Part shown: positions 1 to 64,000 of the stretch, in pieces
Numbering within the stretch: the first letter of the stretch is position 1
Layout: the number at the start of each line of letters is the position of its first letter
Assembly: GCA_019448385.1 (NCBI GenBank)
Contig: JAGTXO010000071.1
Location: 1-64,000 of the forward strand
Reading direction: 5' to 3'
DNA: 64,000 nt
Origin: Diacronema lutheri
Lineage: Eukaryota > Haptophyta > Pavlovophyceae > Pavlovales > Pavlovaceae
Program-made: the position numbers and the translations under genes
The notes under the pieces: model-generated
What the model was told of the DNA's origin: nothing
The model's input: only the letters and a program-made list of their open reading frames with translations
The model's database searches: none

Positions 1-255
1 GCCGCCGCCTCCCCCGCCGTCTCGTCGCGCTCCGCCGCCGCAGCCTCCGTCCCTCGGCCCGTCTCCGTCGCCCTCGGCCGCCGCCGCCGTCGCCGCTGCC
101 ATCGTCGTCGGTCGCGTCGGTCGCCCTCGTCGTCGCCCTCGTCGTCGCCGTCGCACTCGTCGTCGCAGTCGTGTCGCCCTCGCCCGTGCACCATGCGCTC
201 CTCACGCTCCCACACCTCGCCGCGCGCCCACCAGGCGAGCACGAGGGCAAAGCGC
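1..255 (-). other. Acidic C-terminal tail region after Fanzor domain
   Basis: Read on the minus strand, the stretch after the last RuvC motif encodes an Asp/Glu-rich run with repeated DDEGD-type residues, then Arg- and Ala-rich sequence that leaves the window. It may be the C-terminal tail of the Fanzor-like protein, or the tandem TCGTCG repeat alone may give the acidic run. No other feature is seen in these bases. Confidence 0.3.
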
Positions 256-2500
256 TCAGTGCGTCGACGTGGTGTCGGCGCCCGGCCGCGTGCGCCGCCA
301 TGTCTTGCACGTCGTAGAAGATGTTGCGCGCGGCGTTGTAGTCCGCGGTGCACGGGCTTCTTGCCTGCCCGTTGTGCACGCCGGCAGATGACGAGCGCGT
401 GCACCGTGCGCGTGCCGCCCTTGCCACTGGCAGGCGCGGGTTCTGCGCGAGCTCCGCGCCGCAGCGCTGCAGCCTGCCGCCCTTGGCGAGCCGCGGCATC
501 GAGCAGTGCATCGACGTGTACGGCTCGGGCACGAAGACGGCCGCGACGCCGCGCCGCCGCAGCTCGCGCAGCAGCCCCACCTGGAAGTCGGGCGGCGCGC
601 CCTTGGGCTGTCGCGCCCTTGTGGTCGCGCAGCCACTTGCCCACGCACACGAGCAGCCGGTCGCGCGTCACGCCGTCGACACAGTGCGCCGCGATGAGCG
701 CCTCGGCGACGCGCGCCGCGTTGGACCGCCCGCCGCTGTCGCGCCGCCAGCGCTCCTTCCGGCGCGCCGGCGCGTCGTACACGTGCTCGGCGGCGCGCTC
801 GCGCACCCGCGCGCTCTCGCGGTGGAAGGCGTGGAACTCGCCCTCGCCGAGCACCTTGGCGCTGTGCGCCTCGCCAAGCCGCGCCTCGTCCGCCTCCACG
901 CTGAACTCCTCGCCGCGCCCGTCCTTGCGCACGCGCCGCCGCGCCGCGTTGGTCTTGGCCGTCTCGCGCGCAAAGCCCGCGGCGCGCGCGCGCGCGCGCT
1001 GCGTGAACTGCCGCCAGACGGCCGCCCGCCCGACGTGCGCAGAGTAGGTGGTGATGTTGCCCATGTTCGGGTCGGCCGCGACGACGACCGCCGCCTCGAC
1101 GTCGATCGCCCGCCGCAGCTCGGAGCCGAGCGCGACGGCGATGGCGCCCGTCCGGCCGGCGCCAGCGGTGCAGGACGCCCGAGCCGCCGGCCGGCGCCTG
1201 CGCCTTCGGCACGAGGACGGTCCCGACGGCGTGCACGGCGACGCCATCTGTCACCACCGACTTGACGGGCTGCCGGCCCGGGAGCGGCACGCGCGGGCAA
1301 GCGCGCGAGGCCAACCCACGAGCGCCGCGCGTGCCACGGCAGATCGGCCGGCGGCCGCTCGCGCCCGGCGTAGTCGAAGACGCGGTTGGAGATGTCGAAA
1401 GCGCGTCGCAAAGACGCGTACCTGACGCGCACGTCCGACATCGGCGGGGTGTTGCCGTTGTGCCTGTCCACTTGATCGCTCGCCATCGTGGTCGCGCAGG
1501 TCCAGCGCCTTGAGCCGCGCGCGCAGCTCCTTGCGCTCGTCATCCGAAAGCGTCACCCAGATGGCGCTCGCGGTGAGGCGCACGTTGCGCGGCACCTGCG
1601 CGCAGCGCGCGGCGCGCGAGCGCGCGGGCGCGTGACCAACCTGGCCGCGGGGCGGCGCGCACGGCGGCGGCGCGCGCGCTTGGGCGCTCGGCGGCGGCAG
1701 CGGCAGCCGCGCCTCGCGCGCACATTGTGCGTGCGCAGCGGCGCCACATTGTACCGCGGCGGCCGTCCGGATCAGCTGCGTGTGGATGTGCGCGAGCCGG
1801 CAGAGCAGCGCCTGCCCCTCGCCACGTGCTGCAGGGTGCGGATCTGCACGAGGAAGTAGCGCGTCGTGTGCCGGTCGTAGTTCCACCTTTTCGTGGGCGT
1901 GCACTTGTAGTCGATCTTGTGGAGGACCATGTCGGGCAGGTGGCGGTCGAGCGCGGCGGGGCAGCCGACGCGCGCGCCCTCCACGTCGCCGCGCAGCAGC
2001 CGCTCGCACAGCTCGCGCACGCGCGCGTTTCGCTGCATCTCGGGCAGCGCGACGAGCGCCTCGTCGCGCTCGACTGCCGCGCGGACGACGTCGCGGAGCA
2101 GCCCGTTCACGACGCGCGATGGATGCATCAGGCACGCGGTGGACACCTGCGTCGCCTCCGCCTCGAGGATCTCCGTGAGGCCCCCGCGCAGACGGGCTGG
2201 ACGCCCTCGGCCATCTCGCCGACGGCGCGCGCCGTCGCCGCCTTGGTCTGCGCGGCGGCTTGCTCGGCGGGCTTGCCTCGCGGCGCTGCCCGTACGTGCT
2301 CTCGTCCTTGTGCCAGCCGATGGCCGAGAAGATCGCACGGACGGATCCCTTGTCCATCGTGGTCGACGTGTGGCACGCTGGTCGACGGGCCGCCCGACGC
2401 CGCGCCGACGGCCTGCGCGCTCGCCACCGCAGCCTCGTCGCGCACCACCTTGTTGATGACGCGGTACGCCTGTGTCGTGAGCCTGTGCACGGCCGCCGCG
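256..2500 (-). CDS. TnpB/Fanzor-type RuvC nuclease, frame-broken
   Basis: The translated minus strand shows the three RuvC motifs of the IS605 TnpB/Fanzor family in the right order. The first is ADPNMGNITTYS near 1050-1090 (catalytic Asp). The second is VPEPYTSMHC near 500-540 (catalytic Glu followed by the TS-x-x-C of the zinc finger), preceded by a KGAPPDFQ stretch like the Fanzor1 KG-x-P-P motif. The third is TADYNAARNIFYD near 310-350 (catalytic Asp, NAARN signature). Cys residues between motifs two and three fit the zinc finger. Fanzors are RNA-guided DNA nucleases carried by eukaryotic transposons and large DNA viruses. Upstream sequence (about 1450-2500) has protein-like composition and may be the N-terminal half. 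The coding signal moves between minus-strand frames several times, so the gene is decayed or the sequence has indels. All three catalytic residues remain readable. No guide-RNA scaffold could be identified; its usual place beside the 3' end would lie partly outside the window. Confidence 0.62.
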
Positions 2501-2877
2501 ATGCGCCGCAGCTCCTTCCGCGCACACGGGCTGCGCCGTCACCGCCTGCGGCCCCCGCGTTGAGCGTCGAGCGCTTGACCACAAAGCCCGGGAGCACGCT
2601 GCCGCGCGTGCGCGCCGTCGCGCCGCCGGCGGCGCGCGCGCTCGGCGCAGCGGGCTCGTCCACGCGCGCGCGCTCGACGCCGCGCGCGCGGGGAACGCTC
2701 GGCGCGCGCGCGCCCGCGGCGTCGCGCGCGCTCGCGGCGGCACCCGCCGCGGCGCGCTTGCCCGCGGCGCCCGACTCGCCGTGCGCGCGAAGCGGCGCCG
2801 ACGCCAATGCCGACGCCGCGCCCGCGCCGCCGCTGCCGCTGCCCGATACGCCCGCGCGCCGCTTCTGCTCGTCGCGC

Positions 2878-3045
2878 GTCTTGCGGAACTGGGCGACGAG
2901 GTCGCTGCTCACGTTGGCCTCAGGCTCCCACGTGTCGGCGCTCTCGTCGTAGCCCCGCCACCTGATCCGGAACTGGAACGTCACCTTCTTGCCCGCCTTG
3001 CGGCGCGTCGTCGACGACCGCCTCGACCTCGTACGTGCGCGCCTC
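2878..3045 (-). other. Chromodomain
   Basis: The minus strand encodes YEVEAVVDD, a basic linker, then RIRWRGYDESADTWEPE and a helix ending DLVAQF. This is the standard chromodomain pattern: a first beta strand YEVE, W-x-G-Y, the aromatic-cage Trp, TWEP, and a C-terminal helix. Chromodomains bind methylated histone tails and are used by some mobile elements to target chromatin. It sits between the large coding array upstream and the Fanzor-like nuclease downstream, and the coding signal shifts frame inside it. It could be part of the nuclease protein or the end of the preceding polyprotein. The fold call is firm; which gene owns it is not. Confidence 0.75.
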
Positions 3046-6000
3046 CTCGTCGACGCTCGCGCCCGCCGCGCTCGCGCCCGTGTCCGGCCACCCAGCGACC
3101 GTGCCGCCCAGCCTCTCGGCGGCCGCGCGCAGCTGCCGCTCGCGCTGGGCGGCCGCGGCGCCTCGCGCGACCAGCGCGGGCAGCATGCCCGCGCCGCCCG
3201 CGAGGCCGTGCGCGCCGACGCTGGCGGTCATCAGCGCGTCGAGGCACGCGAACGTTGCGAGCGCACGCGCGCCATCGTCGCCGCCGCGCGGCTGCGAGCG
3301 CACGACGGGCGATGGCCGCGGCTCCCCCTCGGCCGCGAGCAGCGGCCAGATCGCACTGGCCAGCGCGACGGCATGCGCGCCGACCGCGACGGCCACGTCC
3401 GCGTCGAGCGGCGCAAAGTCGTAGCGCACGAGCGCGGCCGGGCGCGAGTCGTCCGTCGGCCGGTCGGCGACGAGCAGCCCGACCGGGCGCGGCGGCTCGC
3501 CGGACGGCGCGGCGACGGGCACGCAGAGGAGCACGACGAGCAGGCGCGGCGTGCCGCCGAGCAGCGCGCGCGCGGCATCCGCCCCGTCGGCTCCGCCGCG
3601 CGCGGCCGCGGCGAGCAGCTCGGCCGCGCGCGTCGGGCCCAGCGCCGTGCGCGCGTCCTTGCGCGCGCGTGCGCGGGCCGTGTACGCGGCGCAGGCGTCG
3701 TCGAGCACCGCCGCGCTGGGCGCGGTGCCAGTCGTCGCCCACGCGCGCAGCGCGTCGCGCACGCCGCGTGACGATCGCCTGGTCGACCGCCGCCTCGCCG
3801 GCAGCGTGCGCCGGCGCGCACGCCGGCGGTGCGGCGGCAGGCGCGAGCGCGGGCGCGCCGTCGGCGCCGTCAACGCCGACGGCGCCGTCGGCGCGCCGCC
3901 ACGCGAGCTTCGCCTCGATCTGCTGCCGGACGGCGTGGCAGTGCCGGTCGATGCCGCGCGCGTCGTCGAGCGCGGCCAGCGCGTCCTCAGCGGCGGGACG
4001 GCCGCTCGCGTCCGCGACGGCCTGCAGGCAGAGCAGCGCGGCCGCACGCGCGTTGCACGCGCTCTGCGGCTCGGGCGCGAGCGCGAGCTCGAGCTCGAGC
4101 GGCGACGCGCCTCGCGCCGCGGCGATCGCGTCCATCAGCACGTCCAACCGCTGCACCAGCGCCCTGTGCGCGTCGCGCGGCGCGCCCGTCGACGGCGCGC
4201 GCGAGCGCGTCGCCAGGAGCCCGAGCGCGCGCGCCGGCGCGCCCGCCGGCGTGTGCAGCACGAGCAGCGCCGCGCCCGCCAAGCTCGCGTTGCGCGTGAC
4301 GAGCGCGAAGATGCGCGTCGCCTCGTGCGCGCCCACCGACGCCCAGATCGCAGCGCGATCGGCGTCCGTCTGCGCGTCGCACAGGTCGCGCACGTCGTCC
4401 GGCGCGAGCAGCGCGCCGCCGCCGGCGGAGCGCGCGACGATCGCCCGCGCCTCCGCCACGAAGACGGCCTGCGGCAGGTCGGCGTGGCGCGCGTCGACGA
4501 TGGCGCGCGTCGCGTGCACGCCGAGCTCCACGCCGCGGTAGAAGGCGCGCGCGTTGGCCGCGCGCGCGTGCGCCGGCCGTCCGTCCGCGTTGCGCCTCGC
4601 GCGCGCCTGCTTGCTCGTGCGCGCGAGGCCGTCGCGTGGCGGTGGCGGCAGCGTGGCGAGGAAGCGCGCGGCGGGCGGCGGCGCGCGCACGCCGCGCTGC
4701 CGCCGTGCGATGGCCGCGAGCCGCCGGCCCGCCGCGCTGCCGCCCGCGCCGACGTGCTGCCGGCGGCCGAGCGCCGCCGGTGGCGGCGGCGGCGGCGGCG
4801 CGGCGGCGGGCGGCGGCGCGACGGCGGGCGGCGGCGCGGCGGCGGGCGGCGGCGCGGCGGTGGGCGGCGGCGCGGCGGCGGGCGGCGGCGCGGCGGCGGG
4901 CGGCAGCGGCGGCGGCGCGGCGGCGACGGCAGCACCAGTCGGCTTGTCCGCCCACGCACCCGAGACTCTGTCCCAGACCTTGCCCCATGGCGCGCGCCCA
5001 CGCGGCCGCGCGAACTGCCCCGGCTCGAGCGCCTGGCCGCGCTTGGCGGCGGCGGCGGCGGCAGGGGGCGGGCGGCCGGCGCGCCAGTCGAAGACAGGTG
5101 CAACCGTGGCGGCAGGCGCCGAGTGCCGCGCGTCGGTCACAGAGCGCGTGGTGCGCGCGGCGACCGTGGCACGCCTGGCGGGCGGGCGGTGAGCAGCGCC
5201 CGCCGGCGCGCCGGCGGGCGCGGCCGCCTCGAGCCCGGCGGAGGCGCCGCGCTTGCGCTTGCGCGTGCCGCCGCGCGTGCGCCTGCGCGCGCGCCCGCCG
5301 CGCGCCCGTTCGGCCTGCGCGTCGCCAGCCGCGTCGCCGGCCGCGTCGCCGCGCCGCACGTAGACGACCGCGAACGCCTCCTCGCCGGTCCCGTCGACGC
5401 CGCCGCGCGCGCGGCGCAGGACCGACCGCCACTGCAGCCGCCGCGCGCGGCCGGGCTCGCACGCAAACCAGCGCCCACCGCGCCTGACGACGGCCACAAA
5501 GTCGTCGTCGCGCCGCCCGCGCCGGCGCGTGCGCAGCAGCACGCACTGCACGTCGAGCCAGCCCTCGTGCCAGTCGGCCGTGCTGGGGGCGACGCGAATC
5601 GACTGCGGGAGCTCGACGCCAAAGCCGGCGAGGCGCACGATGTGCGCGACGATGACGCTCGAAATGGCGGGGGCGCTCGACGGGTCGCCCGCTGCAGCGA
5701 GCACCGCCCCGCCCCAGTGCTCACGCGTGACGCAATCCGCGTCCTCGACGTGCACGTGCGCCACGCTCGCGCCGAGCTGGTGCAGCAACGCGCAGATGTC
5801 GGCGTCGACCGTCCTCTCCTCCTCGGCCGCCTCGGCCGTGCCGCGGGCGGCGGCGTCGCCTGCCGGCTGCCCGAGGTACGCGATCGCCCGCTCGACGGCC
5901 GCGCGCTCCGCACGCGCTGCGCTGTCGATCGCCGCATTGCCGACGGGCGCGCGCAGCGCCGCGATCGCGTCTTGCAACGCCGTCGCGTCGCCCGTCGCCG

Positions 6001-8833
6001 CCGCCGCCGTCACCGCCGCCGCGCTCGCGGTGCCGTGCGCGACGGCGTGCAGCGCGGCGGCGCGCGCGGCGGGGATGCGCCCGTCCAGCGCGAGCACGAG
6101 CGGCGGCCCGGCCGGCGTCTGCTGCCGCCGGTGCCGCCGGCTCGCAGCCGGGTGGTCGGCGCGCGCGCGCTCGAGCCGCGCGCGCCGCTCGACGACGCGC
6201 GCCCAGAAGGCCTGCACCCTCGGCTGCGCGAATGCAAGCCAGCCGGCGCCGCGCGTCACGACGTGCACGACGATCCGGTCCTCGTGCCTGAGGTACTGCA
6301 CGTAGAGCGCTTTGCTCACGCCGAGGACGTGCATGCCGAGCTGCAGCTGATCGCGGTGCGGCTGCGGCGGCCCGTCCTCGTGCGCCGTGGCGCCCGCCTT
6401 GGTGAGCGTCTTCACCTCGACGAGGACCTGCTCGTTGTTTTCGGGGAGGATGGCGAGCCCGTCCGGCGAGAAGGCGAACGGCGCGCTCTTGTCGTGCGGG
6501 TCCGCACGCACCATCGGCAGGTTGCACACGACGGTGATGCCGTACGCGGCCGCCAGCTTGCGCAGCGCGACGGCCTCGCCGAGGATGCCCGCGGTCGTCG
6601 CCTTGGTCCGCACCTCGCGCCGCCGCCGGTGCACGTACTCGTCGGTGAGCGTCTCGTGCGCGACGCCGGCGTTGTCGTTCACGACGTCGCCAACCTTGCT
6701 GCCCGTGACCTCCTCCCATCGCTCGTCGTGCCAGCGCGGGCTGCGCTGCGCGGGCGCGCCCGCGCCGACGGCGTCGAGCACGCGGCGCAGCGCTGTGCCG
6801 TCGGGCGCAGCAGGCACGCGCGCGCGGTCCTGGGCCTCGCGAGCGTCGAGGACGCGGCCCGTAGTGGAATCTTGGGCTAGGTCGAGCTTGCTCGCCTCGC
6901 CGTAGCGGCTCTCCAGCTGGCGCGGTGCGTCGGCAGGGCCGCCGTCCGTGCGCGCACCCGACGCGCCCGCCAGTGCACGCGGCGCAGCGTCCGAGGCGCC
7001 CGCCGCGCCCGCGCCGCCGCCAATCGCGCCAGCGCACGCGCGCGCCGCGACCTGCGGACGGCCAGCCGCAGGGACCTCGTCCGCTCGGCCGGCCGCTGCG
7101 TCGGCCGTCCGCTTGGCCACCTCGCGCACGTCTCCGAGCGCGAGCGTGGCTGGCGCCGTCGAGTTCCCGTGGCGTTTGTTCCAAAACTCGAGCAGCCCGC
7201 CAAGGAAGGGCGTGCCCGTCGGGCGGTCCTCGGGCACCTCCGCCAGGATCGCGTCGACGCGCAGCGCGGCCGCCACATCGCAGAACGCGCGCGCGGCGCG
7301 CGCCATCCGCTCGGCGCGCGCGCCGCCGTCGTCCGCCGCGCGGCGGATGGCGTGGCTCACGTGCGCGACGCGGAGCGAGACGACGGCGTGCGCCGGCGCG
7401 TCGGCGCCCGTGCCGAGCGTGTGCCGCCGGATGGCCAGCTGCCCATCGCCCATGCGCGGCGGCAGCGACGCGCACGCCGCGACGGTCGTCGTGCCGGCCG
7501 CGCTGTCGCACAGCCAGCTCGCCTCGCCGCCGCCCGCAAACTCAAAGGTCGCGAAGCCCTCGCGGCCGAAAAGCGCGACGAAGTGGTCGAGCACCGCCTT
7601 GTTGATCGCGCGCGCCGCCGGCCGCGTCGATGCGCCGCGGGCAGCGCCACCCGCCGCGCCGCGCGCATCGCTGCACGTCGCAGGGCAGGTGCAGCCGGAC
7701 GCGCGCACGCCGTCCGACCGCGTCCGCGGCAGCTCGAGCTCGCGCACCTTGGGGCAGAACCAGAGCGGGTTGGACGCCTCGAGGCACAGCACGACGAGCC
7801 GCCCGTCCGTGCCGGCCAGCGCGCGCGCGTCGCGCAGCAGCTCGACGGCGAGCTCGGACGTCGCCGCGTGCACCGCCGGCTCGCCCGTCGCGCGGTCGGG
7901 CGGGAAGAGGCCGCCGCCGACGAGCGGGCTGGGGCAGCGGCCGAGCATCACGAGCAGCGGCGGCGGCGGCGTCTGCGGCGCCTGCTGCCCGACCGCAGCC
8001 GCCGTCAGCCCGGCCAGGTCGGAGCTCGTGCGGAGGGCCTTGAGCGCGACGCGCGAGCCGGTGCCCGCCTGCTCGGAAAACGTGGCGAGCATGGCGCACG
8101 TGCTCGCCCTCGCGCCGCACTGCCAGCTGACGCGCGCGAGGAGGCCTTCCAGCGTGTCGTTTTCCGCGCGGCCGCGTGACCGCGTCGAGCGCCGCCGGGC
8201 CGAGCTGGAGGCTGCCGGGCGTGACGCACAGCACCGCCTCGTGGTAGGCGCGCAGCAGCTCCCTCGGCAGCTGCTCGGCGGGCGTCGCCGCCTGCCCGCC
8301 CACCCACCGTGCACCGTGGCCGCCGTCGCCCGCGCCCGCGAGCCGGACCGCCGGCCCGCCCGTGATCGCCGAGGTCGGTGGCGTGCCGAGCGCGTCGACG
8401 AGCGCGCGCACGGGCGCGACACGCCTGCGCGCAGCGTCCGCGCCGACGGCGAGCGCGGCGATCTGAGCGCCGTCCCATGCGCGCTCCCTCGCGTCGTCCC
8501 GCGCGGCCGCCGGCGCGGCGCCCGGCCGCGCGCCGGGCGGCACCGCGCACGCCGCCGCGACGACCTCCGCGCGCGCGCCGGCGGCGTCGGGCGCGTGCAG
8601 CTGCGCGAGCGCGCCAAAGAGCGCGGCGGCCGAGCGGTAGCGGCCGTGCGCCGCGACGAGCGCGTAGAGCACGCGCAGCGCGGCCACGCCCGCCTGGTCG
8701 GGCGCGTCGCCAGCGATTTGCTCGACCTCCCACGTGCGCGTGGGCGGCGGGCTGCCGTCGGCCGGGTCCGGACGCAGCGCCCACGCGCGCTCGACGATCG
8801 CGTTGAACACGCCGTGCGCGGCGCCCTCGTCAA
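2981..8833 (-). CDS. Giant coding array, segment C: YqaJ-like nuclease and protease-like modules
   Basis: A minus-strand frame is open for about 5.8 kb. The frame appears to be the true one from about 8.2 kb down to about 3.8 kb, after which the coding signal moves to another frame that leads into the chromodomain. Recognisable parts, in order, are a YqaJ/lambda-exonuclease-like domain (6.85-6.1 kb), a USP-like C-terminal piece (5.56-5.33 kb), a low-complexity Pro/Ala stretch (about 5.0-4.75 kb), and two degenerate Ulp1-like modules (4.5-4.0 and 3.7-3.2 kb). The rest is Ala- and Arg-rich and unassigned. With segments A and B it looks like one continuous gene for a very long protein or polyprotein rather than separate genes, because no intergenic gap is visible. 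The extreme GC content keeps wrong frames open, so openness alone is weak evidence; the domain motifs carry the call. Confidence 0.55.
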   Translation of the reverse strand: MTRAPRTACSTRSSSARGRCVRTRPTAARRPRARGRSSKSLATRPTRRAWPRCACSTRSSRRTAATARPPRSLARSRSCTRPTPPARARRSSRRRARCRPARGRAPRRRPRGTTRGSAHGTALRSPRSPSARTLRAGVSRPCARSSTRSARHRPRRSRAGRRSGSRARATAATVHGGWAGRRRRPPSSCRGSCCAPTTRRCCASRPAASSSARRRSTRSRGRAENDTLEGLLARVSWQCGARASTCAMLATFSEQAGTGSRVALKALRTSSDLAGLTAAAVGQQAPQTPPPPLLVMLGRCPSPLVGGGLFPPDRATGEPAVHAATSELAVELLRDARALAGTDGRLVVLCLEASNPLWFCPKVRELELPRTRSDGVRASGCTCPATCSDARGAAGGAARGASTRPAARAINKAVLDHFVALFGREGFATFEFAGGGEASWLCDSAAGTTTVAACASLPPRMGDGQLAIRRHTLGTGADAPAHAVVSLRVAHVSHAIRRAADDGGARAERMARAARAFCDVAAALRVDAILAEVPEDRPTGTPFLGGLLEFWNKRHGNSTAPATLALGDVREVAKRTADAAAGRADEVPAAGRPQVAARACAGAIGGGAGAAGASDAAPRALAGASGARTDGGPADAPRQLESRYGEASKLDLAQDSTTGRVLDAREAQDRARVPAAPDGTALRRVLDAVGAGAPAQRSPRWHDERWEEVTGSKVGDVVNDNAGVAHETLTDEYVHRRRREVRTKATTAGILGEAVALRKLAAAYGITVVCNLPMVRADPHDKSAPFAFSPDGLAILPENNEQVLVEVKTLTKAGATAHEDGPPQPHRDQLQLGMHVLGVSKALYVQYLRHEDRIVVHVVTRGAGWLAFAQPRVQAFWARVVERRARLERARADHPAASRRHRRQQTPAGPPLVLALDGRIPAARAAALHAVAHGTASAAAVTAAAATGDATALQDAIAALRAPVGNAAIDSAARAERAAVERAIAYLGQPAGDAAARGTAEAAEEERTVDADICALLHQLGASVAHVHVEDADCVTREHWGGAVLAAAGDPSSAPAISSVIVAHIVRLAGFGVELPQSIRVAPSTADWHEGWLDVQCVLLRTRRRGRRDDDFVAVVRRGGRWFACEPGRARRLQWRSVLRRARGGVDGTGEEAFAVVYVRRGDAAGDAAGDAQAERARGGRARRRTRGGTRKRKRGASAGLEAAAPAGAPAGAAHRPPARRATVAARTTRSVTDARHSAPAATVAPVFDWRAGRPPPAAAAAAKRGQALEPGQFARPRGRAPWGKVWDRVSGAWADKPTGAAVAAAPPPLPPAAAPPPAAAPPPTAAPPPAAAPPPAVAPPPAAAPPPPPPPAALGRRQHVGAGGSAAGRRLAAIARRQRGVRAPPPAARFLATLPPPPRDGLARTSKQARARRNADGRPAHARAANARAFYRGVELGVHATRAIVDARHADLPQAVFVAEARAIVARSAGGGALLAPDDVRDLCDAQTDADRAAIWASVGAHEATRIFALVTRNASLAGAALLVLHTPAGAPARALGLLATRSRAPSTGAPRDAHRALVQRLDVLMDAIAAARGASPLELELALAPEPQSACNARAAALLCLQAVADASGRPAAEDALAALDDARGIDRHCHAVRQQIEAKLAWRRADGAVGVDGADGAPALAPAAAPPACAPAHAAGEAAVDQAIVTRRARRAARVGDDWHRAQRGGARRRLRRVHGPRTRAQGRAHGAGPDARGRAARRGRARRSRRGGCRARAARRHAAPARRAPLRARRRAVRRAAAPGRAARRRPADGRLAPGRARALRLCAARRGRGRRGRRACRRAGQCDLAAARGRGGAAAIARRALAAARRRRWRACARNVRVPRRADDRQRRRARPRGRRGHAARAGRARRRGRPARAAAARGRREAGRHGRWVAGHGRERGGRERRRGGAHVRGRGGRRRRAARRARR
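3200..3720 (-). other. Degenerate Ulp1-like module (sixth)
   Basis: The minus-strand frame used here reads LLVVLLCVPVAAPSGEPP, then GLLVADRPTDD, then RSQPRGGDDGARALATF. The Asp and Gln positions of a Ulp1-type site are kept, and DDG stands where DCG is expected, so the catalytic Cys would be Asp. It lies just before the chromodomain. Tentative, based on spacing shared with the other modules. Confidence 0.3.
4000..4480 (-). other. Degenerate Ulp1-like module (fifth)
   Basis: The translation shows a hydrophobic strand AALLVLHTPAGAPARALG, then LLATRS, then EPQSACNARAAALLCL. The layout parallels the intact module at 18.2-18.7 kb (AAYLLLAPPAQ, LLADSRT, PPQSGAACCFA). The His and Asp positions are replaced, while a Gln and a nearby Cys remain. 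Assignment rests on parallel spacing with the better modules, so it is tentative. Confidence 0.3.
5330..5560 (-). other. USP-like C-terminal fragment lacking the catalytic His
   Basis: The translation reads DFVAVVRRGGRWFACEPG followed by EEAFAVVYVRRG. This resembles the end of ubiquitin-specific proteases (H-x-VAxVR, W, DD, then A-x-LLxYxR), with Asp where the catalytic His should be. No matching Cys box was recognised upstream in this frame. It could be a degenerate deubiquitinase-like module or a coincidence of short motifs. Confidence 0.3.
6080..6860 (-). other. YqaJ/lambda-exonuclease-like PD-(D/E)XK nuclease domain
   Basis: Within segment C the translation contains GILGEAVALRKLA, then FSPDGL with the catalytic Asp, then LVEVKTL giving the E-x-K pair about 15 residues later, then QLQLGMHVLGV and ALYVQYL. 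This order (helix with conserved Glu, D, ExK, QxQ helix) is that of the YqaJ viral recombinase and lambda exonuclease family, 5'-3' exonucleases that feed single-strand annealing. Such nucleases are common in phages, giant viruses and some eukaryotic mobile elements. All expected catalytic positions are present. The role in replication or recombination of the host element is inference. Confidence 0.68.
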
Positions 8834-10448
8834 ACTCGGCGGCGCCCGCCGCGTGCGCGCACCACCCGTGCACGCGCGACGTGGGCGCGTCCACGGCGCG
8901 CTGCACGACGAGCACCGCCGGCCGGTCGACGCAGCCGAGGCTCACCGCCGCGTGCTTGCCCTCGAGCAGCGCCGCCGCCGCAGCCTCGACCAAGGCGTCA
9001 TCAGGCGCGTCGCCGACGACGACGGCACAGCCGTCGCCGTACTCGGCCTGCATCGCGGCGACGCACGACGCGACAAAGTCGCCGCCCGCGGCCGCCGCGT
9101 GTCGCGCCGCCAGCATCCGGCGCGCGATGGCAAGCCAGACGTACTCGGCCGGCGCGCGCGCGGCGCGCGCGCGAGGCGCGCCGGCCGCGCCGCGTGCGCC
9201 CGCGCGTGCGCCTCCAGCGGCCGCAACGGCCGAGGCGGCTGGAGCGGCGGTGAGCGTGCGCCGCGCGCGCTTCGCCGGCCGCGTGATGGGCGATGCACCC
9301 GCCATCGCACCGCCCGCAGCAGCCGGTGCGGCCGCCACAGCGCCCGCCGCAACGCCACTCGTCACGACGCCCGTGGCGGGCGGCGCGGCGGCGGACGTGG
9401 CCGCCTCGACGGGCGTCGCGCAACTACCGCCAGCGGTCGCGGACGCGCCCGGCGACGCGTCGGCGAGGAGGTGGCGCAGCACGCCGCGCGCGAGCGCGAC
9501 TCGCACGGCGAGCGTCAGCGCGCGCAGGCGGTCGGAAGGCGAGGCGTCGCGCTCGGCGTCGGCGGACGTGGCGGCAGCAGGCGGGGCGGCGGGCGGCACG
9601 GCGGCGGGCTGGGCGGCCGCCGGCGCAACCTCGTCGGCCTTGGCCAGCCAGACGAGCCCGGCGACTGCGAGCACGACGCTGTACGCGCCGACATCGTCAC
9701 CCGCAACGCGCGCCAGCCGGGCGTGGGCGTCGGCCTCGGACACGGCGACGTGGAAGAGCACGTCGTCGCGGGCAGCTTGCTCGGCAAACTGACGCAGCTG
9801 CTTGGCCATCGTCACGCCGGCGACGCACGCCTCGCCCGCCTCTGCCTCGACCTGCTCGTCCTGGCCGATGGCGGACGCGCCGGCCTCGGCGCCAGCGTCG
9901 AGTGTCCGGCGGCGCTCGAGGGCGAAGCCACGCACACAGACGCGCTGGAGGCCGCCGAGCGCGCCCGCCTTCTCGTGCAGCGCGCACGACAGCTCGACCA
10001 CCGAGTCCACGCGCCTCGCGGCGGCGCCCCCCCGCTCGCCGCGCGTGGCCGCGCGCACGACGAACACCGTGAATTGCGCGCGCTTCGCCGCGCGCGCCGA
10101 CGCGCACGCGTGCTTCAGGAGCCGGCAAAGCGCGGGCCTTTGCGCCGCTGCGCCCCGCGTGCACAGCAGCAGTTGGCCGCGCTCGTCGCCCAGCTCCTGC
10201 TCGACGGCGGCCTCGAGCGCGTCGTCCGTCAAATCGCCGTGCTCCGTCGAGGCGAGCGCGCGCGCAGCCGCGAGCGCCAGCTCGCCTGCGCCCGCGCGCC
10301 GCCGGCGGCGCGCACCGGCGGGCGCGTGCGGCGCCGACGCGTGTGACGACGCCGCCGCGTCCGCGCGCGCACACGCGGCGCGCAACGCCTCACGCGCCGA
10401 GGCGGCCGCGCGCGCCCTGGGCGCGAGCTTCAAGAACGTGCGCGCGGC

Positions 10449-10518
<70 letters not shown>

Positions 10519-13500
10519 TCGCCCGCGTCGCCGGCCGGCGGCGGCGGTGGCGGCGGTGGCGGCGCGGCCACGGCGGCGGCAGCAGCGGCGGCGGCGGCGG
10601 TGGCGGCGGCGGCGGCGCCCAGCGCGGGCGGCGGCGGCGTGGCGGCGGCGGTGGCGGCGGCGGTGACGCCAGCGGCGGCCTTGGCGCCGCGCGTCTGCGG
10701 CGGCGTTTCGGCGCCATCGGGGCTGCCCCCGCCACGCACCGCGCTCGTGACCGCGCAGACGCCGCCCGGCGCACGATCGCTGGCCGCGCCGGTCAGCGCG
10801 ACGCGGAGGCGCTCGCCGACAGCGTACATGTCCGCCACGCTGAACGTGCGCGGCGCGGACGAGCAGCCCGCCGCGGCGAGCGCGTCGTTGAGCGCGCCCA
10901 CTATCGCGAGGCCGCACGTCGCGCCACGCTGCGCCGCCTCGTTGAGCAGCAGCGCGCGGCGCACGCGCGAAATGTCGAGACCCGCCGCGTGCAGCGTGGC
11001 AGTTATCGCCTTGGCGAGCATGAGCGCCTGCCTGCAGGGCGACGCGAGCGTGTCGACGAGCACCGCGTCGTAGCGATGCTCGCCCGCGCGCGCGACGCGC
11101 ACAAGGCGCAACGCGGTGAAATGGCCGGAGGCGAGCTGCGCGCCGTCGTCACCGCCCGCGCCGCCGCGCTCGTCCGACGGGCTCCACACGCCGATGACAG
11201 CCTGCGTTGTCGCCTCGCTGCGCAGGCGGTGCAGCAGCGCGGCGCGCTCGGCGTCGTCCTGAAACACCGCGGGTTGCGCGGCGAGCGGCACGTGGCAGAC
11301 ATGCCCGCCGCCGGCCTGCCCGTGCACGCGCAGCACGACCTCGCAGCACGCGTCGACGGTTGAGGCGAGCATGTCGCCGCTGGCGATGCGCTCCACCTCT
11401 GCCTGCGGGAGGCCGGCGCTCGCGGCGGCGGCGGCCAGCCGGCGCGCAGCCGCGTCGCCCGCCCACGCAAGCAGCGCCGAGTTGGCGGGTTGGAGGGGAA
11501 GCTCAAGGGCGGCTGGTTCGGTGGCGGTAGCCTCGTTGGCAACGGGCACGTTGGCGGTGCGCGCGTTGGCGGCGGGCGCGGCGGCGATGGCTGGTGGGGC
11601 GGAAGACGCGCCCGCGGCGGCGGGCGCGGACGCGGCAGCGGCAGCGGCTAGTGGGGCGGGGAAAACGCCGTCGGTGGCAGGCGCGGAGGCGAATGCAGGA
11701 GCAACTAGTGGGGCGGGAAAATCGGCGGCAGGCGCGAAGGCGGATGCAGCAGCGGCTAGTGCGGCGGGGAAAACACCGTCGGCGGCAGGCGCGAAGGCGG
11801 ATGCAGGAGCGCCCAGCGGGGCGCAGAAAACACCGTCGGCGGCAGGCGCGAAGGCGACAGCAGCAGCGGCCAGTGGAGCGGAGGCGCAGGGCCACGCGCG
11901 CGCCAGCCGTGCAAGCCCAAGCCGCGCGCGAGCGACGCACGCGCCGATGGCCGAGGCGGCGGCGCAGGCCACGACGTGGCCTGGCACCGGTGTGGCCAGC
12001 CGCTCGCGGGTGTGCACGTCGAGCCGCGCCCCACGCCAAGAGCGGCGGCGCGCTGAACGGAGGCGCGCGACCCCGATCGATCCGCCCGCGCACGCGCGCG
12101 CCGGCTCAGTGTGGCCAACGCGCGCCGCTATGCAAGGCGCGCGCGCGATAACGGCGGCTGTCGGCCGTGGCGTGCGCGTGGCGGCGCCGCGGCGACGGGC
12201 GCGGCACACGAGCCGCTCGGGCGCGCCGCCGCCGCGCGGCACGATGTCGAGCAGCACGGTCACGCCGCGCGCGCGCGCGACCGCCGTGCACGCGAGCCGC
12301 ACGGGCAGCGGCGGCCCGTCCGGGCGCGCGAGCGCCGCCACCTCGGCGTCGGTGAGGCTGTGCAGCTCGCGGCGCGCGCGCGCGAACGCGGCGATGTCCG
12401 CGCGCAGCTCCGCGTCCGTGCCGAGCGCGGCACGCGCGTGCACGGGGAGCGACGCGCGCAGCGCGTGGAGCACGCCGCCGCGCGCGCCGCGCGGCGCCGG
12501 CGCGCGCTCGCGCTCAGCGCGCGCGGCGCGCGTGAGCTCGCGCACCGCGCGCGCGAGATTGCGCCGCGCGGCCGCGACGGGAGGGCTAGGTGCGCGCGCG
12601 CGCCGGTTGTAGCGCGGCCGCGCCGAGTCGAGGGGCGGCGGACGCGGTGCGTACGCCGCGGCGCGGCCCGCGCGCCAAAAGGCCGGCGGCGGGCGCAGCT
12701 CCGTCGCGTCGACCGCGGCCGCGAGCGCGCCGAGCGCGGCGTCGCTGTCGCCCGCCGCGTCGGCCGCGTCGACGAGCACGAAGAGCGCGCCGAGCGCGCG
12801 CGACGCGGCCGCCTGCGCGGCGGTGGGGCGGGCGCAGGCAGCGACGCATGCGGCCGCCATGCCGCGCGCCGCGGCGAACGCCGGTGACGTGACGGCCGCG
12901 CCGATGGCAACGGCGGCGGCGGCGACGGTGGAGGCGGCAGCGCCGGCGATGGAGGTGGCAGCGGCGGCGGCGCTTGCCATCGCGCGGCGCGCGAGACGCG
13001 AGGCGCCACCGACCGCCGCCGCCGCAGCGCGCGCTGCGCGCGCGCCGGTGGCGCGCATCGTCGCCGCGCCAGGCGCCGCCGCGCCGACGCCGCCGGCGCC
13101 CGCGCCGTCGCCGCTCTCGGCCGTGCAGGGCTCCGATGGCGAACCCGGCGTGCGCTGGCGCGTGATGCGCGCGCCGAGGCGCGCGCTCCGCGCCGCGCGG
13201 CCGGCGACGTCGAGGAAGCGCCGTGCGCGCGCCGCGCGCAGGCCACGCGCGCGCGGCGGCGCACCGACAGGCGCCGAGCGCCGCGGCGCGCACGCCGGCG
13301 CGTCGCTGTCGGGTTGCGCAGCGCGCGCGCGGGAACTCGGCGCGGCGTGTGCGGGCGGCGGGCGCGCGCCCGCGCGGCGCAGAGGCGCGAGGCGCCGGCC
13401 GCAGACGAGGCGTGTGCGCAACCAGGACGGCGAGGGCCGCAGGGCGCCGTCGACGTCGCGCATCGGCGGGCCGCGAGCCCGCCGCGCAGCCGTGCGGCGC

Positions 13501-15038
13501 GCGCGAGGCGCTCGGCGGCGCGCGCGCCGCACGGCGCGCGCGGCGGCGCGCACGCCAGCGACGGCTGCGGCCACGCCGCGCGCCAACACGGCCGCGGCGT
13601 GCGCCATCGCACCGAGCACGGCGCGTGGCGCGCCGAGCAAGCGCAGCAAGCGCGACGCCGTCGCGCGCGCCGGCGCACCGTGTGCAGGGGCCTCGCCAGC
13701 GCCAGCACCGACGCCGCCATCGCCGCAGCCGCAGGTGGCGTCGCCGCCGCCGCAGGCGTCGCGACGGACGCCGCCGCCGCCGAAACAACCGCCGCACACG
13801 TCGCCGCCGACGTTGCCACCCCAGCCGCCGTTGCGTGCGCAGGTGGCTGCGGCGCGTGCGTGCGGGAGGCGTGCCGTGCGGCGCGCATCACACGGGCTGC
13901 GCGACGCGAGCGACGCCGCCGGGGTCCCCGCTGCGCCAGGCGCGCCGTGCGCGCCAGCCTCGCCGGCCTCGCCGGCGCGCGGTCGCGCGCTCGCCTCGAC
14001 GTGGCCGCCTCCGCCGCCATCGCCGCCGTCGAACCGGGCGGCGGAGGGCTGCCGCTCGAACCGCTCGTCGGCGTCGGCCGCCACCGCCGCCTCGCGCTCC
14101 GCCGCCGCGGCGGCCGCACGGCGCGCGTGGCGGAGCGCGCGGCCGCCGTCCGCTGCGCGGCGTGGCGGCGCGGGCGCGGGCTTCGGCGCGCGCGGCCCCT
14201 CGGCGCGCTCGCGGAGCACGGCGAGCGGCGTGCCCGTGGCGACGCTCGTGCAGACGCGCCGCAAGGCGGCGCTTACGCACGCGTGGACGACGCGCGCCGT
14301 CCGCTTGTCGGCGGCGCGCGCGGCGCGGCGCGCGGCCTTGGCGGCGGCCTTTTTGGCGCGCCTCTGCTCCGCCTGCTCCGACAGCGCGCGCGCCTGGCGC
14401 TCGGCTGCGAGCGCGTCCTCGGGCGAAACGGTCGGCCTCGGCGGCCGCGCGCGCGCGCTGCGACGCTGCGCGCTGCGGCGGTCGGACGGCGGCTGCCGCG
14501 GCGGCGAGGACGGCGAGCGCGAGCTCGGCGTGGGCGACCAATCGCCGCTGACGGTTGCGAGCGGCGCAAACGGGTTGTCGTCCCCGCGACCCGCGGCGTG
14601 CGACAGTGCACGCGGCGTCGGGCGCCGGCCGACCGCTGGCGGGCCCCACTCGGACGGCGGCTCCGAGGGCGAGCGCGCCGTCGGCGCCGCGCGTTGCGCG
14701 GCCGGCGGCGCCTCCCGGTCCAGCGCCGCCTGCTCTCTCGCCGCGGCCTGCTCGTCACCCTCCGGCACGCCACGCGGCGCGAGCACCGCGGTGGCGCAGC
14801 GCGTCGCGTTGAGCAACGCCGCCTCCATCTGCCGCACGCTGGCCTTGGCGCACGCCACACCCTGTCTCGCCCGGCGCAGCGCCTCGTGCGCGCGGCGCAC
14901 ATCCGCGTCGGCATCTTCGCGCATGCCAAAGTGCGCCTGTTGCAGCCGCAGGTCCGCAGGGCGCCCCTGCGCGCGAGGGGCACGGGCGCGGCGGCGCGCA
15001 GGTGACGGAGCTGGCGCGCCGTTCTGCGCTGCGCGCAC
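7542..15038 (-). CDS. Giant coding array, segment B: tandem Ulp1-like modules and Ala-rich linkers
   Basis: This minus-strand frame is open for about 7.5 kb and appears to be the true frame from roughly 14.9 to 8.2 kb. Between 15 and 11.5 kb it is Ala/Arg/Ser-rich with long helical stretches, and the imperfect tandem repeats at about 11.6-11.9 kb give a string of similar Ala-Pro units of about 20 residues. From 11.4 to 8.5 kb it holds three modules related to Ulp1 proteases, separated by poly-Ala and Pro-rich linkers, including a (GGC)n run at 10.44-10.52 kb that encodes about 25 Ala. No signal peptide or membrane segment was noted. It joins segments A and C by small frame changes rather than gaps. 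No homologue of the whole chain is recognised. Confidence 0.5.
8560..9110 (-). other. Ulp1-like module lacking catalytic Cys (fourth)
   Basis: The translation has GDFVASCVAAMQAEYGDG at its start and VDRPAVLVVQRA, VHGWCAHA, then APDQAGVAALRVLYALV. The Gln and the following hydrophobic helix match the Q-x-x-C-G helix of Ulp1-type proteases, but Gly-Val stand where Cys-Gly should be. Tentative. Confidence 0.3.
9790..10250 (-). other. Ulp1-like module lacking catalytic His (third)
   Basis: The module starts LTDDALEAAVEQ, then has a strand AQFTVFVVRAA, RRVDSVVELS (Asp position), and AEAGEACVAGVTMAKQL (Cys position). The order matches the second module, but the position expected for His is occupied by Gln or Phe. 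Called from similarity of layout to the neighbouring module; a pseudo-enzyme or unrelated sequence are both possible. Confidence 0.35.
10850..11400 (-). other. Ulp1/C48-like cysteine protease domain (second, catalytic motifs intact)
   Basis: The translation runs VIGVWSPSDE, then a loop, SGHFTALRLVR (candidate catalytic His), LVDTLASP (Asp), NEAAQRGATCGLAIVGAL (oxyanion Gln and Cys followed by Gly). Order and spacing match the Ulp1/SENP and adenain-like clan CE proteases. Ulp1-type proteases cleave SUMO or other ubiquitin-like proteins, and related enzymes in mobile elements process element proteins. An N-terminal piece DMLASTVDACCEVVL recurs in weaker form in other modules of the array. Confidence 0.55.
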
Positions 15039-18000
15039 GCCAATCGACGGGCGCGCGCGCGGCGGGGCGCGCGCGCGCGCGCGCGCGCGCGCTGCCTACC
15101 CAGCCGCCGGCCGGCTCGCGCGAGCGCGCCAGCTGCTCCGCCGCCTCGGCGTCGAGCACGCGCTGCTGCGCCTCCTCCTCGCCCAGTGCAGCGAGGTGCA
15201 GCCGGCGGGCTGCCTTGCGGCAGTTGCCCTCCGCCTTGCCCACGGCCTTGCGCGCCGCGTCGACGGGGTCGTCGTTGGCTCTGGCGCGCCTGCGCTTGCC
15301 CTTGTCGGCGGGCGGCGGCTTGGCGCGCTGCAGCGTGCCGAGCGCGTCGTCGGCTCCGCGCGCGGCCGCCCGCGGGCGGCGGGCCCCAAAAAGCGCACCG
15401 GTCGCCGTGCGCGCCGCGCAAGCAACGACCAGCGCTGACATGCCGGCGAAGACCGCACCGCCCAGCGCCACGGTTGCCACGATGCGCAGCGTCCCGTGCG
15501 CAAGCTGCGCTGCCTCCGCCGCTTTGGCGGCCTCGCGCGCGCGCGCATCGGCGGCTCTCATCTCGTGCAGCAGCCCGGCCGCGCCGCTCGCGCCGTCGCG
15601 GCCGCGCGCGAGCTCGCACAGCACCGCCGCCGCGCGCCGCGTGGGCTCGCGCGCGAGCAGCTGCGCGCCGCCGTCGGGGCGCAGCTTCTCAACGAACTCG
15701 ACAAACGTCGCGTCGCGCCAGAGGGACATGCGGAAGGCCCTGTGCACCGCCCCCTCCTGCTCGCGCATCCGCCGTGCCGCCCGCCTGCCGTCGCGCGCGT
15801 GCGCGTGCGCGGCCGCGTCGAATCCCGCGACGCCGCGCTGCGCGTCGCGCGCGGCCGACGACGGCGCCGCCGCGCTGCCCGCCAAGGGCGCCGCAGCGGC
15901 GACGCGCGCGTGCGGAGCGACGGGATCGCCGGCGGCCGGCGGCTCGGCGCGCTGCGGCGTGCCGTTTGCTCCGCGCGCGGCCGTCCCGGGGGAGATGGCC
16001 GCGATGGCGCCGCCAGCCGCGCCGCGCGCCAGCCACGCGCATAGGCTGCCGACGAGCTCGCCGAGACCCCCGACGGTCGCCGCGGCGGCGAGTGCGCCGG
16101 GCTTGCCGGCCGACAGCGGCTCGCGAGCGTCGTCGTCGCAGCCGCCGGCACCCGTCTTGGCGAGTGCGTCGCGCTCGCCCTCGACGCCCGCCACGACCGC
16201 CGCCCCTCCGTCGTCCGCCGCGCCGGCCGCGCGCGCGGCCGGGCGCAGAGGAGGCGTGCCGGTGCAGCCGTCGCCGCTCGTCTTCGCCGTTTCCTCCACT
16301 TTGGTCACTTCGTCGCCACCTGCGCCATCTCCGACGCCGGGGCCCTTGGTCACGCTTGCCGCCATGCGCGCCGTGCCCGCCGGCCAGCCCGCCGACTGCT
16401 CGAGCGCGGCGGCGAGCGGCGCGACGCGCGTCGACTCGGGCGCGCTCTCGTCATCGGGCTCGAGCGCGTTGTGCAGGCGCGCGAGCGCGCGCTCGACGGC
16501 CGCGGCGCCACTGCCGGGGGCGCGGCTCGCCGCGCGCACCGCGCGCCGCCAGGCCGGCGCGAACATGAGCGCCGGCTCGAGCGCCGCGAGCGCGCGCGCC
16601 TCGCGCGCGTCGCTCGCGCCGAGGCGCGGCGGCACGCGCGCGGCTCCGCGCGGCGCGGTGCCTCGGAAGCGTGGGCTCAGCGTGTAGGCGAGGTGCTGCG
16701 GCACGCCGCGCGCCTCCGCGCGCGCGCGTCCGTCCTCGACCTCGCGCCGCGCCTTCGCGATCGCCGGCGTGGCGCGCGCGAGCCAGTCGGGGTCGGCGGG
16801 CAGGTGGATCACGACGAGAATCGGCGCCCAGTCCAGCCGCGGGTTCTTGTGACGGTCGGGCACGACCCACACGAGCAGCACCGTGCCCTCCGCGCCGCAC
16901 GCCGCCTCGTAGATCCTGGGCTGCGAGCGCCAATCGGGCCTGACGCGCAGCGCCCGCGCGTGGTCGATGGCGGCGGCGCGGTCGCCATTGAAGTGAACCG
17001 TCGTCACCTCGCCGATGACGGACCGGCCGGACCGCCAGCAGAACACCGCGTCCGCCGACCCGCCGGCGATGGCCGCGAGCGATTCGGGCGCGGCGAGCCG
17101 CGGCAAGCCCTCGAAGGCGGCAAAGTCCTCGTGCGCATTGTACACGCCGCCCCAGCCGTCGTGCGCGTACGCGCGCGCGGCCGCTCGTACCGCGCGCGGC
17201 TGGTTCTCCACGCCCGACGTCATGTGCCATGTCGTCCCCGCGAAGCCGGGCTCGCCCAGCTCGGCCCGCACGACGGTACCGTACCCCGCGCCCTGCGTCG
17301 GGGCGGCGAGGTGGTGCATGCCCGCGCCGGTCACGCCCTCCGTGCGCTGCCGCGTGACGATCGTGCCCGTCGCGTGCGCGAAAAGCGTGTCGACCACGGC
17401 GGGCGCGCGCCCGCTGTTCGCCCGTAGCCGCGCCCTGCCCGCTTTTAGCTGCTCGGGGTCCTTGGCGTCGTACACGCGCGCGTCCGCGTCGCCCTCATCA
17501 GGCGCAGTGTAGACGCAGCGGCGTTCGAGCGGCGCCGAGCCACCGCCGTCCGCCGCCGCCGGCGAGGTTGGCGCCGCGCCCGCCGCCACCGCGCTCGTCG
17601 CCGCCGTGCCCGTCGCCACCGCCGCAGCCGCCGCGCCCGCGGGGTCGTCGTCCCCGTCCTCCGCGCCCTCCCCGTCGTCAGCGGTGGTGGCGTCGCCATC
17701 GTCCCCGTCGCCCTCGCCCCCGCCGAGGCTGCTGAATGGTCGGGGCCCCCACGCCGAGGCGGCGCGCCGCTGCGGCGCACGCGGCGGTGGCGCTCGCGAC
17801 GGCGGCCTTGGCGCCGCCGCGCCGCGCGGCCTGGCCGCCGTCGACAGCGCGCGGCCTGCAGCGCCCGTGAGCGCGTCGAGCGCGGCCGTGCGTGCGATGC
17901 GGTCGTCGGGCGCGCGCAGCGCCGCCTCGACGGCCTGCAGCAGCCCGTCGGGCGCGGATCCGCCGACACTGGCATCGCACGCCTCGGCGAGCCGCGCGGC

Positions 18001-18774
18001 CTCGGCGAGCCGCGCGGCCTCGCGGGTGAACGGGCCGAAGCGCCTGGCGCGGTCGCCGAGCAGAGCGCCGATGGCGGCGCGGAGCGTGCGCGCGCGGGTC
18101 TCCTCGTACGCGGCCGTCGTGAGGCGCGCGAGGCGCGCGTCCAAAGCCTTCTTGATGTCGACAAGGACACTCGCGCGGCGGCCGTAGAGCGTCGATGCGC
18201 TCGCCACGACCTCGGCCGCGACTGTTGCCGCGGCGAAGCAACACGCGGCCCCACTCTGCGGGGGCGCCTTGAAGGCATCGATGGGCGGCGCTGTTCTGCC
18301 GATGCGCTGCGCAAGCTTCTTGATGAGCACGCCGGCCGCCGTGGCGTACGCCGATTCGCCGTTGCCCAAGGTGCGCGAATCGGCGAGCAGGGCGAGCGCG
18401 GCGCCGGGCGGCGCGCCGCGCTGCGCGGGCGGCGCGAGGAGCAGGTACGCCGCCGTCCAGTGCACGAGGCCGCTGGACGCGCGGAGGCAGAGCGGTAGCA
18501 CGACCACGAGCACCTGCCCAAACCGGTCCGCATCCGCGCATGCTTTGCGCAGGTTGCGCAGCGCCACCTTGAGCGCATGCTGCGAGCACCCCGTGTCGCC
18601 CACCCTAACCCTGCTCGTGCCGAAATCCGCGTAACGCAGCAGGGCGATGAGGCAAGTGGATGGGACCACGTGGGGGTGGGTATCTCCCGGCGACAGAATG
18701 GTGCTGAGGGCCAGCGAGAAACTGTCCGAGCCGCCCCGCCCGCCGGGCAAAGCGTCCTTCACGGAGTCCTCCAT
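14755..18774 (-). CDS. Giant coding array, segment A: Ulp1-like protease, nuclease-like domain, membrane segment
   Basis: The minus-strand frame opens with ATG at 18,774 and is the likely true frame to about 15 kb. The N-terminus (MEDSVKDALPGG) is followed by an intact Ulp1-like protease module (18.7-18.2 kb), an acidic Gly/Asp-rich linker (about 17.75-17.55 kb), a nuclease-like domain (17.3-16.7 kb), a low-complexity stretch, and one strongly hydrophobic segment of about 27 residues near 15.5-15.4 kb (IVATVALGGAVFAG core) that could span a membrane. Coding continues into segment B by a frame change. This ATG is the most plausible start of the whole array, because the bases upstream (18.8-22 kb) show no coherent coding signal. 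Confidence 0.55.
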   Translation of the reverse strand: MEDSVKDALPGGRGGSDSFSLALSTILSPGDTHPHVVPSTCLIALLRYADFGTSRVRVGDTGCSQHALKVALRNLRKACADADRFGQVLVVVLPLCLRASSGLVHWTAAYLLLAPPAQRGAPPGAALALLADSRTLGNGESAYATAAGVLIKKLAQRIGRTAPPIDAFKAPPQSGAACCFAAATVAAEVVASASTLYGRRASVLVDIKKALDARLARLTTAAYEETRARTLRAAIGALLGDRARRFGPFTREAARLAEAARLAEACDASVGGSAPDGLLQAVEAALRAPDDRIARTAALDALTGAAGRALSTAARPRGAAAPRPPSRAPPPRAPQRRAASAWGPRPFSSLGGGEGDGDDGDATTADDGEGAEDGDDDPAGAAAAAVATGTAATSAVAAGAAPTSPAAADGGGSAPLERRCVYTAPDEGDADARVYDAKDPEQLKAGRARLRANSGRAPAVVDTLFAHATGTIVTRQRTEGVTGAGMHHLAAPTQGAGYGTVVRAELGEPGFAGTTWHMTSGVENQPRAVRAAARAYAHDGWGGVYNAHEDFAAFEGLPRLAAPESLAAIAGGSADAVFCWRSGRSVIGEVTTVHFNGDRAAAIDHARALRVRPDWRSQPRIYEAACGAEGTVLLVWVVPDRHKNPRLDWAPILVVIHLPADPDWLARATPAIAKARREVEDGRARAEARGVPQHLAYTLSPRFRGTAPRGAARVPPRLGASDAREARALAALEPALMFAPAWRRAVRAASRAPGSGAAAVERALARLHNALEPDDESAPESTRVAPLAAALEQSAGWPAGTARMAASVTKGPGVGDGAGGDEVTKVEETAKTSGDGCTGTPPLRPAARAAGAADDGGAAVVAGVEGERDALAKTGAGGCDDDAREPLSAGKPGALAAAATVGGLGELVGSLCAWLARGAAGGAIAAISPGTAARGANGTPQRAEPPAAGDPVAPHARVAAAAPLAGSAAAPSSAARDAQRGVAGFDAAAHAHARDGRRAARRMREQEGAVHRAFRMSLWRDATFVEFVEKLRPDGGAQLLAREPTRRAAAVLCELARGRDGASGAAGLLHEMRAADARAREAAKAAEAAQLAHGTLRIVATVALGGAVFAGMSALVVACAARTATGALFGARRPRAAARGADDALGTLQRAKPPPADKGKRRRARANDDPVDAARKAVGKAEGNCRKAARRLHLAALGEEEAQQRVLDAEAAEQLARSREPAGGWVGSARARARARPAARAPVDWRARSAERRASSVTCAPPRPCPSRAGAPCGPAAATGALWHARRCRRGCAPRARGAAPGETGCGVRQGQRAADGGGVAQRDALRHRGARAAWRAGG
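16700..17300 (-). other. Possible PD-(D/E)XK nuclease-like domain with altered active site
   Basis: The translation includes GGSADAVFCW, then SVIGEVTTVHFNGD, then Q and a strand VLLVWVVPDRH. The Asp, the ExT in place of ExK, and the following Gln and strand follow the order of PD-(D/E)XK nucleases such as the YqaJ-like domain at 6.1-6.9 kb. The Lys is missing, so it may be inactive or belong to another fold. Confidence 0.28.
18200..18700 (-). other. Ulp1/C48-like cysteine protease domain (first, catalytic motifs intact)
   Basis: The translation has FGQVLVVVLPLC, then GLVHWTAAYLLL (catalytic His followed by Trp), ALLADSRTLG (Asp-Ser), and APPQSGAACCFAAATVA (Gln, then Cys). The HW, DS and PQ-x-G-x-x-C elements are the hallmark of Ulp1/SENP proteases in order and spacing. 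It is the first recognisable domain of the giant array. Substrate is unknown; self-processing of a long polyprotein or removal of host SUMO-like tags are both possible. Confidence 0.6.
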
Positions 18775-20678
18775 CTGCAGACTGTGGGCACGTCAGTGTC
18801 CGGATGGCGGCCCGGATGATACTTGGGAGAATTTACATGATGCCCTGGAGAATGCCCCGCTCTCCCACAACCAGGACCCGCCAGCGCGCCGAGCCTACTC
18901 GTTTGCCCGCGCCGCCTCTCTTTGCGCGCCCGAGCGCGGCCTCCGAGCGCGGCCAACGTCCTCCGGGGGCGTGCATCGTGGCTGCTCGGAGGGGCTGCGA
19001 CGCGGCGAAAGCTCGCTGCGCGGCCGCAACGTGAGCGCGCGCGCGCGGCCGCGCGCCGGCCTGCGCTGCTCTGCACGGCCGCGCGCCGGCCTGCGCAGCC
19101 TCGTCGCGCAGCGTGAGCGCGAGCGCGCGCGAGGTGAGCTCGGCGGATGGGTGCGCGGCGGCGTTGGCGGCGGGTGCGGCGGCAGGCTGGGCGGCGGGTT
19201 TGGACGGAGAGTGTCGGGGAAGAACGGGGCGCATCCTGGCTGGGAGTTGGACGGCGCCCACCACGCGCTGGCGGATCCTGGTTGCCACCACCACCCCCCC
19301 CCCCCCCCCCGGAGACGAGGACCAGGGGCATGGCCGACTCGCTGCGCCGCACAGCGCGCGGCGCGCGGCATGCTGCGCGACCTCAAGCACATCCAGCCGC
19401 GCTCCGCCCACGCAACGCGCGCAATGCCGCGTTGCACTGCAGGTGTGCACGTGCGGCTCTCACGCGCACTGTGTTGCACGAACGGCATCACGCCACCGAG
19501 CTGCGTCCGGACCACGCGCCGCGCGCAGGCGACCACACAGGGGCGCGCCGCGCCGCGCGTGCGCGCCCTCGCAACCGTTGCAGCACGCTCTGCCTTGCAC
19601 TGCGCCGAGCCGCCGCGCGCTGTGCGCGTGCATGCAGGGCGCACGCGTGCGACGAAGCGCGCGCGCGGCGAGGCGCGCGGGCGGCTCGCTGCGCGGGCGG
19701 CAACGCGCCCAGCTGCGCCCAGGCCAGGCGCGCGCCCGCGAGTGCCACCGGGACGCACTGCCCCCGCCGGGGTCGCCGCGCGCTCTGTGTGTGCGCTCGC
19801 GCGCTGCGAGCGCGGCGGAACGTTCGTGCATGGCGCGAAGAGCGCGGCACCCGAAGACGGCTGCCCCGAGCCCGCGCCGGGTGGCAGCGAGCGGCGGCAC
19901 CTCCTCGGCGAGCCCGCCCCGCGCCTTCCCCTCCACGTGGCGTTTTGAGGCAGACGGACACGCGCCCACACTGCGACTGGGCACGCTGCTCGAGGCAGAC
20001 ACGCACCCAACGCGCGCGCACCACGCGCCCGCGTCGGCGGGCCGGTGTGAACGAGCGAGAGCTCGGTGTCGCCAACGGGGGCACGGGCGCGACTTCGGTC
20101 CGCCTCTCGACGGACGCAGGCGACGCTGCCGGGAACTTCCCCGACGCCTGCACATCCAGGGCTTCGAGGTACAGAGCTGGGCAACAGTGCCGCTCGTCAC
20201 CGATGAGGCGGCCAAGCTCGCTATCCTTGCTGCCCTCGGCTCCACCAAACAGCCGGGCGACCCAACGGTTCGTGATCGCCTGGCCGCCAGGTGCGAACCG
20301 CGCCCGTGCAAGCGCTTCACCCGCATTCTCCGCCCCGCTGCGGACGTCCGCCTGCCGGCCGCGAACACGGCCGGTGCGCGTTGCCGCCTGGCCCAACACG
20401 AAAACCCGCCCGCCCCCGAGGCCGCAGGTCCTACCTGCCCAAGCGCAGCCCAACGGCACGCAGACAGCCCGCCTTGGCAACCGACTCGTGCGCGAGCGCT
20501 CCGCCCTCCACAAGAGCCTGCCCCACGCCACCGCCGACGCGGAGCCAGCGCAGCCGACGCCCCTCCGCGACGCTCGCGCCGCAAGGCGCAAGGGCCCCGG
20601 CGAGACGGCGTCAACCAAGCCCGCCGCTGGCACAGCGCCGGCACCCGGAGCCCACCCCAAGCCCCCGCGCACGCCTCG

Positions 20679-20723
<45 letters not shown>

Positions 20724-21285
20724 ATCGGCGGACCGATTGCGTTTTGGTGCGCCAGGCTCAATGCGCCATCGCAGTGGCGGGCCCGCAGACGCAGACGCTG
20801 ACATGCCCAACGCTGGGCACTGAGGCCGCAGGCCGGCCCTCCTGGACCTGGCGGGCGAGCTGCCCGCGCAGCGGCCACGCGAGCCTCGCACTGACCGTGG
20901 CGGTCGCTGCCACCGTGATAGCTGCGGGTGCGGCGGCCTTGGCCCCAACCCCATCATCCGTCTTCATCCCCGCCCTGCTCGCGCTCGCGGCCTACGTCGG
21001 CAATCCCTGCACCGGGATCCGCCCCGCGAAGTCCACACAAGACTTATCCGTGCTGCACGCCAGCCGCGCGCGCCGACGCGCGCCGCTCCCACACGCTCAC
21101 CTCCGTTTCCGCGGGCGGCCCAACGCCCCCCCCCCCCCCCCCCCCCTCCCCCCCCCCCCCCCCCCCCCCGGCAGGCGGCCATCGAGCCGCATTAGCACAC
21201 CCGCCCGGGGCCTCCCGCCGCACCCGCAGCGGCTCGGCGCCTTGAATCCTCCCGTCCCCCGGGGTGAGGCCTTCAACCCGGGCCC
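18775..21285. other. Gene-poor stretch with homopolymer tracts
   Basis: No gene is supported here on either strand, although random frames stay open because of the GC content. It contains a C run near 19,297-19,310, a C run of about 40 at 20,680-20,722, and a C run interrupted by a few T at 21,126-21,171. A short minus-strand piece near 20,150-20,300 has balanced amino-acid use but matches nothing recognised. It separates the giant array from the USP-type gene. Confidence 0.5.
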
Positions 21286-21420
21286 AGCGCGCTCCGACTG
21301 CCTCACGCGCGCCAGCGCCAACCTCGGCGGCATGGTAGACCCCGAGCGAAAAGCCGCACTTCTCGCCGTCCTCGTCAGGCGCAAGTACGTTATCCTGCTC
21401 CTACTGCCGACGCGGCTCCC
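21286..21420 (+). mobile_element. Possible LINE endonuclease remnant
   Basis: The plus strand reads TRASANLGGMVDPERKAALL then VLVRRKYVILLL. This resembles the start of the apurinic-type endonuclease of non-LTR retrotransposons, where a strand with Asn-x-x-Gly is followed by a helix and a strand ending in the Gln-Glu-Thr region. Only this short piece is recognisable and no reverse transcriptase follows. It could be chance. Confidence 0.22.
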
Positions 21421-21712
21421 GCGCGCGCGGACTACTACGCCGGGCAGATCGCCGCAGACGCACGTGAGTGCACACGTGCGGACAAGGCGCACACGCTCGA
21501 CGTCCAGTTAGCGCACGTGCACGTGCGCGCCACTGGTCACATTTGAGCGTCCGTGCTCGCCCACAGCGTCGCCATCCACAAGATGCGCGCTGGAGCCATC
21601 CAAGCAGGGCTCTGCCTGCTCGGCTTCCGCAAGGCAATTTGGGCCGCGGACAGCGGACAGCGGACGGCGTGCGCGTGCGAGGTGCGAAAGGAGGAAGAAG
21701 GTAGGGAGAGTT

Positions 21713-21743
<31 letters not shown>

Positions 21744-22034
21744 GGGGGGGGCACAGCGGCCGCCGGAGACGAGGACGCACTCACCGCTGTTGGCAATGCG
21801 CGCGTCACGGAGACAACTTGGCGGGCCTCGCACGCAGCTGGGCCGATCGCCGCCGTAGAGATGTCTGCAGCCGTCTCCGCGATGCCGATCGTCGCATCTG
21901 TTGGCACCGCTGCCATCTGCCGCACCCGCGGCCAGGCTGCCGGCAAGGTCGGCGCGTCGGGCTCCGAGCTCGGCCACGCAGGCGATGCGGCCGACGGCGG
22001 TGACGCTGAGCCCAGCGCCGGGTCCAACGGCTCC
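21421..22034. other. Gene-poor stretch with GT and poly-G tract
   Basis: A (GT)n run at 21,712-21,726 leads directly into a G run of about 25 to 21,751. The C-terminal end of the USP-type gene may extend into this stretch on the minus strand, where an Ala/Pro-rich frame stays open. Nothing else is supported. Confidence 0.4.
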
Positions 22035-23180
22035 ACGTCGAGCCGGCTGTGAACGAGCATGCTCGCACCACTTGCCCACGCCAGCGCGTCGGACTCAGGC
22101 ACGTTGTAGATCTGCGCGGGCAACGCGCGTGCGTGCGGCAGGCGCGCGCGCGAGCTTTCAGGCCACGCGCGCGTGCCGCGCGGGAGGACGGGGCGGTCGC
22201 GGCTGCGCTCGACCGCCGGTCGCGGCACCGAGCGACCGTGCGCGCCGCCGCACGTTGTAGTCGTCGCACGGAAACCAAGCCTCGTTGCGGAGCACGATGG
22301 CGACAAGGTGCCCGCTCATCGGCCCCTCGCCCACGTGCACCACGCCGGCGACGGGGAGGTGGTCGCGCCCGCCGAGCAGCAGCCGCGGCGCGCACACGAG
22401 CGCGCGGTTGTTCTTGCACTGCGAGCCATTGCCGCGCGTCGTGCGCGGCGCCTCGACAGCAATGCTGGCTGGCGTGAGCACGCCCGAGTGGCCCGCGTTC
22501 GTGTGGCGATCCCGCGGCGGCCCAGCGGCGCCCCCCAGAGCGTGTGCAAGCGCGCGCGCCGCATCGCCGCCGACGCTGACGAGTACGGCGATGCCCTCGC
22601 CGGCCTCTGAAGGCACGGCGATCTGCTCGAGCACTGGCCCGACGCGTGTGTCGGCTTCAAAGGCCGCAGCGAGCCCGGGCACTCGGCCGAGCAGCAACCG
22701 GAAGAACTCAGCGGCATCCTGCGGCGTCCTTCGCGCGCCACGGCCCGAGATGACGTCGATGACGGACACAAGACACAGCCGTGTCGGCGCCCTGGTGTCC
22801 TCGATCAGCGTGCCAAAGTCCCGAAAACGCGCCCTCTCGACGCTGTTGGCACGGCGCGAAGCGGAGCGAAGCATCGCACGGAGCATGTTCAGGGCGAAGA
22901 GCGATTGCATAAGGACGGTCGTGTAGCACGCGCTGCCCTCGTTTTTCGCGCCTGCGCCGCGCCGCGCAGCGCCGGGTGTGCGGGGTGCGCACGCACGGTT
23001 TGCGGCGGGATGGAGGGAGGCTGGCTGGGCGCGCGCCGAGCCCGGCAAGCCGTGCAGGCGCTCACCACGCGGCACGCCGGGCACTCTCACCGGCCACATC
23101 GGGCCGTCAAACGCGTCTTCCACAGGCTGCCGACCGACGACGTAAAACTTGCTCAAGGCGCCGCGCCGTGCACGCGCCAT
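22035..23180 (-). CDS. Ubiquitin-specific protease (USP) family deubiquitinase
   Basis: The minus strand encodes the three USP boxes in order. The Cys box is KNEGSACYTTVLMQSLF (22.95-22.90 kb, catalytic Cys). The QDA box is TPQDAAEFFRLLL (22.73-22.69 kb). The His box is GHLVAIVLRNEAWFPCDDYN (22.32-22.26 kb), continuing as NVPESDALAWASGASMLVHS. USPs remove ubiquitin from proteins. The His box and last strand are joined by a clear intron (about 22,253-22,112) with GTGCGG and GCGCAG borders like those of the host genes in this window. A second, short candidate intron lies just before the Cys box (22,996-22,952). The start used is the ATG at 23,180 before KFYVVGRQPVEDAFDG. The protein is short for a USP, near the minimal catalytic domain, and its exact C-terminus is unclear. 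Host gene or cargo of the adjoining element are both possible. Confidence 0.68.
22951..22996 (-). other. Candidate short intron in USP gene
   Basis: A GTGCGTGC donor and GCGCAG acceptor flank about 45 bases. Removing them joins the codons for HPAANR to AKNEGSACY in frame. It is shorter than the other introns in this window, so the join is less certain than the one at 22,112-22,253. Confidence 0.35.
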
Positions 23181-24421
23181 GCGCGCGCTGTTGCGGGCTG
23201 CGCAGCAGGGACGACGGGGGAATCGGCGAGCGAGGGTTGGGCGCAGATCAGCGTGGTGGCGCGGCAAGACGAGCGCGCGCCGGGCGCCTGGCGCGGAGGC
23301 GCCCCGCGCGAGGACGCGAGCCGCTTCTCGCACCGGACGGGCGCCCACGCGCAAGCCGGCTTTCGAGGGCTGGTGGATGGTGGCAGATGCCGAAACGGAC
23401 ACATGGAATGATGCGTCGGCGGCGCGAGCGCGGGACGATCTTGCCCGGGCAATTTTGCGCACGCTGCCAGCGCGCGTATGCGTGCGCATGCAGCGGGCGG
23501 CGCGCACGTTGCGCGTGACGGGGCGCCGAGCGGCACACCGGCGGGGACGCGCTCGCCGCTGCCGTGGCATCGTACGCTGCCTGCGTGCTGGCCCGCACGC
23601 ACGTTGCCGGCGCGAGGGGACGGCGAGTGCGCCTCGGCCGAACAGGCGCGAACGTTACGCCCGAGCGCGTGGCCGGGCCCCGCCGACTGCACGCAGCGCC
23701 GGCCCAGGCGCGCATCCGCCCGACGCGGATTTGGACGACGCATCGACCGGCACGCCGAGCGTCTGCGCCCGCCTCGCGGCCGGTCGCGCCGGCCCCTCTT
23801 CGGCCCGAGGCCGCACGTCCGCCGCGCGCCGCTTTGGCGCGCGGCGCGGCGCTCCCGGAACGCGCATGGCACACGCGCGGTGCGCGGGCACGCCCGCAAC
23901 GCGCCATTCCAGCGCGAGCAGTTCGGCAAGCTTGCAGCGCGCGAGCAGCCGGGCATGTGCCGCGGAAACACAGTTCGCTGTGTGCGCCGGCCGCGACGAC
24001 ACGGCGTAGCGGCGCGAGGCTGGCCGCCGGGGCCACGGGCGTACTGCCGTGGCGCGACGCCATGGTATGAGCATTAAATTCATCGGGGGGTGGGGTGGGG
24101 GGGGGGGGGGCGCGTTGTGCGCACTTGGCGCGCGAGTAGTGCGAGTGGCGGGCGAGCCTCGTCGCCCACGGAGCCCGCCCCCGGCTCGGCGGCGCGCCGC
24201 CTGCTCGCCGGGTCGCGCACCGCCGTCGCCGCCGCTGCGCACTTGCCCAGCTTGCCGGCAGGCGGCAGGCGGCGGCGACGGCGGCAGCGGCGGCTGCGGC
24301 TGCGGCGCGAGCGCGACGCCGGGCGGCGGCAGCGCCGACGGCACGCGCGCAGCGGCGACCCACGCGGCGGCGGGCAGCGCGCCAGCGTGAGGCCCCTGCG
24401 CGCCGGCCGCATTGGCGCCGC
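23181..24421. other. Stretch without a supported gene
   Basis: Long frames are open on both strands but are Arg/Ala-rich without recognisable motifs. A G run lies at 24,088-24,109. Nothing else is seen between the USP-type gene and the hairpin cluster. Confidence 0.4.
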
Positions 24422-24553
24422 CCTGCGCGCCCTAGAAGGGCGCGCAGGTACGCGGGCCGGTCGCGCGGCGCGCGGTGCTGGCGAGCACCCGACGGCTGCG
24501 CGTCGGCGCGAGCGGCGCGGCGGGCGTCGCGCCGGCGGGTGCTGGCCAGCACC
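24422..24553. repeat. Cluster of three hairpins
   Basis: A perfect 12-bp stem with a 3-base loop lies at 24,422-24,448 (CCTGCGCGCCCT / AGGGCGCGCAGG). A 6-bp stem follows at 24,474-24,489 (GGTGCT / AGCACC). A perfect 16-bp palindrome GGTGCTGGCCAGCACC lies at 24,538-24,553. They sit just past the 3' end of the helicase coding region. They could act in transcript ending or as an element end, or reflect GC-rich sequence. Confidence 0.55.
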
Positions 24554-24639
24554 GCGCGCCGGCGGCGCGCCCGCCGCCAGCGCGCCGCCCGCCGCCGGCG
24601 CCGCGCGCGCCGTCCGCGCCCGCCGCCACCGCGCGCCGC

Positions 24640-27079
24640 CGCCGCGCATTCGCGCGCGGCGGCGACGGCGGCCGCGGCGAGCGCCGCCGCCGCCGCCTCG
24701 CCACCGCTGACCGCGCGGAGCACCTCTTTGAAGACGACGCTGCGCGTCACGAGGTCCGGGCCGAGCGCAAAGCGGACGCGCGACGTGTGCCCGACGCGCG
24801 AAGCGGCCACGTGGAGCTGGCCGTGCGTGAAGCACGGCTCGGCGAGCCACACGCCCGCGCACCCGAGCGCTTGCCCCTGCGCCTCGTTACGCCGGCCGCA
24901 CCGGGGAACTGGCGGCGCATCCGCACAAGCGCGAACGTGCCGTCGTCGGGCGAGTGGTGGTCGACACGCGCGACGAGCACGGTGCTGTCGCGCCCGGCGG
25001 CCGCGCCGGGGCGTGCGCACTCGAGCAGCCGGCCGCCGGCGCGCACGCCGCGCACGATCAGCCGCGTGCCGCCGCACACCCCCTCGCCGGGCGAGAGGTT
25101 GCGCGGCAGCATCACCACCATCCCGGGCTTCAGGTCGAGGACGCGGTGCGGCATCTGCGCGTGCTCGAGCGAGTCGAGGAATTCGACCGACGCCCGCGCA
25201 ATCTGCTTGCCCGCCCCGTCGTCGCGCCAGCTCGTCCGCCGACGCGCACCTCGCCGCCGCGCCCGGGAAGCGGCCGATCGCCAGCCAGTTGATCCGCGCC
25301 ACGTCCGTCTGCTTGGCGCAGAGCACCGCGCGGTCGCACAGCGAGCCGTCGTCGGTCCAACACGTCGCGCCGTGGACAAAGTCGTCACGAGCTCCGTCGG
25401 GTAGGCCGAGCCCACGCGGATGGGGACGCCGCCGACGGCCTCGGGCAGCTGCACGGGATCGAGCGGGAATGCGCCGGGCATGGCCCCGGCCGCCGGCACC
25501 GCCGCGGGAACGGCGCCGTCGCCGGGGCTGCGCAGCAGCTCCGCCCACTCGCCCGCGCCGAGCGCGTCGCCCGTGTCGCGCGCCGCGCTCGAGGCGCGAA
25601 CGTTCTCGACCAAGGCGTGCTGCCGATCGTGCTGCCACGGCGCCGAGTACTTGAGGCAGGAGCGCACGATCTGCGCGCGCGAGCCGCGCCGCACCACCGG
25701 CAAGCACTGGCGAAAGTCGCCGGCGAGCAGCAGCGTCTCGCCGCCGAAGCGCTCGTCGACGCCCGTCACGTCGCGCAAACACCGATCAGGCGAGTCGAGG
25801 TGGCACCGCGTCTGCATCGGCGCCTCGTCCCACACGACCAGCCGCCGCGGCGGCCAGGGAGCGCCCGCGCTCGGAGCGCGGCACGCCATTGAACGGCTTG
25901 CCCGTCGGAGTCGGCACCGCCGGGCACCTTGAAGGTCAAGTGGAAGGTGCGGCCGTCGGGCAGCAGCGTGGCGGCGACGCCCGAGGACGCGCCCACGACG
26001 ACCGCGTGCCCATCCGCGCGCACGGCGGCGATAATGGCGCGCTCGACGAACGTCTTGCCCGTTCCGCCCGGCGCGTCGCAAAGATGCAGCCGGTTGCCCA
26101 CGCCGCGCAGCGCCGATTTGACGACCGCGCCGTGGAGCGCGCACTGCTGGCCGCCCTCGGCCATCGCCGCGCGCGCCGCCGCCGCGCTCGCAGCCCGCTC
26201 GGCGCGACGGTAGCCCTGCGCGCGCGCGAGCTCGCGCCCGCCCGGCCCGGCCGGCGCGCGCGCCGTGCGCAGACCGGCCACCGCCGCGAGCGCCGCCGCG
26301 CGCTCGCGCTCGTCGGGCACGTACAGCCCCGTGGAGTCGAACGTGTCGGCCCAGGCGGGCACGCCGTACGAGGCGAAGGCGTCCGAGCCGGGCTGCGGCC
26401 GCTGCTCGGCGCGCTTCAGGAGCATGACCCCGCACACGTTCCACTTGGTGCCAAACATCGAGCCCGGGAGCCCCGTGTAGACGCGGTCGAGCTGCGTGGC
26501 GATGGCGCAGACGTCCTCGTGCCGGATCTCGTCGACCGGTTCGCGCCGCGCGTCGACGAGCGGCACGACGCGCTCGGAGCCCGCCCACGTGAACGTGCGC
26601 GTCGACATGTTCAGCCGCGTGTGCGCGAGCGTGTCGTCCTCGTACTTGGGCTTGACGGCGGGCGAGAGCTTGCCGCGCACCTCCTCCTTCGAGAGGCCGC
26701 GCGTGTTGAGCAGCTCCTTCTGGCGCGCGTGCACCGTCTCGACGCGCTGATCGTCGATGGCGCGCAGGGCGCCAAAGTAGGCGTCCATCTGCGCGAGCGG
26801 CGCGCCTTCAATCGGCAGCTCCTTGTCGGTCACGCCGGCCGTGTACGCCGCCTTGTCGACGTCCGTCGGCCCGTACATGGTGCCAAAGTTGCCGTCGCCC
26901 GTGAGCTCGGGCCAGTCGACGACGCAGGGCGGCGAGACGAAGGCGAGCGCGCGGCGCGACGGCCCGTAGCTCAGCTTGTCGACCGTGCGCGCCTGCTCGC
27001 TCGGCTTGACCGGCCGCGTGCTCACGATCTCGCAGTTGACGAGCGCCGCGTCGAAGGCGCGCAGGTCGATGGCGGCCAT
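24640..27079 (-). CDS. Pif1-type helicase with N-terminal ssDNA-binding-like domain, frame-broken
   Basis: Starting at ATG 27,079 (MAAIDLRAFD), the first 250 residues include a GDGNFGTMYGPTD motif and a GSMFGTKW motif. These recall the viral/dinoflagellate ssDNA-binding DUF5871-type fold, from memory and unverified. The helicase follows with Walker A DAPGGTGKTF (26.08-26.05 kb), motif Ia GASSGVAATLLPDGRTFH, Walker B LVVWDEAPM (25.84-25.81 kb), LLLAGDFRQCLPVV, then FPGAAARC and PGMVVMLPRNLSPGEGVCGG, and motif VI QLHVAASRVGHTSRV (24.83-24.79 kb). This is the full Pif1 superfamily 1B set. The motifs fall in more than one minus-strand frame, with a few small frame changes, so the copy is decayed or contains indels. 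Pif1 helicases unwind DNA 5'-3'; genes of this kind are common in protist mobile elements and large viruses. Confidence 0.75.
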
Positions 27080-27290
27080 GGTCGTTGTGCGCGGGAGATC
27101 ACGCTGCAGGCGGCTCCACAGTAGGTTCGAGAAAAAAAAAAGCTGGGCCAACGGTCAGTCGAGCGCCACAAGCAATCCTCGGGAGCCGGTGGCCCAACCC
27201 AACCCAACGATCTTCGTCGCCACCCTTCGCGCGTTTTCCGTTCGCGCCCAAGCAGACAATGAGACCACAATCTCGGTGCTGCTCGGCGCG

Positions 27291-27554
27291 ATGATGGGCC
27301 TCAGCGGCTCGGTGGCGATCGTGCTCTACGTGCGCGCGCGACGTCGCGAGGTGCAGCACGGGCGCGTGGCGACGCCGCGCATCATCCAGCGCCAGCTCGA
27401 GCTGCAGCTGCCGTGGGGCCGGCCGGACGAGGCATCCGTCGCCTCGCGTGCCGAAACGCCGGGCGTCGAGGCCGCGTCGCGCTCGGTGCGCGACGCGGCG
27501 CCCGAGCCGGACCCGGACGAGGGCTACGTGCGCGTGGCGAGCGCGGCGTTCTGA
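27291..27554 (+). CDS. Small single-span membrane protein, unknown
   Basis: The frame ending at the TGA of 27,552-27,554 encodes a hydrophobic segment (ISVLLGAMMGLSGSVAIVLY), then RARRRE, then a hydrophilic tail ending EPDPDEGYVRVASAAF. The basic residues after the span suggest the tail stays in the cytosol. The ATG pair at 27,291 falls inside the span; coding may begin further upstream in the same frame. It lies head to head with the helicase start (27,079). No family is recognised. Confidence 0.4.
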   Translation: MMGLSGSVAIVLYVRARRREVQHGRVATPRIIQRQLELQLPWGRPDEASVASRAETPGVEAASRSVRDAAPEPDPDEGYVRVASAAF

Positions 27555-27636
27555 GGCGCGCACGACGTCGCCCAGCCAGAGCAGCCCGGGGCGGGGCGAG
27601 TCCGGCTGCGCGGAGGTCCGGCTCGAGCGGGCGGGC

Positions 27637-27985
27637 GCCATGCTCTGAGGCGCCGCCGCTTTCTAAAAGGGTGTAGGGTGTAGGGTGTAGGATGCAAAAC
27701 AAGCCCTCCCCACATTTGGGCCCGACGTCATTCCTTCTTCGAAGCCGTGACGTTACTCACATACGAGTACTTTTACTTAGTGTAGGATGTATCTATTCTC
27801 TAAGTATTTGCATAGTGTAGGGTGTAGGATAAGTACGGTTACGAAAGTCCTACAGGGAGTGAAGGAATGACGCTGTGACGAAAGAAGGAATGACGTCGGG
27901 CCCAGATGTGGGGAGGGCTTGTTTTGCATCCTACACCCTACACCCTACACCCTTTTGAAAAGCGGCGGCGCCTCAGAGCATGGCG
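27637..27985 (+). mobile_element. Non-autonomous inverted-repeat element (MITE-like), copy 1
   Basis: An AT-richer block is bounded by inverted repeats of about 100 bp. The left end reads CGCCATGCTCTGAGGCG, then CTTTCTAAAAGGGTGTAGGG with GGGTGTA repeated three times, then GCCCTCCCCACATTTGGG. The right end is its reverse complement with few differences. The interior holds further GTGTAGG units and no gene. Length and structure fit a MITE of a DNA transposon; the family is unknown and target-site duplications were not clear. Confidence 0.65.
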
Positions 27986-28186
27986 GCTCGACAGCATGGC
28001 GCCTATACAGCATGGCGTCGTCCAGCGTCACGCCGCGTCGTGGTCCTGCCGCTCCTCCGTGGCGCACGGATGGCGCTCCTCCGTGACGCAGCCGAACGAC
28101 GTCGCGGCGTCACGGCCCGGGCGCAGTCGCCATCCTGGACGCCACGCTGGACGACGCCATGCTGTCGAGGCGCCATGCTGTCGAGC
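27986..28186. repeat. Spacer with inverted GCATGGCG units
   Basis: The spacer between the two MITE-like copies starts with three AGCATGGCG-type units and ends with three CGCCATGCT-type units in opposite orientation, with GTCGTCCAGCGT and ACGCTGGACGAC also mirrored. It continues the fold-back symmetry of the flanking copies. No gene is seen. Confidence 0.55.
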
Positions 28187-28520
28187 CGCCATGCTCCGAG
28201 GCGCCGCCGCTTTCTAAAAGGGTGTAGGGTGTAGGGTGTAGGATGCAAAACAAGCCCTCCCCACATTTGGGCCCGACGTCATTCCTTCTTTCGTCACAGC
28301 GTCATTCCTTCTCCCCCCTATGGGACTTTCATAACCGTACTTATCCTACACCCTACACTATGCAAATACCTAGAGAATAGATACATCCTACACTAAGTAA
28401 AGGTACTCGTATGTGAGTAACGTCACGGCTTCGAAGAAGGAATGACGTCGGGCCCAAATGTGGGGAGGGCTTGTTTTGCATCCTACACCCTACACCCTAC
28501 ACCCTTTTAGAAAGCGGCGC
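28187..28520 (-). mobile_element. Non-autonomous inverted-repeat element (MITE-like), copy 2, inverted
   Basis: This copy carries the same ends as copy 1, and its interior is the reverse complement of copy 1 with only scattered differences (for example ATGTATCTATTCTCT in copy 1 appears as AGAGAATAGATACAT here). The two copies lie about 200 bp apart and point in opposite directions, so the whole of 27,637-28,520 is one large imperfect palindrome. The right border stops at AGAAAGCGGCG. Confidence 0.65.
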
Positions 28521-28936
28521 CGAAGGTGGGAGGATGCCACCCGTATGCGCGCGTTTGAACGTGCGCGGACGGCCGTTGGCTTCGCGCCCTTTCGCCCACG
28601 GTTTGCGCGCCAACGGACCAGTCCTCCGCGGGCGCCGCGCATCGTCTCAGGGGCGGTCGGTGTGGTACGCCGCGCGCATCGTCAGCGCCGCGGCGTCGAG
28701 CTCGGCGAGCGAGGGCGCGTACGTGACGCCGCTCAGCACCTCGTCCGCGCCCGCCCTCGTCGCGCTCGCCGCCTCCGCAGTGCGCGCAGGCGGCTTCGTG
28801 ACGGCACGCGAGGCCACGCCGCGCGCCGCAGGTGCCTTCGCGCGCTGCATCGTCTGTCTGCCGGTCCGACGCGCTCTGCTCTGAACGAACGGACGGCACG
28901 CCCGACGAGATCTCGTCGCGTGCACGCTCGCACAGC

Positions 28937-29769
28937 ATGTACCCCCAGAACGTCTCCGAGCTGCTGCCCGACGAGATCTTCGGCGACGAGCTGCTCGTCG
29001 ACCGGCACTACCGCGTGCGCATCCTTCAGCGCGTCGCCCGCCGCCGCGATGCGGCCGAGGCCAACTTTTGGCTCGACGGCGGGCCCGCCGACTCGGTCGT
29101 CGGCGCGTGCATGTGCGGCCGAATCTACGCGCTCAAGTGCATGGGCCGGCTCGTCCGCGGCGCCCGGATCCTCGCGCTGCTGCGCAAAAATGTGGCGCTC
29201 GCCACGTGCCGCGCACACCTCATGGGCCACATGCTCCAGCGCATCGTCGGCGACAGCGGCGTCGCGCGGCTGCTGCAGCTGGTTGCAGCTCGTTCGCGAG
29301 GATCACGACACGCTCAACGCCGAGCACCAGGCCTTGGAAGCACAGCATGACACCGGCCAAGTCATGCGACGGCATGTGCGCGCGCGCCGACGCGCTCTCC
29401 AAGGACCTCGCACGGGCGCACGAGCACGCTCACAAGCTCGATGGCTATCTGGTGTGGTGCAGCGAGCGCCTCGGTGAGAGTGACTCTTTCAACGGAGCGC
29501 TCGAGAACCTGAACACGCGGTGCAGCATGAGATGTGCTGGCTCCACGCCGAGATGTCGTCGCTCGTTGCGAGTTCGCCCGAGGCTTACGCGAACGACAGC
29601 GAGGCCACCGACTTCAAGGACCACGGCGTGTGCGTCGAGTTCGATGTCTTCAACCGCGACGGGGTCGAGGGCGCGCCCGTGCCCGCGACCGCGCCCACGA
29701 AGGCAGAGCCGGGCATCGAGTCCGAGTGCATCGCGCCCGCACAGGCAGAGCCGGGCAGCGAGTCCGAAG

Positions 29770-29802
<33 letters not shown>

Positions 29803-29990
29803 GGCAGAGCCGCGCACCGAGCCCAAGTGAGCCAACGTGCCGCCGAACTCGCCCAAGCTCTCGTCGGTCGACAGTCAGGCCACCGAGTACAAGACCTCCT
29901 ACGCGAACTCACGTGCTCGCCACCTGCAACGCCTCGAGTTTACGCACGCGTTCGAGTCTGTGCAGGCCGAGGTCGCTTAGCCAAAGCGCG
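28937..29990 (+). pseudogene. Broken gene, unknown function
   Basis: Pieces with balanced amino-acid use follow one another in different plus-strand frames. The first is MYPQNVSELLPDEIFGDELL through HLMGHMLQRIVGD (from ATG 28,937). The next is SKDLARAHEHAHKLDGYL. Then come HAEMSSLVASSPEAYANDSE and a stretch with repeated APA/QAEPG units, and last PPNSPKLSSVDSQATEYKTS ending at a TAG near 29,978. At least three frame changes lie between them, too close together to be ordinary introns. It looks like a decayed host gene, or one with sequencing indels. No domain is recognised; the middle part may form a coiled coil. Confidence 0.4.
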
Positions 29991-30429
29991 CCAAGGTTCC
30001 GGCCACCGGCGCATCCAGCCGCTGGCTGCGCAACACGGCGGTGCGCAACACCCGCAGCTCGGCCAACGGCAAGTAGCGCGCCGGCGCAGCGCACGGTATG
30101 CCGCGGCGAGCTCAGTCGCGAAGAGTGTCCGACTGGCCGCGCCCTCCACGGGGTGCACGCGCACTCGGCGCGGTCCGGTCAGTCAGGGGGCCTCAGCTTG
30201 CGCGATGCCAGTTGCGAGCCCCCCCGGAATCCGCCATTCTATTCTACTAGGCGTAAATCACCCAAGCCCTTCCGGTCGCCCGCATTCCGGGGTCGGACCC
30301 TCCGTCGGCCCGGCTCGGGCCCTCCGTCCGCCGCGCCCGCTCGACCCCGAATTCTACTCCAAATCGGCCGGTCAGGAGGGTGTCTCGGTCCTAGGCTCGT
30401 CATAAGCCTCGCCCCGACCCCTCGAGCGC
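29991..30429. other. Intergenic stretch
   Basis: No gene is supported. The sequence is less GC-extreme than its surroundings and contains several CCCGAATTCTACT-like and TCTATTCTACTAGG patches before the duplicated promoter-like block. Confidence 0.4.
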
Positions 30430-30600
30430 TCATTGGCTGGCTTTTAACCCTTGATTGTACGACCCGGGTCGTACTCTCAGCCTTACACTGGCCGGACCAG
30501 CCCGGACCGCGCCGCGTATTGGCTGGCTTTTAACCCTTGATTGTACGGGGACCCGGGTCGTACTCTCGGACCAGCCCGGACCGAGCCGTATATAGCCGAA
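30430..30600 (+). promoter_or_regulatory. Tandemly duplicated promoter-like block with TATA box
   Basis: Two copies of a unit of about 85-90 bp lie at about 30,431-30,513 and 30,519-30,600. Each has ATTGGCTGGCTTTTAACCCT (an inverted CCAAT box and GGCTTTTAACC), TTGATTGTACG, ACCCGGGTCGTACTCTC and GGACCAGCCCGGACC. The second ends in GTATATAGCC, a TATA-like box. The layout points to plus-strand transcription from about 30,620. The only plus-strand frame nearby starts at ATG 30,690 and gives about 77 unremarkable residues. Confidence 0.45.
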
Positions 30601-31165
30601 GTCTATTTCCTCTTCTTCTTCCCGCCCTGCTCCTTGCGCACGGACGCGGCGACGGGGATGACGTGCCGCCGCCGCGTAGACAAGCGGCCATGAACTCGTA
30701 CGGCCACGGCATGCCCAGCGCCGCGCGCACGAGCCACTGCGTGAGCGAGAAGAAGACGAGCAGGGGGACGGCTGGTTATCCGCAAGAGCGAGCGAGAACA
30801 AGACGAGCAGGAGGAGAACAAGACGAGCAGGAGGACGACTGGCTGACCGCAAGGTCGAGCGAGAACAGCGCGGCGTCGACCGAGCGCGACGCAACGTGCG
30901 TCAACGAGCCGGCGGGCACGTGAAACGGCGGCGCATCGGGCGTCGTGCACGACGCCCCCTGCGTCGTGCACGAACAAGCGGGCCGACGCGCTTGTTCGAG
31001 GTGATGCCCGAACAAACTTCGAGCACGAAAACCGGCGGCGCATGGGCCGGCGCGAGCAAGCGGGCCGCCCGAACAAGCGGCCGACGACGGCGCCGCTCGG
31101 CGCGCCCGCGCTTGCGGAGCGGCTGGCGCGTGCCCGTCTCGGGCAGTCAGGCGGTCAAGAAGAGC
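30601..31165. other. Stretch with small direct and inverted repeats, no clear gene
   Basis: It contains a repeated ACAAGACGAGCAGGAGGA unit near 30,800-30,840 and a mirrored CGTCGTGCACGACG near 30,940. Plus-strand ATG 30,690 opens a frame of about 77 codons rich in Arg, Glu and Ser. The minus strand could encode a short hydrophobic piece (VRAALGMPWPYEFMAACL). Neither is convincing. Confidence 0.35.
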
Positions 31166-32266
31166 TCACCAGTGGTGAGCGATCATGCCGAGGCCGCGCT
31201 TGGCGGCAGAGTGCACGAACGCCCGCAGCGCCTCAAAATGGCCGAGCGCGTGCTCGAGCTCCCCCTCCGCGCAGAGCTGCTCCTTGCGCAACGCGCCGAG
31301 GACCGCCGGCCAACCGTCGGCCGCGGGCGTCCACGAGGCCGCAAACGCGTCGCGCGAGAGCGCGTGCAGCTCGCGGTCGAGCTGCCAGAGCTCGGCGGCG
31401 AAGAAGATGCGGATCGGCCCGTAGCACACGTCCGCGCCGAGCAGGCAGTCCGTGCGGTGCGTCGCCAGGGGGCTCAGCAACTCCGAGTTGCGCGCGTCCG
31501 GCGCGTAGCGCACGGAGCCGGCGGCGCGCAATGCGACGCAGCACGCGTACACGATGGCCGGCGCCAACTTGTCGAGGTCAAGGACGCACGTGCCCGCGTG
31601 CGGGCGGGGCGGGGTGATCTCGTCACCCTCCGCCCAGCCAAAAATCCCGCGCTCCTCCTCGCCCAGGTGCCGCACGTGCCCGGCGGCGAGCAGCGCAGCC
31701 TCGCGCGCGCGCAGTTCGGCCCACGCGCGCGCGCACGAGTCGAAGGGGCCGAGCAGTGGCTCGTGCATCGCTTCAACCACGTCGTCCTCGCCGAGCTCGA
31801 CGACCTTTTCGATCGCGAGCGCCCAGCCCGTGTGTGCCGCCTCCGCGTCGCCCGCCGCGGCGTCGCGCCGGAACGCACGCGGATAGCGGCGTGCGCTTTC
31901 GCGCGCCAGCCACGCATGCCGGCTCGCGTCGTCGACGTATTCAGGCAAAGAGTCGGCATAGAGCGGCTCGGGATGCAGCACGACGCGCATCCCCACCGGC
32001 GCGCCCGGTGGCACGAGCGTCGCCGCCGTCGCGCCCGTGTGGGGCTCGGCCGCGTGGTAGGCGTGCCGCAGGATGGGGACCGCGAGCGTCTCAACGGCAA
32101 AGAAGTCGGCGTCGAGGGACGGCTCGCCGGCTGGCGGCGCGCGACGGCGGGCTTTGCCTCACTCGATCACCTCACGCAGCCGCTCGTCCCACGAGTCGAA
32201 GTCGACGGTCTGCAGCTCGCACAACTCGCTGTCGTGCGCCGTCTGCACGAACGTCGAGATGCCCAT
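31166..32266 (-). CDS. Unknown protein, interrupted by an in-frame TGA
   Basis: From ATG 32,266 the frame reads MGISTFVQTAHDSELCELQ to DERLREVIE, meets TGA at 32,159-32,161, then continues in the same frame with SLDADFFAVETLAVPILRHA and over 280 more residues to the stop at 31,166. Both sides have normal protein composition (for example YADSLPEYVDDASRHAWLA, LDLDKLAPAIVYACCVAL, DVCYGPIRIFFAAELWQLD). The TGA may lie in a very short intron, mark a disabled gene, or be an error. No family is recognised; the protein appears soluble, alpha-helical and Ala-rich. It is divergent from the next gene with a 187-bp gap. Confidence 0.55.
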
Positions 32267-32453
32267 CCTCGCACGATGCCTGCACCGCACGGCAGCACGA
32301 GCCTGACGCTGCACGCGAGGCCAGTAATCCGCCTCGTGCGGAGGCGCCGGCCGTGCGGGAGAGCTAGTCGATGCCGGGCGTCGGGCGCCGGCCGTGATCA
32401 ACGCCACCAAAATAGAAAACGGATGCCGGGGCGGAGGACAGAGCACAAACAGC
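32267..32453. promoter_or_regulatory. Divergent intergenic gap
   Basis: This 187-bp gap lies between the minus-strand gene ending at 32,266 and the plus-strand gene starting at 32,454. It must hold both promoters. An AAAATAGAAAACGG patch at 32,408-32,422 is the only AT-rich sequence; no TATA box is clear. Confidence 0.35.
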
Positions 32454-34622
32454 ATGCCATCCGCTGCCCTGCTTGTGCTCGCCTCGGCCGGCTCGACGTT
32501 CTCTGCTCGGCAGAGCGCCTACCTACGCCACGCGACGACAGCGCCACTCGACCCGAGTAGCATCATCGGCGTGATAGCTCACCTCGAGTGCGCGCGCCGC
32601 GCGCCGTCGTGCGTGACGGCAAACGTCACGGTGCAGCGGGACGCGTGGGACGGCGTGCTGGGCGGACCTGTTGGCGCGTTCCAGCTGCTGTACGCGCTCA
32701 ACGCACTCTACGCGTACGAAGGTGACGCCGCCGTTGAGCCCGGCTTGTGGGCGGCCGTCCGCGAGGCCGCGCTCGGCTTCAAGTACTGGTCCTCCGATCC
32801 ACCCGTCGACGCGCTCGCGCCCGAAACGTGGTACTGGTCGGAGAACAAGGTGCTCGCCCACCGCACGGACGAGCTGCTCGCCGGGCAGCGTTTTGCCAAC
32901 GCAACGTTCAGCGTCACCGGACGCAACGGCACATGGCACGCGCAGCGCGCGCGGCGCGAGCTCCTCGAATGGCTGGACTTCCGCGCGCGATTCGGCTTCA
33001 CCGAATGGCACACCGACGTTTACTACCAGGTGGACGTCATCGCGCTCCTCTCGCTCGTCGAGTGGTCGGAGGACGCGGCGCTCGCCACGCGCGCGGCAAT
33101 GGTCCTCGACATCGTGCTCATCGACATCGCGCTGCACCTGCACGCGGGCAACTTTGCCGCCACGCACGGCAGGTCGTACGCAAAGGACAAGCCGAGCGCG
33201 CCGCTGCAAGACACCTTTGGCCTGTCCAAGCTGCTCTTCGACGACACAGACGAGCCGTACGGCAACGGGACGGACGAGGGCGCAACGATCCTCGCCCGCG
33301 CCCAATCGTACCGCATGCCCGAGCTCGTGCGCCGCATCGCCGCGCGCGACGCGCCGATGGTCTCGCGCCAGCGGATGAACCTCAACCTGACGGAGCAGCC
33401 CGACCCCGACCCGGCCGTGCCGCCGCCGCCCGCGCCGTTCGGGCTCGACTTTGAGGACGAGGCCAACCTGCCGTTCTGGTGGTCCTACGCATCGCAGGCG
33501 CTCTGGATGATGACGCCGCTGCTCGTCCGCGTCGCCGAGCGCGACGGGCTGTGGGACACGCTCCTCGCGGACGCGCGCGTCGCGTTCGACCTCGTGCGCG
33601 TGGAGGGCGATGTCGAGCAGACGGTCGCCAACGCGCGGCGGCTGCAGGCGGTGCTTTGGCCCATGATGGATGCGGCGCTGCTTAACGAGGTGAACACGTG
33701 CGCCTACCGCACGCGCAACTTTGCGCTCAGCACGGCGCAAGACTACCGCAAGGGCCTGCGCGGCGCGCAGACGCACCCGTCGCAGGCGACGCTCTCGGGG
33801 CGCGCGGTCGTCTTCACGCAGCACCCGGCCTACGCGCCCGCACTGGGGGACGAGCTACCCGCGGACTTTAGCTGGAAGCGATTTGACGAGCCTGGGCCGG
33901 GCTACTGGACGGGCAACGGTGCCGAGCCGCGCGCCGCGCAGCACGAGAATGTGGCGCTCGTCATCTACGCGCCGCAGTACCCGCCGCTCGCGCCGCTCGG
34001 CTTTCCCTACCTCAACGAGACGCACGCCTACTTCCCGCAGGCGCACTTTGATGAAGTCGTGCGCGCCGGCTCAAACGCGAGCTGGACCTTTGGCCGCAAG
34101 GGCTCCGCGTACGTCGCGCTCTTCTCGCTCGTGCCGACCACATGGCGCGTGGGCGGGCCCGAGCTCTTCGAGAACGGCGACCTGCCGTTCGACCTCGTCG
34201 CGGAGGGTGGCGCGAGCAACGTGTGGATCACCGAGCTGGGCGACGCCGCGCGCTGGGGTAGCTTTGCGCGCTTTCGCACCGCCATCCTCAGCGCGCGCGT
34301 CGAGGCGACGCCGCTCGCCGACCAGGGGGCGGACGGCATGGCCGATGGCTTTGACGTGCTGTACGGGTCGCCAAGCGTGGGCGAGATGCGCTTCGGCTGG
34401 CACGCGCCTCTCGTCGTGAACGGCAGTGAGGTGCCGCTGCACGACTACCCTCGTTACGACAACCCGTACATCCGGAAGGACGTGGTGGCGACGCTCGGCG
34501 GCGGCGGCTGCGGCGTAGACGGGCGGGAGCTCTGCTTTGCCTTCCGCGACGCCGACAGCGAGCACTTCCTCACGCTCGACTTTGGCGCTGTCGACCGCAA
34601 CGCGAGTGCGCTGTGGCTGTGA
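32454..34622 (+). CDS. Secreted protein of about 722 residues, unknown, possibly an alpha/alpha-barrel enzyme
   Basis: The ATG at 32,454 starts a likely signal peptide (MPSAALLVLASAGSTFSA). The mature part is one uninterrupted exon of normal composition, rich in Trp and Tyr, with several N-glycosylation sequons (NVT, NATF, NGT, NLT, NAS). Conserved-looking blocks include ETWYWSENKVLAHRTDELLA, FGFTEWHTDVYYQVDVIALL, HGRSYAKDKPSAPLQDTFGL and PFWWSYASQALWMM. The alternation of helices with W/Y/E/H-rich loops in the first 450 residues recalls toroidal carbohydrate-active enzymes (lyases, hydrolases). The last 250 residues look beta-rich. This is a general impression, not a family assignment. It ends at TGA 34,620-34,622. 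Confidence 0.8.
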   Translation: MPSAALLVLASAGSTFSARQSAYLRHATTAPLDPSSIIGVIAHLECARRAPSCVTANVTVQRDAWDGVLGGPVGAFQLLYALNALYAYEGDAAVEPGLWAAVREAALGFKYWSSDPPVDALAPETWYWSENKVLAHRTDELLAGQRFANATFSVTGRNGTWHAQRARRELLEWLDFRARFGFTEWHTDVYYQVDVIALLSLVEWSEDAALATRAAMVLDIVLIDIALHLHAGNFAATHGRSYAKDKPSAPLQDTFGLSKLLFDDTDEPYGNGTDEGATILARAQSYRMPELVRRIAARDAPMVSRQRMNLNLTEQPDPDPAVPPPPAPFGLDFEDEANLPFWWSYASQALWMMTPLLVRVAERDGLWDTLLADARVAFDLVRVEGDVEQTVANARRLQAVLWPMMDAALLNEVNTCAYRTRNFALSTAQDYRKGLRGAQTHPSQATLSGRAVVFTQHPAYAPALGDELPADFSWKRFDEPGPGYWTGNGAEPRAAQHENVALVIYAPQYPPLAPLGFPYLNETHAYFPQAHFDEVVRAGSNASWTFGRKGSAYVALFSLVPTTWRVGGPELFENGDLPFDLVAEGGASNVWITELGDAARWGSFARFRTAILSARVEATPLADQGADGMADGFDVLYGSPSVGEMRFGWHAPLVVNGSEVPLHDYPRYDNPYIRKDVVATLGGGGCGVDGRELCFAFRDADSEHFLTLDFGAVDRNASALWL

Positions 34623-34846
34623 GCCAACGGGCTCTCCAGTGATGCGTTCGTTGCCCCACGGCCGTGTGGACGCCCCATGCTGCGAGTCGCCGCGGAGCGT
34701 CGTTCGTATTCACACTCATCAGTCAGTCGACTCGCGTGACCCGGACACTCCGAGCCGGACATCGCGCAGCACGCGGCGATCGCCATCGTCGATTTCGCCG
34801 CGCGTGTCTCTTCAGGCGGTGTGGCGACGCGCGCGCGGGCAGCGCG

Positions 34847-37306
34847 ATGAGCGCGGAAGTGGCGAAGGCGCTGCCGCCATCGATTCTCGCGCTCTTCGCG
34901 CCGCGCCCACCCATCGAGTTCAAGCCGCCGGTCAAGAAGGGCAAGGCGCGCCCATACACGGGCGTCGGCGCGCTGCTCGGCGAGTTTGAGTCACGCGACG
35001 AGTCGGCGGCCGCAAAAGAGGCGTGGAGGCCGTACGTGACGCTCATCGAGCGGCGAGCCAAAGCGAAGGCGGCGCGCAAGGCCGCCTTTGACGCGTACCA
35101 GCTCGCTGCGCGCGAGCGCTACGACCCAGGCAACGACGACGAGCGGCCGGGCGACCCGTTCCGCACGATCTTTGTCGGGCGGCTCGTGCGCGCGCGCTGC
35201 GCCGCGCGCTGCGCGGCGAGCGAGCGCGGTCGTGTGCGCCGTCCAGCGTCTCGCGCGCGCGACGCCAAGCCAAGGCCGTGCGTTTGACGGCCAGAAAAGT
35301 GGGCTGCGCGCACACGGCGCGCCGCGTGGCTCGCGCCGCCGAGCTCAATCGCGCGCGCCGCCCGCGCCCGCCCGTGCGGACACGTCCGCCCTCCGCACCC
35401 CACACCGCAGCCGCACTCGATGGACTCGGAAGGTCTGATTGCCCTCTTCAAGCCGTACGGTCCTATCATCCGCGCGACGGTTGTGAAGGAGCGGCTGGAC
35501 GAGCGCGGCGAGGCCCGCACCGCCGGCGCCGGCGGCGCCGACGGAGGTGAGCGCCGGGATGGGAGCGGCGGAGAAGAGGGACGCGGTGATCGTCGGCGCC
35601 GCGATCGGCAGGCGCGCTCGCGCGCCAACGGCGCGGAGGAGGCGACGGAGGAGGGCGACGGCGCGCGCTCGCGTGGAACGGACGCCCACCGCTCGAAGCG
35701 CGCGCGCGCAGACGGCGGCAAGGGCGGCGCACGCGCAGACACGGCGAACGGCGCCGATGGTCGCGACGGCGCGGGCGAACACGCGGACGGCGAGCGCGCG
35801 GCTGCGGATGCTTCCGAGCACGAGGCGCCTCTTGGCGCGGTCGGGTCGGCCGACGGCGAGCGCACGGCCGACGCCGACGCCGACGCCGACGGCGAGAGCG
35901 ACGGCGACGACGAGGCGGAGGCGGCCGTCGCGGCGGACGGTGCGGACGGGCCCGCGCTCGTCGGCAGCAAGCGAGGTCGCAACGCGAGCGCGCCCGCCAC
36001 TGGCGCGTCCGCCACCGAACGTGCCGCCGTGCGCCGGCCGGGCCGGCGGCTGCTGCCCGGCCGCCCGCGCGGGTACGGTTTCGTCGAATTCTCCGTCGAG
36101 CGCGACATGCGTGCGGCGCTAAGTGCGATGGACGGTCGGATGGTCGAGGGCAGGCGGCTCGTGGTCGATGTGGAGCGCAACCGGACGGTGCGCGGCTGGC
36201 TGCCGCGCTGGCTGGGCGGTGGCCTCGGCCCTGGCCGCGTCGCGAAATCGAAGAAGTTGCTCGGCGCGCGCGAGTCGCGTGGCTTTGAGCCCGCGCCAAA
36301 GTGCGCGCCGCGCACGCGCGCGCGGCGCGGGTGGAGGGGTGCGCGCGCGGTCGTGGCTGAGGCGGTGGCCGGAGCCGCGTGGCGCTGGCGCGCACGCCAC
36401 GCGCGCGCTGCAGCGCCGACGCTCACGCCATGCGCCCCTCGGCCCGCGCGGCGACGCGCCATTTTCCACCGTTTGCGCAGGCCGGGCTTTGGTGTTTCCA
36501 AATTCGGCGCGAAGCCATTCGAGCGCGCGCCGTCCGATCGGCCGTACGAGCGGCCGTCCTACGGCGAGCGCACGGCGCGGCCCGTTGGCCCTGCGGGGGG
36601 CAGCGGCGGGTACGGCGGCGGCTCGGATCGCGAGCGCGAGCGGCCGTACGGCGAGCGGCCGTACGGCGAGCGGGGCACGACCGTTGCGGATCGGCCGCGT
36701 CCCTACTCGTCCGACAGGGACAGGCCGGCCGAGAGGCCGTACGCGTGGGGCTCGGGCGCAGACCGCGGCGCAGACCGCGGCGCAGACCGGCTTGGCGGCC
36801 TCAGCCTGCCGGGCGGTGGCCTCGGCGCGAAGTGGGGCCTCGGCGGCAGCACGGCAGCCGAGCCCGTCGCGGATGCAGCTGGCGAAGCCAAACGGCCGCC
36901 CTACGATGGAGCTGCCGACCGCTCGCGCGACCGCGACCGCGACCGCGACCGCGACCGCGACCGCGACCGTGAGCGTGAGCGCCCGCCGCGTGATGGGCGC
37001 GACGCGCGCGATGACCGCTCGCGCGACTATCGCGATCGCGAGACGCGCGATCGCGAGCGCGACTACGCCCCTCGCGACCGCGACCGTGGCTACGAGCGTG
37101 GCTACGAGCGCGAGCGCGAGCGTGAGCGTGAGCGCCCGTCCTACCGCGACGCCGGCCGAGGCTACGAGCGCGAGCGCGCCGAGCGCGAGCGCGAGCGCGA
37201 GGCAAGGCATCGGGCGGACCGCGTTGAGCGGCCCTCTCGTGAGCCCGAGCGGCACGGCGAGAGCGCGCCACGCGAGCGCTCGAGCTCGCGGCGGCGGGAT
37301 GAGTGA
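34847..37306 (+). CDS. SNRNP70: U1 snRNP 70 kDa protein
   Basis: U1-70K binds stem-loop I of U1 snRNA and acts in 5' splice-site recognition. Three exons read 34,847-35,185, 35,411-36,300 and 36,481-37,306 and give 684 residues. The N-terminus [17 protein letters not shown] and the pre-RRM helix (with [14 protein letters not shown]) match the family. RNP2 is TIFVGRL, split by intron 1; RNP1 is [10 protein letters not shown]. The diagnostic segment after the RRM reads [24 protein letters not shown]. Both introns begin GTGCGCGC and end GCAG and are multiples of three long (225 and 180). The C-terminus is rich in RD and RE dipeptides (about 36.92-37.20 kb). Unusual is an insert of about 165 Ala/Gly/Asp/Arg-rich residues between beta2 and RNP1, where human U1-70K has a short loop. 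Confidence 0.9.
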
Positions 37307-37514
37307 GCGATCGGAATCTATCACGCGGCTCGGCGCATGCCGTCCGCTGGCGCGCTCTCGTGTGCGCTGCTCGAGCTCTACCCTGCGCGCGCTCGCCTCG
37401 CGGACGCGGCCTCGTGTCCTCTGCACGGCACAGCTGTCGGAACAGCTGTCGGAACAGCTGTCGGAACAGCTGAATCGCTCCCCTTGGGCCCCTCCTCCCC
37501 TTCCCCAGCAACCT
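37307..37514. terminator. Convergent 3' intergenic region with 12-bp repeats
   Basis: These 208 bp separate the stops of SNRNP70 (plus) and ALKBH1 (minus). A 12-bp unit GGAACAGCTGTC repeats about four times at 37,428-37,475, each containing the palindrome CAGCTG. It must hold the 3' ends of both transcripts; no AATAAA signal is visible. Confidence 0.4.
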
Positions 37515-38666
37515 TCAAGGGGATGTCAGTGCCCTCACTTGCCGCACGTTGATGTTGATGCGGTGCGTGCGCAGCCACTCCCACTCAAGGATGTTGAGGC
37601 GGAGCGAAAGCTCGACCTCAGCGCATGGCGCGCAGCCGCCGGACGGCGCGCGGCGCGTGCGCGAGAGACCGGCGTCTGCGTCGATTTCGGCGCCGGGCTG
37701 CGTGGCCGCGTCGGCAGCACCGCCGCCATTGCCCGCCGCCGCCGAGTCGGGCGCGCGCGCCGGCGCGCGCGGTGGCGCGCCGAGCGCAAAGTGGTCTGGC
37801 GCGGTGCGCGCAAAGACACGCGCAAGGCCGTGGTAGCAGAGCCGGGCGCGGCCGCCGAGGAGGAGCGCGTCGCCCGAGCGGAGGAGAATGGGCAGCACGG
37901 GGCCCGTCTCGCGGTCGAGCCCGCCGAGCAGGAAGACCGCCTCGCAGCCGAGCGAGATTGAGATGACCGGCGCGTCACGCGCGCGCTCCGCGTCATCGAC
38001 GTGCGCGAGCATGCAGCCTCGTTCGTCATACAGCTTCACAATCGCAGCCTCGGCGGCAAACCCGGGCACGAGGCGCGCACAGTGCTCGGCGAGCAGCGGC
38101 GGCATCGGCCCTCGCCGCGGCAGCGGGCTGGCCGCGGCGGCCGCGCGCCCCCCGCTCGCCGGCGCTGCGCTATTGCAATCGTAAGAACGGCTGTTCCAAT
38201 CGTAATGGTAGCCGAGCGTCATCCAAGAGAGCTGCGCGGGCGGCAGACCGGCATACGTGGGCACCGGAACGCACGCCTTGTCGCCGCACGCGCCGCCGCG
38301 CGCGGGCTCGGGCGCGTCGAGCTCGCCGAGGTTTGTGATCCCGAGCGGGCGGTAGGGCCAGCGGCGGAGCGCCAACGCGGCGAGCTGTATCTGCTCGGCC
38401 GCACCAAAACAGCGCGGGATGACCTGCAGGCCCGGGTGGTGCCCGCGCAGCGTGAAGCGACCGGCGCCGAGCGAGAGCGGCGCGTCGAGCGGCGCGTCGG
38501 CGGCCTGCGCGCTGTCCGCATGCGGCGGCGCGTCGCGCGCGTCGAGCGCTGCACCAAAATCGATGAGCGACGCTCGCTGTGCGCTCTCGGCCGCCGCCGC
38601 GCCGCGCGCTGACGGGTCCCGCCGTCGGTACGCTCGCTCCGCCGTGCGGAACGCCGTGTCCACCAT
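37515..38666 (-). CDS. ALKBH1: AlkB homologue 1 (2-oxoglutarate/Fe(II) dioxygenase)
   Basis: ALKBH1 enzymes demethylate nucleic acids (tRNA m1A and others) with Fe(II) and 2-oxoglutarate. The single exon from ATG 38,666 encodes MVDTAFRTAERAYRRRD, like the N-terminal helix of human ALKBH1. It continues with SWMTLGYHYDWNSRSYD (human VTLGYHYNWDSKKY), AIVKLYDERGCMLAHVDDAE with the HxD iron ligands, ISISLGCEAVFLLGGLDRE, SGDALLLGGRARLCYHGLARVF with the distal His, and RININVRQV at the C-terminus with the 2-oxoglutarate-binding Arg. All catalytic residues are present. Length (383 residues) is close to the human protein (389). The frame is open 20 codons further upstream without an ATG. It shares a very short divergent gap with the PKG-type gene. 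Confidence 0.9.
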   Translation of the reverse strand: MVDTAFRTAERAYRRRDPSARGAAAAESAQRASLIDFGAALDARDAPPHADSAQAADAPLDAPLSLGAGRFTLRGHHPGLQVIPRCFGAAEQIQLAALALRRWPYRPLGITNLGELDAPEPARGGACGDKACVPVPTYAGLPPAQLSWMTLGYHYDWNSRSYDCNSAAPASGGRAAAAASPLPRRGPMPPLLAEHCARLVPGFAAEAAIVKLYDERGCMLAHVDDAERARDAPVISISLGCEAVFLLGGLDRETGPVLPILLRSGDALLLGGRARLCYHGLARVFARTAPDHFALGAPPRAPARAPDSAAAGNGGGAADAATQPGAEIDADAGLSRTRRAPSGGCAPCAEVELSLRLNILEWEWLRTHRININVRQVRALTSP

Positions 38667-38792
38667 GCTCCCGACTGCGCCCTGGACCTCGCTGAAGCGT
38701 CGCTTAATAGGGCGCGGACTAAACACTATCCCGGTTTTGGATTCAAGTCCATAATAATATTGAATTCAAGAAGCGACGCCCTCGCGTTACAA
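38667..38792. promoter_or_regulatory. Short bidirectional promoter between ALKBH1 and PKG-type gene
   Basis: The two start codons are 126 bp apart. An AT-rich island, TAATAATATTGAATTCAAG, lies at 38,750-38,771 with TTAATAGGGCG at 38,704. These are the only AT-rich bases in the area and are likely core promoter sequence for both directions. Confidence 0.45.
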
Positions 38793-41700
38793 ATGGGGTG
38801 CGGCTCATCCAGCGACGGGCGTCGGCTAGAGCCGAACCATCCGCCAGAGCCCACGCCCGCACCAAGCGCATTGCCACCGCCGCAGCCGAAGCCAGCAGCG
38901 CCCGTGCCCGCGACGCAGCCGCCCGCATCCGCACCGCCGCACGTCTCAAACGCCGCGGGCGCGCCGACGCCTTTGGAGGTCAAGCAGCCCGCGCTGGCGG
39001 TGGCGTCGGCGCTCGCGCCGGCGGTCGAGCCTCCTGCGGCGGCGGAGCCCTTGGTGAAGATCGGCTCGATCCAAAGCATCAACGAGAGCGTCCGCATGAC
39101 CGGCGAGCGCCACCCATCCGAGGCGAAGCAGCGTCGCGAGGCCGTGAGGTGCGCGCCGGCCATGCGTTGCGCGCTGGCCGCCACGACGATTCGCGCGTGG
39201 CGAGCAGGCGTGAGCGCAGGGCAGGGCAGCCGTGAGGATGGCGCGTGTGTGGCATGCACGCCGGATCGCCGTTGCGGCGGCGCACGCCCTCCGGCCACGG
39301 TCGCCGCAGCGGCGCGTACGGGCGCGCTCGAGCGGCGGCGCGCGCGCGATCGTGCGCGCGCCGCGCGTGCACGCGCATGGCGCTCACACGTGCGCGCGCG
39401 CCCGCCCGCCCCGCGGCGCGCGCTCGCGGCGCGCGCGCGCAGTGATGAGCGCGACGAGAGCGACCCGTCCTTCACCCCGCCCGTCTACCCCAAGTCCGAT
39501 GGTGTGCGCGCGCAGATTCTCGAGTCGATCCGTCGCAACCCCCTCTTTCTCTCGCTCTCGCCCGCGCAGCTCTCGACGGTTGTGGACGCGATGGCGGAGG
39601 AGCAATGCGAGCTGCACAGCGAGGTGATCAAGGAAGGGTGCGGCGCTCGCGCGCACGGCGAGGAGGGCGTTGAGCGCGAACGCTCGGCGAAACCGATCGA
39701 GGGGGCAGACAAAAGGGGGGGGGGGGGGGGAGGACAAGGGCGCGAACGCTCGGCGCCGCCCGCTCAGCGCACCACACCGCGCCCTCTCCCGCGCGGCGCC
39801 CGCCTCGCATGGCGCGCAGCGACGAGTACGGCGACCGGTGCTACGTGGTCGGGAGTGGCTCGTACTGCGCGTACAAGGGCAAGAAGCTCCTCGTCTCCTA
39901 CTCCGCGGGCGACCTCTTTGGCGAGCTCGCCGTCATGTACGGGTGCAGGCGAGCGGCGACGGTCGTGTGCGAGAAGCCCGGCCAACTGTGGGCCATCGAC
40001 CGACGAACATTCAAGGCGATCCTCAAGGGTGCGTACGCGTCGACGGCCGAGTCGGCGGGCGAGTACCTTAAGACCGTCCCCATCCTCTCCGGCCTGTCCG
40101 ACGAGCAGCGCCAGCGCGTAACGGGCGCGCTCACAGCCGAGTCTTATGACGATGGCGCCCTTGTTCTCAAATACGGCGAGGTTGGCGAGAAGCTCTTCAT
40201 CGTCAAGGCGCGCGCGTGGCAGGGTGGCGCGGGCGCGGGCGCGCAAGGCGCGCGTGGCGCGCGCTGCAATCCGCGCGCACGCGATGTGAGCCCGTCCGCT
40301 CGCGCTGTTGCCCCTTTCCTTATGTCTGCGCCCCCCTCCCCCCCCCCCCCCCCCCCTCCTTTCCCCCCTCCGGGGCGCAGTCGGGCGAGCTGAGCGCGTC
40401 GAGGGACGACGGCGTCGAGCTGACGCGCATGCGCCAGGGCGAGTTCTTCGGCGAGAGCGCGCTCGAGGGCTCGCGCGAACCGCGCAAGGCCAATGTGGTT
40501 GCAAAAGGCGCGTGCGAGCTTCTCGCACGCTCGCCCGTCTGTCCCCGTCCTCATCCCGTACCCCCTCCCCTCCCCTCCCCTCCCCTGCCACGCATGCGCG
40601 CTCGCCCGTCTGTCCCCGTCCTCATCCCGTAACCCCCTCCCCGCCCCGCCCCGCCCCTGCCCTCCGCTCCAGGCCCCGTCGAGGTGTTGTCCATCTCAGC
40701 CGCCGACTTTGAAACGATCATCGGCTCGCTCACCGATGTGCTTCAGAATAACCTCAACCAGCGGTGCGCGCGGCAGGCAGACGCCTTCGCCACGCGCCGC
40801 CTGCACGCCGCCGGCGCGGCACGGCCGCGCGCGCCCCGCGGCCTCGCGCGCTGACCGCCGCCGCCGCCGCACCGCCGCGCTACGCGCGCGCGCCCGCGCC
40901 GCGCGCAGCATCATCGACTCGATCGAGTTGCTCTCCTACTTGACGCGCTCGCAGCGCAAGGAGCTCGTCGAGAATTTGCGCACGCACCGGGTGCCTGCGG
41001 GCACCAAGCTTCTTGAGCAGGGCACTGCAGGCTCGTCCTTCTACATCATTCAGAGCGGCGAATGCACCGTCATGCAGACGGTGGACGGCGGCGCATCGCC
41101 TGTTGTCATCGCGACGCTTGAGATGAGCGGGTACTTTGGCGAGCGCTCGCTTCTCAAGGATGAGCCGTGCAATGCGACGGTGCGCATTCACGCGCTGCCG
41201 TGCGTGGAGCCAAGCCCCGCCGCCACGGTGCGTGCGCGCTCACGCGCGCTTTTCCCGCCCATTCCTTTCTTCCCCCCCGTTCCCCCTCTCTCCTCCCTTT
41301 TCCTCCCCTTTCCCCTTTTCTTCCCCTTTCCCCCTTTTCCTCCCCTTTCCCCTTTTCTCCCTTTCTTTGCCTTCCGCCCGCGCGCGTACGTCGCGCAGGT
41401 CGTCGCCAAGACGGACTGCGTGCTGATGCGTCTCGGCATGGCTGACTTCCGAGCGATCCTCGGCAAGAACCTGCAGGACATTATCGACGAGGAGATCAGG
41501 CAGAGGGAGGACCTTGCACGGCAGGCGGTCGTGGGCGCGACTGGGCTCGCCTTCCACGACCTCGAGCTGCTCAGCGTGCTCGGCGAGGGCAGCTTTGGGC
41601 GCGTCAAGCTCGTGAGGCGCCGCGCGAGCAGCGCGCGCGCGCGCGCGTGAGAGCCGTTACAGCGCCGTTACAGCGCCGTTACAGCGCCGTTACAACGCAC

Positions 41701-41848
41701 GCGGCTGTTTCCCGTGCGACGAGGCGAGCCCGCGCCGCGCCGTGCCCCGCTGGGCGAGTGTGCTGCGCCGCGCGGATTGCCGACGACACGCTGATCCCGC
41801 TCGCCGCGCGCGACGTCGCCCCCCCCCCCCCCCCCCTCCCCTCCCCCC

Positions 41849-41882
<34 letters not shown>

Positions 41883-43796
41883 TCGTTGCCTCGACCGCGC
41901 CTCGCCTGCGTCGCGCGCCCGTGCGCGGCAGGTGCGGCACCGCCCAACCAACCGCGCGCTCGCGCTCAAGTGCCTACGCAAAGGCCAGTTGATCAAATAC
42001 AAGCAGGTCGAGCACGTGCTGGGAGAGAAGGCGGTGATGCTCGCGTGCAAGCATCCCTTCGTCGTGCGCCTCGAAGCCGTCTTCCACTCGACCGACCAGG
42101 CGAGCGCGCGCCGCGGCGGCGCGCGGCGGCGGCGGCGGGGGCGAGAGGGGGGCGGGCAGGGGGCAGGGGGCGCTCGCGCCGCCGCCGGCGCGAGCGCCGC
42201 TGCGGCGTCGCGCTTCTCCGCGCCGCGCCTGATGCGCAGCTCGATCGGCGTGCGCGCGTCACAGGTGTACATGGCGCTCGAGCTGCTGCTTGGCGGCGAG
42301 CTCTTCTCTCTCCTCCGAATCGCGGGCAGGCTCGAGGAGCAGCACGCGCGCTTCTACTCCGCCATCGTCGTCTCCGCCTTCTCCTATCTGCACGAGCGGT
42401 GCGGGCAGCAACCCCCCCCCCCCCCCCCAACCCCTCCAAGCGAATTCGTCCCGCTCTCTGCGCGCCGATTGGCTCAGTGGAGCGGCAGCTGCGCGCAGAG
42501 AGCGGGACTGGCTCAGTGGAGCGGCAGCTGCGCGCAGAGAGCGGGACTGGCTCAGTGGAGCGGCAGCTGCGCGCAGAGAGCGGGACTGGCTCGGTGAAGC
42601 GGCGGCTGCGCGGCGCTACGATCCCCGGCGCGCGCGCGCGCGCTCAAGCGGCGGCCTGCCATCCGCCGCGCGTCACTCAACACACGGCCCCGTGCCGCGT
42701 GCCCTCCTTTGCATGGCGCACGCACAGCTACGTGTGCCACCGCGACCTCAAACCGGAGAACCTCCTCTTCGACAAGGACGGCTACCTCAAGCTCGTCGAC
42801 ATGGGCTTCGCCAAGGTGGTGCGCGATCGCACGTGGACGCTGTGCGGCACGCCCGAGTACCTCGCGCCCGAGATCATTGGCAACAAAGGGCACAACCAGG
42901 CGGTTGATTGGTGGACGCTCGGCGTTCTCCTCTTCGAAATGGCCGCGGGCTACCCACCCTTTGCCGGCTCCGACCAAATGGACACGTGCGCGCGCCGATA
43001 CGGCTGCCGGGGGGAGGGGGGGGGGGGGGGGGGGTTGGGACGGGTGCGGCTGTCGTGATCTGTGCTCTCGCCAGCGACGCGACGGACCTGCCGTTGCTCG
43101 GGGCATCACGCGCGATTCGCGTGCGCAACGCGTTGCAGTCTGGCCGCTCGGCGCCCGATGCGATGCGGGCATGCGCTCCGACCCGACCCAGCCACCCATC
43201 CTCGCTGCGCGCTCTTGGCGCCCCGAGCAGTTACCAAAGGGTCATGCGCGGCAAGGTCAAATTCCCGCCGGGCATGTCCGCATCGTGCAAAGACCTGATC
43301 AGCAAGCTCCTCACGCACAACCCCGCGCAGCGAATAGGCTCGCTCAAGGTACGCGCACGCGTGCGCTCCTTGCGCCCACGCCCGCGCCCGCGCGCGCGCC
43401 GAGGCCTGGCCAGCAGCTGAAGGCACGCGCGGCGCCGGGAGGAGGTGGAGGTGGAGGGGCAGGGCACACGCGGGGCTCATGGCGTATGCCTTGCTTTGAT
43501 CTTGCTCGAGCGCGACTGTCCTCTGGTTTTCGGCACTCGCATCCCACGCCGAGCAGGGTGGCTCCAAGGACGTGCGCAACCACCCGTTCTACATGACCAT
43601 TGACTGGCGCGCGCTCGAGGCGCGGCAGCTTGCGCCGCCCTTCGTGCCAAAGCTGAGGGACAATTTCGACACCTCCAACTACGACAAGTATCCGGACGAC
43701 GCGGAGGACGCCGCCCACTGGAGGCGCTTCCTCGACACGAGGTATGACCCTATCTGGGACCAAAACTTCGGGCGGCAGGTCGACGCACGCCATTGA
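38793..43796 (+). CDS. Cyclic-nucleotide-dependent protein kinase (PKG type), 12 exons
   Basis: Exons: 38793-39148, 39443-39637, 39820-40207, 40381-40507, 40673-40763, 40909-41179, 41399-41611, 41932-42099, 42265-42398, 42728-42985, 43231-43348, 43557-43796; 852 residues. The N-terminus MGCGSS is a myristoylation/palmitoylation motif, so it is likely membrane-bound. Three cyclic-nucleotide-binding domains follow, with phosphate-binding cassettes [33 protein letters not shown] and [16 protein letters not shown]. The third has Cys in place of the key Arg and is probably non-binding. The AGC kinase domain has [14 protein letters not shown] (ATP Lys), [20 protein letters not shown] (DMG for DFG), [12 protein letters not shown] and [12 protein letters not shown], then an AGC-type tail. 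Introns after exons 3, 4 and 8 have GC-AG borders. The domain order resembles apicomplexan and ciliate PKG, except for three instead of four sensor domains. Confidence 0.88.
40208..40380 (+). other. GC-AG intron with poly-C tract
   Basis: Exon 3 ends LFIVK and exon 4 begins SGELSAS, a join fixed by the conserved FIVKSGEL strand of the cyclic-nucleotide domain. The intron starts GCGCGCGCG and ends GGGGCGCAG; no GT donor preserves the frame there. It holds a C run at 40,339-40,356. Confidence 0.75.
40508..40672 (+). other. GC-AG intron with internal tandem duplication
   Basis: The join VAKG-PVEVLS requires a GC donor (GCGCGTGCG) and a CTCCAG acceptor. Inside, a unit starting CTCGCCCGTCTGTCCCCGTC is present twice (about 40,528 and 40,602), separated by CCCCT repeats. 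Confidence 0.7.
41653..41697 (+). repeat. 11-bp tandem repeat in PKG-type intron
   Basis: The unit GCCGTTACAGC is repeated four times at the start of the intron 41,612-41,931. The same intron carries C runs at 41,820-41,880 interrupted only by a few T. Confidence 0.8.
42463..42601 (+). repeat. 39-bp tandem repeat in PKG-type intron
   Basis: A 39-bp unit beginning GGCTCAGTGGAGCGGCAGCT is present about three and a half times inside the intron 42,399-42,727. The last copy is diverged (GGCTCGGTGAAGCGGCGGCT). Confidence 0.85.
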
Positions 43797-43983
43797 TGCC
43801 GTCCGGACCTTATCTCGATATAGAAAACCGTTCCCGCTGCCGGCGTGCACAGGGTCGACGCCCTGATTTCGGCCTGATGTTGCGTGCGCCCTTTCGCTCG
43901 CTCCGTTTGTCCAGCCTCGGCCCCGTGCGCGCCCCTCCTGCTGACCCGCCTGTAAGCGTCGTTAGTGTATATAGAAATATCGG
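43797..43983. other. 3' flank of PKG-type gene
   Basis: This holds the likely 3' UTR and an AT-rich GTTAGTGTATATAGAAATAT block at 43,961-43,980 that recurs almost identically at 44,942-44,962. No gene is seen. Confidence 0.4.
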
Positions 43984-44221
43984 CGGGCGTCGCGCTCTGC
44001 AGCGGCGGCGGGCGGCTTGGCGACGTGGCAGGCGGCGGCTCGGGGGTGGCGGTCGTCGCCGACGATCTTCGGGCCTCGGCGTGCGCGTGCGCGTCGGCCG
44101 GTGGTGTGATTGACGGCGGCCACCGGTGCGGCGGCGCGCGGGCGGCGGCGCGCGGTGGCTAGGCGCGTGTGGGCCTTTGGGCCTGCTCCGCCTGGCGCCT
44201 CGCTGCGCACTTCCTGACCCC
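43984..44221 (+). repeat. Intergenic repeat A, copy 1
   Basis: About 238 bp from CGGGCGTCGCGCTCTGCAGC to GCGCACTTCCTGACCCC. A second copy with few differences lies at 44,678-44,915. Both are bordered by a GTCGGAA-AGCGTCGTTAGTA motif. Function unknown. Confidence 0.8.
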
Positions 44222-44256
44222 ATCTGTTGACCCGTCGGAAAGCGTCGTTAGTATAG

Positions 44257-44382
44257 CGCTCTGATGGCCGCGCTCCGCGCGCCCCGCCGCCCCTGCCCAT
44301 CGACTGCGCCGGCACCGCGAACAACGTACTTTTCGCCCCGGTCGGTGGGTTTGGGGGTGGCGGGGCGCGCGCGCACGGCCGC
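44257..44382 (+). repeat. Intergenic repeat B, copy 1
   Basis: About 125 bp starting GCGCTCTGATGGCCGCGCTC and running through CGGTCGGTGGGTTTGGGG. It recurs at 44,447-44,573 with scattered differences. Confidence 0.8.
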
Positions 44383-44446
44383 ACGAGCGACGGCGGCGTG
44401 ACCTTCTCTACGACGAAACCTTCGCTTGCGACGGCTGCGCCCTCGC

Positions 44447-44573
44447 GCTCTGATGGCCGCGCTCCGCGCGCCCCGCCGCCCCTGCCCATCGACTGCGCCG
44501 GCACCACGAAACACACACATTTCGCCCCGGTCGGTGGGTTTGGGGGCGGCGGGGCGCGCGTGCGCGGCCACGC
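44447..44573 (+). repeat. Intergenic repeat B, copy 2
   Basis: Second copy of the 44,257-44,382 unit, followed by sequence (44,574-44,677) not seen elsewhere in the cluster and then by repeat A copy 2. The order B-B-A between two A copies suggests local duplication. Confidence 0.8.
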
Positions 44574-44677
44574 GGCCAGCATCGCGGCGCTTGCCACGCT
44601 GGCGGCGGGTGGCGGTGCGCTTCGCGGCGGTGGCAGGGGGCTGCGACGCGGCGGGGAGGGCGGCGGCTCGCTGGCGG

Positions 44678-44915
44678 CGGGCGTCGCGCTCTGCAGCGGC
44701 GGCGGGCGGCTTGGCGACGTGGCAGGCGGCGGCTCGGGGGTGGCGGTCGTCGTCGACGATCTTCGGGCCTCGGCGTGCGCGTGCGGGTCGGCCGGTGGTG
44801 TGGTTGACGGCGGCCACCGGTGCGGCGGCGCGCGGGCGGCGGCGCGCGGTGGCTAGGCGCGTGTGGGCCTTTGGGCCTGCTTCGCCTGGCGCCTCGCTGC
44901 GCACTTCCTGACCCC
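44678..44915 (+). repeat. Intergenic repeat A, copy 2
   Basis: Second copy of the 43,984-44,221 unit. It is followed by CCCGTCGGAAGCGTCGTTAGTATG and an AT-rich block (GTATATAGAAATATACCCATA) that probably forms part of the promoter of the S1-domain gene at 45,029. Confidence 0.8.
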
Positions 44916-45028
44916 GCACTTCCTGACCCGTCGGAAGCGTCGTTAGTATGTATATAGAAATATACCCATAATTATGGGGGTATGTCCTTGATTACAAGGA
45001 TCCTGGGAGGACGGGCTGATTGCGCGAA

Positions 45029-46225
45029 ATGTTCTCATCTCCGACGCCGCTGGCCGCGCTCGCGCTGTCGATCATCATCGCGAGCGTGACGAGCTCGGCC
45101 GTGCCCGCGCGTGGCTGGGCGCGCGCGCCGCGCGCGCCGTGCGCCGTGCAGCTTGGCGTGCGCGTGCGTGCGTCCGTGCTGCTTGACGCGGCGGCGACGA
45201 CCGCCGACCTCGCGCCGGCGGCAGCAGAGCCGGCAGCTGCGGCGCCGCGCAAGCGCACGCGGCGTGGCGGGCGCGGCGGCAGCGGCCCTGGCGCGCAGCG
45301 CCGCGCTTCTGCTGACGCATCCCGCGCCGCGGCGTCGTCCGCCGCAGCTCAGCCGGCGAGCGAGGCGGGCGCTGGCGAGGTGGGTGCACTCCGACGGGCG
45401 CCCCGCGGCGCGCCCACCAGCGAGCGCGCGCGCCAGACGCAACGGCGCTCACCAGCTCGGCGCGCCGCGCGCGCCTTTTGCGACGCAGGGTGTCACGACA
45501 TCGGCCGCCATCGCCACCGCCGCGAACCCGCTCAACCTGCGCATCGGTCAGGTCGTATGCGGGACGGTAAAGCAGCTCGCTCCGTACGGCGCCTTCGTCC
45601 TGCTCCATGCGCCCAGAGGCACGCCCAACGCGAAGAGCTCGGCGCCGCCGGCGGGTGCCGGCGGCGCGGATGAGGCGGCCGCGGCCGCAGGTCTCAAGCG
45701 GCCGCGCCGCACGCTAAGCGGTCTTCTGCACATCTCGCAGCTTTCGAGCAAGCGAGTCGAGGACGTTGCGACTGTTCTCAAACTGGGGCAGCAGATCCGG
45801 TGAGAAGCCGGTTCGCAGTCCGGAGCGGCGCTCGCGCCATCTTGCGCGCGTGCGCGCTCGCTCACCACGCGCCCGACCACCGCACGCGACCGCGACGCGC
45901 GGCGCCGTCCTGCATCGGCGGCAGGTGCATGGTGCTCGCCTTGGATGACAAAGGCCAGCCCAAGCTGTCGACGCGCAGCCTCGAGGCAACGCCCGGCGAG
46001 ATGCTCGCTGACGCGGATGGCCTCTTCGAACGCGCCGCGCAGACGGCGAAAGCCGCGCGTGCGCGCGAGAGCGCGGAACGCAAGGCGCGCGTCACCGAGG
46101 CGGAGAACGTGATTTTCGGGCTCGAGGGCTTCGGGCCGATCGAGCACACGTGCCGCGTGGACGAGGCGCGCGGCGGTGGCGTTGAGTGCACCCCCACGGC
46201 GAACGGCGCGCAGCCGAGCTCGTGA
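45029..46225 (+). CDS. S1 RNA-binding domain protein, probably plastid-targeted
   Basis: S1 domains bind RNA in ribosomal protein S1 and related factors. The proposed exons are 45,029-45,163, 45,489-45,799 and 45,925-46,225 (248 residues). The first gives MFSSPTPLAALALSIIIASV and a basic Ala/Arg-rich stretch, a signal peptide plus transit-like region as in secondary-plastid proteins. The S1 domain reads LRIGQVVCGTVKQLAPYGAF, an Ala/Gly-rich insert, then LSGLLHISQLSSKRVEDV, VLKLGQQIRCMVLALDDKG and PKLSTRSLEATPGEML. A charged helical tail (KAARARESAERKARVTEAEN) follows. The second intron (GTGAGA to GGCAG) is firm. The first donor (GTGCGTGCG at 45,164) was chosen because it keeps frame and is less certain. 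It resembles plant plastid S1-domain proteins. Confidence 0.75.
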
Positions 46226-46322
46226 GAGACTGAGAGTACAGTTGTGACTGTCCGAGCGAGTCATCCAAAGCGCCGATTTTCAAAAGGCGACCACAAAGTT
46301 GGGAGGGCGCGAAGAATACGAG

Positions 46323-49300
46323 ATGACGGCCGGCTGGCGAGTCCGCATGGTCGTGGCCCTCGCGACGGCGCTGCTCGCCGCAATGTGCGGTGCTAGCGCG
46401 TGCAATTCAATGAGCGAGTGTGCGGTCGACGTGATTTGCGCTGACGGCGTTCTCACGCCCGTGGAGGTCGGCCAGTACTCGCCGTCCGGTTCGTGCGCCG
46501 CTATCGACTGCACCGGCCTCCCGGACGCGTGCGCCGAGGGCGTCGGGGCGAGGTCGACGACGTCGTCGGAGATCGCGTGGAGGACAGCTGGCGGCGGCGC
46601 TGACGCGTGCGAGTGGGCGTGCAAGCCTGCCGGACATTACTTGCGCTGGTCCCGCGCGCACAGCTCGGGCTGCTACATGTGCGCTCTCGCCAATGAGGGC
46701 ATGTGGTCGCCCGCACTCGACAACGCGCTCTACCCGTGCGAGAACGCGGGCTCGGGCGAAACGTACGAGTTTAATGAAGGGCCCACGGGCTACTCGTCGC
46801 CAGACTGTCCTGTCAAATGCTACCAATTCGACGGCGAGTACACAGGAAACACGTCGTGCGCGCCAAAGCCGCCGCCGCCGCCGTCCTCGCCACCACGCCC
46901 TCCGCCCCGGCCGCCGCATCATCCCCCGCAACCTCCTCCAAGCCCTCCGCCAAGTCCTCCGCCCAGCCCGCCACCGAGCCCTCCGCCGAGCTCGCCTCCT
47001 AGCCCGCCTCCAAGCCCTCCTCCGAGCCCATCGCCGAGCCCGCCACCGAACCCACCGCCGAGCCCGAAACCGGGCCCGCCGCCCAGCCCTCCAACCAGCC
47101 CACCTCCAAGCCCGCCGCCGAGCCCGCCTCCAAGCCCGCCGCCAACCACTCCTCCAAGCCCGCCGCCGAGCCCGCCTCCAAGCCCGCCGCCAAGACTACC
47201 GCCGAGCCCTCCACGAAGCCCACCGCCGAGCCCACCGCCGAGCCCGCCGCCGAGCCCGCCGCCCAGCCCCCTTCCAAGCCCGCCGCCAAGCCCGCCTCCA
47301 AGCCCGCCGCCAAGCCATCCGCCGAGCCCTCCTCCAAACCCGCCGCCGAGCCCGCCTCCAAGCCCGCCGCCAAGCCCGCCGCCAAGCCCTCTTCCAAGCC
47401 CTCCGCCGAGCCCGCCTCCAAGCCCGCCGCCAAGCCATCCGCCGAGCCCTCCTCCAAGCCCGCCGCCGAGTCCTCCTCCAAGCCCGCCGCCGAGCCCGCC
47501 TCCAAGCCCGCCGCCAAGCCCACCGCCGAGCCCGCCACCGAGCCCGCCTCCAAGTCTGCCGCCAAGCCCTCCTCCAAGCCCTCCACCGAGCCCTCCTCCA
47601 AGCCCGCCGCCAAGCCCTCCACCAAGCTCGCCGCCGAGCCCTCCGCCAAGCCCGCCACCAACCGCACCTCCAAGCCCGCCACCGAATCCGCCTCCAAGCC
47701 CGCCGCCAAGCGATCCGCCGAGCCCTCCTCCAAGCCCGCCGCCGAGTCCTCTTCCAAGCCCGCCGCCGAGCCCGCCTCCAAGCCCGCCGCCAAGCCATCC
47801 GCCGAGCCCTCCTCCAAACCCGCCGCCGAGCCCGCCTCCAAGCCCACCGCCGAGCCCGCCGCCGAGCCCGCAACCGAGCCCGCCGCCAAGCCCTCCTCCA
47901 AGCCCGCCGCCGAGCCCGCCGCCAAGCCCGCCGCCAAGCCATCCACCGAGCCCTCCTCCAAACCCGCCGCCGAGCCCGCCTCCAAGCCCGCCGCCAAGCC
48001 CACCGCCGAGCCCACCTCCAAGCCCTCCGCCCAGCCCTCCACCAAGCTCTCCTCCAAGCCCGCCGCCGAGCCCTCCTCCAAGCCCGCCGCCCAGCCCTCC
48101 GCCAAGCCCTCCTCCAAGCCCGCCACCGAGCCCGCCGCCGAGCCCTCCTCCAAGCCCGCCGCCGAGCCCTCCTCCAAGCCCGCCGCCGAGCCCTCCTCCA
48201 AGCCCGCCGCCGAGCCCGCCTCCAAGCCCGCCGCCAAGCCCTCCTCCAAGCCCGCCGCCGAGCCCACCTCCAAGCCCGCCGCCGAGCCCGCCGCCAAGCC
48301 CGCCGCCAAGCCCTCCTCCAAGCCCGCCGCCAAGCCCTCCGCCGAGCCCGCCGCCAAGCCCGCCGCCAAGCCCTCCGCCGAGCCCTCCTCCAAGCCCGCC
48401 GCCGAGCCCGCCTCCACGCCCGCCGCCAAGCCCTCTTCCAAGCGCGCCGCCAAGCCCTCCTCCAAGCCCGCCGCCAAGCCCTCCGCCGAGCCCTCCTCCA
48501 AGCCCGCCGCCGAGCACGCCACCGAACCCGCCTCCAAGCCCGCCGCCAAGCCCTCCTCCAAGCCCGCCGCCGGGCCCGCCTCCAAGCCCGCCGCCGAGCC
48601 CTCCTCCAAGCCCGCCGCCGAGCCCTCCTCCAAGCCCTCCACCGAGCCCTCCTCCAAGCCCGCCGCCAAGCCCGCCTCCAAGCCCTCCGCCGAGCCCTCC
48701 TCCAAGCCCGCCGCCGAGCCCGCCTCCAAGCCCGCCGCCCAGCCCGCCGCCGAGCCCTCCTCCAAGCCTACCGCCGAGCCCTCCACCGAGCCGGCCGCCG
48801 AGCCCTCCTCCAAGCCCGCCGCCGAGCCCTCCGCCGAGCCCTCCTCCAAGCCCGCCGCCGAGCCCTCCTCCAAGCCTACCGCCGAGCCCTCCTCCAAGCC
48901 TACCGCCGAGCCCACCACCAAGCCCACCGCCGAGCCCATCGCCGAGCCCGCCGCCCAGCCCTCTTCCAAGCCCGCCGCCGAGCCCTCCTCCAAGCCTACC
49001 GCCGAGCCCTCCTCCAAGCCTACCGCCGAGCCCTCCACCGAGCCCGCCGCCGAGCCCTCCTCCAAGCCCGCCGCCGAGCCCTCCGCCGAGCCCTCCTCCA
49101 AGCCTACCGCCGAGCCCTCCTCCAAGCCTACCGCCGAGCCCTCCTCCAAGCCTATCGCCGAGCCCACCACCAAGCCCACCGCCGAGCCCATCGCCAAGCC
49201 CGCCGCCCAGCCCTCTTCCAAGCCCGCCGCCGAGCCCGCCTCCAAGCCCGCCGCCAAGCCATCCGCCGAGCCCTCCTCCAAACTCACCGCCGAGCCCGCC

Positions 49301-52300
49301 TCCAAGCCCGCCGCCAAGCCCGCCGCCGAGCCCACCTCCAAGCCCTCCGCCCAGCCCTCCACCAAGCTCGCCGCCGAGCCCTCCGCCGAGCCCGCCTCCA
49401 AGCCCGCAACCGAGCCCGCCGCCAAGCCCTCCTCCAAGCCCGCCGCCCAGCCCTCCTCCAAGCCCGCCGCCGAGCCCCCCTCCAAGCCCTCCACCGAGCC
49501 CTCCTCCAAGCCCTCCTCCAAGCCCTCCGCCCAGCCCTCCACCAAGCTCGCCGCCGAGCCCTCCGCCGAGCCCGCCGCTGACCCCTCCACCAAGCCCGCC
49601 GCCGAGCCCGCCTCCAAGCCCGCCGCCAAACCCGCCGCCAAGCCCTCCTAAAAGCCCGCCGCCGAGCCCGCCTCCAAGCCCGCCGCCCAGCCCTCCGCAA
49701 AGCCCTCCTCCAAGCCCGCCGCCGAGCCCGCCACCGAACCCGCCTCCAAGCCCGCCGCCGAGCCCTCCTCCAAGCCCGCCGCCGAGCCCGCCTCCAAGCC
49801 CGCCACCCAGCCCTCCGCCAAGCCCGCCGCCGAGCCCTCTTCCAAGCCCGCCGCCAAGCCCTCCTCCAAGCCCGCCGCCAAGCCCTCCGCCGAGCCCTCC
49901 TCCAAACCCACCGCCGAGCCCGCCTCCAAGCCCGCCGCCAAGCCCACCGCCGAGCCCACCTCCAAGCCCTCCGCCCAGCCCTCCACCAAGCTCGCCGCCG
50001 AGCCCTCCTCCAAGCCCGCCTCCAAGCCCGCCGCCAAGCCCACCGCCGAGCCCACATCCAAGCCATCCGCCAAGCGCTGCTCCAAGCCCGCCGCCAAGCC
50101 CTCCGCCGAGCCCGCCTCCAAGCCCGCCGCCAAGCCCGCCGCCAAACCCGCCGCCAAGCCCTCCTAAAAGCCCGCCGCCGAGCCCGCCTCCAAGCCCGCC
50201 GCCCAGCCCTCCGCCAAGCCCTCCTCCAAGCCCGCCGCCGAGCCCGCCACCGAACCCGCCTCCAAGCCCGCCGCCGAGCCCTCCTCCAAGCCCGCCGCCG
50301 AGCCCGCCTCCAAGCCCGCCGCCCAGCCCTCCGCCAAGCCCGCCACCGAGCCCTCTTCCAAGCCCGCCGCCAAGCCCTCCTCCAAGCCCGCCGCCAAGCC
50401 CACCGCCGAGCCCTCCTCCAAACTCACCGCCGAGCCCGCCTCCAAGCCCGCCGCCAAGCCCACCGCCGAGCCCACCTCCAAGCCCTCCGCCCAGCCCTCC
50501 ACCAAGCTCGCCGCCGAGCCCTCCGCCGAGCCCGCCTCCAAGCCCGCCGCCAAGCCCACCTCCAAGCCCTCCGCCGAGCCCTCCTCCAAGCCCGCCGCCG
50601 AGCCCTCCTCCAAGCCCGCCGCCCAGCCCTCCGCCAAGCCCTCCTCCAAGCCCGCCGCCGAGCCCGCCACCGAACCCGCCTCCAAGCCCGCCGCCGAGCC
50701 CTCCTCCAAGCCCGCCGCCGAGCCCGCCTCCAAGCCCGCCGCCCAGCCCTCCGCCAAGCCCTCCTCCAAGCCCGCCACCGAGCCCGCCGCCAAGCCCTCC
50801 TCCAAGCCCGCCGCCCAGCCCTCCTCCAAGCCCGCCGCCGAGCCCCCCTCCAAGCCCTCCACCGAGCCCTCCTCCAAGCCCGCCGCCAAGCCCTCCTCCA
50901 AGCCCTCCGCCCAGCCCTCCACCAAGCTCGCCGCCGAGCCCTCCGCCGAGCCCGCCGCTGACCCCTCCACCAAGCCCGCCGCCGAGCCCGCCTCCAAGCC
51001 CGCCGCCAAACCCGCCGCCAAGCCCTCCTAAAAGCCCGCCGCCGAGCCCGCCTCCAAGCCCGCCGCCCAGCCCTCCGCCAAGCCCTCCTCCAAGCCCGCC
51101 GCCGAGCCCGCCACCGAACCCGCCTCCAAGCCCGCCGCCGAGCCCTCCTCCAAGCCCGCCGCCGAGCCCGCCTCCAAGCCCGCCGCCCAGCCCTCCGCCA
51201 AGCCCGCCGCCGAGCCCTCTTCCAAGCCCGCCGCCAAGCCCTCCTCCAAGCCCGCCGCCAAGCCCTCCGCCGAGCCCGCCGCCCAGCCCTCCGCCAAGCC
51301 CGCCGCCGAGCCCTCTTCCAAGCCCGCCGCCAAGCCCTCCTCCAAGCCCGCCGCCAAGCCCTCCGCCGAGCCCTCCTCCAAGCCCGCCGCCGAGCCCTCC
51401 GCCGAGCCCTCCTCCAAGCCCACCGCCGAGCCCGCCTCCAAGCCCGCCGCCAAGCCCTCCTCCAAGCCCTCCGCCGAGCTTGCCTCCAAGCCCGCCGCCA
51501 AGCCCTCCGCCGAGCCCTCCTCCAAGCCCGCCGCCGAGCAATTCTCCAAGCCCGCCGCCAAGCCCGCCGCCGAGCCCTCCTCCAAGCCCGCCGCCAGGCC
51601 TTCCGCCGAGCCATCTCCCAAGCTCGCCACTGAGCCCGGCTTCAAGCCCGCCCTTAAGCCCGCCGCCGAGCCGTCCGCCGAGCCCATTGCCGAGCCGTCC
51701 GCCGAGCCCGCCGCCCAGCCCTCCGCCGAGCCCGCCACCAAGCCACCCGCCCAGCCCGCCTCCGAGCCCGCCGCCAAGCACTTCGCCGAGCCCTCCGCCA
51801 CGACCACCGCCGAGCCCGCTGCCGAGCCCACCGCCGAGCCCGCCGCCGAGTTCGCCACCGAGCCTACAGCGAAGCACACCATCGAGCCCTTCGCCGAGCC
51901 CAGCGCCAAGAGCGCCACCACATACGTTACCTTACACGCCGCCAAAGCTGCCGCCAAGCCCTCCGCCGAGCTCGCTGCCGAGCCCGCTGCCAAAGTCGCC
52001 GCCGCCACCGAGTCATCCGCCGAGCCCGCCACCAAGCCCACCGCCGCCTCCCTTCGGGGCGGCGCTCTCCGCTGCAGGCGTGTTCGCCCGGCCGGATGGC
52101 AGCGGCGGCGACGACGGCAGCAGCGTCGGTGCGACAGACCAGGGCGCGATCGGTGGCATGGGTCTTGATGCGCGCGGTGAGCATGGACTTGCAGCCGTGC
52201 TTGGCGCGTCCATCGGCGCGCCCGTCGGATGCCTGGCGCTCATGGTGCTCTGCGCAATTTGGTGGAGAGCGCATGTCGCTCGTCAGGCAACGGCGAGCAA

Positions 52301-53342
52301 CAAGGCCTCCAGCGCGCCTCCGTCTCCCGCTGGCTCCTCCGCATCGAGCGCAGGCGGTGGCAATGCGCAGCGCGTGGCGCCGGTGCTTGCTGCATCCGCC
52401 ATGCACGGCGAAGATGACGCCTCGACGCAGGCAGCTGTGGCGGAGCGCGGCTCGGGTGGTGGGAGCGAGCGCGTTGCGCCAATCGCGACGCCGCGGCAAA
52501 GTATGCACCGCGCTGGGGCCGCTGCGCGCCCACCCCAGGTGGGCGTCGAGCGCGAGGCGCTCGCCAGCTGCATGACTGCGGCTGCAACGACCGCACCCAC
52601 CGCGCTCGGCACGGGCATGTCGCGTGGCTCGGCGCGGGCATCTTCGTCTCCGTCGTCCGCGCGCCTGGCGTCGCCCAGCTCGTCTGAGCAGCGTGATGGC
52701 CGTGGCGTTGTCGTCGCGGAGCCGATTGGGGCGGGCACGCCCAGCTCGTGCAAGGCCCTGCCCTTGGCAGCATCGACGCGACGAGCAGCGAGCAATGACG
52801 ATGCAGCCATCGACGCGCTCGAGGCAGGCAGCAGCTTCCTGGTGCTCGACGAGATCGGTCGGATGCAGACGCACGAGCACGACGACCCGGCTGCGGCCGC
52901 GCCTGCGACCACGGCTGCGGCGCTGCAGAGCGTGGCGCGTGACTATGCGCCAGCTCGGGTCGCAGGCGCGACAGCTTGGCATGATCGCCTTGTGCGCGGC
53001 GGCTCGTCGACCGAGCTGCCGCGCGCGGGCACGGGCGTGGCGCCGTTGGCCAGCGATGAAGTGGGTGTCGCAGCCGTCGTCCTACACGAGCCGCAGCCGC
53101 CGTCGGATATCCTTGTTCTCAACAGCGCGTACCGGGTTCTTCACCAGATGCAACCGCCGTTCATGTGCGCAGCGCCACGCCACCACGCCGTGCGGGCGTG
53201 CGTCGCGCGCCATGGCCGCGTTTGTGCGCACGATCTGACTTTCCGCGCTGTGCTGCCGCTGCGTGCGCACAGGTCGGTCAAGCCCAGCTCGAGTGACGTG
53301 TCCAATCTCCGGCCACATGCTGGGGGCGACACGTGGCCGTGA
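46323..53342 (+). CDS. Giant Ser-Pro-rich (extensin/pherophorin-like) membrane protein
   Basis: From ATG 46,323 the product has a signal peptide (VRMVVALATALLAAMCGASA), a Cys-rich ectodomain of about 160 residues with over a dozen Cys (to 46,860), then about 1,730 residues (46,870-52,060) almost wholly of SPPP repeats. After that come a short linker, a membrane span (GASIGAPVGCLALMVLCAIWW, about 52,205-52,267) and a cytosolic tail of about 350 Ala/Ser-rich residues. Such repeats form rigid rods and are normally proline-hydroxylated and arabinosylated in algal and plant cell walls. Longer repeats are nested inside, marked by a PPKSPPP variant at 49,650, 50,166 and 51,030. A candidate intron at 53,165-53,272 (GTGCGCAGC to GCACAG) would shorten the product to about 2,303 residues. 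It starts 97 bp after the S1 gene stop. Confidence 0.8.
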   Translation: MTAGWRVRMVVALATALLAAMCGASACNSMSECAVDVICADGVLTPVEVGQYSPSGSCAAIDCTGLPDACAEGVGARSTTSSEIAWRTAGGGADACEWACKPAGHYLRWSRAHSSGCYMCALANEGMWSPALDNALYPCENAGSGETYEFNEGPTGYSSPDCPVKCYQFDGEYTGNTSCAPKPPPPPSSPPRPPPRPPHHPPQPPPSPPPSPPPSPPPSPPPSSPPSPPPSPPPSPSPSPPPNPPPSPKPGPPPSPPTSPPPSPPPSPPPSPPPTTPPSPPPSPPPSPPPRLPPSPPRSPPPSPPPSPPPSPPPSPLPSPPPSPPPSPPPSHPPSPPPNPPPSPPPSPPPSPPPSPLPSPPPSPPPSPPPSHPPSPPPSPPPSPPPSPPPSPPPSPPPSPPPSPPPSPPPSLPPSPPPSPPPSPPPSPPPSPPPSSPPSPPPSPPPTAPPSPPPNPPPSPPPSDPPSPPPSPPPSPLPSPPPSPPPSPPPSHPPSPPPNPPPSPPPSPPPSPPPSPQPSPPPSPPPSPPPSPPPSPPPSHPPSPPPNPPPSPPPSPPPSPPPSPPPSPPPSPPPSSPPSPPPSPPPSPPPSPPPSPPPSPPPSPPPSPPPSPPPSPPPSPPPSPPPSPPPSPPPSPPPSPPPSPPPSPPPSPPPSPPPSPPPSPPPSPPPSPPPSPPPSPPPSPPPSPPPSPPPSPPPRPPPSPLPSAPPSPPPSPPPSPPPSPPPSPPPSTPPNPPPSPPPSPPPSPPPGPPPSPPPSPPPSPPPSPPPSPPPSPPPSPPPSPPPSPPPSPPPSPPPSPPPSPPPSPPPSPPPSLPPSPPPSRPPSPPPSPPPSPPPSPPPSPPPSPPPSLPPSPPPSLPPSPPPSPPPSPSPSPPPSPLPSPPPSPPPSLPPSPPPSLPPSPPPSPPPSPPPSPPPSPPPSPPPSLPPSPPPSLPPSPPPSLSPSPPPSPPPSPSPSPPPSPLPSPPPSPPPSPPPSHPPSPPPNSPPSPPPSPPPSPPPSPPPSPPPSPPPSSPPSPPPSPPPSPQPSPPPSPPPSPPPSPPPSPPPSPPPSPPPSPPPSPPPSPPPSPPPSSPPSPPPSPPLTPPPSPPPSPPPSPPPNPPPSPPKSPPPSPPPSPPPSPPQSPPPSPPPSPPPNPPPSPPPSPPPSPPPSPPPSPPPSPPPSPPPSPLPSPPPSPPPSPPPSPPPSPPPNPPPSPPPSPPPSPPPSPPPSPPPSPPPSSPPSPPPSPPPSPPPSPPPSPHPSHPPSAAPSPPPSPPPSPPPSPPPSPPPNPPPSPPKSPPPSPPPSPPPSPPPSPPPSPPPSPPPNPPPSPPPSPPPSPPPSPPPSPPPSPPPSPPPSPLPSPPPSPPPSPPPSPPPSPPPNSPPSPPPSPPPSPPPSPPPSPPPSPPPSSPPSPPPSPPPSPPPSPPPSPPPSPPPSPPPSPPPSPPPSPPPSPPPSPPPSPPPNPPPSPPPSPPPSPPPSPPPSPPPSPPPSPPPSPPPSPPPSPPPSPPPSPPPSPPPSPPPSPPPSPPPSPPPSPPPSPPPSPPPSSPPSPPPSPPLTPPPSPPPSPPPSPPPNPPPSPPKSPPPSPPPSPPPSPPPSPPPSPPPSPPPNPPPSPPPSPPPSPPPSPPPSPPPSPPPSPPPSPLPSPPPSPPPSPPPSPPPSPPPSPPPSPPPSPLPSPPPSPPPSPPPSPPPSPPPSPPPSPPPSPPPSPPPSPPPSPPPSPPPSPPPSLPPSPPPSPPPSPPPSPPPSNSPSPPPSPPPSPPPSPPPGLPPSHLPSSPLSPASSPPLSPPPSRPPSPLPSRPPSPPPSPPPSPPPSHPPSPPPSPPPSTSPSPPPRPPPSPLPSPPPSPPPSSPPSLQRSTPSSPSPSPAPRAPPHTLPYTPPKLPPSPPPSSLPSPLPKSPPPPSHPPSPPPSPPPPPFGAALSAAGVFARPDGSGGDDGSSVGATDQGAIGGMGLDARGEHGLAAVLGASIGAPVGCLALMVLCAIWWRAHVARQATASNKASSAPPSPAGSSASSAGGGNAQRVAPVLAASAMHGEDDASTQAAVAERGSGGGSERVAPIATPRQSMHRAGAAARPPQVGVEREALASCMTAAATTAPTALGTGMSRGSARASSSPSSARLASPSSSEQRDGRGVVVAEPIGAGTPSSCKALPLAASTRRAASNDDAAIDALEAGSSFLVLDEIGRMQTHEHDDPAAAAPATTAAALQSVARDYAPARVAGATAWHDRLVRGGSSTELPRAGTGVAPLASDEVGVAAVVLHEPQPPSDILVLNSAYRVLHQMQPPFMCAAPRHHAVRACVARHGRVCAHDLTFRAVLPLRAHRSVKPSSSDVSNLRPHAGGDTWP
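46870..52060 (+). repeat. SPPP-coding repeat array with nested higher-order copies
   Basis: About 5.2 kb of 12-bp units of the AGCCCGCCGCCG/AGCCCTCCTCCA type. Rare residue changes (K, N, Q, T, L, H, D for S or P) make longer copies visible. The block around PPKSPPP recurs at spacings of 516 and 864 bp, and the [20 protein letters not shown] version at 49.56 and 50.95 kb lies 1,380 bp apart. The frame stays open throughout. Confidence 0.9.
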
Positions 53343-53525
53343 GAGTCACCTACGTCGTGCGCGCGCGCGCGCGAGCGCGTCGGGCGCGATGCGACGAGCG
53401 GCGCGGCTCCCGTCGGACGCGTTCGGAGCGTGAGTAGTACTTAATTGACCACACTTAATTGACCATACCCATAAGGACATCTTCGGAATGCCGGCAGCAA
53501 CGGACGCAACGAAGTCCATGTCTCC
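53343..53525 (+). promoter_or_regulatory. Promoter region with duplicated ACTTAATTGACCA
   Basis: This 183-bp gap precedes the sulfotransferase/P4H fusion gene. Two copies of CACTTAATTGACCATA-like sequence (53,440-53,452 and 53,454-53,467) form the only AT-rich patch. They are likely core promoter or activator-binding sequence. Confidence 0.4.
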
Positions 53526-56500
53526 ATGAAAATTGCACGATTCACGACCCTGCTGCTCGCGGGCGCGGCGCGCGGCGAGATGCTGCGCGCCGACGCGGAC
53601 GCCGACGCTCTGCTCGTGGCGCTCGAGCGCTCCGCATCGGCGCGCCTTCCGCCGAGCGCGCAGCAGGTGCCCGTCGCGCTCGAGCCGCTCGAGCTGGCGC
53701 ACGCGCCGGCCGGTCCCGCCGCTGGCGGAGACGCGGCGAGCGCGAGCGCGCTCTCGCGCGTTGGCGTGCGCTTCTGCGACGTTGACATTGCCGCGCACAA
53801 GGCGACCATGCCAAGCGTACCTCTCTTCGACGACTTCGTTGCGCTTAGCGGCTGCAACGCGTCGACGACGCAGGTGATCGCCGCGAGCGAGCTGCTCGTG
53901 TCGCTTGCGCGCGTGCACGGTCTCAAGAGCAGCGCGTGGGCGCAGCCGGCGCTGGTGATCTTCCACGTGGGAAGCTGCGGGTCCGCGGCGCTCACCAACA
54001 TGCTCGCTGTCCTCCCCGGCATCATCGCGCTCTCCGAGCCCGCCCTGCTCACCAGCGCGCTGCTGCTCGGCGATGTCTCGCGCCGGCTTGAAACCGCCAC
54101 GACCGGCGAGGAGGTCCTGCTCCTCAGGCTGATCGCGCACCTCGCGCACCGCGGCGGCTCGTCGCGGCTCGCCGCCGCTCGTGCAGCTGGCGAGCCGTTC
54201 GCTCCGGCCGACGCCCGCCTCGTCCTCCAGCTGCCGAGCGCGCTGCCCCTCGTGCGCGACGACGCGATGAAGCTGCTCGCGGCCGCCTGGCCGTCCGCCC
54301 GCTGGGCGCTGCTCACGCGCGCGCCGGTGCCCGTGATGGCGCGGCTGCTCGGTGAGGACGCGCAGCTCGCGGTGGGCGCGTCGCGCCGCATCGCTCTTGC
54401 GCGCTCCGCGTGCCTCCGCTCGCGCGCGCGGCTCAGCCGGCACGTCGCCGCCGTGCTCGCAGCTGCGAGTGCCGTTGAGCCCTTCCTTCGCGCTGCGCGC
54501 GGTGTGGGCAGCCGGCCGCTGGCGCTGCGCGCGGCCGAGCCGTACGCGCTGCCCGCCGAGGCGTACTGCGCGGCGCAGCTCGCGGCCGTCCAACTTGCCG
54601 TGCTCGACGGCGCCGCCGAACGCGCGGACGCGAGCGCCGACGGCGGCGGCACTGGCGCGGCCGCCGGCGCAGCCGCCGGCGCAGCCGCCGACGTCGTTGC
54701 GAAGCTGCTCGTCCTCGACCACGCGCAGCTGCCGTTGGAGGCATTGGACAGGGTCGTCGCGCACGCGCGCCTCCCGCCCGTCGAGCAGAGCGCGCGCACC
54801 CTCGTCCAAGCGGTCGGCTCGGTCGCCACGATGCCGGACGGCACCCGCAGGTGCGTCCGACCGCGCGCCACGGGGGCCCGGGGCACGGGCGGGTGCTAGG
54901 GTGTGTCGCGCGGACGCGCCTTGGCTCGCGCGCTCGTAACGTTGCGGCATGCTGCGCGCGCGCCGCGCGGGTCGCCACCCGCCACAGCCCGCCGCCCGCC
55001 ATGCGCTGCGCTGCCGCAGGCACATGCCCGACGGAGAGGAGCCCTCTGCGGTCGCGGCTGCGTCGCGTGCGACGGTCTATTGGGCGTGCGCGCTCGCCGC
55101 GCCGATGCGGGCGCACGCGCTGCACCACGCGGAGGTGACAAGCTCGCGGCGCGCCCGCGGCGAGGACGGGGCGGGCCCGCCGTTGGTGATCGCAGCGCTC
55201 AATGCGCGCGGCGACGTGCGCACACGCGACGACGGCAACAGCGACGACGGCAACAGCGACGACGGCAACAGCGACGATGGCAACAGCGACGACGGCAACA
55301 GCGACGACGGCAACAGCGACGACGGCAACAGCGACGACGGCAACAGCGACGACGGCGACAGCGACGGCGGCGACGGCGACGACGGCGACAGCGACGGCGG
55401 TGACGGCGACGACGGCGACGGCGGTGACGGCGACGACGGCGACGGCGACGGCGCAGCGGCCGGCGCAGGCGCGGCGCGGAACGGCACAGCCGCGGGCGCC
55501 GCCGCCGCAGCCATCGCGCGCGCCGCGTACGGTGCGCACTTGGACGCCGCGGCGTGCGGTGCGCCGCCGTCGGGCGATGAGGCGGGCACGTGGCTTCACT
55601 CTGGTGGCGTGTGGGGTGCGGACAGTGGGCGCATGCCGCGCTGCGACGGCGCGCCTCTGCACGGCGCGCACGGCGCGGATGGCATGAACGGCGTGGACAG
55701 CGCGGCGAGCCGCCGCTCGTTTGATGCGCTGCTCGCCGCGGCCGACGCCGCGTACGCAGAGGCCGAGCTGCCGCGCGCGGAGATGTGTGCTCGCGCCGCG
55801 CTCGCGGCGCGCGGCGGCAGCTCGGCCGAGCGCGCGCGGCTGATCGAGAGATTGGCGATGCTCGAGGATGTGTTCGCGCGCGCGGCGCACGGCCGCGTGC
55901 ACCACGCGGTGCGCGAAACGCATCGGCCAAAGGCGGGAACACTCGTCGGGTGGCTGGCGCATGGCGCTCAGCCCGACGTGATGGCGGTCGAGGCGGACGG
56001 CCTCGTTGCGCCCGCCGGCGGCGATGTGCGACTCTATCGCGGAGCCCTCTCGGTCGAGCTGTGCGCGAGCCTGATCGAGCTCTTCGAGGCGTCGTCCTCC
56101 GAGCACTACGAGGGCAACGTATTCGTCGGCAAGACGCTGCAGGTTGTCAAGGCGAGCAAGTGCACTACGGAGCTCGACATTTCAAACTCGCCGTCCGCAG
56201 TGTGGGCGGGCGTCGACGAGATTTTGCTGCGCGCGCTCACCGCCGCGCTCGCACGCTACGTGCGCACCAACCCGGGGTACAGCGCGATGGCCAACCCGCT
56301 CTTCGACGAGGGCTTCCGGTTGAAACGCTATCCGCCGCCGCAGGAGTCGAGCGGCTTCACTGGCAGGCATGACTGGCACGCCGACCGCACTGCGGTGTAC
56401 AACTGCCGCGAGCTTGCATTCATCTTCTACCTCAACACGGTGGAGGAGGGGCAGGGCGGCGAGACGCTCTTCTACACGCCATACCGCCTTGCCGTCCGGC

Positions 56501-56811
56501 CCGAGTCCGGCGCTGTGCTCATCTTCCCCGCGGGGCCGAGCCACCTGCACGCGGGCGCGGACATGCTCGGCCACGCGAGCAAGTACACGATCACCACGTT
56601 CGTGCGCTCATGCGCCTTCGACTCGCCCGTCGACCATGGCGGGCATGGGCACGCGCCAGCGCACGGCGCGCGCGTCGTCGCTGCGATGCGCGAGGACTTT
56701 GCGCCGTCGGCGGCGAATTGGATGCCGCCGCCCGCCAACGGCGGTGCGGGCGCACCGTGGCGCACTGGGAGCCTCGGCCGCTTGGACGCCGAGCTTTTCC
56801 CACCCGACTGA
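53526..56811 (+). CDS. Sulfotransferase-like and prolyl-4-hydroxylase-like fusion protein
   Basis: Two exons (53,526-54,850 and 55,020-56,811; GTGCGT to GCCGCAG) give 1,038 residues. The N-terminus MKIARFTTLLLAGAARG may be a weak signal peptide. The first half has a P-loop-like LVIFHVGSCGSAALTNML followed by EPALLTSALL, as in sulfotransferase-fold proteins that bind PAPS. A (DDGNS)n acidic linker follows. The C-terminal half is a 2-oxoglutarate/Fe(II) oxygenase of the prolyl-4-hydroxylase type. It has RHDWHADRTAVYN with the HxD ligands, LAFIFYLNTVEEGQGGETLF, GAVLIFPAGPSHLHAG with the distal His, and KYTITTFVR with the 2-oxoglutarate Lys. The gene follows the giant Pro-rich protein, a plausible substrate, on the same strand. 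Hydroxylation of that protein is inference. Confidence 0.78.
55222..55455 (+). repeat. 15-bp tandem repeat coding DDGNS units
   Basis: The unit GACGACGGCAACAGC is repeated about eight to nine times and then decays into GACGGCGACGACGGC-type units. It encodes an acidic flexible linker between the two enzyme halves of the fusion protein. Confidence 0.9.
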
Positions 56812-57120
56812 GGATGGCGAGACTGCACCCTGTTCTTAGCGCGCACTCCGGAAGCGTTTTTGAAGAGGACGGATTGTGTCCCGTCAGCGGGCGAATGGAT
56901 GGCTCTAGGCGTTCATGCGCAGAAATGGCCGCCAGCCAATGCCCCGTCCCCCAGTGTGCCTTCCAATTCCTCCATTTCGCGCCGATCTGCGCGCGCCGTG
57001 CGCCGATTTTTAGCGCGCGCACGCGCGCGCGCGCCGTCTGCGCGGCGCTTCAGCGCAGACCGCGACGTGCGACGCTGCAAGCCGCGCGTGCACGCGCGCC
57101 ACCAGCGCCGGCGCGCCGCG
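56812..57120. other. Convergent intergenic region
   Basis: These 309 bp separate the stop of the fusion gene (plus) from the stop of the CAMK-type kinase (minus). An alternating GCGC stretch lies at about 57,015-57,035. No gene or clear polyadenylation signal is seen. Confidence 0.4.
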
Positions 57121-59699
57121 TCACATCTCCTCGGTGGCGGAGTAGGTGTCGAAGGCCCGTTGCCGCACGAGTGCGGGCGGCGGCACGAGCGAACCCATCG
57201 AACGGTAGACGGGCTCGTCGTCGTCGACCATTTGCTGATGAGCGCCGCCAAACCCGCCGCCGATCCCACCGAGCGGCAGATCGCCGTCCGCACCGCCCGC
57301 GCTGTAGCCACCGCCGCTGCTGCCGCCGCTGCCGCCCGTCATGGCCGCGACCTGTTCTGCGCTCAACTGTGCGAGCGCGCTCGCTGGTCCCAGCGAGCGG
57401 TAATGCGGGCCGTCGCCCCCCGCGTCCGCGTGCGCGATGGGCGCCGTGCCCGCGCCTCCCCTGCCAGCGGGCATTCCGCCCGCAAGGCCCGTGGTTGGCT
57501 TTGCGCCCGCGCGCCCGCCGCTCACCCACGGCCCGGAGAGGACAGCGTCGAGTGACAGGCGGCGGTGCGGGTCGAGGTTCAGCATGCCGTCCTGGGTGCG
57601 GGGGGTGGGGGTTGGGAGGGGGGGGGGGGGGGTCGTGAGGCAGGAGAGCGCATGGGCCCAAGGAGCGGAGGGGAAGGGGAAAGGAAGGGGGAAATAGATA
57701 AGGGACGTGGGGGTGGCTCGCGTATCTCCGCGCGCGGCTGCTCACGAGGAGCGCGACGGCCTCAGCGGAGAGGGGGCACGGCCGTTGGTAGAATGCATAA
57801 ATGGTGTGCGTGAGTGAGTGGCCCTGCGCGACGGCCTTGGCCACGCGCTGAAAGCGCCAATCTGCGCGAGAGGGAGGAACAGGGGAACGGGAGGGAAAGG
57901 GAGGGAAAGGGAGGGAAAGGGAGGGAAAGGGAGGGAAAGGGAGGGAAAGGGGGGCATGGCGGATGAACGGTGCAGGCGGCTGGCTGCGGGGCGACGAAAA
58001 CGGGCCGCAGGGCCCGGGGGGGGGGGGGGGGGGGGGCATGGCAGGGCAGGGCAGGGCAGTGCAGGGCAGGGCAAGGCAGGGCAGGGCAGGGGGGCAATGC
58101 CCCCACTCTCCGCGCCATGCGGCGCCAACGCAGCAGCTCACCGCGGCTCGTCGCCTCGTCGAGCGGGAAGAAGCCGGCGAGCATCGCGAATAGGCAAATG
58201 CCGCAGCTCCACACGTCCGCGCCGAATCCGGAGTACCCCTTGCCGGACAGCACCTCTGATGGCCGTAGATGGCGCGCGAGCGTGCGCGCGAAGGGAAGGG
58301 AAGGGAAGGGAAGGGAAGGGAAGGGAAGGGAAGGGAAGGGAAGGGAAGGGAAGGGAGGGTGGGGGCAGCATGCAGGCATGGCACATGAGGCAGAGGGGGA
58401 GGGAGCAATGCCGAGTCAGCGGCGGATCCGGCGCGCGAGAGCTCGGGCACAGAACGTGTCCCCGCGCTGCGCGAGGCGTGGCTGAGCGCACGCAGCGGCG
58501 CACGCAGCCAGCGCGCGGCCGTGGCTCGGCATCGATTGAAACATGGTGGTGTCTGCACGGGTCCTGCGGGACCGCCTAAGACGCCTTAACCTTGAGCTTG
58601 AGGATCGTCATCGCCACGGCGCGGCCCACGCGCGCGTCCTGCCCCCCCCCCCCCCCCCCCCTCCCCCGACCGGGCACGGCCAAGCGCGCCCGCCCGCTCG
58701 GCAGCCGCGCGCGCGAGCGCTCACCGGGCGCGGCGTACGACTTTGAGCCGCACGTCTCGTAGAGCGTGGTGAGCGCGAAGCTGCCATTGCCCAACGGCTC
58801 GTACTCCGCGGCGAGCCCAAAGTCGATCACCTTGAGCGTACCCGTCGAGGAGAGCATCACGTTCTCGAGCTTGAGGTCACGGTGCACAACGCCGCGTGAG
58901 TGGCAATGCTGCACACCAGCGCAGAGTTCGACAAAGTAGGCGCGCGCGGTCGGCTCCTCCATCCGCCCCGCCGAGATCACCTTCTCGAAGAGCTCGCCGC
59001 CGCCGCACAGCTCGAGGAAGACAAAAGCCGTCGGGTCGACAAATGCGTAGTCGAGCACGGCGGCGATGTTGCGGTGCGAGAGCTTCTGGTTGATTCGCAC
59101 CTCGCGTTCGATGGCGGATCGCTTCATCCGACGCGTGTCGATCATCTTGCACGCCGACACGACCGCCGGCTGCACGTTGTAATCGAACGCGCGCACCACC
59201 TTGCCGTAGCCGCCTGCGCGCGAGCGCAGACCGGAGCGCGCGCGCGCGCGGCCGGGCGGCAGGTGCACGTGCGCGGCGCGGCGCGGTGAGAGGAAACGCA
59301 CGTGGTGAGCGCGGCGCGAGCACGTGCGCGGCGCGCGGCGCTGCCGAGGCAGCGCGCGTCGGCCCGCGCGCGTCGCGCGACCACGCCGCGGCGCGACCTG
59401 GCCGCGGCGGGACGGGCTGCGCCGCGGCGCGCGACCCAGCCAGCGCGCGTGCATCCGCGCAAGCCGGAGGGCCGCGGCTGGGCGACACCATACCGCGGAC
59501 GCGGGCGCGCTCGCCCCGCGCCGCCACTCCGCGGCGCGCCGGGTGCCGGGCGCACGTCGCGTCGACGACGCGCGCGATCGCGCGCACCTTCGCCGAGCAC
59601 TTTCTCGTCGAGGTGCCACTTGCCGACCTTTTGCATGTTGGCGTGAGCCGCCGCCTGGGCGCCATGGTGGTCGTCCTCCTTCTTCTTGAAGGGCCACAT
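57121..59699 (-). CDS. CAMK/SNF1-like serine/threonine protein kinase, 5 exons
   Basis: Exons on the minus strand: 59699-59588, 59213-58725, 58255-58142, 57861-57746 and 57591-57121, giving 433 residues. The start is [13 protein letters not shown]. The kinase domain has [15 protein letters not shown] (Gly loop), VSACKMID (ATP Lys), [25 protein letters not shown] (catalytic loop), [11 protein letters not shown] (DFG), [15 protein letters not shown] (APE, split by intron 2), [20 protein letters not shown] and [15 protein letters not shown]. All catalytic residues are present. HRDLKLEN and GSxxYAAPE place it in the CAMK/SNF1-related group. After the domain come about 130 Gly/Ser-rich residues with repeated YRS(L/M)G motifs, perhaps regulatory phosphosites. 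All introns are GT-AG, 154-469 bp, with homopolymers or simple repeats. Confidence 0.88.
57890..58100. repeat. Simple repeats in kinase intron 3
   Basis: A GGGAAAGGGAGG-type 12-bp unit repeats about six times (57,893-57,950), followed by a G run at 58,016-58,036 and a GGGCA repeat to 58,090. All lie inside the intron 58,141-57,862 of the minus-strand kinase. Confidence 0.85.
58286..58357. repeat. GGGAA repeat in kinase intron 2
   Basis: About 13-14 copies of the pentamer GGGAA occupy these bases inside the intron 58,724-58,256. A C run lies at 58,640-58,660 in the same intron. Confidence 0.9.
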
Positions 59700-59824
59700 C
59701 ACCGCGCCCGCGGTCTCGCGCGAGGGCTCCTCCAGGAGCAGACGCGCCAGAGTCCTAAGCTAAGGCGCTCAAGGGGATGTGAGCTCAGGATCAAAAGCGG
59801 GCGGTAGCCATCGTGGCGGACACG
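59700..59824. promoter_or_regulatory. Bidirectional promoter between kinase and disordered-protein gene
   Basis: Start codons of the two divergent genes are about 125 bp apart. The gap contains AGTCCTAAGCTAAGGCGCTC and GATCAAAAGCGG. No TATA box is seen. Both genes must be driven from here. Confidence 0.4.
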
Positions 59825-62761
59825 ATGCCGATGCCGCCGGGGGCGGGGGACGACGACGAGGCGGTCAAGCGGGTGATGAAGGAGCTGCGCACCAACGTCC
59901 GCTCCAGCGCGCAGAGCCGGCTGCTCCCGATTGCCGACGCGCGCGCGCGCGCCGCGCCGGACGCGTCGGCTTTCGCGCGCGCCGGCGGCGACGAGGCGCT
60001 GGCGACGACGCCCGTGCCCGCGCTGCTTGGCATCGCGCCGCACGTCGTGGGCCACCTCTTCGCTCCCAGCCCGTGCACGCCCACCCAGGGGCCGTCCAAC
60101 GCGCTCGCCGCGCCCGAATGCTCGCCGCGCGCGCCGGCGACCGCGGCGTCGGACGGCGCCACTGACGTACCGCGCGCGCCGAGCGAAGCGTCGGGGCTCG
60201 CGCGCCTGCGCATCGACCTCTTCGAGGCGCGAACGAGCGCCGACTCTCGCTCGAGCTCGCTCGCGCCATCGCCTGCCCCGTCGTCCGCCAGTTCGTCGTG
60301 GTCGATCCGCGACGGCGGCGGCCCGGTGGCCGTGCGGGGCGCGGCGACGGCGGCGGTGGCGGTCAGGACGCTGTCTGCACCGCGACCGTGCGCGGCGGGC
60401 CAGGCCGGCGCGGACGCGACCGGCGCGGACGCGGCGGCGGGCGCCGCCGCGCTGCGCGACGAGGCGAGCAGTCCGGTGGCGAGCAGTCCGGTGGCGAGCA
60501 GTCCGGCGGATGGGCGCGGCGCAGCGTGGGGCGGCGATACGCGCGAGGCAGCCCGCGCGCGAGACGCGCTGCCGGGCGCAGCCGATGGGCTTCCCGCACT
60601 GCCCGACCCACCGCTTCTTGTCGCCCTGCCGCTCGGCGTGTTGCGTCCGCCAGAGGGGCTGCCGTTTCGCGCGGCGCCCGGAGCAGCGGCCGCAGCGGCG
60701 GCAGCGCCGGCGGTCGACTCGGGCGAGGCGCCGCGCCCGCTACAGCCGCGGCCGCCGCCGCCCGCCGAGCATGCCGATACCGCAGGCGTAGCGCCACCTG
60801 CCGCAGCCGCGAGCGCGCCCGCCGCGGCGACGGCAGCGGGCGCAGGCCATCGGCTCTCCCTCGAGGCGCTCTCCGACCTGTCGTCCGCCTCTTCGGGAAG
60901 CGATGACGAGGCGGACAGGCTTACGGCCGAGCCGGATGAGAGCGAAGACGAGCGCGCGTCCGAGGACGGTGTGGCGAGTTGCGCGCCTGCCAAGCCGCAG
61001 GTTGATGCACCGGCGGACGATGGCGGAGGCGGTGCAGCGGTCGCTGCGCGTGTCGCGGCCGTCGAGGCGACGGCCGCGGCGGAGGCGGAGGCGGCGGCCG
61101 CGGCGGAGGCGGCCGCGCTCGCTGCGCTCGCAGACGCGCGGGCCGCCGCGGCGCTCGCCGAGGCGGAGGAGGCGGCGTGGCGCGACGCGGAGCGCGTGGC
61201 GGCAGCCGCGCGCTCGGCCGCTGAGGCGGCCACGGCCGTTGCCAAGGCGCGCGCGCACCCGCGCGTCGATGGACCGGTCGGCGCTTTGTTTCGCAACGGA
61301 TGCGGTGAGAAAGCATGCGCGCCCGCCGCGCGCGCGCGCGCGGAGCGCACGCCCGCGGCGGACGATCGCGAACCACAGACGCCGCCGACGTGCGCAAGCG
61401 CGCGGCGGTGCGCGCGCGCGCCGCCGCCACCGCCGCCGCCGCCGCCGCCGCCTCGCGTGGACGGGCTGCAAGCGACCCTTGCGCCGCGCATCTGCGGCGC
61501 GCTCAGCCCACGGCGCGCGCGCGCGCCTGCGGCGGCGAGCGGCGGCGAGGCGAGCGGCGGCGCGCACGGCTCAGCGAACGAGCGGCCGGCAACGATTCTG
61601 CCATCGCACCCTTACCCGCTCGCACGCGCGCCGCTCAAGGCGCCGGCTGCGCGTGCAGTCGACGCGGCGGTGGCCGGGGCGTGCGCGCGCACCCCGTCGC
61701 TCGCCGAGCTCGCTGCGGACGATGGGGGCTGGGAGGCCGCTCTGCCATCGTTACCGCAGCCGCCGACTCCGACACCTCCACGCGCGCCGGTAAGCGAGCG
61801 CGGCGCGGCGGCAGGCGCGGCATTTGGCTGGCGGCCGCAGGAGCGCGCGCGCCGCGTCGCGCCAGCCGCGCCGTCGGCGCGCACAGGCGCCGCTCGCGCC
61901 GCGGACGCGCACAGGCCCGCCTGGCGTGCGCGCGCCGCGGGCCCGCCGCGCGTCGGCGGCGCGAGCGCGGCGGGCGCGAAGCTGCTCGCGGTGCTGACTC
62001 AAGCGAACGCGGCGCTGCTCGCGGCGGAGCAGGCGCGCGCGAGAGGTCGCGCCGATGCGCACGGGCGCCACTCAGGCGTTGAGCGCAAGGCGACGCGTGC
62101 CGACCGGCCGCGCGCGGCCGCGCGCGCGAGCGGAGCGGCGGCGGCGGCCGGCGGCATGGGCGGCGCGGCGTGGGGCGGCGATGGGATCGGCGACGCGTTG
62201 TCGCCGCCGCCATTCGCTCCGCGCGCCGACGCGCCGCGCTGGTGGGCATGCGTTGACGAAACTGCGCCGTTACAAGGCACGCGCGTGGCGTGTCGCGCCT
62301 GGGCTCGCGCGGCACCTCTGCCCGCGCTGCGTCGGCCCGCGTCCGCGCCGCCCGCGTCGCGCGCGTTGGCGCGCGGCTGCGTGGGCGGCGGACGCGCGGG
62401 CAGCGGCGGCGTGGGCGGCGCCTTTGGTACAAGCGCCACGATGCGCACATCGTCGCCTGCGTCCGCGCTTGCTCGCACGTGCGGCGCGCGTGCGGGCGCG
62501 TCGCCGCGCGCGCTCCCTACGGCCGGTCGCGGTGGTGACGCGAGTGCGAGCCGCGGCCCTCGACGGCGGATGGTGCGCGCAGTCACGGCCGCCGCGCTCG
62601 TCTGCCGGCGCGCGCTCAAGATGGCAGCGGCGGCCGCCGACGCTGCTGCGGCCGAGCGTGCGCGCCGGCTCGCCGCGTCGGCTGAGCGGTACGAGCGTGC
62701 CGCGCGGCAGAGCCGCAGCCCGCGCGCGCCGCCGGCCCCCGCCGCCGCCGACCCCGAGTAG
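59825..62761 (+). CDS. Large Ala-rich, mostly disordered protein of about 978 residues
   Basis: The frame from ATG 59,825 (MPMPPGAGDDDEAVKRVMKE) stays open to TAG 62,761. The N-terminal helix DDDEAVKRVMKELRTNVRS is followed by Pro/Ser/Ala-rich disorder. A strongly helical Ala/Glu/Arg segment (61.05-61.25 kb, AEAEAAAAAEAAALAALADA) is a likely coiled coil. A second helical region lies near the C-terminus (VTAAALVCRRALKMAAAAAD to SAERYERAARQ). No catalytic domain is recognised. Unspliced introns may be hidden, because Arg/Ala/Cys-rich stretches such as 61.27-61.60 kb look less protein-like. It is divergent from the CAMK-type kinase and 165 bp ahead of the HSF gene. The 62,762-62,926 gap is AT-richer with TTCGGGTTTCGGGTTTCCC. 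Confidence 0.55.
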   Translation: MPMPPGAGDDDEAVKRVMKELRTNVRSSAQSRLLPIADARARAAPDASAFARAGGDEALATTPVPALLGIAPHVVGHLFAPSPCTPTQGPSNALAAPECSPRAPATAASDGATDVPRAPSEASGLARLRIDLFEARTSADSRSSSLAPSPAPSSASSSWSIRDGGGPVAVRGAATAAVAVRTLSAPRPCAAGQAGADATGADAAAGAAALRDEASSPVASSPVASSPADGRGAAWGGDTREAARARDALPGAADGLPALPDPPLLVALPLGVLRPPEGLPFRAAPGAAAAAAAAPAVDSGEAPRPLQPRPPPPAEHADTAGVAPPAAAASAPAAATAAGAGHRLSLEALSDLSSASSGSDDEADRLTAEPDESEDERASEDGVASCAPAKPQVDAPADDGGGGAAVAARVAAVEATAAAEAEAAAAAEAAALAALADARAAAALAEAEEAAWRDAERVAAAARSAAEAATAVAKARAHPRVDGPVGALFRNGCGEKACAPAARARAERTPAADDREPQTPPTCASARRCARAPPPPPPPPPPPRVDGLQATLAPRICGALSPRRARAPAAASGGEASGGAHGSANERPATILPSHPYPLARAPLKAPAARAVDAAVAGACARTPSLAELAADDGGWEAALPSLPQPPTPTPPRAPVSERGAAAGAAFGWRPQERARRVAPAAPSARTGAARAADAHRPAWRARAAGPPRVGGASAAGAKLLAVLTQANAALLAAEQARARGRADAHGRHSGVERKATRADRPRAAARASGAAAAAGGMGGAAWGGDGIGDALSPPPFAPRADAPRWWACVDETAPLQGTRVACRAWARAAPLPALRRPASAPPASRALARGCVGGGRAGSGGVGGAFGTSATMRTSSPASALARTCGARAGASPRALPTAGRGGDASASRGPRRRMVRAVTAAALVCRRALKMAAAAADAAAAERARRLAASAERYERAARQSRSPRAPPAPAAADPE

Positions 62762-62926
62762 AAAGGTGTTCGGGTTTCGGGTTTCCCTTCGTTCATGAAA
62801 GGTCCCAAGCGTTGGTTTCGTCCCGAAGTACCTGGTCGAGCAGGTTTGCGGCTCCCGATTTAATTCTCCTTTCCTCGGCGGCGTGACACCCCCACAGGAG
62901 GCAGCGGCAGGCGCTCGAGGGCAACG

Positions 62927-64000
62927 ATGGCGTCCTCGGGCGGCGCGGTCGTCGCGCACGGCGGGGACGCGTTGGCTGATGCGGAGATGCCTCCCATGCA
63001 CCGCGCCGACGACGACCGGCAGCTCGCCGCGCAAAATCGGCAGCGCCACCGCGCGGCGCTCTTGCGGCTGCAGCAGTCGTGCGCTGAGGTCGCGGAGGAG
63101 GTCGAGCGGAAGAAGCAGCGGCTGATGGAGGCGCTACGCGAGCAGAAGCAGCTCAAGACGCGCATCAGCTACCTCGAAGCTGGCGCCCTCTCGCGGACAC
63201 TCGGCACGCAGCCCGAGCACAGGTGCGCGCGCGCACGCGCGCGCGCATGCGGAAACGGCGCCGCCCTGGGCATGCGCGCATGCCGAGGGCGGCGTCGAGA
63301 CGAGCGGTCATGCCAGGCCGCGCCGTGTGCGGCACAGCCCGCGCTTCGGCGCGTGCCCACCGCGTGCCGACCGCCGCCATCCCGCGCATCGCCGCACACC
63401 GCCGCGCACCGCCGCACGCCGCCGCGCACCGCCGCTCGCCGCCGCTCTGCGGGCGCAGGTACGCGGAGACGTTCACTGACGCGGCCATCTCGGAGATCAT
63501 CTCGGAGATCATCTCCGAGGACGCTTCGGACGCGGTCGGCGGGCCGGGCGGCTCGACGATCGGCGGCGGTGGCAACGGCGGCTATGGGCACGAGGACGAC
63601 GACGACAACGGTCGGTGCGGTCTCCTCTCCCAGGAGCACGAAGAATGGTGCGAGGACGCAAAGTTGCTCGCCGTGCCGAACATCGCGCCCTTCGTCAAGA
63701 AGTGTTACGAGGCGCGCGCATGCGCGCTTCGGCGCGCGCGCGCGCGCGCGTGCGCGCGCGCGCGCGCGCGAGCAGCCCCGGGCGCGCGCGTCGCCGACGC
63801 GCTCGCCCTGCCGCTGCGCCCGCTGCGCACGTGTCGGGGCAGATCGTGAACTCCAAGCGCACGGACACGATCGTCTCGTGGGCTGCCGACGGTCTCTCCT
63901 TCTCGGTGCACGACCCGCGGCGTTGCGCGCACGAGGTGCTGCCCCGCTTCTTCAAGCACGCCAACCTCATGTCATGGATTCGTCAGTTGAATAAGTATGG
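62927..64000 (+). CDS. Heat-shock transcription factor, 5' part (runs off window)
   Basis: Exons 62,927-63,222, 63,459-63,711 and 63,843 to the window end. The protein starts MASSGGAVVAHGGDALADAE and has a coiled-coil-like helix (LLRLQQSCAEVAEEVERKKQ to QKQLKTRISYLEAG) and an acidic linker (ISEIISEIISEDASDA, DDDDNG). The HSF DNA-binding domain follows: APFVKKCYE, IVNSKRTDTIVSWAADGLSF, HEVLPRFFKHANLMSWIRQL and NKYG at the edge. The recognition-helix core FKH-x-N-x-x-S-x-x-RQLN-x-YG is conserved. Intron 1 is GT-AG; intron 2, inside the domain, begins GCGCGCGC and ends GGGGCAG (GC-AG). HSFs bind heat-shock elements as trimers. A helical region before, rather than after, the DNA-binding domain is unusual; the usual oligomerisation repeat would lie beyond the window. 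Confidence 0.85.

Follow-up and report, generated by a model that had tools for sequence, protein, structure and literature searches.

A recently amplified 31-kb mobile element with a predicted giant Fanzor gene in the alga Diacronema lutheri

The DNA analysed here, called the window, comprises 64,000 nucleotides of Diacronema lutheri, a marine haptophyte. Its left part is occupied by a copy of a mobile element (Table 1), which reads from right to left and has a full length of about 31.0 kb. The last 0.55 kb or so of the element 3' end is absent from the window, since window base 1 is also the start of the contig. A sequence-only reading had described a coding array at 1 to 18,774, limits that proved too narrow, the element boundary lying at about 30,595. 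The element sits at several contig ends of the assembly, which matters to users of the genome.

Table 1. Features of the element copy in the window
Feature	Position	Strand	Basis or remark
Mobile element copy	1..30595	-	98.6-99.7% identity to the C71 copy over 1-30,525; 5' boundary; 3' end from other copies
5' junction, flank-CTATATAC-GG... (element orientation)	30588..30595	-	
Fold-back region, about 890 bp, AGGGTGT/ACACCCT repeats	27636..28522	-	
Conserved domain, unknown fold, N-terminal to PIF1	26255..27079	-	two relatives, 41% and 32% identity
PIF1-like helicase, two frames (25,910-26,146; 25,503-25,952)	25503..26146	-	profile match
Ubiquitin-specific protease (UCH) fragment	22686..22952	-	UCH 33.5 bits, profile positions 2-100 of 254
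Predicted exon 1, 1,225 codons	15100..18774	-	open frame 14,755-18,792; donor GTAGGC at 15,099; stop-free in C71
C48/Ulp1-like triad pattern 1 (HW...DS...QSGAAC)	18241..18462	-	pattern only, without profile confirmation
Predicted intron 1, 133 nt, GTAGGC...GCGCGCAG	14967..15099	-	GT-AG pair
Predicted exon 2, 4,414 codons in C71	1724..14966	-	frames, C71 comparison
C48/Ulp1-like triad pattern 2 (HF...DT...QRGATC)	10914..11123	-	pattern only
YqaJ/RecE-like exonuclease domain	6320..6733	-	profile matches
Chromodomain	2880..3032	-	Chromo profile
Predicted intron 2, 128 nt (130 nt in C71), GTGCGCGCGA...GCGCGCAG	1596..1723	-	
Predicted exon 3, Fanzor C-terminal part	1..1595	-	3' end absent from window
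Fanzor domain	1..2300	-	upper limit by eye; TNB match in window 2-667

From the ATG at 18,774 to the left edge of the window, the minus strand is coding-like and forms one succession of frames, as had been read from the letters, and the GC periodicity by codon position tracks these successive frames. Since the GC content is about 80% and simulated frames are also long (mean of the longest frame 1,419 aa, maximum 2,727, in 100 simulated sequences of 31 kb), long frames alone are weak evidence. The copy on contig C71 contains a single frame of 4,518 aa. The chromodomain search gave 150 scored matches, of which the top four were non-element and were left out; 83 of the remaining 146 lie within a frame of 4,400 aa or more, long open frames being thus present in most of the copies listed. 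In C71 the shifting frames of the earlier reading resolve into three stop-free stretches, and these are linked without internal stop by a pair of GT-AG introns of 133 and 130 nt that share the ending GCGCGCAG. The joined frames of 1,225, 4,414 and 575 codons, including the stop codon at 182,446-182,448 of C71, predict a protein of 6,213 residues. The idea of one giant gene is thereby supported as a model, the two predicted introns suggesting how the frames are joined. The pair for intron 1 was picked among many frame-compatible GT-AG pairs as the one sharing the acceptor of intron 2. Intron 2 is 128 nt long in 17 of the 20 copies read and 130 nt in the other three, and this 2-nt difference, falling within the intron, would break the frame if unspliced. 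In the window copy, length differences interrupt exon 2 near 8.0 kb and again below 4.3 kb. Comparison with C71 gave 34 gap openings and 22 mismatches over window positions 1-4,319, against 2 gap openings and 35 mismatches over 4,320-14,317. The sequencing indels suspected earlier gain support from these counts, and the indels within 1-4.3 kb that are missing in C71 are probably contig-end errors. A search of 5.8 billion proteins, within its word and length limits, gave no homologue of exons 1 and 2 at E 0.01.

Three of the domain assignments made from the sequence alone stood up in profile searches. The C-terminal domain is assigned to Fanzor: the Cas12f1-like TNB profile scored 28.3 bits in C71, above its cut-off (19.7 bits and below it in the window copy), and all 20 copies read have the strings ADPNMGN, VPEPYTS, CPAC and RDYNAARN in a single frame. 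The strings were assigned to RuvC by eye; the motif (RuvC acidic residues, C4 zinc finger, RD) is described in PMC3627910. The NCBIfam guided_TnpB profile reached 13.8 bits, its cut-off being 100. A YqaJ/RecE-like exonuclease domain is likewise recognised by its profiles, YqaJ scoring 28.2 bits in C71, over the cut-off of 22 (16.3-20.5 bits, under the cut-off, in the window copy), and PHROG 434 (RecE-like exonuclease) 58.9 bits in the window copy; TIGR03033 gave 29.9 bits, below its own cut-off of 68. For the chromodomain, the Chromo profile scored 36.3 bits in the window and 48.1 in C71.

The proposed series of Ulp1-like proteases fared less well, Pfam, NCBIfam and PDB searches giving no confirmation of an Ulp1/C48 peptidase. 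Its sole basis is the triad pattern H[WFY]..D[ST]..QxGxxC, written after the sequence had been seen, which occurs twice in the element and matched once in 4 of 2,000 shuffles and twice in none. Neither the further Ulp1-like modules nor the nuclease-like region had profile support. Alignment of the latter with the YqaJ region beat 200 of 200 shuffles (z 3.9), as one of 45 comparisons and uncorrected.

Upstream of the giant gene, the PIF1-like helicase is split over two frames in C71 as in the window. The best PDB chain for its first part was Helraiser (E 8.8e-7), and the preceding conserved domain had no credible match in PDB. Most of the listed copies give the same partial PIF1 match (profile positions 76-219), in frames of 686 or 509 aa, and a database protein (P0004, 100% identical) stops at the same point. 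From this splitting, partial matching and shared endpoint, the PIF1 gene of the element is read as either broken or interrupted by unrecognised introns. Fuller PIF1 matches were located outside the element, at C86:1002892 (144.5 bits) and C96:2724 (130.1 bits).

A genome-wide search for further copies with defined ends, as the sequence-only reading had proposed, detected about 200 copies of the element. The genome contains 212 exact matches to the 3' end, and 197 matches to the 5' end with up to one mismatch; the reversed-pattern control gave zero in both cases. Among the 89 5' ends listed for contigs C1-C45, 64 have a partner within 40 kb among the 99 listed 3' ends, 30 of these 64 pairs falling in the 31.0-kb bin. 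The flanks differ between the copies read, and the element therefore qualifies as a transposable element, being dispersed in many copies that share their ends but not their flanks. Of 30 chromodomain loci fetched, four did not match the element and 26 did, including the reference copy; over 3.15 kb, 24 of the 25 copies compared were 99.65-99.97% identical to the reference, and the remaining copy (L010) 97.8%. The spread of this sharp-ended, high-copy element is therefore recent. No sign of selection on single copies was detected, either in dN/dS between copies or in window-C71 mismatches by codon position (15/10/15 in exon 2). Two comparisons had enough changes and gave a dN/dS of about 1 (0.0175/0.0177; 0.0090/0.0088), and a third, with three differences, gave 0.0009/0.0048.

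The ends of the element read CTATATA(C/G)GG...GACCATCTATAC. TATA was present at 16 of 16 5' junctions and TATATA at 15 of 16, TATA belonging either to the target or to the element. A target-site duplication (TSD) was absent at 13 of 14 insertions; the single one found is 12 bp long, and the restored target contains CTATATAC. Insertion at a fixed short motif, normally without TSD, is of the Helitron2 type. A palindrome (16/18) lies near the 3' end, and a hairpin at the 5' end was seen by eye only. No terminal inverted repeat was seen, the last 15 bases having no inverted counterpart near the 5' end in the window; a candidate asymmetric terminal inverted repeat was not significant (8/9 in 290, 9/10 in 106 and 10/12 in 104 of 2,000 shuffles). 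The element ends 405 nt past the Fanzor stop. Folding of this 3' tail (z -2.07; 6 of 200 shuffles fold at least as well) is no more than a hint of RNA-guided activity, and Rfam gave no match.

Pfam scans of the frames detected no transposase, Rep, recombinase, reverse transcriptase, polymerase or capsid. The element differs from a canonical Helitron in its ends, which are not 5' TC and 3' CTRR, and in having PIF1 only, with no RepHel containing a HUH Rep. The RepHel of the Helitron2 clade is likewise missing, as no Rep was found in the element. The published Rep motif was not found there, a single plus-strand match having four mismatches, and the one genome-wide match to Helitron_like_N is on another contig (C63:35738). 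An LTR retrotransposon is rejected by the lack of a reverse transcriptase match in the frames scanned and by the difference between the two end sequences, and a DDE cut-and-paste transposon by the lack of terminal inverted repeats and of a TSD of fixed length. A tyrosine recombinase as in Crypton or Starship gave no Pfam match in the scanned frames, where a diverged enzyme in the orphan parts of the giant protein may escape. The earlier exclusion of Polintons, retroelements and a plain provirus holds by these scans.

The element resembles Fanzor-bearing Helitron2 elements, though no Rep was found. In the descriptions given in PMC3627910, Chlamydomonas Helitron2 elements with Fanzor1 insert after TTTT with no or variable TSD, non-autonomous members also lack RepHel, and CRe-1, CRe-2 and CRe-3 are most likely non-autonomous. 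So described, these three share with the present element a Fanzor without its own RepHel, a fixed short T/A motif at insertion, full-length ends mostly without but sometimes with a TSD, and a palindrome near the 3' end. In contrast to them, the present element is 31 kb long, uses TATA instead of TTTT, has candidate asymmetric terminal repeats not significant against shuffles, and carries a Fanzor predicted to be fused to a protein of about 5,600 residues with exonuclease and chromodomain. Spu-1 of Spizellomyces punctatus, as presented in PMC10432273, also contains a Fanzor with no transposase found between its ends, and its guide RNA, which lies 3' of the gene, is comparable to the guide predicted here; the TAM of SpuFz1 is CATA, resembling TATA, and copying via a cut on the sister chromosome is discussed. 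Spu-1 has inverted repeats (PMC10432273), whereas none were seen here. Compared with Spu-1 as described, the present element has many extra domains. Spu-1 is also much smaller than this 31-kb element. Helitrons and Helentrons with added RPA, OTU cysteine protease and endonuclease domains are described in PMC6431247 and PMC4067079, and share with the present element a PIF1-type helicase, cysteine-protease-like domains, capture of extra genes and the usual lack of TSD; they differ from it in the Rep domain and the TC...CTRR ends. The size class of Polintons/Mavericks (15-40 kb; PMC6431247) also fits, but no PolB, integrase or capsid match and no terminal inverted repeat was seen.

On balance, we lean towards a giant, recently amplified DNA transposable element with one spliced gene, spreading by a Helitron2-like route together with Fanzor-guided copying. 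In this reading, a 31-kb element has recently reached about 200 copies in this alga, and most of its coding part would be one spliced gene for a protein of about 6,200 residues with C48-like protease motifs, the YqaJ/RecE-like exonuclease, the chromodomain and a C-terminal Fanzor. Helicase-dependent replication, much as in Helitron2, would place new copies at TATA sites; Rep, and perhaps the helicase too, would be supplied in trans or be too diverged to be recognised. The 405-nt tail behind the Fanzor may hold the guide-RNA scaffold, so that the guide would be the DNA adjoining the 3' end of the element, and TATA at the 5' junction may act as the TAM; with such a guide and TAM, Fanzor would cut the sister or homologous chromosome at its empty site. 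Resection of the break would fall to the RecE-like exonuclease, and recombination would copy the element back. The chromodomain may bind the protein to certain kinds of chromatin, and maturation of the polyprotein may be due to the protease motifs. Counting against this reading are the lack of a Rep match, the splitting of PIF1, the dN/dS of about 1, the candidate terminal repeat that shuffles also reach, and the absence of homologues of exons 1 and 2 and of an Rfam match.

It is possible, but rather doubtful, that the element is instead non-autonomous cargo, the Fanzor polyprotein being a passenger or self-preservation module replicated by an unrelated autonomous Helitron or other transposon. 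The lack of a transposase in the frames scanned, the splitting of PIF1 in both copies, the dN/dS of about 1, and the Helitron_like_N gene and fuller PIF1 matches elsewhere in the genome all agree with such a passenger; the giant frame that is still long in 83 of 146 listed copies does not, nor does the absence of an exact element 5' end on C63 among the matches listed (5' ends to C68; 3' ends to C46, which does not cover C63).

An undescribed superfamily of giant elements, in which the polyprotein of about 6,200 residues would itself be the mobilising machine, through guided cutting at TATA-flanked sites, resection and break-induced copying without DDE, HUH or tyrosine enzyme, appears unlikely. 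Movement as a new class by RNA-guided break repair (Fanzor cut, RecE-like resection and annealing), with no conventional transposase, is improbable: Fanzor and the exonuclease are the only DNA-processing activities recognised in the intact C71 gene, and the two junctions, with TATA on the 5' side and the Fanzor tail on the 3' side, would suit it, but guided cutting accounts for known empty sites and not for about 200 different ones, and an annealing protein was not identified. YqaJ and PIF1 also occur in large DNA viruses, which points in some measure to a viral origin. An integrated-virus remnant (Polinton-like or giant-virus relative) that lost its capsid genes is nevertheless hardly credible, even with Fanzors also known from large DNA viruses (as stated in PMC3627910), since no capsid, PolB, integrase or packaging ATPase was matched in the frames scanned and no relative was found in the viral contigs scanned.

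The element with its predicted guide bears on a wider question. Fanzors turn up in transposons of many kinds, and what role they play for the transposon is unsettled. In the present element, which makes up a large part of a compact genome after a very recent spread, the predicted protein is very large and joins the Fanzor to an exonuclease and a chromodomain. The alga can be cultured, and for each of its about 200 near-identical copies a junction can be defined and a guide predicted. The copies in Diacronema lutheri would make it directly testable whether guided cutting aids the spread of a eukaryotic transposon.

We located further copies of the unit that contains the minus-strand coding array by searching the assembly (43,492,796 bases in 103 contigs; the genome paper, PMC8379373, gives 43,502,671 bp in 103 contigs, the longest of 3.042 Mb, and 73.25% GC). 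The window opens contig C2 of this assembly. A YqaJ nuclease profile first pointed to a second copy, on contig C71. Window 1-24,357 aligned with C71:182,307-158,001 in three pieces at 98.6-99.6% identity, and window 24,358-30,525 matched C71 at 99.7%. The right boundary lies at ~30,595, where the flanks diverge, and the left boundary outside the window, ~0.55 kb past the contig start; the C71 copy measures ~31,015 bp. In the copies read, the 3' terminus was ...GGCTTGACCATCTA; in 21 of 22 junctions the next three bases were TAC. The search for other copies proposed in the sequence-only reading was rewarded: the exact 20-base 3' end occurred 212 times and the 36-base 5' end 197 times (at most one mismatch), while the reversed control patterns of both ends gave zero occurrences in the genome. 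Among the 89 5' ends and 99 3' ends listed on contigs C1-C45, 64 pairs lay within 40 kb, 30 of them in the 31.0-kb size bin and 11 in the 21.5-kb bin; the remaining pairs spanned 12.6-37.8 kb. Thirty loci with a chromodomain were fetched, of which four lacked any match to the element and 26 matched it (one being the reference copy); identity to the reference over 3.15 kb was 99.65-99.97% in 24 loci and 97.8% in one. The unit is genuinely a giant mobile element, of high copy number and very recent spread, and is predicted to encode an unusual Fanzor polyprotein.

Separate host genes are rejected as an alternative for the array, since the whole unit recurs ~200 times. The array from 18,774 to the left edge had been proposed to be one giant gene. 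In C71 it comprises three frames: two that overlap each other (1,345 and 4,518 aa) and one of 633 aa. Two predicted GT-AG introns, both terminating in GCGCGCAG (see table), join these frames without a stop, and the resulting exons of 1,225, 4,414 and 575 codons (the last including the stop), none with an internal stop, specify a predicted protein of 6,213 residues. The single gene is thus a splicing model, in which intron 1 is a choice, because many GT-AG pairs fit the frames. Intron 2 is better supported: it measures 128 nt in 17 and 130 nt in three of the 20 copies read, a 2-nt difference that shifts the unspliced frame and leaves the spliced frame unaffected. The intron 2 join also restores a Fanzor-like stretch.

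Frame changes in the window copy had been put down to decay or sequencing indels. The frames are intact in C71, while the window copy is interrupted near 8.0 kb; below 4.3 kb it is broken again and again, in a stretch with 34 gap openings. The breaks below 4.3 kb are probably sequencing or assembly errors, because they lie at a contig end; real decay may be their cause instead. Among chromodomain matches in the genome (150 scored of 260 candidates), the four best-scoring were not element copies; the open frame around the other 146 was at least 4,400 aa in 83, 4,000-4,399 aa in 19, 3,000-3,999 aa in 13 and below 3,000 aa in 31. Long frames alone were rejected as proof of genes, and the codon-position periodicity of the array indicates only a coding past. 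Purifying selection between copies is likewise rejected: dN/dS was ~1 in two comparisons (a third held only three differences), giving no sign of selection on single copies. A shorter class of ~21.5 kb also recurs; in the one 4-kb stretch sampled, exon 2 aligned at 96.2% and 99.8% with zero stops, gapped codons being skipped, and several of these copies carry their own PIF1 variant (463-aa frame).

With respect to the domains proposed for the array, the chromodomain was confirmed, with profile scores of 36.3 bits (window) and 48.1 bits (C71). The YqaJ profile exceeded its cut-off of 22 in C71 (28.2 bits) and fell under it in the window copy (16.3-20.5 bits); PHROG 434 (RecE-like exonuclease) scored 58.9 bits and TIGR03033 29.9 bits, under its cut-off. 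The C-terminal TnpB/Fanzor assignment was confirmed. The Cas12f1-like TNB profile was over its cut-off in C71 (28.3 bits) but under it in the window (19.7 bits), and four motif strings, assigned by eye to the RuvC site and a zinc finger, occur together in a single frame in all 20 copies read; NCBIfam guided_TnpB reached only 13.8 bits; matches to PDB were marginal (Cas12f1, E 0.3). As an established assignment Ulp1 is rejected: the array gave no C48/Ulp1 profile match, and the sole trace is a triad pattern, written after reading the sequence, that occurs twice (among 2,000 shuffles, four had one match, and two matches never occurred). Clear mutual repetition of tandem Ulp1 modules is also rejected, the two best of 45 cross-comparisons having z 3.9, reached by 1 and 0 of 200 shuffles, uncorrected. 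A protein-database search with exons 1-2 found no homologue, within the limits of the tool, and 86 further frames of at least 100 aa in window 1-18.7 kb, the lower length bound of that scan, gave Pfam matches at chance level only. A second Fanzor family was observed elsewhere in the genome (see table).

In the other half of the element, between 18.8 and 30.6 kb, the PIF1-like helicase is split identically in the window copy and C71, and may be dead. The closest PDB chain to its first part was Helraiser (E 8.8e-7). The domain N-terminal to PIF1 has two relatives (41% and 32% identity) and was assigned no fold by profile and PDB searches; a third database protein, identical to that of the element, stops at the same frame end as the element PIF1. 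All 150 PIF1 matches scored, of 414 genome candidates, were positive, mostly with the partial pattern of the element. The two fullest, on C86 and C96, are unlike the split element copies and possibly represent a host PIF1 or a helper in trans. For window 18.7-30.7 kb, 90 frames were listed, of which 81 and 4 were scanned and five short ones (75-90 aa) left out; the 81 gave Pfam matches at chance level only.

Coordinates and scores of predicted features and side observations
Feature	Position	Details
Intron 1 (predicted, GT-AG)	window 15,099-14,967	133 nt
Intron 2 (predicted, GT-AG)	C71:180,594-180,723	130 nt
PIF1-like helicase		two frames; 53.3 + 87 bits
UCH (ubiquitin-specific protease) fragment	between 18.8 and 30.6 kb	33.5 bits
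Complex fold-back region	window 27636-28522	inside element; nested inverted repeats and AGGGTGT-like heptamers; possible nested insertion
Tandem array	window 46938-52045	5.1 kb; 24-base unit, 212.6 copies, 82% matches; inside very long open frames of the plus strand (2,364 aa) and the minus strand (1,670 aa)
Shorter element class, example	C4:1055355-1076767	~21.5 kb
PIF1, fullest	C86:1002892-1003428	144.5 bits, profile 2-192
PIF1, fullest	C96:2724-3368	130.1 bits, profile 5-218
Second Fanzor family	C1:154701, C4:1222915, C4:1240130, C9:378667, C25:226266, C69:510041, C69:650235, C71:952894, C75:1073490, C78:99939, C85:60775, C85:901819, C89:783182	at least 13 matches with identical TNB score (43.9 bits) among 150 scored of 306; frames 113-1,779 aa
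Helitron_like_N, sole genome match	fetched locus L057 1435-2415 (C63:35738)	84.9 bits; 326-aa frame
Repeat ending GCTGTCCTGACGTAAGCGCCGTTAGTATA, examples	C4:196630-196658, C71:245318-245346	158 genome sites (at most one mismatch)

An LTR element, a Polinton and a DDE element were rejected after comparison with the defining features of each. The putative Helitron on C63 was rejected as an obvious partner, being without the same 5' end among the ends listed. Relatives were found neither in viral contigs nor, with the Fanzor as query, in phages, and PADLOC returned two weak matches only. No inverted match to the last 15 bases of the element was seen close to its 5' end. Both junctions were read for 14 insertions; in 13 of these, at most 6 bases are shared near the junctions (at most 7 in the mismatched-pair control), and one has a 12-base duplication exactly at both junctions, its restored target including CTATATAC. 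The 5' junctions carried TATA in 16 of 16 and TATATA in 15 of 16. As read from the junctions, insertion would take place at TATA sites, usually without duplication. Fanzor1-bearing Helitron2 elements of Chlamydomonas are described in PMC3627910 as inserting at TTTT, sometimes with variable duplications; the present element likewise lies at a short T/A motif, normally without duplication, but the motif is TATA rather than TTTT. The element is not filed as Helitron2, since the search for a Rep in it was negative and the possible asymmetric inverted repeat did not reach significance. The short repeat listed in the table lies beside several insertions, and by eye its reverse strand resembles an intron end (TACTAAC...CAG).

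In C71, 405 nt separate the Fanzor stop codon from the 3' end of the element. The terminal 251 nt have a somewhat better predicted fold than shuffled versions (z -2.07; 6 of 200 shuffles did at least as well), and the 3' tail matched no known RNA family. Such an arrangement would fit a proposed model in which a guide RNA crosses the 3' junction and the TATA at the 5' junction serves as TAM; the TAM of SpuFz1 is given as CATA (PMC10432273).

Our literature search found no recognisable description of this element or its domain combination. The genome paper reports 22.9% repeats, with LTR elements making up 32.7% of the masked bases, and its main text contains zero words starting with "transpos" (PMC8379373). 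Five of the 99 listed 3' ends begin within bases 2-4 of a contig; other fetched contigs, at least three in number (L039, L043, L044), also terminate at an element end. The starts of C1, C5, C6, C10 and C12 are examples of contig ends that fall exactly on the element boundary. Since several contigs end there, the element probably accounts for some of the remaining breaks in the assembly. The 64 listed pairs sum to 1.80 Mb (mean 28.1 kb); by extrapolation, if the other copies are similar, the element family would occupy ~5 Mb, more than one-tenth of the D. lutheri genome.
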